A stretch of 34,853 nucleotides of DNA from a virus. Below the pieces are notes generated by a model. The model was not told the DNA's origin. It saw only the letters and a program-made list of their open reading frames with translations, and did no database searches. The translations under genes were made by a program, and so were the position numbers. The DNA lies in IMG/VR virus record IMGVR_UViG_3300017917_000832, positions 1 through 34,853 of that record; one strand, given 5' to 3'. Shown here piece after piece: positions 1 to 34,853 of the stretch; position 1 is the first letter of the stretch; each line of letters starts with the position of its first letter.

Positions 1-658
1 ATTCTTTCTTCCAAACATCGGCATACTCGCAATCTCTGTAATTTTCAAACCACGGGCCGCCTTCGGTATAATGAATAGCTTTTGGTTTACCGTCCTTGGG
101 CTCTTGATGCCAACCTACTAACCAATTCCATTCTGTCTTTATTTCACCTATCTCGTCGTCGTTGAGCCAACTAAATCTGTGAAAGTATGCGCCTGTTAAA
201 TCTAAATCATTAACCATTTCTTTTGTTAATTTCTTGTTTGAAGGATGTCCGCAGTTCCACAACACTACACTACTCCAGTTTTTTCTAGGATATATTGTTT
301 GTCGCTGACCGTCCATTTTAATACCTTCTTGAGGTGTGTAATCGTGCTTGACACACATGACAGCAAACTTGTCGTCTGCTTGGTCAAATAATTCTTTAAT
401 ATCTTCTATAAAAATAATATCACAATCACAGAAAACTGCCCAACCGTTATAGTTCATGAGTTCAGGTATTAAAAATCTTGTAAATGTAAATTCTGTACTA
501 GCCAAAGTATCAATGGGTCTAGAATACCATCCAGATGATCTAAGATCCTTTTGCACTAGCGGAACAACATCGACTTCTTTATTTCTAGAAATAATACTAT
601 GCTTACATACCTGATATGCAATATCTTCTCTAGGATCGTATCCAACATAAACTTTCAT
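1..658 (-). CDS. Glycosyltransferase (GT8-like), C-terminus beyond window
   Basis: Partial gene whose frame stays open to the left edge, giving 219 visible residues from the ATG at 658. It begins MKVYVGYDPREDIAYQVCKH, a start typical of small nucleotide-sugar glycosyltransferases in bacteria and phages. A DxD-type metal and sugar-nucleotide site is seen in AVFCDCDIIFIED (about residues 73-85). The likely role is transfer of an activated sugar to a surface glycan or virion component; donor and acceptor cannot be read. Its ATG overlaps the stop of the nucleotidyltransferase-cupin gene upstream (ATGA), so the two are translationally coupled. The family call is good, the substrate unknown. Confidence 0.75.
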   Translation of the reverse strand, partial: MKVYVGYDPREDIAYQVCKHSIISRNKEVDVVPLVQKDLRSSGWYSRPIDTLASTEFTFTRFLIPELMNYNGWAVFCDCDIIFIEDIKELFDQADDKFAVMCVKHDYTPQEGIKMDGQRQTIYPRKNWSSVVLWNCGHPSNKKLTKEMVNDLDLTGAYFHRFSWLNDDEIGEIKTEWNWLVGWHQEPKDGKPKAIHYTEGGPWFENYRDCEYADVWKKE

Positions 659-1407
659 TGATCTCTTCTCTCTATATCAGACTCTACACACTGATCGCCG
701 TATTGCACTTCAAGTATATGGCAGTCTTCATTGTAATTATTTTGTCCTTGATGCCATACATCTTTTTCAATAACATATGACTCGTTAGCATATTTTGTTA
801 CTTTTGTTACGCTATCGAAATAGTCAGTAACAATATCACATTTTCCTTTTAGAATATACCAGTGTTCGGCTCTCATCGCATGGCGCTGCATGCTGAGTCT
901 TTTTCCAGGTTCGATAACTAATTCTTTTACCTTATAGCCGGGCTTATCATCTAATACCCTATACCAACCCCAGGGCCGTTCTGTTTTAGGTGATTTCCAT
1001 TCTTCGAGAATCCAACTGCTTGAATTTGCTTTATTTGAGCCGCCAACTCCAAAAATAAATTCAACATCATCGAACACCATTTCGGGAACATTGTCTTTGG
1101 TTCTATCTCCGCCATTAGCAAATATGATATGATCGTCTGGGTATTTTTCTTTTACTTTTCGAATAGCATCAATAGCAGTTCCGTCACTGTCGTCAAACTC
1201 TATAACATCGCCTACCATGTGTAGATTGTCTAATACAATCATCCGTTCTCGCCATGTCATAAACGGTCTACCTTTTTTGCGTGTAAGCCAAGCATCTGAG
1301 TTTAAACCTACAACAACATGATCACCTAAATGATCAGCGTGATTAAGATAAGAAATATGACCGGAGTGTATAGGGTCAAAGCCGCCTGTAACTAGAACTA
1401 TTTTCAT
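655..1407 (-). CDS. Nucleotidyltransferase-cupin fusion (HldE2/RfaE2-like + PMI-type cupin)
   Basis: This 250-residue protein has two domains. Residues 1-135 are a cytidylyltransferase-like domain of the RfaE2/TagD type with the HxGH motif (H14-S-G-H17 in GGFDPIHSGH) and a SNKANSSSW segment where relatives carry the STTK-type motif. Residues 140-250 are a cupin resembling the type II phosphomannose isomerase domain of ManC: LSMQRHAMRAEHW carries H176 and H182, and a third candidate metal ligand is H219. The pairing suggests activation of a sugar phosphate coupled to isomerisation or epimerisation of the sugar. A perfect T4 late box lies 5 nt before the ATG and there is no Shine-Dalgarno. The downstream glycosyltransferase overlaps its stop. 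Domain calls are firm; the sugar is unknown. Confidence 0.8.
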   Translation of the reverse strand: MKIVLVTGGFDPIHSGHISYLNHADHLGDHVVVGLNSDAWLTRKKGRPFMTWRERMIVLDNLHMVGDVIEFDDSDGTAIDAIRKVKEKYPDDHIIFANGGDRTKDNVPEMVFDDVEFIFGVGGSNKANSSSWILEEWKSPKTERPWGWYRVLDDKPGYKVKELVIEPGKRLSMQRHAMRAEHWYILKGKCDIVTDYFDSVTKVTKYANESYVIEKDVWHQGQNNYNEDCHILEVQYGDQCVESDIERRDQ

Positions 1408-1412
1408 GCATA

Positions 1413-1420
1413 TATTTATA
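1413..1420 (-). promoter_or_regulatory. T4-type late promoter (TATAAATA), leaderless
   Basis: The minus strand reads TATAAATA, identical to the T4 late consensus. If the box spans -13 to -6 as in T4, transcription starts at 1407, the A of the start codon of the nucleotidyltransferase-cupin gene. Confidence 0.65.
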
Positions 1421-1434
1421 TACGCATTTAACTG

Positions 1435-2100
1435 CTATTGCTTTTCTAGAAGATAGGTAAACGTATTGAATCCAAATATAGGATCGCCAAATGCAGACAG
1501 CATTTCCTGCTGTGCTGTTGTAATATCGTTCTTTAAAAATTTAAGATTAGTTTTTAAGAAAACTCTACCGTTAGGTTCTAGAAAATTAAAAAGATTTTCT
1601 TTTAAAAATAACCAATCCTGTGCTGTATAATAGAAGGTATTTTCGTCTCCGGAATTAAATGTAGTTCTCAATCCTACTATGAGATCATATTTGTCAGGCA
1701 GCACGATTTCTGTATTTTTTTTTATTTCAAGCTCTAAAACATCTAAATTATAATGAGCATGTACTTCTGTAATCTTTGTATCTAATACTGGTTGAATTTC
1801 AGTACCGATTGCAGTATGTCCTAGACTATTACATAATTTTACAAAGTGTCCGCAGCCACAACCTAAATCAACAATTTTTAATTTTCCTTGTTTTAAGTTA
1901 AGAAAAGAAATTGCATTTAATTTATCGCCTAGTTTTTTAAAGTCTGGCGGGAAATAGCCGCCGGTTGAATAATAATTGTCTTGATTATTAGCGCACCACT
2001 GTTCTGTAAAATTGTCATACAGGACAGACTTTGCCCACTCTAAGTCACTGCTTGAGTAGAGTGCATACTGTATTCTATTTTTGTAAAGTCTTAAATCCAT
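1435..2100 (-). CDS. Class I SAM-dependent methyltransferase
   Basis: A 221-residue protein with the glycine-rich SAM motif I, IVDLGCGCGHF, at residues 76-86. The acidic post-I region (GTEIQPV) and the KYDLIVGLRTTF stretch fit a Rossmann methyltransferase. The N-terminal 70 residues are not recognised. It lies in a run of sugar-related genes, starting 10 nt inside the end of the GT25-like gene, so a glycan or sugar O- or N-methylation role is inferred from context only. The SAM fold is firm, the acceptor unknown. Confidence 0.7.
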   Translation of the reverse strand: MDLRLYKNRIQYALYSSSDLEWAKSVLYDNFTEQWCANNQDNYYSTGGYFPPDFKKLGDKLNAISFLNLKQGKLKIVDLGCGCGHFVKLCNSLGHTAIGTEIQPVLDTKITEVHAHYNLDVLELEIKKNTEIVLPDKYDLIVGLRTTFNSGDENTFYYTAQDWLFLKENLFNFLEPNGRVFLKTNLKFLKNDITTAQQEMLSAFGDPIFGFNTFTYLLEKQ

Positions 2101-2780
2101 TTCTTTTGTGTTGTACTTAACTCGTGCATTAATGATGCATTTTTATAAAAGATTTTATTGACTGACGCTACGCTTGGGTATATTGTTTGAAGGTTTACGA
2201 TATCCTTATTACACTGCATGTCAGCAGGAAAGAAACCTGTTATTGAAATACTATCAATAAGTTTTTGTGCTGCCTTAGGTTTAATAATATAAGCCTGTAG
2301 GCCCATTGCATACTCTGCACTAATTCCGTATTTTTTTCTAGACTCAGGACTGCTGTATTCTTTTATAACAAACGGATGCCTATAATCTAATCTATGCTGT
2401 TCGCCGTAATTACCTGTAAATTTATTATAAGGATCAAGTAACAAAAATTCATCAAACATTTCTTCAATATTAGGAGGCAACGGTCTTAGCATCATGCCGT
2501 CATGCTCAAACACTACTATTGATTCATTTGTCTTAAGCGATCGAATCCACAGAGAGTAATGAGAAAGGAAGCAGCCTTTAACGCCTAGTCTGTCTTTTTT
2601 CATCTTTGCAGAAAATGGTTTTACATTTAAATCCTGCATTGCTTGCTGAATAGAATCTAGGCCATAAACACCGTCAAATTTTTCAATCGTTAAACCGTGT
2701 TCATGTCCGCTAGCAATGCAATCGTCTGCTAAACGTTCGCTTTCTTCTACACCGTTTAATCTAATTACAAATGCTTTCAT
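2091..2780 (-). CDS. Glycosyltransferase family 25-like (LPS type)
   Basis: A 229-residue protein starting at the ATG at 2780, which overlaps the TGA of the upstream GT2 gene (ATGA). A longer TTG start at 2789 is possible but less likely. The family 25 signature is seen in GVKGCFLSHYSLW (residues 66-78), followed by VVFEHDG where family members usually have an EDD-type acidic motif. Here the middle residue is His (E92-H93-D94), so metal binding may differ. GT25 enzymes commonly add galactose or glucose to lipooligosaccharide. It is part of the overlapping sugar-modification operon. Confidence 0.7.
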   Translation of the reverse strand: MKAFVIRLNGVEESERLADDCIASGHEHGLTIEKFDGVYGLDSIQQAMQDLNVKPFSAKMKKDRLGVKGCFLSHYSLWIRSLKTNESIVVFEHDGMMLRPLPPNIEEMFDEFLLLDPYNKFTGNYGEQHRLDYRHPFVIKEYSSPESRKKYGISAEYAMGLQAYIIKPKAAQKLIDSISITGFFPADMQCNKDIVNLQTIYPSVASVNKIFYKNASLMHELSTTQKKWI

Positions 2781-3475
2781 AATTGCCAAGGCAATGGTAT
2801 ATGCCTCTTTCCTCCTATATGCCTAACATATCCTTCTTCATTGCTAGTTATGGCACCTCTGTATCCCTGCTCTTGATAATAGATACTCATATCCATTTCT
2901 CCCATTACTGATAGTCCGTTTTTAATAATTTTAACTTCTAAACTATCATATGGGTGAAATTTCATACAGTCGCTAGTTCTTCTTAATCCGGGATTAAATG
3001 TAAATCCGCACCATACCTTTTTATGATATTGATTCATTAGGTAATAGTAATCACCGTTTGGCAATTCAAATCGTTCATCTTTCATGATAGCATGATTTTT
3101 AGTGTCGTGATGTCCGCGGAGCCATACTGTAAAAATTTTAGGATCTGCTTCTAATATTTCAAAACTTTTTTCAATAAACCCAGACTTATAAAATTCCCAA
3201 TCTTCTTCGCAGTGAAAAATATAGTCAGTGTCTACCTTAGCGTATGCTAGGTCTATCGATTTGATCTGACCTAAATTGACCGCATTTTCGATTATGTCTA
3301 ATTCACAAGGTACTAAGGATCTAACTTTTGAAAAGTCCTGAGGTATACCACTATCTTCAGTGATGATAACTCTTTTAATGGGATAGGTATTGACCTTAAA
3401 AAATGATTCTAAGGTTCTTTCTAAAAGATCTGTTCTTCCGCAGGAAGTTATTACTACAGTAACGTCTTTGGTCAT
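2777..3475 (-). CDS. Glycosyltransferase family 2-like (GT-A fold)
   Basis: A 232-residue protein with a GT2-like N-terminus (VTVVITSCGRTDLLERTLES) and nucleotide-binding acidic residues in RVIITEDSG near 35-43. The acidic DxD-like cluster is DYIFHCEEDWEF at residues 84-95. A single soluble domain with no membrane segment visible, so it probably acts at the cytoplasmic face on an activated sugar. It overlaps its neighbours by 4 nt on both sides (ATGA), arguing for one polycistronic unit. Donor and acceptor are unknown. Confidence 0.75.
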   Translation of the reverse strand: MTKDVTVVITSCGRTDLLERTLESFFKVNTYPIKRVIITEDSGIPQDFSKVRSLVPCELDIIENAVNLGQIKSIDLAYAKVDTDYIFHCEEDWEFYKSGFIEKSFEILEADPKIFTVWLRGHHDTKNHAIMKDERFELPNGDYYYLMNQYHKKVWCGFTFNPGLRRTSDCMKFHPYDSLEVKIIKNGLSVMGEMDMSIYYQEQGYRGAITSNEEGYVRHIGGKRHIPLPWQL

Positions 3476-4248
3476 TTGTCTTTTCTTTGAAACAGTATGT
3501 TTGAAACTTTTCCGTGTTGTGAACTAATAGATACAATAGGATTGAAATGATTGTTTATCATTTCTAATTTTTTATACACTAACGATTTACTAGGTTGAGT
3601 ATTATGCGTAGCGTAAAAGAAATATTTTGTTTTAGGCAAAATACTATTGAAATAGTCTTCAAATACAGGCAACGAAAACTCACTAAGGCTATGGGCTCCT
3701 ATAACAAGATCAATACTATCTAGATTATTGAGCCATTGATTGTATTGCTCAGTATCAGAGGATACGTAATTAATAGAGCCTCGACTTTTAACTGTTTGAG
3801 ATACATACCATTTTTGTAATTTAGATACGAAATCTAAATCTATCATGGTCCAATTATTATAATTTATGATGTCAGTATTCAGTCTAATCCAGTTGCCAAA
3901 GCCGGAACCTATTTCAACGATTTTGTCAATTTCTTTTCCTATAGTTGAAAAGATAATTGTGCTCATCATTATATGTCTTGAATCAACATGATCCAGCGGA
4001 ACATAATAATCTTTACTAGAATATCCTAGCAAAGGTTTTTCTTTCTTTAAATACTGTTGGGTTAACTCCTGATTAACAGAATTAGATATTTCTAATGCTT
4101 CTGTATCTGGATGCCAGTATTGGGTTTTAGTTGCTGTTAAAAAATGGTAAGGACCTGGTTGATCTCTAAATGATTTAAACACTTCATCTAGGTTACGCCC
4201 AGTTAGCTGATTTTCTGATTCCTGAAAGACAATATCAAAGCTCTTCAT
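3472..4248 (-). CDS. Putative sugar O-methyltransferase
   Basis: A 258-residue protein with SAM motif I IVEIGSGFGNW at residues 110-120, after an N-terminal region that includes YYVPLDHVDSRHIM. This layout resembles the putative sugar O-methyltransferase family found beside glycosyltransferases in polysaccharide loci. The second half has DSIDLVIGAHSLSEF, a plausible motif IV region. It overlaps the upstream methyltransferase by 14 nt and ends in an ATGA overlap with the GT2 gene. The sugar-methylation call rests on family resemblance plus neighbours. Confidence 0.65.
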   Translation of the reverse strand: MKSFDIVFQESENQLTGRNLDEVFKSFRDQPGPYHFLTATKTQYWHPDTEALEISNSVNQELTQQYLKKEKPLLGYSSKDYYVPLDHVDSRHIMMSTIIFSTIGKEIDKIVEIGSGFGNWIRLNTDIINYNNWTMIDLDFVSKLQKWYVSQTVKSRGSINYVSSDTEQYNQWLNNLDSIDLVIGAHSLSEFSLPVFEDYFNSILPKTKYFFYATHNTQPSKSLVYKKLEMINNHFNPIVSISSQHGKVSNILFQRKDK

Positions 4249-4783
4249 TTGATAACCAGTAAACGCCTAGGATCGCTTTGCGAGATTTTATGTAAGACCT
4301 TTTTATCTTACTAGGCCATGTAGCTAAAATTTCTTCATGGCTCCAATTATCTTTTACATGTATTTCAAAAGGATTACCTTCATACGCATCCTGAGGCATG
4401 TGTACTATTGGTATACTAATTATTAGAACCTTTGCATTATTTAAAATATTATCAACTAAGGATATTGCTTCATCCTTAGTCATATGTTCTAAAACATCGC
4501 CTGCAATAGCAACATCAAACTTACCTAGGTTGTTCCAATCTAATAATCTAACATCTTGATTAATAATAGTTGAATACAACTCTTTTAGATTGAATTTTTC
4601 AATATACGGTGTCCATGCTTCAACGCCAATCCATTCTGCATCGTTACAGGTCTGATTTCCTTTGATCAATTTAGCGTAGGTTCCTGAACCTACACCAATA
4701 TCTAAAATTCTTTTTATGTTTTTATCATTTTCTTGAAACCACTGTAGTGTTTCAATTTTACCTGTTTTTTTGCTGTAAGGCAT
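4235..4783 (-). CDS. Class I SAM-dependent methyltransferase
   Basis: A compact 182-residue methyltransferase. Motif I is RILDIGVGSGTYAKL (residues 25-39) and motif IV is FDVAIAGDVLEHM, typical of the UbiE/methyltransferase-11 type. It is the first gene of the sugar-modification operon, 13 nt after the uvsY stop. A possible weak late box (TTTAAATA, minus strand, 4794-4801) overlaps the uvsY stop and could give this block a promoter of its own. The acceptor is not deducible. Confidence 0.7.
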   Translation of the reverse strand: MPYSKKTGKIETLQWFQENDKNIKRILDIGVGSGTYAKLIKGNQTCNDAEWIGVEAWTPYIEKFNLKELYSTIINQDVRLLDWNNLGKFDVAIAGDVLEHMTKDEAISLVDNILNNAKVLIISIPIVHMPQDAYEGNPFEIHVKDNWSHEEILATWPSKIKRSYIKSRKAILGVYWLSNEEL

Positions 4784-4796
4784 GTTTTCTCTTTAT

Positions 4797-5252
4797 TTAA
4801 AGTGATGCATCTTCCATGCCTGCAACCCGTAGTTTAACTATGTTAGTAATCTGCCACTGCTTTTGATCTAGTGCTTTAAGTACACCTAACCATTTGTTGC
4901 GCATGAGAGCAAATTCATTAATGACCTTTTCATAATCGACTACGTCTGCTTCGCCGTCAACGTATTTTTCTACGTCGCGGCTAGATAGAGCACGTTGATA
5001 ATTTTCAAGATATTTTTTAAAGAAAGAGCTACGCAGACGTCGTAGCTCTATGTTTAGATACTCTAGGATCGCTTCGATTTCTTGAAGCTGATTGAATCGA
5101 TGTTCAACAAGACCGGGCATGCTAGCTGCCGCCCGTTCAATGTTGCCAGACAACTTTACTTCGGTACGAGCTGTTTCCAGCTCGTCTTCGAAGTATTGTA
5201 TTGCATTGGGTATTTCAGAAATATCTCTTGATATCTTGCTGTACCATCCCAT
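4797..5252 (-). CDS. uvsY: UvsY-like recombination mediator
   Basis: A 151-residue, largely helical, charged protein. The C-terminal half, with SRDVEKYVDGEADV followed by KWLGVLKALDQKQWQITNI, has the spacing of T4-like UvsY, which loads UvsX recombinase onto gp32-covered ssDNA. Family length is about 137-150 residues. The chosen ATG at 5252 overlaps the TGA of the small acidic gene (TGATG); a TTG two codons' worth upstream is ignored. Its place two genes downstream of uvsX in the same transcript fits a shared recombination role. Similarity was judged by eye, so confidence is moderate. Confidence 0.65.
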   Translation of the reverse strand: MGWYSKISRDISEIPNAIQYFEDELETARTEVKLSGNIERAAASMPGLVEHRFNQLQEIEAILEYLNIELRRLRSSFFKKYLENYQRALSSRDVEKYVDGEADVVDYEKVINEFALMRNKWLGVLKALDQKQWQITNIVKLRVAGMEDASL

Positions 5253-5494
5253 CAATAATCCTCTTCATCTTCTTCATCGTCATAACCGTCATCAGAATAA
5301 TCGTTTTCTAGATAATAGTTTATAGCATCGTCAAGTTCGTTGTCGGTACCAATCACTTCTTCAAGTACTTCATCTCTTACACCATAGTCGGCAAGTAGAT
5401 CAACATACTTTTCTGCTACGATATCTAACTGCTTCTTGTCGATATATTCTTTAAACATTATCCAAATATCGGCAATTTGACTTTCATTCAACAT
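5252..5494 (-). CDS. Small acidic conserved phage protein
   Basis: An 80-residue protein between uvsX and uvsY. The middle reads EKYVDLLADYGVRDEVLEEV and the tail is extremely acidic (YSDDGYDDEEDEEDY). It starts 11 nt inside the 3' end of uvsX and shares its stop with the uvsY start, so the three are coupled. No function is recognised. An acidic tail beside recombination genes could mimic DNA or interact with gp32, UvsX or UvsY, but that is only a guess. Confidence 0.7.
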   Translation of the reverse strand: MLNESQIADIWIMFKEYIDKKQLDIVAEKYVDLLADYGVRDEVLEEVIGTDNELDDAINYYLENDYSDDGYDDEEDEEDY

Positions 5495-6575
5495 CGTGTT
5501 CGAGCTCCTCGTTATAGTCGTTAGATACTGTGTTAGTATCAGGGGTATTTACCAAAGTATTCTTTTTATTTGGAAAATCTTCCATGACCATTTCGAGTAG
5601 CTCACCAGACCAGTTCTTTCTGTACTCTAGTGTTTCCTTGCCATTAGAATCGATATACTTGTAACGGTTACCGCTCTTCTCAAGAATTCCCCACTTCTCA
5701 AACATATCAAATAGACCGCTGTAAGGATCCATGCCTGTTTCATAAGGAATCTTAACCTGTACACCTTCAAATGGTTTGGCATAACGTGTTTTCATAACCT
5801 TACAGGCTGCACGAATACCATTTACTTCTGTAGTCTTGTTACCGTCCTCGTCTTCCTTGAGCTTGAGCTTCTTCATTGCTACTACAATACTAGAGGCATA
5901 AATGAAGCCAGCGCCGCCTGAAATCTTATCGTCAGGATCAAACATGTCTTGGCTGGCATAAGTGTGATTAGTAACCACCATACCAACATTGTGGCTACCA
6001 AACATGTTTACACAGTTAGTAACCAATGCCTTGAGTGCCTTGGCCTTACGACCCATGTCACCCTTCATATCGCCTGCCTCAAACTGATTAACTTCAGTTG
6101 GGGTCATTAACATGCCAAGGCTGTCAATTACAAACAGTACCTTTGGACGATCCTTTTCGTCCATCTCTTTGTAATCTTTCATAAAGACGCTGATGGTCTT
6201 ACCCACATCGTCGATCATAGCCATATTGAGCTTGAGTAACTTATCTTCGCTCGTTTCAACGTCTAGCGCATGTAGCCAAGATTCATCAAGGGCGTTTTCT
6301 GTATCAATTAATACTACAAAGATACCCTGTGCTTGTGCATTACGTACAATGTTGCCAGAACAAATATAGCTCTTACCAGAACCAGATTCGCCAGCAAATA
6401 CAGATACTTTACCTAGCGGAACACCTTTCTTAAAGTCGCCGCTGATAAGATAGTTAAGGGCATAGTTACCGGTTGAGACCCAATCAGTTGGATCATTAAA
6501 ACCAGCACTCATGCCTGTAATAGATTTTGTTAGTTGTGTCCTAAATTTAGTAGGATCGAAAGCCTTTACTGCCAC
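5484..6575 (-). CDS. uvsX: UvsX RecA-like recombinase
   Basis: A 363-residue RecA/UvsX-family strand-exchange ATPase; T4 UvsX has about 390 residues. Walker A is GESGSGKS (62-69), the following VVLIDTENAL (88-97) holds the catalytic-Glu region, and Walker B is VLFVIDSLG (D151). The L2-like loop lies near DKISGGAGFIYASS. It polymerises on ssDNA for recombination-dependent replication and repair together with UvsY and gp32. The start is a GTG at 6575 with a good AGGAGA site 5 nt upstream (6581-6586). It follows gp32 across a hairpin, so it probably depends on gp32 transcription passing that hairpin. Confidence 0.95.
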   Translation of the reverse strand: MAVKAFDPTKFRTQLTKSITGMSAGFNDPTDWVSTGNYALNYLISGDFKKGVPLGKVSVFAGESGSGKSYICSGNIVRNAQAQGIFVVLIDTENALDESWLHALDVETSEDKLLKLNMAMIDDVGKTISVFMKDYKEMDEKDRPKVLFVIDSLGMLMTPTEVNQFEAGDMKGDMGRKAKALKALVTNCVNMFGSHNVGMVVTNHTYASQDMFDPDDKISGGAGFIYASSIVVAMKKLKLKEDEDGNKTTEVNGIRAACKVMKTRYAKPFEGVQVKIPYETGMDPYSGLFDMFEKWGILEKSGNRYKYIDSNGKETLEYRKNWSGELLEMVMEDFPNKKNTLVNTPDTNTVSNDYNEELEHDVE

Positions 6576-6602
6576 TGTAATCTCCTAGTTGAAAGTCAGA
6601 AA

Positions 6603-6623
6603 GGGGCGACAAGATGCCGCCCC
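6603..6623 (-). terminator. Hairpin between gp32 and uvsX, probable attenuator
   Basis: GGGGCG (6603-6608) pairs with CGCCCC (6618-6623) around a 9-nt loop. On the minus strand it is followed by TTTCTGACTTT, a weak U tract. Partial termination would lower uvsX relative to gp32. Confidence 0.5.
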
Positions 6624-6633
6624 CTATAAGGTA

Positions 6634-7623
6634 TTAACCGTTTTGACGTGCGCGGATCATCGCTAGGATGTCCTTGGCGCCACCATTACCTGCAGGTGCT
6701 TCTGCCTTTGTAGCAGGAGCTGCCTTTGGAGCAGGAGCAGGCTCGTCATCATAGTCTTCTGCAACAGTAGGAGCAGTACGACTGGTTGCTGTAGCATTGG
6801 CGCTGGCAGCAACTTGTGGATCACCAGTCTTAGAACTTACGCCCGCTGGACGGAAATACTGGCTCCAGCGATCAGCGTCATATGCTTCGCCGTCTACAGA
6901 AGCTTCAAACATTTCCTTGAGCACCTTAAGTTCAACATCAGTTGGCTTCTTAGGTAGGAAGTCGCTTAGATTAAAGAGACCATGATCATTAATAGCCTTC
7001 ATTTCAGCATCTGTTAGTGGACGCTCGCGACGTGCCCAGTTACTAGTACCATAGTCTGCATAACCGCCCTTTGAAGTCTTGTTCAAACGGAAGTCAACAC
7101 CATGTGTATAGTCTGTGGGTAGTTCTTCCATATCAGGATCCATTAGTGATGCCTTGATAATTTGGAAGATTTGAGGACCGATAATAAATCGGCGGATTGG
7201 ATTCTCTGGCTTAGAATCTTCGTTGATAGGATTATCAGTGACAAAGCCTTGGAAGATGTACGAACGCTTCTTCCAGTACTTACGACCCATTTCTTCTAGG
7301 CTTGGGTCTTTGAACCAGCCACGCACTTCGTTTAGAATTGGACAGCTTTCGCCGTACATCTCCATACATGGAACCTGTACCTGCACAGGACGGCTGTCAG
7401 TTTCGCCTTTAATACCTGCGAAAGGCAGCTTGATCATTAGGCGTTCTGCCCAAAAATATTCTGCGTTAGGATTACCGTCTGGAAGGAAACGTAGTGTTGA
7501 ACTTTGTCCTTCTTGCATGTTCCAGAATGGAAAAATTGCGTTGTCGCCACCGGTTGTGGCTTTACCTGTTGAGCGTGTTTCTTGCTCTTTGAGCTTTGCT
7601 CTGATTTCTGCTAATGATGCCAT
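6634..7623 (-). CDS. 32: gp32 single-stranded DNA-binding protein
   Basis: A 329-residue T4 gp32 homologue (T4: 301). The N-terminal assembly region (MASLAEIRAKLKEQE) is followed by an OB-type core with FPFWNM, STLRFLPDGN and FWAERLMIKLPF. C86 and C94 (VPCMEMYGESCPI) remain of the T4 zinc-binding region, but a full four-ligand set is not obvious. The C-terminus has an Ala/Pro-rich linker, DDEPAPAPKAAPATKAEAP, ending in an amphipathic KDILAMIRARQNG. It coats ssDNA and organises replication and recombination. A strong AGGAGG site (7631-7636) and two overlapping promoter types upstream suggest expression throughout infection. Confidence 0.92.
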   Translation of the reverse strand: MASLAEIRAKLKEQETRSTGKATTGGDNAIFPFWNMQEGQSSTLRFLPDGNPNAEYFWAERLMIKLPFAGIKGETDSRPVQVQVPCMEMYGESCPILNEVRGWFKDPSLEEMGRKYWKKRSYIFQGFVTDNPINEDSKPENPIRRFIIGPQIFQIIKASLMDPDMEELPTDYTHGVDFRLNKTSKGGYADYGTSNWARRERPLTDAEMKAINDHGLFNLSDFLPKKPTDVELKVLKEMFEASVDGEAYDADRWSQYFRPAGVSSKTGDPQVAASANATATSRTAPTVAEDYDDEPAPAPKAAPATKAEAPAGNGGAKDILAMIRARQNG

Positions 7624-7680
7624 AGTATATGCCTCCTTAAATGTTGCCTATGTGCTTTGTGCCTATATTGTGTAGCACTT
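7624..7680 (-). promoter_or_regulatory. gp32 5' leader with pairing potential
   Basis: The roughly 56-nt leader expected from the sigma70-type promoter contains GTGCT...AGCAC (5-bp pairing) and two direct copies of ATAGGCA just before the AGGAGG site. T4 gene 32 is autoregulated by gp32 binding a leader pseudoknot. Whether this leader folds that way cannot be decided by eye. Confidence 0.3.
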
Positions 7681-7685
7681 GTTAT

Positions 7686-7714
7686 ATACTACACGCTTTT
7701 ATTTATCTTGTCAA
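7686..7714 (-). promoter_or_regulatory. Sigma70-type promoter of gp32
   Basis: The minus strand has a perfect TTGACA (7714-7709), a 17-nt spacer and TAGTAT (7691-7686, 4 of 6 to consensus). A late box lies inside the spacer. The start point would be near 7679. Confidence 0.6.
7700..7707 (-). promoter_or_regulatory. Late promoter box GATAAATA of gp32
   Basis: GATAAATA on the minus strand lies inside the spacer of the sigma70-type promoter. It gives an expected start near 7694 and a leader of about 70 nt. One region would thus serve host-type and phage-modified polymerase. Confidence 0.5.
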
Positions 7715-7728
7715 GAGTGATTTGACAA
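7708..7728. repeat. Inverted repeat over the gp32 -35 box
   Basis: TTGTCAA (7708-7714) and TTGACAA (7722-7728) form a perfect 7-bp inverted repeat with a 7-nt spacer. One arm contains the -35 box of the gp32 promoter, so this may be an operator; it also creates a second TTGACA facing the other way. Confidence 0.45.
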
Positions 7729-7737
7729 AATAATGAA

Positions 7738-7771
7738 TGAACTAGCGAATTATCTTAAACCCGCTAGTTCA
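7738..7771 (-). terminator. Terminator overlapping the 3' end of the 596-aa gene
   Basis: TGAACTAGCG (7738-7747) pairs perfectly with CGCTAGTTCA (7762-7771) over a 14-nt loop that holds the stop codon of the minus-strand gene. The stem encodes the last residues (RELAGLR). On the minus strand it is followed by T-rich TTCATTATTTTG. Confidence 0.65.
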
Positions 7772-9540
7772 CGCATACGTTCAAACTCAGAATCCACTTC
7801 CATCTGTTGTGGTTGTGTTCTCATCTGGAATTGTTCAAAAGTTTGATTAACTCTTTCGATAAAGGCCTTTGCGGGTTCTATGAACTGCTCGCCGTAGTCC
7901 TTTTCAACCATGGTTAGAACTGCTGTTTCGCCTTTTGGAAACTGACCTGTTTCTTTGTCATAGTGAGACAGAATAAATTCGCCTATTGGTGTCTTTTGTT
8001 CTTTTACATCATCTTCTGGGTCTTTGCCCATGGCCTTTTTAATTGCAATATCTTTGGCCTTCATGTAATCATCTGAATCAACATCGCCGTCTTTGTCTAG
8101 GTCTTTGCCTTTTTCTTCATGCGTGTCAGCATCGCTGTTACCATAATCAGCTTCAATTTGATCCATCATACGACTGTGTATTTCTTCAAAGTCATCATCT
8201 GGATGTAGGCCCTGTTCTGCAGAAATTTCATTGTACATGTCCTGTAGAATTTTCTCTGCTTCTTTACCAAGTTTACCGTTTAATCCATCTTCAATCATAT
8301 CAAAGCCATCGTCGCCAGCTGCTGCGATTTTTCCTAGAATGTCTTCACCTTCGGAGCTAAATCCTTCAGCAAACTGACCCATTAGTCTTTCAATGCCTTG
8401 TTCTAATTCAATTTCTTCTGGTACGCAGTTAGGTACTTCTTTGCCGCCTTTTTTCTTGTGGCCGACCATCTTGTAACCCTTCCAACAAGGATCATCTGCG
8501 CCGCCTTTCATCTTGCCAGCTTCGTCAACTAGCTCGTCAGGGCCTAGAGTTTTTGCTTTTGTTACTTCGCTTACTAGTCTATAGATATATGGAAATACAT
8601 CTTTTAATTCTTCGTTAAACTGTCTAATAGTTAATTGGTCAATCCAGTTTTCTGCAATGTCATCTGGTACTTCGACGCTTGTTGGTGCTTCAAATGATTC
8701 AAATGTTTCTGTATAGTATGCTTTGCGTTGTAAGCCTTCTATTGTCTTTTTAACTGTTGTGATTCTTTCATGCACAGCATCCATATAGCCTGCTAGGCTT
8801 TCTGCCATTACAGCAGATCGTCCCATGTAATTTTTAAATTTACGTAGTTTGCTTAATTCTTCTGATAGGCTTACAATATATTTGCCGAAATCATCAAATG
8901 GTTTGCCGCCTTCGCTTACATGACGAGCCATTGCTCTAGCACCGCTGATGTGCTTGAAAGGATACTTAAAGCGTTCACCTTCTGCACTTTCAATATAGAT
9001 AGTGCCAACATTTTGTGTACGTCCTGCTGCTAGTTCGTGATTGACATTCTCTGTATGCTTGATTACTAATCTTGCATTATCAATGTTTTGATAGCTAACA
9101 CGGCTTGTACCATATAATTTTGACTCAGTCATAGTTCCTTCTCCGGGGCGATTCGCGGCTAAAAATTTGTAGTCTCTTTTATCTAAATTTGACTTATTAA
9201 TATCTCTAATATCAAAGTTTAATCTACGCTTCTTACCAAAGACTCTTAATTCTTTAAGGAAATTAAACCAACTGGTCTGCGTTATTTGATCTTCGTTTGA
9301 TATAAAATCTTTAGAATAAATTACTGTTAATGATTTCTTTTCTGGATTTGAAGGATCTTCGCTTATGTTTACACTTACTTTGCCCAGCGGACGATCGTTG
9401 TCTGTGTATTCAAAATCAAAAAAACGGGCTGCTGTAGGAATGTCTGTTACATTACCCTCAGCATCTCCTATGGTTACGTCAGAAAAACGTCCCCTAATTT
9501 TATTGAAAAGATCTTCAGCAATTTTGTCTAAATTCTGCAT
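7750..9540 (-). CDS. Conserved marine T4-like protein, virion-associated candidate
   Basis: A 596-residue protein of unknown function lying directly after gp17. The N-terminal 130 residues look globular (FFDFEYTDNDRPLGKVSVNI), residues about 220-330 are helical, and the C-terminal third is very acidic. Near residue 345 is a Cys-containing segment with DPCWKGYKMVG and EVPNCVPEE, which recurs in marine phage virion-region proteins. Near 476-488 DLDKDGDVDSDD matches a calcium EF-hand loop (D at 1, 3, 5, 9 and 12, G at 6). A late box 4 nt before the ATG predicts a near-leaderless mRNA. A head or scaffold role is inferred from position only. Confidence 0.6.
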   Translation of the reverse strand: MQNLDKIAEDLFNKIRGRFSDVTIGDAEGNVTDIPTAARFFDFEYTDNDRPLGKVSVNISEDPSNPEKKSLTVIYSKDFISNEDQITQTSWFNFLKELRVFGKKRRLNFDIRDINKSNLDKRDYKFLAANRPGEGTMTESKLYGTSRVSYQNIDNARLVIKHTENVNHELAAGRTQNVGTIYIESAEGERFKYPFKHISGARAMARHVSEGGKPFDDFGKYIVSLSEELSKLRKFKNYMGRSAVMAESLAGYMDAVHERITTVKKTIEGLQRKAYYTETFESFEAPTSVEVPDDIAENWIDQLTIRQFNEELKDVFPYIYRLVSEVTKAKTLGPDELVDEAGKMKGGADDPCWKGYKMVGHKKKGGKEVPNCVPEEIELEQGIERLMGQFAEGFSSEGEDILGKIAAAGDDGFDMIEDGLNGKLGKEAEKILQDMYNEISAEQGLHPDDDFEEIHSRMMDQIEADYGNSDADTHEEKGKDLDKDGDVDSDDYMKAKDIAIKKAMGKDPEDDVKEQKTPIGEFILSHYDKETGQFPKGETAVLTMVEKDYGEQFIEPAKAFIERVNQTFEQFQMRTQPQQMEVDSEFERMRELAGLR

Positions 9541-9544
9541 GTTG

Positions 9545-9552
9545 TATTTATG
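9545..9552 (-). promoter_or_regulatory. Late promoter box CATAAATA, near-leaderless
   Basis: CATAAATA on the minus strand ends 4 nt before the ATG at 9540 and overlaps the last bases upstream of the gp17 stop. No Shine-Dalgarno fits between box and start. Confidence 0.5.
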
Positions 9553-11133
9553 TCAATAGTTAGTACTTACGAAGATTGGCATAGGTGCTACATAATCAAG
9601 ATCTGAATCAGCTTGATTAAAGGTATTATAAATTCTAGGATCCCAATCTTTTAGCACATCCATCATTCTAATAGCTAGTAGAACAGCGGATATTAAATCG
9701 TCTGTGGCGCCTAGCTTTGCTTGATATGTAGAGCCCGCAGCAACGAATGTTTTCAGTTCACTGATCAAGGGCTTACTATTAACAGCCATCTTATCGTTTT
9801 CTACCATAGTTTTTAAACGACTACAAGCTGTGATTTTTGCAGCATGTGTGGTGTTAAATCCTTTACGGAATTTGCGCACATGTCCTTTGCGTATAGGTTC
9901 GGACACAAATAGTCCTGGTATATTGTCCTCTCCGAAGTCGTTGATAACAATGAGCGCGGCTTCACCTATTCCGTTGTTTTCTACACTCCAATAAACGCTG
10001 TTAGGTGATTTAGTTTCTTCTACAATATAAGAACAGATATCTTTTAGCACCCTTATCTGTCCAGGTATAGCTGTATTATTATGTTGCCATTCAGCTACTT
10101 GTTCATATGTTGGTAATTCTATTACCTGTATAGCAGCATAGTTGCCGCCAGTACCCATTGAAGGATCAAGTGCGACAGCATAGGTATATTGACCGGAAGG
10201 CTTTTTATACCAACGTGTTTGCCCCATATTGATAATAGGAGTCTTGCCCTCCATACCGGCTAGTTTAATACTGTTGATTAGTGTTTCGTCAAATACTAGG
10301 AATTCGCAACCATACTCACGGCGGAATCGCTCTTCACCAATGCGGCCAATTTCTTCGTCACGCCACTTATCATCTCTGTCTGGGTGTTCGCTCCAGTGTG
10401 CTGTAAATGAAAAGAATCCGTTAATGCCTAACTCTTGCTCATTACCGTGTTCGTCAAATTTCTTTTCAGCATCTTTCCAAATCTGCGCAAAAGTATCTTC
10501 GTCTGAGTTAGGTGTTGAAGTAATAATAGCCCTACCACCAGTTGCTAGTGTAGGAGAAATTGAAGTCCAAAATTCTTCTGCGATGTTAGGTGCTACGAAT
10601 GCAAACTCGTCACAGTATAGTAATGAGATAGACATACCACGACCTGTGTTGCCTGTAGTAGTAGCACTAACTATGCGACTGCCATTTTCAAATTCAATTG
10701 AGCCTTTGTTATAGTTAACGACACCTGCTCTAATATGATCAGGGCAACATTCATACACATAACGAATACGCTGCATAATTTCCTGCGCACCTGTGTACTT
10801 GTGTGCTGCGATAAGAATCGTTTGGTCGGGATGAAACATAGCATACCACACTAGATAGATTGCAGCACAGGTTGTTTTACCTGTCTGACGAGGTAGCATG
10901 TTTATGTTGAAGCGGAAATTATGATAGCTTTCTAACAATCGTTCTTGATAGTCAAAAGGCTCAAATAATAGTTTACCTTTTACAGGATGTTGTATGTATG
11001 CGAAATTTTTTGCAAAGTAAAGATAGCCCCGATCTGGATCCATGCATTGTAGCAGATCCTGGATCTGTGCCTCTGTATACGTGTCTTTGGTATTAGCCTT
11101 TTTGGTTAATACGCCATCTAAACTTTTTGCCAT
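9553..11133 (-). CDS. 17: gp17 terminase large subunit
   Basis: A 526-residue packaging motor (T4 gp17: 610). Walker A is PRQTGKTT (81-88) and Walker B with catalytic Glu is LLYCDEFAF (D175, E176). The coupling-motif region is AIITSTPNS. The C-terminal RNase H-fold nuclease carries YAVALDPSMGTGG near residue 320, WSVENNGIGEA as its second acidic site, and GATDDLISA as the third. It translocates DNA into the prohead and cuts concatemers, working with gp16, encoded three genes upstream. It has its own leaderless-type late promoter, insulated from the upstream gene by a strong terminator. Confidence 0.95.
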   Translation of the reverse strand: MAKSLDGVLTKKANTKDTYTEAQIQDLLQCMDPDRGYLYFAKNFAYIQHPVKGKLLFEPFDYQERLLESYHNFRFNINMLPRQTGKTTCAAIYLVWYAMFHPDQTILIAAHKYTGAQEIMQRIRYVYECCPDHIRAGVVNYNKGSIEFENGSRIVSATTTGNTGRGMSISLLYCDEFAFVAPNIAEEFWTSISPTLATGGRAIITSTPNSDEDTFAQIWKDAEKKFDEHGNEQELGINGFFSFTAHWSEHPDRDDKWRDEEIGRIGEERFRREYGCEFLVFDETLINSIKLAGMEGKTPIINMGQTRWYKKPSGQYTYAVALDPSMGTGGNYAAIQVIELPTYEQVAEWQHNNTAIPGQIRVLKDICSYIVEETKSPNSVYWSVENNGIGEAALIVINDFGEDNIPGLFVSEPIRKGHVRKFRKGFNTTHAAKITACSRLKTMVENDKMAVNSKPLISELKTFVAAGSTYQAKLGATDDLISAVLLAIRMMDVLKDWDPRIYNTFNQADSDLDYVAPMPIFVSTNY

Positions 11134-11138
11134 ACTAT

Positions 11139-11146
11139 TATTTACT
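11139..11146 (-). promoter_or_regulatory. Late promoter box AGTAAATA of gp17, leaderless
   Basis: AGTAAATA on the minus strand ends 5 nt before the gp17 ATG (11133). With T4 geometry the transcript starts on the A of the start codon. The box begins immediately after the U tract of the upstream terminator. Confidence 0.5.
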
Positions 11147-11151
11147 CAAAA

Positions 11152-11175
11152 AAATAGGGCCTCACGGCCCTATTT
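11152..11175 (-). terminator. Strong intrinsic terminator upstream of gp17
   Basis: AAATAGGGCC (11152-11161) pairs perfectly with GGCCCTATTT (11166-11175) over a 4-nt loop. On the minus strand it runs straight into a stretch of T residues, giving a textbook rho-independent terminator after the 243-aa gene. Confidence 0.85.
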
Positions 11176-11193
11176 GAGCAGGCATATAAGCCC

Positions 11194-11925
11194 TTATTCC
11201 TTTGCAGGACCCTTTTTCTTCTTATCAGCAACAGCCTTCTTCATTGGCTCTTTCTTGTTGCCGTCTTTGTCCATGTCTAAGAAATCTGGCTTTGCTTTCT
11301 TTTCAGCTAGTGCTTTAACTAGGCGCTGTTTAATTGTTTCAACTGCCATAGCATTGTCGCCGTCTTGTGCCTTCTTAAACATCTTCTTTTCACGGTTAAT
11401 GCCACCGCTTAGATCTTTAATCATTGTGTTGTGATCAGCATACTGTTCGTCGCCTTCAACACCTTCCGGAGAATTATCCCATTCTTCGATGTCACTTGCT
11501 ATTGAAGAATCCTTAACTCTAATATCCGAAGGATGCTTTTCGTGATGTAGGTCATCGCCGCCGGACATTAGTTCTTCAGTATCCATGTATGCTTCGTCTG
11601 GACGATTATCTGCACCTTCACCAGGAATCATTGGCTCGTCAACTATATCGCGAAACTTTTCTATATCCATACGCATTGGCATCATTGCAGGAGACACTGG
11701 GCCTGCATCTTGTAGACCAGCATTCTTCATCAATGAAATTAAGTCAGCAACATGATCCATGCCACTAGCATTTAATGTAATGCTCATTGTTACTGGATTG
11801 CCTACTGGCTCGTTCATTGGGGGCATTCCCATGCCGCATTCTGCTACAGTTGATTCATTTAACTGCTTCGTAGATTTTCCATTTTCGATGTCAGTCATGC
11901 GCTGAATCATATCTTTCATATTCAT
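11194..11925 (-). CDS. Conserved acidic/basic marine phage protein
   Basis: A 243-residue protein starting at the ATG at 11925, chosen because AGGAGA lies 6 nt upstream (11932-11937); the frame extends further without a better start. It is Met-rich at the N-terminus (ECGMGMPPMNEP), acidic in the middle, and ends in a Lys-rich tail (KKAVADKKKKGPAKE). FLDMDKDGNKKEPMKKA resembles a degenerate calcium loop and recurs in marine T4-like phages. A strong terminator follows. Lying between gp16 and gp17 it may be virion- or packaging-associated, but function is not recognised. Confidence 0.6.
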   Translation of the reverse strand: MNMKDMIQRMTDIENGKSTKQLNESTVAECGMGMPPMNEPVGNPVTMSITLNASGMDHVADLISLMKNAGLQDAGPVSPAMMPMRMDIEKFRDIVDEPMIPGEGADNRPDEAYMDTEELMSGGDDLHHEKHPSDIRVKDSSIASDIEEWDNSPEGVEGDEQYADHNTMIKDLSGGINREKKMFKKAQDGDNAMAVETIKQRLVKALAEKKAKPDFLDMDKDGNKKEPMKKAVADKKKKGPAKE

Positions 11926-11926
11926 A

Positions 11927-12421
11927 TTATTTCTCCTGTGTAGAATCAGCACGTTCTTTGCGGGCCTTTTCTAGTTCCTTTAGTAAATCCATCACGCGAT
12001 TGTTGCCCACTTTATCTTGAGCACTTTCGCCGCCTAGATCTTCTTTAGTAAGAATAGGCTCGTATACTTCGTTCTCTTTTACATTGAGCTGCTGCTCGAC
12101 AGGCTCGTTTGCGCCTCTAACAATAACATTTGCTCTGTTTAATGTACAACACTGGCTTACATATTCTGCTAATACCTGTGATGTTGTGGGATAATTTAAT
12201 TCTACTTCGAAATATGTTACTTCGGTGTTTTGAAGATTTGGAAAATCTAATGGGCGTTCCTGTATAGGGGTTTTCTTGCCCTTGGTCATCTTTGCTACGC
12301 TGTATTTTTGTAGTGCAGATTCGAGATGATCTGCAAATCCTTCTGGTAGCGGACCTGCAACTCCAACCTTAAACGGGTAGACTTTTTTAGATTCTTGTAA
12401 AACTTCTGTAAATGATCTCAT
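11927..12421 (-). CDS. Conserved marine T4-like protein, function unknown
   Basis: A 164-residue protein between gp16 and the 243-aa gene. The N-terminus MRSFTEVLQESKKVYPFKVG is followed by an alpha-beta core, with LNYPTTSQVLAEYVSQCC in the middle and a charged helical C-terminus. Such proteins occur in the structural regions of cyanophages and pelagiphages. A late box lies 27 nt upstream, and AGGAT is the likely ribosome site. No enzyme motif or membrane segment is seen. Confidence 0.6.
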   Translation of the reverse strand: MRSFTEVLQESKKVYPFKVGVAGPLPEGFADHLESALQKYSVAKMTKGKKTPIQERPLDFPNLQNTEVTYFEVELNYPTTSQVLAEYVSQCCTLNRANVIVRGANEPVEQQLNVKENEVYEPILTKEDLGGESAQDKVGNNRVMDLLKELEKARKERADSTQEK

Positions 12422-12447
12422 TGCGCAATGATCCTATATCTTATGTA

Positions 12448-12951
12448 TTATTTATCTTTGTTCATGCCTTTAAGGCGCTCAATTAAACTGTTGCGATCTG
12501 TTACTACATAACCTTCACCGTTGATAATTCCGTTAGGTGAATCATTATCTTCTTTATCCAATTTTTCTTTCTTAAGCTGTAATTCAACCATTTTGAGCTT
12601 TTTATCTAACTTAGCAACTTTAGCATCTAGGCTAGTCTTGAGCATATTACCCGCAACTTCAAACACGCGGCCAGCATAGCGTCCTTCAACATTCATGCCT
12701 AGGTCCATTAGATCTTCGTAGGCCTGCATAGCTTTATTAGCTACTTCATTTAGCTCAGTATCTGCTAGTTCACCTAGCCCCTTTACCTGCGGTAGCGCAG
12801 CAGAAATCTTGTCAAATTCTGCTATATCACGAAACGTTTTTTCTTGTTCTTCTATTTCGTAGCGTTTTTGCTCTTTTTCTTGCTTCTCAGCTTTTTTAAT
12901 AATCTCTTTGCTGTCTGGCAAGTTGAGCAAATCTTCTAATTTTTTAGTCAT
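12448..12951 (-). CDS. 16: gp16-like terminase small subunit
   Basis: A 167-residue, highly helical and charged protein (T4 gp16: 164). The core AYEDLMDLGMNVEGRYAGRV, followed by FEVAGNMLKTSLDAK and LDKKLKMVELQLKKEK, fits the gp16 coiled-coil oligomerisation region as I know it from cyanophage homologues. It recognises phage DNA and stimulates gp17 ATPase. It is three genes upstream of gp17, between gp4 and a conserved protein. Its own late box overlaps the stop of gp4. Assignment is by pattern memory, not alignment. Confidence 0.7.
   Translation of the reverse strand: MTKKLEDLLNLPDSKEIIKKAEKQEKEQKRYEIEEQEKTFRDIAEFDKISAALPQVKGLGELADTELNEVANKAMQAYEDLMDLGMNVEGRYAGRVFEVAGNMLKTSLDAKVAKLDKKLKMVELQLKKEKLDKEDNDSPNGIINGEGYVVTDRNSLIERLKGMNKDK
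12449..12456 (-). promoter_or_regulatory. Late promoter box GATAAATA
   Basis: GATAAATA on the minus strand overlaps the gp16 stop codon, 27 nt before the ATG at 12421. It gives a short leader of about 22 nt with AGGAT. Confidence 0.55.
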
Positions 12952-12977
12952 AGTTACTTTCCATTAACTGCTACTAT

Positions 12978-12985
12978 TATTTATC
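12978..12985 (-). promoter_or_regulatory. Late promoter box GATAAATA of gp16
   Basis: GATAAATA on the minus strand overlaps the gp4 stop codon and lies 26 nt before the gp16 ATG. A weak GGAAAG sits between. Confidence 0.55.
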
Positions 12986-13418
12986 GTTTTCTGCCAGTAT
13001 GGAATATATCGTGTTCGTTGACTACTCTAAATACTATGCCCTGCTGTTTGCACCAAGCTCTAGCTGCTTCCCATTTGGCTTGATTAACTATCCAACTGGC
13101 TTGATTATGTCGACTGCGTCCTAGCTTTTCCTTGATAGTTTGATTTTCAGGTTTTACTTCAATAACTTCAACACGTTTTTGTCCTCCTTTATCTGCATAG
13201 ACGATAAAGAAATCAGGAACGTATATAGTTTGCTTACCTGTTAGGGGATTTCTATAAGGTATTTTTACTGCTTCACTTGCCCAATTGGATATTGCAGGAT
13301 GTTCATCGCAAAAGCGCATAAATGCAAATTCCCACCCTGAACGATATGTAGGAGTTCTGTTTCCTATATATTTTCCTGGATTTTTGAGATTGTACTTTCC
13401 TTGAGCAAAGTGAGCCAT
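12981..13418 (-). CDS. 4: gp4 head completion nuclease-like protein
   Basis: A 145-residue homologue of T4 gp4 (150 residues), a head completion protein with a TnsA/PD-(D/E)xK nuclease fold. Visible residues are E30, D69 in YVPDFFIVY, and E87-x-K89 in VEVIEVKPE. T4 gp4 acts on packaged heads, probably trimming DNA before tail joining. The ATG at 13418 is preferred; the upstream TTG at 13427 would overlap the previous stop codon. It forms a tight row with the 123-aa and 429-aa genes. Confidence 0.85.
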   Translation of the reverse strand: MAHFAQGKYNLKNPGKYIGNRTPTYRSGWEFAFMRFCDEHPAISNWASEAVKIPYRNPLTGKQTIYVPDFFIVYADKGGQKRVEVIEVKPENQTIKEKLGRSRHNQASWIVNQAKWEAARAWCKQQGIVFRVVNEHDIFHTGRKR

Positions 13419-13419
13419 C

Positions 13420-13791
13420 TTAAACAATTATGTTGCGTTGTTCGCTTAGGTTAGGAACAGATATTTTATAACCAATAGTACTGCATGAGGATCTATTGAG
13501 ATTAAGTATTTGTGCAATTACGTTGCTTAGTTGTACATCATTGATACCTTTTAGTGTATCTAATAATTCGAAAGAGGGAATTTTGTCTATGCCTGCTTGT
13601 TGTAAAATTATAGCGGCAGTGTTAACAGCAGCGACTTGATCGAAACCTCTTTTTTGAAAATAACCAATAACAGCATCAACTTCTGAAGCGGAATAATAAA
13701 TTTCTTGATTATAATATCTGTTAAGAAGTTTACTTGTATCGTTAGATTTATCAACTTTCTTTTCGGTTGGTATCGATGATGTAGCTGCCAT
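13420..13791 (-). CDS. Conserved small virion-region protein
   Basis: A 123-residue protein, 3 nt after the stop of the tube-like protein and 1 nt before gp4. It has a polar N-terminus, a helical middle with IYYSASEVDAVIGYFQKRGF and a C-terminus NLSEQRNIIV. AAGGAT lies before its ATG. It resembles no family I can name; position suggests a tail or head-tail accessory role. Confidence 0.6.
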   Translation of the reverse strand: MAATSSIPTEKKVDKSNDTSKLLNRYYNQEIYYSASEVDAVIGYFQKRGFDQVAAVNTAAIILQQAGIDKIPSFELLDTLKGINDVQLSNVIAQILNLNRSSCSTIGYKISVPNLSEQRNIIV

Positions 13792-13794
13792 AGA

Positions 13795-15084
13795 TTATCC
13801 TTGATTTTTTGCAATAGCATCTGAAGCTATTTGTGCTATTTTTCTATCCCCAGATGCTGCTCTATTAATTATATCGTTCTCAATAGCAGTCTGTTGTTCT
13901 TTGGGTAGAGTTTTAAATGTTCCAAAATTTCTACTGTTCCAATTAGGGCCATAAGCACCTGTTGCTAATGTTTTAGTTACTGTAGCATCTAGTGCTTTTC
14001 TATTAGATGTTAAACCTGATCGTATTCCGTCACTGTTAATAGTTTTACTTTGAGAGATAGTTAACGGTCTTGGTGCGCCACCTGTATCTCTCTGAGTAGC
14101 TCCTCTTGATGAAGGGAATATAATTTGCCCTAGTCTATTCAGCTGTCTGCCTTCTCTGCTAGTGTTTAGAATAGAAGTAAGTATTCCGCGAGGATCTTTT
14201 CTTCCTGTTGCTAAATTTCTAAATATAGAACCAATAGTATTAAGTCCAGTATTATCATACTTGTCAAATTGAGGAATTACTACTGGTTCTATTTGTCTAC
14301 CAACTCCGGCAATTTCAACACCACTAAATGCCTCTTGTGTATTCAATGGACTGTGTACTTGGTCGTATCTTGTTTCGATATCAGTAAATCCTACAGGCTC
14401 GTTACCACCGCGTATTTCACCGGTGTTATACAGTACACCTTCGTAACCCACAGTCATACTATTTTCCATAATACCTTGTCCGTCACTGTATTCCATATCG
14501 TCGTGACCCCAGGCTGTTAGAATAGGATTAATTAAAGTATAACTAAACCATTTATGTCTTGACAATTGATATATTCTAATATGGGAGAAGAAAGGTCCAT
14601 TTGTACCATTGTCTAAACCGTATCTAGGAACTTGATTAGTAAATTTATCTCTAGCACCAAAATCTAAAGGACGACCTCTATCATTCTTGTGACCATCCTT
14701 TGAATAATATTTGTAGTATTCTTCGAGCATAGCTCTAGTAAGACCGGTATTATCATCATGCAGTTTAATACTGATGTCATCATAGTCTATCTTTGTTTGA
14801 ACACGCTTTTTTCTATTATATTGATTTTTAGTTTCAACTGTTGCTCTAAACTTTGGAAGTTCTACGCTTTTAACTAATACTCCTAGTTCTTTTCTATATG
14901 CACTACTGTTAGCAATTTTATCTAAAGGCGCTGAATACTCAAAAACTACGTGATATAAGAATTTAGTTTTAGGCCCTAGAGCATGGCCGTGTTCAGTGAA
15001 CAACTGAAGAGCGTGTCGTGCATCGCGTAGATGCAGTTCACTATCAGTGTTAATTAAATAGAGGTCTTGAGTATTAATTCCCAT
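13795..15084 (-). CDS. Tail-tube-fold protein, baseplate/tube cap candidate (gp48/gp54-like)
   Basis: A 429-residue protein next to gp19. The first 170 residues resemble an elaborated tail-tube domain: KTKFLYHVVFEYSA, then LVKSVELPKFRATVETKNQ, then IDYDDISIKLHDDNTGLTRA. This strand order matches gp19 tube subunits. The remaining 250 residues are Gly/Asn/Thr-rich and end in a helix. T4 gp48 and gp54 sit on the baseplate and start the tube, and both carry tube-like domains; this protein could fill one such role. Its late promoter is leaderless-type and a terminator separates it from gp19. Confidence 0.55.
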   Translation of the reverse strand: MGINTQDLYLINTDSELHLRDARHALQLFTEHGHALGPKTKFLYHVVFEYSAPLDKIANSSAYRKELGVLVKSVELPKFRATVETKNQYNRKKRVQTKIDYDDISIKLHDDNTGLTRAMLEEYYKYYSKDGHKNDRGRPLDFGARDKFTNQVPRYGLDNGTNGPFFSHIRIYQLSRHKWFSYTLINPILTAWGHDDMEYSDGQGIMENSMTVGYEGVLYNTGEIRGGNEPVGFTDIETRYDQVHSPLNTQEAFSGVEIAGVGRQIEPVVIPQFDKYDNTGLNTIGSIFRNLATGRKDPRGILTSILNTSREGRQLNRLGQIIFPSSRGATQRDTGGAPRPLTISQSKTINSDGIRSGLTSNRKALDATVTKTLATGAYGPNWNSRNFGTFKTLPKEQQTAIENDIINRAASGDRKIAQIASDAIAKNQG

Positions 15085-15089
15085 ACAAA

Positions 15090-15097
15090 TATTTATC
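15090..15097 (-). promoter_or_regulatory. Late promoter box GATAAATA, leaderless
   Basis: GATAAATA on the minus strand ends 5 nt before the ATG at 15084, placing the start point on the A of the initiation codon. Confidence 0.6.
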
Positions 15098-15126
15098 CAA
15101 TGATAAAAAGTGGGTAGATAATAAAA

Positions 15127-15153
15127 AAGCGAGAACTAAAATAGTTCTCGCTT
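15127..15153 (-). terminator. Intrinsic terminator after gp19
   Basis: AAGCGAGAACTA (15127-15138) pairs perfectly with TAGTTCTCGCTT (15142-15153) over a 3-nt loop. On the minus strand it is followed by a T tract. It lies about 30 nt after the gp19 stop. Confidence 0.9.
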
Positions 15154-15183
15154 CTTATTCGAATGCCAACAGTTAGTAGTTTA

Positions 15184-15855
15184 TTAGATACTACCTGCGT
15201 TAGTACCACCAGTAACCTGTGTACCACCGTCAGCGTCTTGTGTAGCTCTTGTTGTAATTTCACCAACACCAACTGTATCAGCACCTTCTGCACCGTACTG
15301 AATAGCGTTATCATAACGGATTGTTAGTGTTACTGTTACAGGATCGTTAGTTGCGTATGCTAGAGTGTTGTAGTTTACGCTTTCTAGGTAACAACCAACT
15401 AAATGGAATCTATCTAGAACTGCTGCACCACCTGCATTACCATTACCACCGTCTAGTATTTCAATGCGTGTTTGGAACTTGTAAGTACCACCTGCAACTG
15501 CTGATGACTGCTCAAAGAAATCAAACTGTCTTTGTAGCTGCTGACCAACAATCTTTTGAACGTTGTTGTTAGCATCTTCACGTAGTGTAAGTGTAATTGG
15601 TTCCCATGTATGCTTACCAGCTAGAAATGATCTGCTGTTATAAGCATCAATAGTAATCTGTTCAAATGATAGGTTTGGACGAGTTACGTCTACTACCTGT
15701 CTTGAAATTTCTCTGACCCCATCTGGGCCACCTGTTGTACCAAAACCGTCCAATAGCACTCTGAAGCGATATTGTAGCTTTGGCATTAAAAGCGAACTGT
15801 TAGAACCTGATCCTGAAGTTGGGATCGAAATGTTCTGTAGTGTTGTTATTGGCAT
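15184..15855 (-). CDS. 19: gp19 tail tube protein
   Basis: A 223-residue tail tube subunit (T4: 163). Core features are MPKLQYRFRVLLDGF, the strand RPNLSFEQITIDAYNSRSFL, and HTWEPITLTLREDANN, the usual tube-protein WEPI motif. The C-terminus carries a Gly/Thr-rich extension (residues about 195-223) absent from T4. It polymerises as hexameric rings inside the gp18 sheath. It has an AGGAGA site (15863-15868), a late box and its own flanking terminators, as expected for a high-copy protein. Confidence 0.92.
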   Translation of the reverse strand: MPITTLQNISIPTSGSGSNSSLLMPKLQYRFRVLLDGFGTTGGPDGVREISRQVVDVTRPNLSFEQITIDAYNSRSFLAGKHTWEPITLTLREDANNNVQKIVGQQLQRQFDFFEQSSAVAGGTYKFQTRIEILDGGNGNAGGAAVLDRFHLVGCYLESVNYNTLAYATNDPVTVTLTIRYDNAIQYGAEGADTVGVGEITTRATQDADGGTQVTGGTNAGSI

Positions 15856-15878
15856 TCTGTAATCTCCTAATACATGTG

Positions 15879-15886
15879 TATTTATC
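15879..15886 (-). promoter_or_regulatory. Late promoter box GATAAATA of gp19
   Basis: GATAAATA on the minus strand lies 23 nt before the gp19 ATG, with AGGAGA between, so this late mRNA has a normal leader. Confidence 0.65.
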
Positions 15887-15892
15887 TATAAT

Positions 15893-15914
15893 GGCCCCCC
15901 ATTTCTGAGGGGCC
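15893..15914 (-). terminator. GC-rich hairpin between gp18 and gp19
   Basis: GGCCCC (15893-15898) pairs with GGGGCC (15909-15914) over a 10-nt loop, just after the gp18 stop. The minus-strand 3' flank (ATTATAG) is only weakly U-rich, so termination may be partial. Confidence 0.6.
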
Positions 15915-15921
15915 TTTTATA

Positions 15922-18900
15922 TTAGCCTAGTGCTGCAATTTCACCTGTGTTCTTAATTCTCAATGGAATGTAAATGAACTCAACTGCCTTGACTGGTTCG
16001 ATAGCTATATCTAGATATAGTTCGTTACGGTCAATTCTACTTGGTGTATTGTTAGACTCATCGCAAACTACTAGATAGTCATACAATGCACGTAAGCTCA
16101 CAAGTTCTAGGCAGAATGCATCAGCTGCTGCTTTGATCTGATCACGTGTGATCTTGTCGTTTGGTTCAAACAAGTATGGTCTTGCTAGTTTTTCTAGCTG
16201 GCCACGCATGTAAACAATTAGACGTGCTACGTTTACACGGTCTAGAGCACTTGCATTTCTTGCACGAGTCTTCTGACCAAACACAACTAATCCTGCACCA
16301 CTTAGGAAAGTGATTGGGTTAATTGCATTGCTGTATAGTGTATCACGCTGTCCTGTGTTTAGTGCGATTGAAACAAATTCGCCTTCTGAGCTGATGTAGC
16401 CTGAAGCTGTTGCATTTGTAACACCGCCACGACGTGTACCTGCTGGAGCAAACCAGGGGAACGCTACTTGGTCATTTAGAATGATTGTACGCAATGCCAT
16501 ATGGCTTGGCGGAACAACTACGTTATTACCAAAGTTGTCACTTGTAAAGCCCCATGGATAGTACATAGCCATGTATTCGTCGAAGCTTACTGCACCGTCA
16601 TCGTTATCTTCAACAGCACGACGAACATTTGAACCCCACTCATTTAGTGATGTAGCATCTGGTGTTAGTCTTGCTGGTGTATCACCAACTACAAACGCTG
16701 TTAGTCTGCGATCGTAGTTTAGTGTAATCATCTCACCAATCAGCTCTGGATAGCCAGGGCAAGCAATTAGATTGAAGTAGCGTGATTCTTCATCACGGAT
16801 ATCTTGATTGCTGTTTACTAGAGCCTGTAGTGACTGTACAACGCTCTTGCGCTGTGCATGACGGCCAAATGTACCTGAACCATCTTCGTTGTTTCCTGAA
16901 TCAGTTACCCAACGATGTGGATAGTATGTTTCCATAACTTGATCTAAATAACGTGAGTTTGTGCCCTGTACGTCAATATAGTTACGTGCAAAACGCTTCA
17001 CGTTAAATCCTGAACGACGTAGATTCCATAGCAGCATACCCTTTGGATATAGTGCTGGATCTGGAGCGTCTGGATCTAGGAAGTTATCAGACAGTAGATC
17101 TACTATGTCGCCTGCATCATTGCTGGTCTTACCAAGGTTAGTAGTCCAACGTGCATCAGCAAAAAGTATACCGTTTTCTGTTGTTTGATCAGTCTTGTCA
17201 ACTAGTACCCATTCTTCTAGTACGTCATTGTACTTGTAGATTGTTGGGAAGTTTTCAATATCAGCTGTATCAATCCATAGATCGCCTGTTACGAGCGGAT
17301 CACCCATTGAATTTTCTGTAGGCTGTGTGGCACCAACGATTGGACCATTAGCGTCGGTATTACCTGTGCCATCACCGTGGTCATAGTTTAGGTAACCAAC
17401 CCATGTAGTACCGTTGTGGATCATGATATCAACTTCGTCGATAACAGAGCTATACCATAGTTCACCGTCCGGTGCTAGTGTTAGAGGTTCATTGTTGTCA
17501 GCTACATAGGATAGTAATCTCCATCCTGATGCTCTAAACTGTGCTGGGCTTGTTGAACCGCTTGTTCCTGGTTCATATGATAGGCCCAATGTGCCTGATG
17601 TAGAGCTAACATATGCGCCAAAGCCGGCTAATGCTAGACCACCGTCGCTGTCAACTAGTCTAATTTCGCCTCCTAGCTTGTGAGTAATTGAAACTCTCTT
17701 TAAGCCGTCAACTGTGGCAACTACGTTAACTAGACCAGCTGCATTGATAGCACCTGCTAGTACATCGGCATCGCTTGGAGCGCCTGTTGCTGTAAATTCC
17801 ACAACTACTGGTGTGTATGCATCAGTAGCAGGATTTCTTGGCCAGAACTTGTTGTTACCTGTTCTTGTTTCGCCAATTGTAAATTCATATGTACCAGCAC
17901 TAATTGTACCGCTAGCAATCTTGCCGCCTACAACAGTAGTTGGACCGTTTGCTGCGCGACGATAGATAGACCAGTTACCTTTCTTAGCTACATCTTCATT
18001 AATGTTAGCTTTTACATATAGGTCACCTAGTACTAGGTTTGCACCACCGCCTGTTCTGTTTAGCTGATAAATTGCATCTTCAGCTGACTGATAAACAGGA
18101 GCAACTACAGTTTCCCATAGTTGGGTATCACCGTTATAACGCTTAACACTGAATTTCGCGCCAGCGTTTGGTTGTGTTGTCTTTAACCATAATGAACCAG
18201 TAGGACGATTGTCTTCTAGTGTCTTAAATGTTGGAACACTGGTGTGAGGAGCAATAGCTACTGCTGGGGTATTGAAAGTACCAGCGGTTAAACCTAGCTG
18301 TGTTATTAGTGTTGTTGATCCAGCTGTGCCGGCAGCAATAACTAGTGTATTGTTATCTGAATAAATTTCAAGATAACCGTCAACATTAGCACAAGTTACG
18401 CCAGCTGCTGTCATTGCTGTATTAAAGTCTGCAACAAAATCATTTAATGTTGTACCGCTTAGTGTAACTAGAGTACCGTCAATAGTGATCGTTGAAGTAT
18501 TTGTTAATGTTGGATTAGCAGCAGTACCTGTTACTGTAGCCCAAGAAGCTTTCCATTCGTCTGTGCCTACGCCAACCCACTGTCCCTTACTTGGACCAAC
18601 AGCAGCCTTATACCATAGTTTGTTGTCTGTTGCTGTCGCATCAACTGCGTAGTCACCTACACCGCCTACTGCTGCCTTTGGTGGCTCACCTGATGTATCG
18701 TTTTCTAGGTTACCTACATCGACGATAGCAATTGGAGTTACTGAAGTAAATGCTTGTCCGCCTGCAACTGTAATTGCAGAGCCGTTCCACTCAAGTACAC
18801 CAAAAGAAGTAACTCTTGTGTCTAACCAGTAAGAACCATCTACTGGCTCACCACCCGGTGCTACTGCCTGTGCTTGTAGCTTAGAAACGTCTAGTCCTGC

Positions 18901-19233
18901 ACGACATACATACACCCTGTTGCTAACGCCTAGCAATGAATAAGCAGTATTCAAACCGTATTCATTTAGCTCGCCGCCGTGAATCATATTTCCGTTTGCA
19001 TCAGAATAGAACAGCGCATCACCAAAGGTTTCGCCAAGCTCTCTCTGACTTGTAATTAAATAAGGCTTACCAGCATTCGCTTTCAGCGTTCCTACTGCTG
19101 TGCCTGAACCACTTGCGCTGGTCTTGTTCTCAGCAGTGGCTATAAAAATCATTGGTACGGTACCTGCACCGGCCGGAGTATAAAAACTCTCGTCGATTAC
19201 ATTTACCTCTACTCCAGGTGATACTAGTGCCAT
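15922..19233 (-). CDS. 18: gp18 tail sheath protein with very large insertion
   Basis: A 1103-residue contractile sheath subunit (T4: 659). The start at 19233 is set by AGGAGA (19241-19246) and by the sheath N-terminus MALVSPGVEVNVIDESF. The C-terminal 400 residues hold the conserved core: YPHRWVTDSG, YFNLIACPGYPELI, then PWFAPAGTRRGG, LVVFGQKTRA and YLFEPNDKITRDQI. Between about residue 110 and 700 lies an insertion with six copies of a G(D/S/E)LW...W motif, probably displayed on the tail surface. It has its own late promoter and a downstream hairpin. Confidence 0.93.
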   Translation of the reverse strand: MALVSPGVEVNVIDESFYTPAGAGTVPMIFIATAENKTSASGSGTAVGTLKANAGKPYLITSQRELGETFGDALFYSDANGNMIHGGELNEYGLNTAYSLLGVSNRVYVCRAGLDVSKLQAQAVAPGGEPVDGSYWLDTRVTSFGVLEWNGSAITVAGGQAFTSVTPIAIVDVGNLENDTSGEPPKAAVGGVGDYAVDATATDNKLWYKAAVGPSKGQWVGVGTDEWKASWATVTGTAANPTLTNTSTITIDGTLVTLSGTTLNDFVADFNTAMTAAGVTCANVDGYLEIYSDNNTLVIAAGTAGSTTLITQLGLTAGTFNTPAVAIAPHTSVPTFKTLEDNRPTGSLWLKTTQPNAGAKFSVKRYNGDTQLWETVVAPVYQSAEDAIYQLNRTGGGANLVLGDLYVKANINEDVAKKGNWSIYRRAANGPTTVVGGKIASGTISAGTYEFTIGETRTGNNKFWPRNPATDAYTPVVVEFTATGAPSDADVLAGAINAAGLVNVVATVDGLKRVSITHKLGGEIRLVDSDGGLALAGFGAYVSSTSGTLGLSYEPGTSGSTSPAQFRASGWRLLSYVADNNEPLTLAPDGELWYSSVIDEVDIMIHNGTTWVGYLNYDHGDGTGNTDANGPIVGATQPTENSMGDPLVTGDLWIDTADIENFPTIYKYNDVLEEWVLVDKTDQTTENGILFADARWTTNLGKTSNDAGDIVDLLSDNFLDPDAPDPALYPKGMLLWNLRRSGFNVKRFARNYIDVQGTNSRYLDQVMETYYPHRWVTDSGNNEDGSGTFGRHAQRKSVVQSLQALVNSNQDIRDEESRYFNLIACPGYPELIGEMITLNYDRRLTAFVVGDTPARLTPDATSLNEWGSNVRRAVEDNDDGAVSFDEYMAMYYPWGFTSDNFGNNVVVPPSHMALRTIILNDQVAFPWFAPAGTRRGGVTNATASGYISSEGEFVSIALNTGQRDTLYSNAINPITFLSGAGLVVFGQKTRARNASALDRVNVARLIVYMRGQLEKLARPYLFEPNDKITRDQIKAAADAFCLELVSLRALYDYLVVCDESNNTPSRIDRNELYLDIAIEPVKAVEFIYIPLRIKNTGEIAALG
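17265..18843 (-). repeat. Six degenerate GxLW modules inside gp18
   Basis: Repeated motifs at gp18 residues about 131 (GSYWLDT), 203 (NKLWYKA), 343 (GSLWLKT), 401 (GDLYVKA), 588 (GELWYSS) and 648 (GDLWIDT). Most are followed 15-30 residues later by an aromatic-rich stretch such as YNGDTQLWETV or HNGTTWVGYL. The pattern looks like repeated small beta domains. Confidence 0.65.
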
Positions 19234-19264
19234 GTTATCTTCTCCTATTGGACTATGTTGCATG

Positions 19265-19272
19265 TATTTATT
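19265..19272 (-). promoter_or_regulatory. Late promoter box AATAAATA of gp18
   Basis: AATAAATA on the minus strand lies 31 nt before the gp18 ATG, with AGGAGA between. Confidence 0.5.
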
Positions 19273-19292
19273 ATATTCAAAGCAAAAAGGGC

Positions 19293-19298
19293 TATAAT
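19293..19298 (+). promoter_or_regulatory. Possible -10 box (TATAAT) for the HNH-like gene
   Basis: TATAAT on the plus strand, 42 nt before the ATG at 19340. No convincing -35 element is seen at 16-18 nt spacing, so support is weak. Confidence 0.25.
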
Positions 19299-19339
19299 AC
19301 AGTCCAAAAAAGGGGTGAAAAAGGTGAGGTAAATACAAT

Positions 19340-19675
19340 ATGAGACCACTATGCCTTTGCGGCCAAAGACCTGCGGCCATTAATTACAAAAAAGAAAAAA
19401 GAACTTACTATCGCAAGCTGTGCGAAGTCTGCCTACGTAGTGGCGTAGGACACGGTGTGCCTAAATGGAAGCAGAGTGGATACACAAAAAAGGATGTTTG
19501 CGAGAAGTGTGGATTCAAAAGCAAACACCCTGAACAGTTTAATGTATTTCATGTCGACGGCGACTTGAACAACTGCCGTCCAAACAATTTAAAAACTGTG
19601 TGTGCTAATTGCCAACGTATTATACAGAAAGAAGGTGTACGTTGGAAGCAAGGAGATCTGAGACCTGACTTCTAA
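19340..19675 (+). CDS. HNH-like zinc-binding protein
   Basis: A 111-residue protein with two cysteine clusters: CLCGQRPAAINY...CEVC near the N-terminus, then CEKCGF...CANC. Between the last pairs lies FHVDGDLNNC and NNLKTVCANCQ, the H...D...N...NL pattern of HNH nucleases. Such small proteins are widespread in marine T4-like phages and may be stand-alone homing-type endonucleases or structural zinc proteins. GGTGAGG (19323-19329) is the ribosome site. It is a lone plus-strand gene between gp18 and gp1, and its last 56 nt overlap the 3' end of gp1 on the other strand. Confidence 0.7.
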   Translation: MRPLCLCGQRPAAINYKKEKRTYYRKLCEVCLRSGVGHGVPKWKQSGYTKKDVCEKCGFKSKHPEQFNVFHVDGDLNNCRPNNLKTVCANCQRIIQKEGVRWKQGDLRPDF

Positions 19676-20231
19676 GGTCTTCTAAAGAACCGTCGTTGGC
19701 AATTTCTTCATTGAAACTGGTCTTACCCCAAGCCCATTCACTAGCGTGTATGCCTGAGGGCTCAATACCGCTTTCCCGATATGCCTTAAACCACTCGGGT
19801 GTTTCGCCCCTAGTAACGCACCAAACTTGTCCGCCGACTTCTTGTAGCATCTTAATTTCGTTAGGGAAACGTGTATCTGGGATTACCCAATTTGTGTAGG
19901 GGTCTGCTGTAATCTGTTGTTTAACGATACTAACCCAAATACCGTCATAAAAGCCCTGGCGCATACACTCAGTGCCAAATTCTTGCAGTACAAGTCTAGG
20001 AGTAATTAGACGGCCAGTTTCTGCACTCCAGAATTCGTCTGGTTGCTCTCGCCAAAATCTACTTTCTTCTGTGTCGCCCTCTAGTAGATGTCTTGGCCAT
20101 TTGAACAGCACTGCTACTGCATCTTTGAGAGAGTCAGCAAAGGATATTTTCTTAAAATCGTATTCTTCAACTAGTATGTCAGCAACAGTGCCTTTACCGC
20201 TGCCAATTAGTCCGCAGACACCAACAATCAT
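19620..20231 (-). CDS. 1: Deoxynucleoside monophosphate kinase (T4 gp1-like)
   Basis: A 203-residue P-loop kinase: MIVGVCGLIGSGKGTVADIL carries the nucleotide-binding loop GLIGSGKGT (7-15). SFADSLKDAVAVLF, RLVLQEFGTE and NWVIPDTRFPNE follow the dNMP kinase layout of T4-like phages. It phosphorylates dNMPs, including those recovered from host DNA, to supply phage replication. An AGGAG site (20238-20242) and a near-consensus sigma70 promoter precede it, fitting early expression. Its 3' end overlaps the convergent HNH-like gene. Confidence 0.88.
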   Translation of the reverse strand: MIVGVCGLIGSGKGTVADILVEEYDFKKISFADSLKDAVAVLFKWPRHLLEGDTEESRFWREQPDEFWSAETGRLITPRLVLQEFGTECMRQGFYDGIWVSIVKQQITADPYTNWVIPDTRFPNEIKMLQEVGGQVWCVTRGETPEWFKAYRESGIEPSGIHASEWAWGKTSFNEEIANDGSLEDLRSQVSDLLASNVHLLSV

Positions 20232-20245
20232 TGTATGCTCCTAAG

Positions 20246-20262
20246 GTATAGTTAAACTATAC
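20246..20262. promoter_or_regulatory. Operator-like palindrome over the gp1 -10 box
   Basis: GTATAGTT-A-AACTATAC is a perfect 8-bp inverted repeat with a single-base centre. It covers the -10 box and expected start point of the gp1 promoter. The 1-nt loop makes a hairpin unlikely, so a dimeric protein site is the better reading. Confidence 0.5.
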
Positions 20263-20284
20263 TACAAAAGAGCACGTTTGTCAA
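20256..20284 (-). promoter_or_regulatory. Sigma70-type early promoter of gp1
   Basis: The minus strand has a perfect TTGACA (20284-20279), exactly 17 nt, then TATAGT (20261-20256, 5 of 6). The -35 box begins 5 nt after the stop of the upstream gene. Confidence 0.8.
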
Positions 20285-20289
20285 TGCCA

Positions 20290-20700
20290 TTAAACGCCGT
20301 ATTTGTTCTTTTTCTTGGCTGCTACAGGACTTACAGTGTTTACAGCCTTGGATTCTGTGCTTTCGGAATCTGATATTTTCTTTGGGGTTACGCCCATTAA
20401 TTTACTAGCAAGACGTATGATCTCTTCTTCTTCTTGTGTAAAAGCAACCTGTGTTAGATTTTCAGCAAATTCACTTTCTTGCTCATACTGCTTTGAATCT
20501 AATTCACCATTCTTTAGAGCCATAGCTGCTGCTACAGCCATACCGTATCTGTACTGCATGTATGGATCTGTATTACGCAGTTCTTTTTGCACAAACGTTC
20601 CCGGCAATGGACCTGTAACTCTAGCCGGTAACGGTGTTGAAGTACCACCTAATTTAGGATCAGGTACTGCTTCTTCGTTTAATAATTCATGTACTTTCAT
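20290..20700 (-). CDS. Conserved small protein downstream of gp13
   Basis: A 136-residue protein 3 nt after gp13. The N-terminus is MKVHELLNEEAVPDPKLGG, followed by a Pro-rich stretch (TSTPLPARVTGPLPGT), a helical core with QYRYGMAVAAAMALKNGE and an acidic segment, ending in KKKNKYGV. Its length, helix content and tight link to gp13 suggest a virion or neck accessory, but no family is recognised. Confidence 0.6.
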   Translation of the reverse strand: MKVHELLNEEAVPDPKLGGTSTPLPARVTGPLPGTFVQKELRNTDPYMQYRYGMAVAAAMALKNGELDSKQYEQESEFAENLTQVAFTQEEEEIIRLASKLMGVTPKKISDSESTESKAVNTVSPVAAKKKNKYGV

Positions 20701-20703
20701 TTC

Positions 20704-21462
20704 TTACCCGATCACAAACGTATATCCAACGCCGCCTGCAACAGCTTGTTCTACGTCTTTTTCTAGCTTTTCTAGTTCTTGTTGAGCTTCGCTCTTTAGT
20801 GCTTCACCGTTGAGTGATCCGCCGCCCTGTGGGCCTGCAATAGTAGCAAACTTGCTACGAGCTTCACCTAGCATATACTTACAAGTAGCCAGTGTGTAGT
20901 CTTTGATCCACTGTTTGGCAAGATAATCATCTAGTAACTGTGTATCTGGTCTATAGTTATAGCACCATAACATTAGCTGTTCTTCTGCTCTCATTCTCTG
21001 CAGGAGTGTTAATTTTTTACTAGTAGCATTCCATTTAAATTCAATGAAGCTTCCGAACATACGTCCTACCAGTTCTTGGTATTGAGAAAAGAAATCATAT
21101 GTTGCTAGGCCGCCCATGTTAGAGCTTGATAATAGATAGGTGTTTGTATAGGCCAGGTTAAATGGTTCAAACAGTGTACCGCCAGAGCCCATACCGCTTC
21201 TGCTGCCTATGCTTCTACGGAAAATTTGTCTAACTTCGATAACTTCAGCTGGCAGAATATACTCGTTTTGATCAATCACTGTATCTAAGAAAACATAGCT
21301 TTCTTCAACGGAGCCGCTGCCTTTTTGACGTATTTTACCTAGGGCTCTTGCTAGTGCTGTTTCATAGTGAATAGGATCTAACTCTACATCAACCATGCCT
21401 CCGCCTAGCATAGCATGCACATAGTCAAAAATCTCTTGTTTTTGGTCTTTTAAGTCTGCCAT
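20704..21462 (-). CDS. 13: gp13 neck protein
   Basis: A 252-residue homologue of the T4-like neck protein gp13 (T4: 309). Recognised segments include DVELDPIHYETALARAL, YILPAEVIEVRQIFRRSIGS, FFSQYQELVGRMFG and then WIKDYTLATCKYMLGEAR with KFATIAGPQGGG. It joins the portal side of the head to gp14 and the tail. It reads leftwards from the divergent late promoter it shares with gp14, with a GGAG site (21471-21474). In T4, 13 and 14 are collinear; here they are divergent. Confidence 0.8.
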   Translation of the reverse strand: MADLKDQKQEIFDYVHAMLGGGMVDVELDPIHYETALARALGKIRQKGSGSVEESYVFLDTVIDQNEYILPAEVIEVRQIFRRSIGSRSGMGSGGTLFEPFNLAYTNTYLLSSSNMGGLATYDFFSQYQELVGRMFGSFIEFKWNATSKKLTLLQRMRAEEQLMLWCYNYRPDTQLLDDYLAKQWIKDYTLATCKYMLGEARSKFATIAGPQGGGSLNGEALKSEAQQELEKLEKDVEQAVAGGVGYTFVIG

Positions 21463-21480
21463 CTATAGTTCTCCGTAGTG

Positions 21481-21488
21481 TATTTATC
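21481..21488 (-). promoter_or_regulatory. Late promoter box GATAAATA of gp13
   Basis: The left arm of a perfect 10-bp palindrome reads GATAAATA on the minus strand, 18 nt before the gp13 ATG with GGAG between. Confidence 0.65.
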
Positions 21489-21493
21489 GCAGC

Positions 21494-21501
21494 GATAAAT
21501 A
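21494..21501 (+). promoter_or_regulatory. Late promoter box GATAAATA of gp14, leaderless
   Basis: The right arm of the same palindrome reads GATAAATA on the plus strand and ends 5 nt before the gp14 ATG. With T4 geometry the RNA would start on that A. Confidence 0.65.
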
Positions 21502-21506
21502 TACAC

Positions 21507-22670
21507 ATGCCAAGAATATCTCTTTTTAAACCAGAACGCGGCAATGATTACGAATTCTTAGATCGACAGATCTCAGAAATGTTCACTGTTGGCGGCACGG
21601 ACATAAACATACACAAGTATTTGGGTCCACTAAATCCCGCTGACGGTGACGCTACAGCAGATAAACCTCAGTACGATGCTGTTAAAGAAACCAACATACA
21701 GGATCTGTTATTCCTAGAAAATAGAGACAGAAAATACGATACTAGCGTGTACACTATGCGCGGTATCTATAATGTACAGGACATTGATTTTAATCTAAGC
21801 CAATTTGGCTTATTTTTGAGTAACGACACTTTATTCTTAACTATACACATCAGAGATAGTGTAAAAACATTGGGTAGAAAAATCATGGCGGGTGATGTAA
21901 TTGAACTGCCTCACCTTAAAGATGAATATGCACTGAACGACTACAGCATGGCCCTGAAGCGTTTTTATGTAGTTGAAGATATTAATAGAGCAGCTGAGGG
22001 TTTTAGCCAAACTTGGTGGCCTCACTTATACAGATTAAAACTTAAACAAATTTATGACGGGCAAGAGTACAGTGAAATACTTGACTTGCCTGCGTCTGAG
22101 GACAGTAATCAAACACTGAGAGATGTTCTTAGCACTTACGAAAAAGAAATGCAGATTAATAACGCCGTAGTTGCACAGGCGGAAGCAGATGCTCCTAAGA
22201 GCGGTTTTACTACCAGTCATTTTTACACTGTAGCCACTAATGATGATGGTACGGTTGCACTGCAAACTGCTGACGAAACAGATATTGATGCTAGTAACAT
22301 CAGCACAGGGGCTGATGAAATTACTAACAGACCAGCTAGAGAAGGTTACTCAGGTTACTTGCTCAACTACGGCGATGCTTCAACACCTAATGCTGCACCC
22401 TATGGATTTGGTATACAGTTTCCTCGCAATCCCGTTGAAGGTGATTTCTTTCTTAGAACTGATTATATGCCCAATAGAATGTTTAACTATGACGGAACAC
22501 GTTGGGTCAAATATAAAGATGATGTAAGAATGACTCTGTCTAATACACTTGATAGATACACACATAGAACTTCGTTCATCAACAATACCAACACAAACAC
22601 CATTAACGGTGAGGTAGTTCCTGAGCGTCAAGCACTTTCAAAAGCACTTAGACCCAAGGCAGATAACTAA
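21507..22670 (+). CDS. 14: gp14 neck protein with C-terminal extension
   Basis: A 387-residue neck protein (T4: 256). The N-terminal 240 residues match T4-like gp14: DTSVYTMRGIYNVQDI, MAGDVIELPHLKDEY, then FYVVEDINRAAEGFSQTWWP. The extra C-terminal 140 residues include PVEGDFFLRTDYMP and MFNYDGTRWVKYKDD near 308-335, the same GDxxLR...YDGxxWV pattern as the modules in gp18. It caps the filled head with gp13. It has no Shine-Dalgarno. Its stop overlaps the gp15 start by 1 nt (TAATG). Confidence 0.8.
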   Translation: MPRISLFKPERGNDYEFLDRQISEMFTVGGTDINIHKYLGPLNPADGDATADKPQYDAVKETNIQDLLFLENRDRKYDTSVYTMRGIYNVQDIDFNLSQFGLFLSNDTLFLTIHIRDSVKTLGRKIMAGDVIELPHLKDEYALNDYSMALKRFYVVEDINRAAEGFSQTWWPHLYRLKLKQIYDGQEYSEILDLPASEDSNQTLRDVLSTYEKEMQINNAVVAQAEADAPKSGFTTSHFYTVATNDDGTVALQTADETDIDASNISTGADEITNRPAREGYSGYLLNYGDASTPNAAPYGFGIQFPRNPVEGDFFLRTDYMPNRMFNYDGTRWVKYKDDVRMTLSNTLDRYTHRTSFINNTNTNTINGEVVPERQALSKALRPKADN

Positions 22671-24094
22671 TGCAACATTTTTATGACGGACAAGTAAGAC
22701 GCTATGTTACCCAGTTAATGCGACTGGTTAGCAATTTCCCTGTTAAAGACGGAAAAGGTCAACAAAAAATAGTGCCTGTGATGTATGGCGACTTAACAAG
22801 ACAAGTTGCTAATATCATAAGAGAAAATTCTGAAAATAAACTTCCTAGTGCTCCTAGAATGGCCGTATATATTACAGCACTAGAACTAGATAAAGATAGA
22901 CTAACAGATGCTAGTTACACCCGCTCTGTTAACATAAGAGAACGTGCGTTTGATGAGGCATCAGGCGAATATCTAAACACTAAAGGTCCTAACTATACTG
23001 TTGAGAGACTAATACCTACGCCTTATATGATGAGAGCTAATGTAGATATATGGACATCCAACACTGATCAAAAACTACAAATACTTGAACAGCTATTAGT
23101 ATTATTCAATCCTAGTCTTGAAATACAGACCACTGATAACTTTGTTGATTGGACTAGTATTACTGTGGTTAACCTAGAAAGTGTACAGTTTACAAATAGA
23201 AGTATACCTGTAGGCGTTGATTCAGAAATTGATATTGCCACACTGACTTTTAGTATTCCCATCTATATCAGTCCTCCTAGTAAGGTCAAGAAGATGGGAG
23301 TTATTACTAACATTATTACCAGTATGTTTGACGAAACTAGAGGTACTATTGAAACAGGCGTAAGTGCGCCTGAAACTAATGCTTATGACGATATAGCTGT
23401 GCCAGGATCAGTTGAAAATGAATTTGGTAAGAGACCTGCTACAGCACTTACTGATCAAATGGCCAATGTTAACTATAATACCTACGGTGTATATGTTGAT
23501 GGAACTACTGCACAGTTGATTTCTAGAGGCACAGTGGGTGCTAAAAACTGGAGAGATATTTTTGAAGCACTGCCAGGTAATTATGTAGCAGATGTAAGCA
23601 GAATCTATCTAACCAATCTAGACAGTGATGTTACTGTTACAGGCACTGTTAGTTTAAATCCGTTTGATGAAGGCAAGATATCAATCAACTGGGACACTGA
23701 TAGTTTCCCGCAAGATGATATTATAACTAGTCCTGTAGCCAGTAGAACCAGCATAGACTATATTATAGATCCTACACGCTTTAATCCTGTAGGTATCAAA
23801 GCCACAGGTGTGCGTCTATTACTACTAGAAGACGTTGGTAACGAAAATGCTATTGAAAATCCAGTGGCTTGGCGCAACACGGACGGTACTGGACTAGTAG
23901 CAGGTGCAAATGATATTGTAGAGTGGGACGGCTTAAAGTGGAATATTATTTTTGATGCCAGCGAGACTACAAATACAGTATACACTACAAATCTAAACAC
24001 CAGTGTACAGTACAGATTCACTGATGGTAGCTGGTACAAGAGCGTTGACGGTGAGTATCCAATAGGCACATGGAGGATTGATCTCTACGGCTAA
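22670..24094 (+). CDS. 15: gp15 tail sheath stabiliser with C-terminal extension
   Basis: A 474-residue protein (T4 gp15: 272). The N-terminal 230 residues are the family core: MQHFYDGQVRRYVTQLMRLV, VMYGDLTRQVANIIRE, then PYMMRANVDIWTSNTDQKLQ and LTFSIPIYISPPSKVKKMG. It forms the hexamer ending the tail at the neck. The last 200 residues are an addition, including IVEWDGLKWNIIFD and FTDGSWYKSVDGEYPIGTW, again like the gp18 modules. It overlaps the gp14 stop by 1 nt; the Nudix gene starts 9 nt later. Confidence 0.9.
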   Translation: MQHFYDGQVRRYVTQLMRLVSNFPVKDGKGQQKIVPVMYGDLTRQVANIIRENSENKLPSAPRMAVYITALELDKDRLTDASYTRSVNIRERAFDEASGEYLNTKGPNYTVERLIPTPYMMRANVDIWTSNTDQKLQILEQLLVLFNPSLEIQTTDNFVDWTSITVVNLESVQFTNRSIPVGVDSEIDIATLTFSIPIYISPPSKVKKMGVITNIITSMFDETRGTIETGVSAPETNAYDDIAVPGSVENEFGKRPATALTDQMANVNYNTYGVYVDGTTAQLISRGTVGAKNWRDIFEALPGNYVADVSRIYLTNLDSDVTVTGTVSLNPFDEGKISINWDTDSFPQDDIITSPVASRTSIDYIIDPTRFNPVGIKATGVRLLLLEDVGNENAIENPVAWRNTDGTGLVAGANDIVEWDGLKWNIIFDASETTNTVYTTNLNTSVQYRFTDGSWYKSVDGEYPIGTWRIDLYG

Positions 24095-24102
24095 TTATTA
24101 GT

Positions 24103-24543
24103 ATGACTAATATTAACTGTAGCGGTGCTCTCTTCTATACATTAGAAACCAAAAGATTTCTGTTCTTATACCGCAAGAACGGCAAACGCTCTAATCAATG
24201 GGGCATAGTAGGCGGAACCAACGAAGGTGTAGAAACTCCTTGGGAGGGTTTGCAGCGAGAAATCACTGAAGAAATAGGTTCCATTCCTCCTATTATTAAA
24301 ACAATACCCTTAGAAACTTTTATATCATCCGATCAACAGTTTCGCTTTCACACATATCTTTGTGTGATACGTTCAGAATTTATTCCCTATCTTAATAATG
24401 AACATGATGGCTATGCTTGGGTAGGCTATGAAAATTGGCCAAGGCCTTTGCATCACGGACTACGCAATACACTACAGAGTAAAATTAATAGAGCCAAATT
24501 AGAAACCGTATTTCGTATGAGCGAACTGCTTGACGAGCAGTAA
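24103..24543 (+). CDS. Nudix hydrolase
   Basis: A 146-residue Nudix protein. The box spans residues 38-60: G38, E44, R52-E53, then E56-E57 and G59 (LQREITEEIGS); the final position is Ser instead of the usual aliphatic residue. It hydrolyses a nucleoside diphosphate linked to another group; the substrate cannot be read. It sits between gp15 and the ADP-heptose genes, so an NDP-sugar or house-cleaning role is plausible. No Shine-Dalgarno is obvious. Its last codons contain the -35 box of the cassette promoter. Confidence 0.9.
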   Translation: MTNINCSGALFYTLETKRFLFLYRKNGKRSNQWGIVGGTNEGVETPWEGLQREITEEIGSIPPIIKTIPLETFISSDQQFRFHTYLCVIRSEFIPYLNNEHDGYAWVGYENWPRPLHHGLRNTLQSKINRAKLETVFRMSELLDEQ

Positions 24544-24558
24544 AAAATCGTGTATATT
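24530..24558 (+). promoter_or_regulatory. Sigma70-like promoter of the ADP-heptose cassette
   Basis: TTGACG (24530-24535, 5 of 6), exactly 17 nt, TATATT (24553-24558, 5 of 6). The expected start is at about 24564-24565, on the ATG itself, and no Shine-Dalgarno is present. Confidence 0.6.
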
Positions 24559-24563
24559 ATAGT

Positions 24564-24962
24564 ATGAAGAAAATCTTTGTCAACGGGTCGTTTGATATTC
24601 TGCATAGAGGGCACATAGAGCTGCTCAAATATGCGAAACATCTAGGTGACTTTCTAGTAGTTGCTATAGACACTGATGACAGGATACAACAGCTCAAAGG
24701 TAGTTCACGTCCAATAAACAATCAATGGGATAGAAAGTTTATATTAGAAAACATACGCTCTGTTGATGATGTTTGTTTGTTTGGATCTGATGCCGAATTA
24801 GTTGCGCTGATACAAGAATATGCTCCGGACGTAATGGTCAAAGGTAGTGACTATATAGGTAAGACTATTATTGGTGCAGAATATTGTAAAGAAATTAAGT
24901 TTTATGACAGAACAGAACACTCAACAACAAAAACAGTTCAGGATATTATTAATCGGGGATAA
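24564..24962 (+). CDS. hldE2: D-glycero-D-manno-heptose-1-P adenylyltransferase (HldE C-domain/RfaE2)
   Basis: A 132-residue single-domain nucleotidyltransferase that matches the C-terminal half of HldE: NGSFDILHRGHIELLKYAK has the HxGH motif (H14, H17), LKGSSRPINNQWDR aligns with the RfaE2 LKGxxRPxN segment, VMVKGSDY follows, and HSTTKTVQDI near the end supplies the STTK motif (120-123). It makes ADP-D-glycero-beta-D-manno-heptose from heptose-1-phosphate and ATP. It is a stand-alone gene placed before the kinase, the reverse of the fused HldE order, and overlaps the kinase by 59 nt. Confidence 0.88.
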   Translation: MKKIFVNGSFDILHRGHIELLKYAKHLGDFLVVAIDTDDRIQQLKGSSRPINNQWDRKFILENIRSVDDVCLFGSDAELVALIQEYAPDVMVKGSDYIGKTIIGAEYCKEIKFYDRTEHSTTKTVQDIINRG

Positions 24963-25662
24963 CTGCAAAGACATCTATCAATATGGTACTATTGATCGTC
25001 TAAGTCCAGAAGCTCCGGTGCCTGTGTTTGTCCCCACACACACAGAAGAACGAGATGGTATGGCTGGTAATGTTGCTAATAACCTAGAAGCACTTGGTTG
25101 TAGTGTTAACTATTTGCATGGACAAACCAGCACAAAAACTAGACTGATTGATAGTCGTAGCAAACAACAGATTGTTCGTATAGACAATGATGTTAGCTCA
25201 ACTCCTATTACATTTGACACTAGCATACCAAATACATATGATGCTATAGTTGTTAGTGATTATAACAAGGGAACAGTTAGCTACGAATTAATAGAAGAAT
25301 TAATTGCTACTAAACTTCCTATATTCATTGATACTAAAAAAACAGATCTAGCACGTATGCAAGGTGCTTGGGTTAAAATTAACGAACTGGAATTTAGCAA
25401 AATAAAATCAAGTTGTACAGGTTTAATTGTGACACGAGGCGGAAAGGGTGCAGTTATTCCTCACCACGAAGTGAGCATGCCAGCACCAAAGGTAGAAGTA
25501 GTAGACGTCACCGGAGCAGGAGACACGTTCTTGGCTGCGCTTGCCTACAAATGGCTTGACACAGGCAGTATAAATGCAGCACTATTTTTTGCCATTGAAG
25601 CATCGTCTATAACTGTACAGCATCTAGGGTGTTATGCGCCCACAGTGGAGGAAATAGGATGA
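24904..25662 (+). CDS. hldE1: Heptose-7-phosphate 1-kinase (HldE N-domain/RfaE1)
   Basis: A 252-residue PfkB/ribokinase-family sugar kinase. ILLIGDNCKDIYQYG then RLSPEAPVPVF is the HldE N-domain signature, and DVTGAGDTFLAAL (201-213) is the PfkB anion-hole and catalytic motif with D207 as base. E. coli HldE uses about 318 residues for this domain; most of the loss is after NYLHG, between the N-terminal substrate region and the lid. The ATG at 24904 is chosen because the HldE match begins soon after; an in-frame ATG at 24871 would deepen the overlap. It phosphorylates heptose-7-phosphate to the 1,7-bisphosphate. Confidence 0.88.
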   Translation: MTEQNTQQQKQFRILLIGDNCKDIYQYGTIDRLSPEAPVPVFVPTHTEERDGMAGNVANNLEALGCSVNYLHGQTSTKTRLIDSRSKQQIVRIDNDVSSTPITFDTSIPNTYDAIVVSDYNKGTVSYELIEELIATKLPIFIDTKKTDLARMQGAWVKINELEFSKIKSSCTGLIVTRGGKGAVIPHHEVSMPAPKVEVVDVTGAGDTFLAALAYKWLDTGSINAALFFAIEASSITVQHLGCYAPTVEEIG

Positions 25663-26480
25663 AAATATTAGTAACAGGACATAAAGGATTTATTGGTAAG
25701 AATTTATCAATGCATCTTGCTAGTCAAGGACACGAAGTAGAAGGATGGGAATATGTGCCTAACACTATTCCAGATCCAGAAGGATATGATTGGGTTATAC
25801 ATCTAGGGGCAATAGCATCTACTACCTATGTTGATGTAGATCAGATCATGGATCAAAATTTTGAAAATTCTGTTAGATTAATACAGGCCTGTGACATGAT
25901 GGGTGTTAATTTTCAATATGCATCTAGCGCCAGTGTATATGGTCCTCATCAACATTTTAAAGAGGATGGTCCGTTGTTACCACAAAGTCCTTATGCTTGG
26001 AGCAAGTATCTATTTGATAGATTTGTTAATCAGTTTAAAGACGAATTTCAAATTACTGTTCAAGGATTTAGATACTTTAACGTGTATGGAATCGGTGAGG
26101 AACACAAAGGTGATCAGGCTAGTCCGTATACAAAATTTAGAGACCAGGCTATAACAAATAAAAAAATTAAAGTTTTTGAGGGAAGTAACGATTACAAAAG
26201 AGATTTTGTCTGTGTTACAGATGTTTGCCGTGTTCATGAACAAATGCTCAATCGTTCAGAGCGCGGTATCTTTAATGTAGGAACAGGTAATGCAGTTAGC
26301 TTTGAATCTGTTGCTAGAACAATAGCCAATAAGTATTCAGCAGAAATTGAGTATATACCTATACCTGATAATTTAAAGTCTCAGTATCAAAAATATACCT
26401 GTGCTGATTTAACTAAACTTAATTCATTAGTAAACATTGATTGGATAAAAATAGAGGATTATATAAATGGAACAAACTGA
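25659..26480 (+). CDS. hldD: ADP-L-glycero-D-manno-heptose 6-epimerase
   Basis: A 273-residue short-chain dehydrogenase-type epimerase (E. coli HldD: 310). The NAD(P) motif is TGHKGFIGK (G7, G10, G13) and the catalytic pair is Y112/K116 in YAWSK. HldD-specific blocks are FRYFNVYG, then HKG..AS, the DYKRDFVCVTDV stretch, GIFNVGTGNAVSFESVA and IEYIPIPDNLKSQYQKYT with CADLTKL. It converts ADP-D,D-heptose to ADP-L,D-heptose, the form used for LPS core. GGAGG (25648-25652) precedes the ATG at 25659, which overlaps the kinase TGA (ATGA). Confidence 0.93.
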   Translation: MKILVTGHKGFIGKNLSMHLASQGHEVEGWEYVPNTIPDPEGYDWVIHLGAIASTTYVDVDQIMDQNFENSVRLIQACDMMGVNFQYASSASVYGPHQHFKEDGPLLPQSPYAWSKYLFDRFVNQFKDEFQITVQGFRYFNVYGIGEEHKGDQASPYTKFRDQAITNKKIKVFEGSNDYKRDFVCVTDVCRVHEQMLNRSERGIFNVGTGNAVSFESVARTIANKYSAEIEYIPIPDNLKSQYQKYTCADLTKLNSLVNIDWIKIEDYINGTN

Positions 26481-26868
26481 TTTAACTCCGCAAAGATTGT
26501 CTGGTGTTGTAAAAAAAGGCTGGGGATACGAACTCATCTGGGCAACTAATGACAAGTATGCAGGAAAAATATTAGTATTTGAACGTGCTGGTGCAAAGTT
26601 TAGCATGCACTTTCATAGAGAAAAAGATGAGACTTGGTTTGTAAATTCTGGAAGATTTAAACTAAGATACATTGATACTACTACTTCAGTTCTGTATGAA
26701 AAGGAACTTAAAGAGGGCGACGTGTGGCGTAACCTTCCTTTAATGCCTCATCAGTTAGAAGCACTCGAAGCTAACTCTAGCATAACAGAAGTTAGTACTC
26801 CTGATTCAGTTGAAGACAATTATAGACTAGCACCAGGCGATAGTCAGGTAAAGAATGACTCAGAATAA
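26467..26868 (+). CDS. Cupin, sugar-phosphate isomerase type
   Basis: A 133-residue single cupin. KKGWGYELIW at the start and the metal motif MHFHREKDETW (H48, H50, E54) with MPHQLEAL (H95) resemble the type II phosphomannose isomerase domain. EVSTPDSVEDNYRL at the C-terminus is typical of cupins found with nucleotide-sugar genes. It overlaps hldD by 14 nt and gmhB by 14 nt, so it is fully embedded in the heptose operon. Its role is not established: sugar-phosphate isomerase, epimerase, or binding protein. AGAGGA lies upstream. Confidence 0.75.
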   Translation: MEQTDLTPQRLSGVVKKGWGYELIWATNDKYAGKILVFERAGAKFSMHFHREKDETWFVNSGRFKLRYIDTTTSVLYEKELKEGDVWRNLPLMPHQLEALEANSSITEVSTPDSVEDNYRLAPGDSQVKNDSE

Positions 26869-27481
26869 TATTTTTATTGATTGGGGAGATAATCCTCTAC
26901 AAGATCCTAACTACATAGCACCTAAGTGTGTGATCGGGCTAGATCGCGATGGCGTAATTAATCGCGATCTAGGAACCTATTGTTATAAAGTGGAAGATTT
27001 TGATCCTATACCGGGCAGTCTTGAAGCTGTTAAAAAACTTAGATTGATGGGTCATAAGATAGCAATCATAACAAACCAAGGCGGCATTGAAAAGAAACTG
27101 TTTACAATAGAAGATGTAGACACAGTCCATGCTCATATGTTAGACCTATTAGGTAAAGCAGGGTGTCCTAGTATTGATGCAATCTACTACAGTGCTAGCA
27201 GCCGCAAAGAAGATCCTTTTGCTAAACCTAATACAGGCATGTTTAAAAGATGTGAAACAGAACGGCCGTATATTAAGTTTAGCCAAGGGTATTATGTGGG
27301 CGACAAAATAACTGACCTTAAAGCTGCTATGAAGATTGGTGCTAAGCCTGTGTTAGTTCGCACAGGCTATGGTAAGGAAACTGAAGAACTACTAAAACGA
27401 TTTACCTATAAAGAAATAAAAAAGCGTACCATTGTATTTGATACGCTTTTAGATTTTGCCGATTGGCTTGAAAACAATTAA
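26855..27481 (+). CDS. gmhB: D-glycero-D-manno-heptose-1,7-bisphosphate 7-phosphatase
   Basis: A 208-residue HAD phosphatase. Motif I is IGLDRDGVINRD (D30, D32), motif II IITNQGG, motif III the Lys in FAKPNTGMF, and motif IV VGDKITDL (D150, D154). The order and ITNQGGI and AIYYS blocks fit GmhB and HisB-N. The Cys/His zinc loop of E. coli GmhB is absent: the stretch after IYYS reads ASSRKEDPFAKPN. It removes the C7 phosphate before adenylylation. Its TAA shares a TTAA with the convergent 2316-aa gene, and a terminator stem for that gene lies in its last 60 nt. Confidence 0.87.
   Translation: MTQNNIFIDWGDNPLQDPNYIAPKCVIGLDRDGVINRDLGTYCYKVEDFDPIPGSLEAVKKLRLMGHKIAIITNQGGIEKKLFTIEDVDTVHAHMLDLLGKAGCPSIDAIYYSASSRKEDPFAKPNTGMFKRCETERPYIKFSQGYYVGDKITDLKAAMKIGAKPVLVRTGYGKETEELLKRFTYKEIKKRTIVFDTLLDFADWLENN
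27420..27450 (-). terminator. Terminator of the 2316-aa gene, inside gmhB coding sequence
   Basis: AAAAGCGTA (27420-27428) pairs perfectly with TACGCTTTT (27442-27450) over a 13-nt loop. The minus strand continues in a T tract, suiting termination of the large minus-strand gene; on the plus strand TTTTAGATTTT follows, so it may work both ways. Confidence 0.65.
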
Positions 27482-30400
27482 GCCTGAGCTTCACCCCAAC
27501 GCAATACAATGTTTGCAGGGATAGCATCACCCGAAACCTTATACACGTTAATAGCCATTACGTCAGGACCGTTTGGATAGGTTCCTCTACCGCCCAATGG
27601 CGTATTTGTTAACTCTTTCAATTGACTTAGGTCTAGTGCAGATCTTTCACCTGGTGCTGCAATGAACGAGAATACAGTTTCACCTGGCTGTGCATATGGC
27701 GGCTGTGTGAATGTAAATTGTATAGTACCGCTAGTCAGAGCCAGTGTTCCAGAGAATGTGTTGTTAAACTGTATTTCATAAAAACTCTGACCTGCCCAAG
27801 AAATTGATCTAATTCTGTTAACAATACTGTTGGGTGGGAAAGTAACACTACCACCAGTAACACTAGTACCAACCTTAGCACCTGTAGCATCAAAGCTAGC
27901 AGTGGTTAGATAAGCAAAGTTTCTAGCAGTTAATGCACTATTGTAGTTAATAGTATATGCATCTGTAACGCTTGCATTAGTCTGTGCTGTAGTAGTCTGA
28001 TTCATATAAAAATAACCGTAATCACTACTAGGATCTATATAGCCACTAGTAATAATAGAACCTGCACGAATAGTTGAGCCTGTTATTGACAGTCCTGTTA
28101 CTCTTCCTAAATCAGTAGTTCCAAAAGTGTTTCGATAATCAACTGCACTAACAAATATGTAAGTCTGCCCAGCTGGTGAGGCATAGATGCCGCTGTTCAT
28201 TAACGCAGATATCTGTCCTACTGAAGTAGCTGTTGCATTAGTAGAACTAGCACCCGATGTCCATGTGATAGCACCTCCAGCAGCAACCTGTGCAAAGCTA
28301 GGCTGTCCACCTTGCGCAACACCAGCTAGTCCGGACCAACCAACATTGCTAGGGTTAACAGGATAGTTTTGAGGATTCAACACACCTTCAACAACGATGC
28401 CGCCGTTTTGTGCTGTGGTCGGATTATCAGACGTAATTTCAATACCCTGTAATAGTAGCTGAGCTCTGTTTAATAGTTCTCTTTCACCAAGGTCGCCTAC
28501 AATAGCATTTGATACACTAGGTGCTAGACGTATTAGAAACGCTGTCTGTTTAGTAGTGCTGATAGAAACGTTAGTAGCTGCATAGTTGAAAATGTAACCA
28601 CGATCTTCATCAAACATACCATCTGTTAAGAACGCACTACCCCAGTGGCTAATTAAAGGAGTAATAGTTTGTGAAATTAATATTACACCAGTCTTAGCAT
28701 CATGTGTTGTAGCAGCACCTGCTACATAGCTTCGATTAGCACCTGCTTGATAATTTGTAAACGTTGCGCCTCTAGTACAGCCTGTTAGTGTATTACCATT
28801 TCTACCAGTAAAAGTAATAATTTCGTTATCGATATATACAGTACCTGCTGTTGGGAAGAAGCTGCCGTCAACTAATTCTATAGTTGTTTGGCTATTGGTC
28901 ATTGATGCTGCTAGTTTTCCCGGAGGTCCTTCGTTAGTAACTTCATATCGTACTGGCAAGTTACCTGAACGCATGAAAGCTTCTGTGTTAACGTTGCTGT
29001 TACGCATTCTATGTGCAAATACAAAGTTACCCTTTGAACCTCTCAGCATGAAATCAATAAAACCAGCACCATACCAACTGTACTGTATACCGATCATCTG
29101 CATTTTAGCAGGATCAAGTTTGTATCCGCTGGGTCCTGTACCATCTAATCTATCAAGATTGAAATCAGCCTGTTTAACTTTTTTATCAGATACTAGCATG
29201 ATCTTAGAACCTGATACGTTTGTAACACCTCTAAAGTCTGGAGTTACTGTCATGCTGGTATTGCTTGTAACATGACTTACGACATGGGTCATACCTTTAA
29301 TAATAACTCTGTCGCCTGCTTTAAGTTGCTCTCTAAATCTAGTATTTGTTCCTGTAACTAGATTAGAATCAACGTTAATAGCTACAGTTCCTGCTACTTG
29401 GAAAGTACCTGTTCTTTGTACTACAGAAATCTGTGTACCATCATACTCCCAAAAAATGCCGTTTTGATCATCAAAAATACCAGAACGTACTGTTGCACCA
29501 TGCCAGCTTACCACCGACATCTGTGCTCCGAATCCTAATGTGGCTGTAGTTGATCCTAATCTACGTTTAGCTAGAACTTTAAAGGTTCTTTCATCATCAA
29601 CATCAACTACTTCATAATCAAAATCAGGTGGTGTGCTATTTCCTGGACCACTGTTATAGCCAGGAGTTTCTATACCTAATAGTCGAACAACCCCACCAAT
29701 TTGCACACCGTGATCATTATCATCTGTATCAATTGTAATCACAGAACCTACTTCAACACCGTCTGCACTAACTGCTCTTAGATCATACGAAGGAGCAAAT
29801 AGAGCACCTGTGGTATACATAATACCTTTACCAGATTGATAACGAATATACTTTTTACTCTGACGTATAGCCTGTGCACCGTGTTGTGGTCCACCGGTGC
29901 CTAACTGTACGCCGCCGTCAAACGGTCTATGTATAAAGAAAGAGTCAGGTCTTGGATAAATTATTCCAATAATGTTTTGCGTTGCAGTATTGATGCTACC
30001 AGCTGCTCTAGCTTGATACCTAATCTTAGTAATAGAAGGTATATTGGTCGCAATAAATGCACCTGAAGCAAGAGCATGATTATTTCCCCCACTATCACTG
30101 CTAACTGTTACAATAAATGTGTCGCCCGGCACAAGACCGTGAGCAGTAGGCCAAGTAGCTTCAAGGGTTGCTAATGCGCTGTATGATAGTGTTTGTAATC
30201 TAGTTAATGTTCCAGATGTTGCTTCAGAAATTACTACTGTTGAGAGCATTCTCAAAATAGTACCAACTGCTGCGCTTGACCATACTTCAGTATAGGTTGC
30301 TATACCGCCGCCGCCAGTAACAGAATTAATTCTTATGAGAATATTATTAGCTGAAGTACCTTCGAGATCAGTTCCTAATATTAATACCCTGTTACCAACT

Positions 30401-33400
30401 TCGTATCCTGTACCTGCTGTGTTAAGAGAAATTGATGTATATAATCCGCTGTCTCTTGACACATTAAATTTTGCACCGGAACCAGTGTTGTTTATATTTT
30501 GTCCATTTGTATTCGTAAAAGGTCCTGCGGCTGTTGCTGCTGTACCTGTATGCGATTTACTAGTTATTGTTCCGCTTGAGAAACTGTTAGTACCTGTAAT
30601 AGTAATAGTAATATCGTTAGTTGGGGTTAATCCCCCAACTGAAGTACCTAAAATCTTTAACTGCTGGTTTACACCGTAACCTGAACCACCATTGTTTACT
30701 GTTACAGTATAAGATCCCGATAATAGAGAAACATTAAATGTAGCACCTGTGCCTATTACAACATCACCTGCTGCTGATAGAGCAGCACCGTTATTATAAG
30801 TTGTACCTGACTGAGAATAGGTTAGTATTGCTCCAAAAGCGTCGACATTAGTAACAGTAAGCACTAGGTTATTAGCAGGAGCAGAACCACCCAACGAAGT
30901 ACCTAATATTGTTATTGTATCAGATGAAAGAAAGTTAGTACCTGGTACGCTAACATTTACAAGATAACTAGATCCTTGTACTTGAACATCGATAACAGCG
31001 TCTATACCCGAACCGTTAGTAGTCCAAGCCACGTTAGGATAAGTTCTTTGAGCATTAGGTGCTGTTCCCTGCCAGCTTACACTAGTAATTGCTCCGCCTA
31101 AGCCAACACCTGTAACAGTGATATACAAATCATGTAACGGTGTTGCACCGCTGATTGGATCAATTAAATTTCCAGGAATTTTAATTCTATCACCAACAAC
31201 GTAACCTGTAGAACTATCAGGAGAAACTATTGAAACATTCGTGTAGGCATTGTTTAACCAAGTAACGTCAAAGTTTCCAAACTGACCGTTGCCGCCTACG
31301 TTAGAGGCTGAAACTCCTGTGAACGAAGCTGTTCCATCAAACGGTGTTCCTGAAGATACCAGTGTTGTTACGCCACCAGCTGCGTTAACCGCAGTAACTC
31401 TAATTAACAAATCATTAGTTGGGGATGATCCGCCTAGGTTATTACCTAATACTCTAATTCTGTCGCCTATTTTATAATTTAAACCTGCTGAATAAACTGT
31501 AACAACATAGGCACCGCCTACAATAGATATATTAAATGTAGCTCCAGCACCAACTGATGTGTCGTTAGTAGTATCTATATTAGTATATGACTGTGTATTA
31601 GAAACGACTGGTGATGTAAAGTTTCCGCTGAATGATACAGTATTTCCAGCTACACCAGTTACATAGATAGCATAACCGTCACCTCTATCAACTGCTAGGT
31701 TGTTTACAATACCAGTTGAATTTACTACTTCAACAGTATTTTGACCTATTGGTGTTGTTTCTGCTACTGTAGGAGTTACATATGTACCGCCGCCTGCACT
31801 GGTGTCTATTACTGCGGTAACCTGAGCACCTGAAGGTATGTTAGTACCCGAAATCGGAGCACCTATTTCAGGAGCAGGGCCGTCAAATGGTATAGTATCT
31901 TGTCCTGCAAGTACTGCTAGTTCTGTTGTGATTGATCCAGAAGTACCATTACTTACTACAGCTATGGAAGGATTTCCGATGCTTGCTCCGGTATAAAATC
32001 CTGCTTTTCTTAATTGCGAATAACTGTTAGAAAGAACTTGTCCGTTAGCTGTTCCTACTTTTGATTTTGCAAAATATGTAAATGTAGTTGAACTAGGAAC
32101 AGTATTAATAACGAAAGAACCTTCAGCTCTAGCAGCACCAGATATACTGTCTGCTAGAGCTTTAACGGTTACAGGATCACCTGCTAAAAATCCATGTGGT
32201 CCTACAGTAGTAACTGTAATTAAACTTTGACCTACACCGCCAGTGCCAGTACTGGCATCTGTAACAATATTACTCACAGGAGTATCTGTACCTGGAATTT
32301 CATACACAGAGGGATAACCTCTCATCGTAGCGATTGCTGCCCATTTCGTAGGCTGTAAGCCGTATTCAAAGTCAGCGTCAAGCATACTCTGTGGAGGAGC
32401 AGTACGCATACGTTCAATAGCATCAGTACCAAAGTCGTGCGGTCTTACAATTACATCATTATTTTCAGTAAAGATCTGTAATGAATCAGTTGACGAGTGA
32501 GAGCTGGTATTATAGTTAAGTGTTATTGTTGTAACACCGTCGGTGGTTTGTAAATATTTTGGAAAATCATCATCGTCGCCGTGATCTTTAACAGTTACGC
32601 TGCCGCCAGCTGCTTGAGAACCAAAATTATAGATAATTTCATTTTTATCTGTATTGGTTATTAACAATAAATCACTAGTGTCAAATTTGCCTTGTATTTT
32701 GATTGTACCTACACCTGAAGGTACAAGTGTTGGCATACTTGAAAGACCGTTAGTAATAACACTTGTAGTATAACCAACTAGTGTATTAATTTTATCAATC
32801 GCAGTTGATGTTACTGAACTGGTCAGTGAGCTTACAAATATGTGGGTAGAAATATCTGAAGATATACCTACATTGACTGTAATAGTTGTATCCGTTACAT
32901 CAGAAATATATATCGGTGTATCATACACTGGGTCATGTCCGCTAGCATTAGGAACACCGGATGCTCTTGGATACGGATGTAGTGTGCTATGGCCGTCAGT
33001 TGCACAAGTAAAAGTAATTCCATCTTCGGCTATTCTTATCGAACTACCTTTGTGAAGAGAGTGTGCGCCTATAGTTAATGTTAACTCGCCAGTAGTTGGT
33101 GAATAGCTAGCATCTGTAGGCGTAAAGGAATAGGTTTCTGTATCTAGGTCAGTATTGATAACTTGATCTAATTCTCCGCCTGGTGTCCATGCAGTATTGG
33201 TAAGAATATATTCTGTAATCAAATCGCCAATAAATGCATGTGTATCTATTTCAGGTATTCTATTTCCGTCAACCTGTGCTACATCTCCATCCCAGTAGTA
33301 GTGAATTACACGGCTGGTTTCTGAGTTTCCGCCATAGCGTAGATCGTAAAGATAAGCATCTAGTACAAATCCTAAGTCGCGCTGGCATTTAGCAGAATTG

Positions 33401-34428
33401 TATGTGTAGCTAGGACTCCAAGTAATTGCGTTAATTATTGCTGTCTTGTTTGTTGAAACATTTGATACAAACAGTGAATAAGGATTTGATCCAGTATAAG
33501 CAACCTTAGCAGGTAAAGCACCTGTACCGCTTTCAACTACATCTGCCACTATATCAATTAGTCCAGCGGCTGTAGTTCCCATTAGAGAAGTTGCTGCTGT
33601 TCCTGATGTATTCTGTGTTAGAGCGTTTCCTACTGATTTAGTTATCGGTGTGCAAGTTACAATTTCGTCAATAAAACCCTGTAGGTGTCTATACGCTGCT
33701 ACGGTCTGTGCTTGGTGTGCTAAGGTAATACCTGTAGAACCTGAAGAAGAATAATTATTAAAAAACTTTGCACTATCATAGCTAGCAGTATTGCCGCCAT
33801 AGAGTATATCAAACACTGCTGCATAAATTGCATAGTAAACGTCTCTAGTACACTTAGATACATCATGATTGTGTGCAGGATAAGTTACATTAACCCAAGC
33901 ATTTACTTCTGCTGCAATAAACCCAATATTGTTTAATAGATTCGTAGCTGCTCTCTGTCTGTCAGTAGCTATTCCTGCTGTGCTGTAAGTTGGAGCATCG
34001 GCTGCTGTGCGGCCATTTTGAGCAATGTCAATTACTTCGTCGATATAAAAATCAATATCTGCATTTAGAGCAGTTAATGTTGCACCGCTGTATACAGTAG
34101 CAGCTCTAGCTTTTACATTTGTTCTTAGTCTTTCAATTGTTCTAATAACAGTATTAGAAATGTCTAGTGAATTATATTCTGCTAGACCCATAAAATAAGA
34201 ATAGTATGTGCTTTGGCAAGCAACGTCGGCTAACAATCCGTCAATCAAATATCCTATGTCGCGTTGACATTTAGTTGCATCGGAAATTTCATTGTTAATA
34301 TAAGCAATAGATTCTGCTATTAAGAAATCTTTATTCTCGCTTAATAAAGTGTAAGCATTAGGAAAGAGACTGTCTAACGCTCCTATGCCTGGTTTAAAAA
34401 CGTAATTGTCTATTTTTCTTTTTGCCAT
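27478..34428 (-). CDS. Giant virion structural protein (tail fibre/baseplate-associated candidate)
   Basis: A 2316-residue protein, the largest in the window. The N-terminus has three divergent copies of a domain containing C(Q/T)RD...DxxYGGN at about residues 54, 192 and 347, common in cyanophage virion proteins. Residues about 958-1388 hold five 75-90-residue beta repeats. Near 1795-1830 is FVFAHRMRNSNVNTEAF, and near 1860-1900 a fibre-like TVYIDNEIITFTGR...LTGCTRG. The C-terminal 300 residues are Ser/Thr/Gly-rich beta sequence. No protease or enzyme motif was seen. It starts 2 nt after the preceding fibre gene, so both are probably in one late transcript. Confidence 0.7.
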   Translation of the reverse strand: MAKRKIDNYVFKPGIGALDSLFPNAYTLLSENKDFLIAESIAYINNEISDATKCQRDIGYLIDGLLADVACQSTYYSYFMGLAEYNSLDISNTVIRTIERLRTNVKARAATVYSGATLTALNADIDFYIDEVIDIAQNGRTAADAPTYSTAGIATDRQRAATNLLNNIGFIAAEVNAWVNVTYPAHNHDVSKCTRDVYYAIYAAVFDILYGGNTASYDSAKFFNNYSSSGSTGITLAHQAQTVAAYRHLQGFIDEIVTCTPITKSVGNALTQNTSGTAATSLMGTTAAGLIDIVADVVESGTGALPAKVAYTGSNPYSLFVSNVSTNKTAIINAITWSPSYTYNSAKCQRDLGFVLDAYLYDLRYGGNSETSRVIHYYWDGDVAQVDGNRIPEIDTHAFIGDLITEYILTNTAWTPGGELDQVINTDLDTETYSFTPTDASYSPTTGELTLTIGAHSLHKGSSIRIAEDGITFTCATDGHSTLHPYPRASGVPNASGHDPVYDTPIYISDVTDTTITVNVGISSDISTHIFVSSLTSSVTSTAIDKINTLVGYTTSVITNGLSSMPTLVPSGVGTIKIQGKFDTSDLLLITNTDKNEIIYNFGSQAAGGSVTVKDHGDDDDFPKYLQTTDGVTTITLNYNTSSHSSTDSLQIFTENNDVIVRPHDFGTDAIERMRTAPPQSMLDADFEYGLQPTKWAAIATMRGYPSVYEIPGTDTPVSNIVTDASTGTGGVGQSLITVTTVGPHGFLAGDPVTVKALADSISGAARAEGSFVINTVPSSTTFTYFAKSKVGTANGQVLSNSYSQLRKAGFYTGASIGNPSIAVVSNGTSGSITTELAVLAGQDTIPFDGPAPEIGAPISGTNIPSGAQVTAVIDTSAGGGTYVTPTVAETTPIGQNTVEVVNSTGIVNNLAVDRGDGYAIYVTGVAGNTVSFSGNFTSPVVSNTQSYTNIDTTNDTSVGAGATFNISIVGGAYVVTVYSAGLNYKIGDRIRVLGNNLGGSSPTNDLLIRVTAVNAAGGVTTLVSSGTPFDGTASFTGVSASNVGGNGQFGNFDVTWLNNAYTNVSIVSPDSSTGYVVGDRIKIPGNLIDPISGATPLHDLYITVTGVGLGGAITSVSWQGTAPNAQRTYPNVAWTTNGSGIDAVIDVQVQGSSYLVNVSVPGTNFLSSDTITILGTSLGGSAPANNLVLTVTNVDAFGAILTYSQSGTTYNNGAALSAAGDVVIGTGATFNVSLLSGSYTVTVNNGGSGYGVNQQLKILGTSVGGLTPTNDITITITGTNSFSSGTITSKSHTGTAATAAGPFTNTNGQNINNTGSGAKFNVSRDSGLYTSISLNTAGTGYEVGNRVLILGTDLEGTSANNILIRINSVTGGGGIATYTEVWSSAAVGTILRMLSTVVISEATSGTLTRLQTLSYSALATLEATWPTAHGLVPGDTFIVTVSSDSGGNNHALASGAFIATNIPSITKIRYQARAAGSINTATQNIIGIIYPRPDSFFIHRPFDGGVQLGTGGPQHGAQAIRQSKKYIRYQSGKGIMYTTGALFAPSYDLRAVSADGVEVGSVITIDTDDNDHGVQIGGVVRLLGIETPGYNSGPGNSTPPDFDYEVVDVDDERTFKVLAKRRLGSTTATLGFGAQMSVVSWHGATVRSGIFDDQNGIFWEYDGTQISVVQRTGTFQVAGTVAINVDSNLVTGTNTRFREQLKAGDRVIIKGMTHVVSHVTSNTSMTVTPDFRGVTNVSGSKIMLVSDKKVKQADFNLDRLDGTGPSGYKLDPAKMQMIGIQYSWYGAGFIDFMLRGSKGNFVFAHRMRNSNVNTEAFMRSGNLPVRYEVTNEGPPGKLAASMTNSQTTIELVDGSFFPTAGTVYIDNEIITFTGRNGNTLTGCTRGATFTNYQAGANRSYVAGAATTHDAKTGVILISQTITPLISHWGSAFLTDGMFDEDRGYIFNYAATNVSISTTKQTAFLIRLAPSVSNAIVGDLGERELLNRAQLLLQGIEITSDNPTTAQNGGIVVEGVLNPQNYPVNPSNVGWSGLAGVAQGGQPSFAQVAAGGAITWTSGASSTNATATSVGQISALMNSGIYASPAGQTYIFVSAVDYRNTFGTTDLGRVTGLSITGSTIRAGSIITSGYIDPSSDYGYFYMNQTTTAQTNASVTDAYTINYNSALTARNFAYLTTASFDATGAKVGTSVTGGSVTFPPNSIVNRIRSISWAGQSFYEIQFNNTFSGTLALTSGTIQFTFTQPPYAQPGETVFSFIAAPGERSALDLSQLKELTNTPLGGRGTYPNGPDVMAINVYKVSGDAIPANIVLRWGEAQA
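30265..31555 (-). repeat. Five tandem 75-90-residue repeats in the giant protein
   Basis: Repeat units share GxGAxFNVS....Y.V.....G.GY..GD.I.ILG..LGG..P.NDL.I.V..V...G.I. Examples of the most conserved segment are IRVLGNNLGGSSPTNDLLI, ITILGTSLGGSAPANNLVL and LKILGTSVGGLTPTNDITI. The second unit is the most divergent, with an insertion (GNLIDPISGATPLHDL). Confidence 0.8.
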
Positions 34429-34430
34429 CT

Positions 34431-34853
34431 TTATAATCCAAATGCAACTGCTAGTGTTGTTACAGTATTGTCAACGTAACTTTTATTTGTAACATTGGTA
34501 GAACTTACCGGTGTTTCTGTTATTGAAGCAGATAAAAATGTTGCTGTTGACGGACTAACATCTCCTATTACAGAATTATTAATACTGCTGTTATTTAGTG
34601 AAATACTTAGACCGTCTGAATCAATTGTTCCTATTTGCACATCAGAAACTTTTAAAATAATCCTGTTATCTGCACTTAGTGCTAAATTCGTACCGCTGCT
34701 AATTTCAGCAATGCCCGCTCCGTTTAATTGGAAGGATGCTGCTGTTAGTGTTCCGCCTACAAATAAGTTTTTAGCTATGCCAGCTCCGCCAGCTACAACC
34801 AATGCTCCATTGTTAACATCAGTTGACTGCGTATTTCCAGTAATTGATACAGA
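34431..34853 (-). CDS. Tail fibre protein, C-terminal end (start beyond window)
   Basis: The minus-strand frame is open to the right edge, giving 140 residues of a C-terminus. It contains NGALVVAGGAGIAKNLFVGG and VTNKSYVDNTV, segments repeatedly seen in tail fibre and collar-type proteins of marine T4-like phages; GAG...NLFVGGTL is a beta-helix-like shaft unit. It ends in LAVAFGL. The N-terminus is outside, so length and attachment domain are unknown. It precedes the giant structural gene by 2 nt. Confidence 0.75.
   Translation of the reverse strand, partial: SVSITGNTQSTDVNNGALVVAGGAGIAKNLFVGGTLTAASFQLNGAGIAEISSGTNLALSADNRIILKVSDVQIGTIDSDGLSISLNNSSINNSVIGDVSPSTATFLSASITETPVSSTNVTNKSYVDNTVTTLAVAFGL

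Follow-up and report, generated by a model that had tools for sequence, protein, structure and literature searches.

Late boxes next to the start codon predict leaderless mRNAs for a conserved set of genes in a T4-superfamily late region

Late boxes and genes in the window

The window, meaning the whole stretch of DNA analysed, is a virus record of 34.9 kb (34,853 nt) with a late region of the T4 superfamily. This region carries genes for gp17, gp18, two tail-tube proteins, gp4, gp13, a virion protein at the gp14 position, a gp15-like sheath stabiliser, uvsX and gp32. Among long relatives the closest is G001, a phage genome of 357 kb whose gp17 is 97% identical; among isolates, giant phages such as PA5oct come closest, with a gp17 identity of about 55%. 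Assignment of a host from metagenome-assembled genomes (MAGs) was tried and rejected: the matches fall in MAGs of Neomarinimicrobiota, Euryarchaeota and Spirochaetaceae, contradict one another and are apparently mis-binned.

Table 1. Late boxes, the genes that follow them and an intrinsic terminator in the window. SD, Shine-Dalgarno motif.
Feature	Position	Strand	Details
Late box TATAAATA	1420-1413	-	spacer TATGC (5 nt), ATG 1407
Cytidylyltransferase + mannose-6-P isomerase-like cupin fusion	655..1407	-	PF01467, PF01050; predicted leaderless mRNA
Late box CATAAATA	9552-9545	-	spacer CAAC (4 nt), ATG 9540
596-aa virion structural protein	7750..9540	-	phrog_13484; predicted leaderless
Degenerate late box AGTAAATA	11146-11139	-	spacer ATAGT (5 nt), ATG 11133
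gp17 large terminase	9553..11133	-	phrog_36964, E 5e-117; predicted leaderless
Intrinsic terminator AAATAGGGCC-GTGA-GGCCCTATTT-TTTT	11148..11175	-	adjoins gp17 box on its upstream side
Late box GATAAATA	15097-15090	-	spacer TTTGT (5 nt), ATG 15084
429-aa tail-tube-like protein	13795..15084	-	phrog_4542; predicted leaderless
Late box GGTAAATA	19328-19335	+	spacer CAAT (4 nt), ATG 19340
111-aa HNH-like protein MRPLC...	19340..19675	+	conserved gene; predicted leaderless
Late box GATAAATA	21494-21501	+	spacer TACAC (5 nt), ATG 21507
gp14-position neck/virion structural protein	21507..22670	+	predicted leaderless
Late box GATAAATA of gp13	21481..21488	-	18 nt before ATG 21462; SD GGAG; divergent from gp14 box
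Late box AATAAATA of gp18	19265..19272	-	31 nt before ATG 19233; SD
Late box GATAAATA of gp19 tail tube	15879..15886	-	23 nt before ATG 15855; SD
Late box of 167-aa gene	12978..12985	-	26 nt before ATG 12951
Late box of 164-aa gene	12449..12456	-	27 nt before ATG 12421

The late boxes stand either 4 or 5 nt before an ATG or at distances that leave room for a leader (Table 1). The initial annotation had listed five of the ATG-proximal boxes. Four of these are as it described them (1413-1420, 15090-15097 and 9545-9552 on the minus strand and 21494-21501 on the plus strand, with spacers of 5, 5, 4 and 5 nt), as are the boxes with an SD at 18, 23 and 31 nt before gp13, gp19 and gp18. For the fifth, at 11139-11146 before gp17, the position and the spacer of 5 nt hold, but the box reads AGTAAATA and not ATAAATA. 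The list was also incomplete, having overlooked a sixth gene, that of the HNH-like protein (19340, plus strand, spacer 4). Four of the six ATG-proximal boxes, and every leadered box of the window, have NATAAATA, while the gp17 box and the HNH box (GGTAAATA) are one to two bases off the T4-type box. The CATAAATA box lies directly 3' of the gp17 stop codon. For gp18, the box and SD place the start at 19233, not at 19380 as in the longest ORF. None of the leaderless-class genes of the window has an alternative downstream ATG linked to an SD; in the HNH gene an SD accompanies a single GTG, codon 39.

Box-to-start distances and their conservation by gene

Distances were tested within single genomes by positional Poisson statistics, with one start (the first ATG) per ORF and crude ORF calling. 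In the window, six boxes lie 4-5 nt before an ATG where 0.07 would be expected from the rate at 50-133 nt upstream (p = 1.7e-10). G001 has 22 genes with a box 4-5 nt before the first ATG (0.83 expected, p = 7e-24), four boxes at 6-12 nt (2.9 expected) and 47 at 13-31 nt (7.9 expected), and a 335-kb relative, represented by one contig, likewise has 22 genes with a box at 4-5 nt (p = 1e-20). The comparison with relatives drew on two genomes of giant phages and on sets of loci for gp17 (81), gp14 (80) and the 596-aa gene (40). Across the 81 loci the distance from TAAATA to the ATG is 4 nt in 76 cases, 5 nt in 144, 6 nt in one and 7 nt in 21, the last being a single gene family; counts are low past 7 nt, until a broad second peak at 21-27 nt. 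The distance is bimodal, being either 4-5 nt or about 13-31 nt. The initial annotation had proposed to check whether the distances in relatives peak at 5 nt, and the result is strongly positive in the two giant genomes and in the gp17, gp14 and 596-aa loci.

It could be argued that the ATG-proximal boxes arise by chance in an A+T-rich genome, or that start codons were picked to suit the box. The octamer TATAAATA is indeed not over-represented in the window (one found, 4.2 expected), but the non-randomness lies in position and not in number, with p from 1e-10 to 1e-24 when the first ATG per ORF is used, and the gp17, HNH, gp14 and cytidylyltransferase proteins are conserved from the box-proximal ATG. 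Anagram hexamers free of overlap with the box give no distance peak of this kind in the 81 loci; these and the Poisson tests rule out chance, the comparative counts exclude it, and the explanation as a whole is extremely improbable. We also rejected the idea that the box is kept merely as the TAA stop of the upstream gene, which holds for some gp17 loci, but the box survives after intrinsic terminators.

Each gene has its own predicted mode, leaderless or leadered, and keeps it across distantly related phages. In the family counts, which are not independent because the loci were gathered via gp17 and gp14, the box lies at 4-5 nt in 73/83 relatives for gp17 (reading [AG][GT]TAAATA across them), in 43/48 for the tail-tube-like gene of 429 aa (42 at exactly 5), in 16/18 for the cytidylyltransferase family and in 23/25 for the HNH-like gene; it is at exactly 5 nt in 61/80 for gp14 and at 4-7 nt in all 40 relatives examined for the 596-aa gene. 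By the same counts gp19 is leadered in 43 of 45 relatives (box at 17-26 nt), the 164-aa gene in 55 of 57 and the 167-aa gene in 53 of 56, and the reverse box on the gp13 side of gp14 is kept in 78 of 80. The single-genome tests on G001 and the 335-kb contig, unlike these, are independent counts. Of the reciprocal orthologues of those two genomes, 13 belong to the leaderless class on both sides and 26 to the leadered class on both sides, and few differ; gp14, added by eye, brings the leaderless set to 14. The leaderless orthologues are 30-77% identical. Mode as a trait of the whole genome or of the host is ruled out, one relative (L081) having an SD-led AUC gp14 and yet a leaderless gp17.

Predicted transcription starts and translation signals

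T4 late boxes occupy -13 to -6, counted from the transcription start (PMC1524935; also PMC2988020). The initial annotation had used the same coordinate, in agreement with PMC1524935; with a spacer of 5, the predicted +1 is therefore the A of the AUG. In leadered promoters, a pyrimidine-purine step at box+5/+6 is found in 44% (T4), 53% (KVP40) and 49% (PA5oct), and this is the commonest or joint-commonest step position in all three; in G001 the step is at +4/+5 (50%). Spacers of 4 nt, and of 7 in one family, would require start-site flexibility of one to a few nt, which counts against strict leaderlessness. In the leaderless class, a pyrimidine directly precedes the ATG in 24 of 27 genes, as against 145 of 344 box-less genes (p = 2e-6).

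An intrinsic terminator is found within 80 nt upstream in 72/226 leaderless genes, 0/183 leadered genes and 2/510 box-less genes, chiefly before gp17 (46 of 82 relatives) and the tail-tube-like gene, and would insulate the gene that follows it from read-through. Where the terminator is absent, as for most genes other than gp17, read-through could yield leadered copies. One divergent leaderless pair in G001 has only 39 bp between its two ATGs. A gp55 homologue is encoded in G001, G002 and G004 (E 1e-78 to 1e-80), and a gp55-family sigma also by the isolates examined for it; gp55 was not found in G003 or in the window itself, which is a fragment. Because gp33 (phrog_254), a small and divergent protein, was not detected in the jumbo relatives, the late factor set may differ from that of T4.

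SD-like motifs are found in 11% (81 loci) and 15% (G001) of the leaderless class, compared to 65% and 71% of leadered genes, a difference that is partly forced since the box occupies the SD position. The initial annotation had already noted the lack of an SD in box-proximal genes. In the 81 loci the start codon following a box at 4-5 nt is ATG in 227 cases, and never GTG or TTG; the leaderless class of G001 has 27 ATG and two GTG, both at 4 nt. Leaderless mRNAs need AUG, are IF2-dependent and are counteracted by IF3 (PMC4611024). An mRNA whose leader measures 1-7 nt would not be leaderless and yet have no room for an SD, and such lengths are largely absent from the histogram. The two translation classes proposed in the initial annotation are borne out by SD frequency, by ATG-only usage, by the gap at 6-12 nt and by conservation gene by gene. 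Folding of the 5' ends does not distinguish them, leaderless starts having weak structure, though not weaker than that of leadered starts, and no phage-encoded IF3 was found.

The ATG-proximal boxes are thus very probably late promoters, whose mRNAs would begin with 5'-AUG and be translated without an SD; the exact 5' end and the translation route are what we infer from sequence. Host RNA polymerase carrying a phage gp55-type sigma would read these boxes and start 5-6 nt past them, at the A of the start codon, and the resulting leaderless mRNAs would be translated without a Shine-Dalgarno, probably by 70S/IF2-type initiation. For the remaining set of late genes, with this box 13-31 nt before the start codon, transcripts would carry a leader of about 10-26 nt that includes an SD, and box placement alone would set the translation mode.

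A/U-rich stretches can aid SD-less initiation, and TAAATA might instead act in translation, as an A/U-rich site for the ribosome or S1 within a longer transcript made from a promoter further upstream. Many box-proximal genes do stand in tandem with an upstream gene. However, the ATG-proximal octamer is shared with the leadered promoters and the T4 box, over half of the gp17 relatives have a terminator separating the upstream gene from the box, an upstream promoter would find no space between divergent genes such as gp13/gp14, and in gp14 the box shifts upstream exactly when an SD leader appears, all of which make this reading very unlikely. There is a small but larger probability that transcription starts a few nt upstream of, or inside, the codon, giving leaders of 1-3 nt or a truncated AUG, in other words mRNAs that are near-leaderless but not strictly leaderless. 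The spacers do vary (4, 5, and 6-7 in one family) and start-site selection can wobble, but of the 62 gp14 cases that are leaderless or near-leaderless, 61 have a spacer of exactly 5, and most leaderless-class genes have a pyrimidine right before the A of the ATG. A start on the AUG itself remains the preferred reading.

Alternative gp14 starts and comparison with known systems

The initial annotation did not include the alternation seen in gp14. In about one fifth to one quarter of gp14 relatives, the box stands 21-28 nt before the codon aligned with Met1, the box is followed by AGGAG, and the start codon is AUC or AUU. In these SD forms GGAG lies exactly 7 nt before the AUC or AUU (22/22), an A occupies the predicted +1 position (box+6) in 20 of 21, and leaders of 16-23 nt are predicted. 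For most of them the predicted transcript lacks any in-frame ATG, GTG or TTG. Where the sequence reads ATGGTTATC or ATGATTATC, an ATG does occur two codons before the AUC/AUU, though at just 1 nt from GGAG. From the AUC/AUU codon onward the protein sequence is conserved (IPRLSLYKPERGNDY). On the gp14 tree the forms interchange at least three times on well-supported branches, and five to six times by parsimony. An SD-led AUG never occurs for gp14 in this sample of close relatives, while the isolates PA5oct, Phosso and Atu_ph07 have gp14 with an SD and ATG. General non-AUG initiation in these phages was rejected, as it is not seen in the other families of the 81 loci, and the AUC/AUU start is therefore specific to gp14.

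IF3 discriminates against AUU/AUC and leaderless starts alike (PMC4611024). The alternation points to a constraint common to both forms, IF3, and we suggest, tentatively, that gp14 could be held to an IF3-sensitive mode of initiation. It is equally speculative that the leaderless late genes might form a translation regulon, tuned late in infection by initiation factors or a modified ribosome. Phage-encoded bS21 may help to switch ribosomes. It is present in every phage with a significant leaderless class and a near-complete genome that was searched, and G001, G003, the 335-kb contig, HTVC008M and Mosig carry it, but as a marker of leaderless genes it is suggestive only, because it also occurs in PA5oct, Atu_ph07 and Phosso, which have little or no leaderless class. 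The bS21 gene of the 335-kb contig is itself not leaderless, having an SD and TTG.

It appears that one T4-type promoter can set the translation mode by the placement of its box, the mode of each late gene being kept over large divergence. The old question of what makes some mRNAs leaderless, and of how they come to be translated, could thus be tested in a natural set of paired genes that includes cultured Pelagibacter phages. Annotation pipelines can miss or misplace late-gene starts in these phages. We found no report of leaderless T4-type late mRNAs in the open-access literature.

T4 late transcription is the textbook system, and its mRNAs are leadered and contain an SD. The phages described here resemble it (gp55/gp33/gp45) in a box near TATAAATA, in the class of genes served, in the gp55-family sigma of the relatives and in the pyrimidine-purine step at the predicted start. 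They differ in having ATG-proximal boxes (in T4 and KVP40 no ATG is preceded by a box at 4-7 nt, and most boxes are 12-35 nt away), in that gp33 is undetected in the jumbo relatives, and in the upstream base of the box, which is G/N rather than T. The leaderless class recurs in two Pelagibacter phages, HTVC008M with 11 boxes at 4-5 nt (0.64 expected) and Mosig with six (p = 5e-5), while PA5oct, with two (1.45 expected), is without a leaderless class. Among cyanophages (Kyanoviridae), whose late genes are reported to be preceded by a NATAAATA box (PMC2984593), P-SSM2 is mostly of the leadered kind (47 boxes at 13-31 nt; four at 4-5 nt, 0.62 expected), and Syn9 and S-PM2 have no excess at 4-5 nt.

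AUU-type starts are known from infC and pcnB. The gp14 variant is like these in having an SD-led non-canonical AUU/AUC start, of the codon class rejected by IF3, but here it is a phage structural gene that alternates in evolution with a leaderless AUG. Leaderless middle and late mRNAs are found in Thermus phage P23-45. They are found also in phiYS40, where IF2 is reported to go up and IF3 down (PMC3594737). The likeness is that a temporal class of phage genes is expressed as leaderless mRNA, here as predicted from sequence; the phage lineage, promoter type and host are different, and in the present phages only part of the late genes would be leaderless, gene by gene, from a T4-type box.

Start codons of gp14 and the paired late boxes of gp13 and gp14

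In several relatives, including L190, L192, L198, L199, L202 and L211 among others, the predicted leaderless AUG of gp14 appears from the sequence to be replaced by an AUC or AUU start led by a Shine-Dalgarno (SD) sequence. All 22 such relatives have a GGAG 7 nt 5' of this codon. The near-palindrome between gp13 and gp14 consists of their two late boxes placed back to back, and the reverse box of the pair is kept in 78 of 80 relatives.

Coordinates of the late-box pair and the bS21 gene
Feature	Location	Strand	Remark
gp13/gp14 back-to-back late boxes	window 21480-21502	both	near-palindrome
bS21 gene	G001:332212-332364	-	

Starts, spacing and possible insertions in other genes

The predicted gp18 start is at 19233, placed by a late box and SD; the longest ORF (window 15922-19380, minus) begins too far upstream. 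Some members of the 596-aa structural protein family (L275-L278, L286, L287, L293) have the box 6-7 nt before the ATG, implying a leader of 1-2 nt. The window encodes two cytidylyltransferases, of which only 655-1407 (minus), and not 24564-24962 (plus), has an ATG-adjoining late box. In the 357-kb relative G001, only 39 bp separates the ATGs of a divergent pair, both predicted leaderless (193699-194355, minus; 194395-195210, plus).

The gp17 match is about 2.3 kb long at L044 (1031-3371) and L049 (2157-4487), rather than 1.6 kb, a length that suggests an intron or homing-endonuclease insertion. Phage contigs L361 (PBPT01000016, 335 kb) and L362 (PBPT01000082, 153 kb) lie within a Neomarinimicrobiota MAG, and were probably mis-binned or co-sampled.

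Ribosomal protein bS21 and cultured phages

A bS21 gene was found in the relatives G001, G003 and G005:C57, and in HTVC008M, Mosig, PA5oct, Atu_ph07 and Phosso; the search found none in T4, KVP40, P-SSM2, Syn9, S-PM2, 121Q or phiM12. Every near-complete phage examined that has a significant leaderless class encodes bS21, as do some phages with no such class. In the cultured T4-like Pelagibacter phages HTVC008M (NC_020484) and Mosig (MT647606), a late box lies 4-5 nt before the ATG in 11 and 6 genes respectively, those of HTVC008M including gp25-, gp4- and gp2-like genes.
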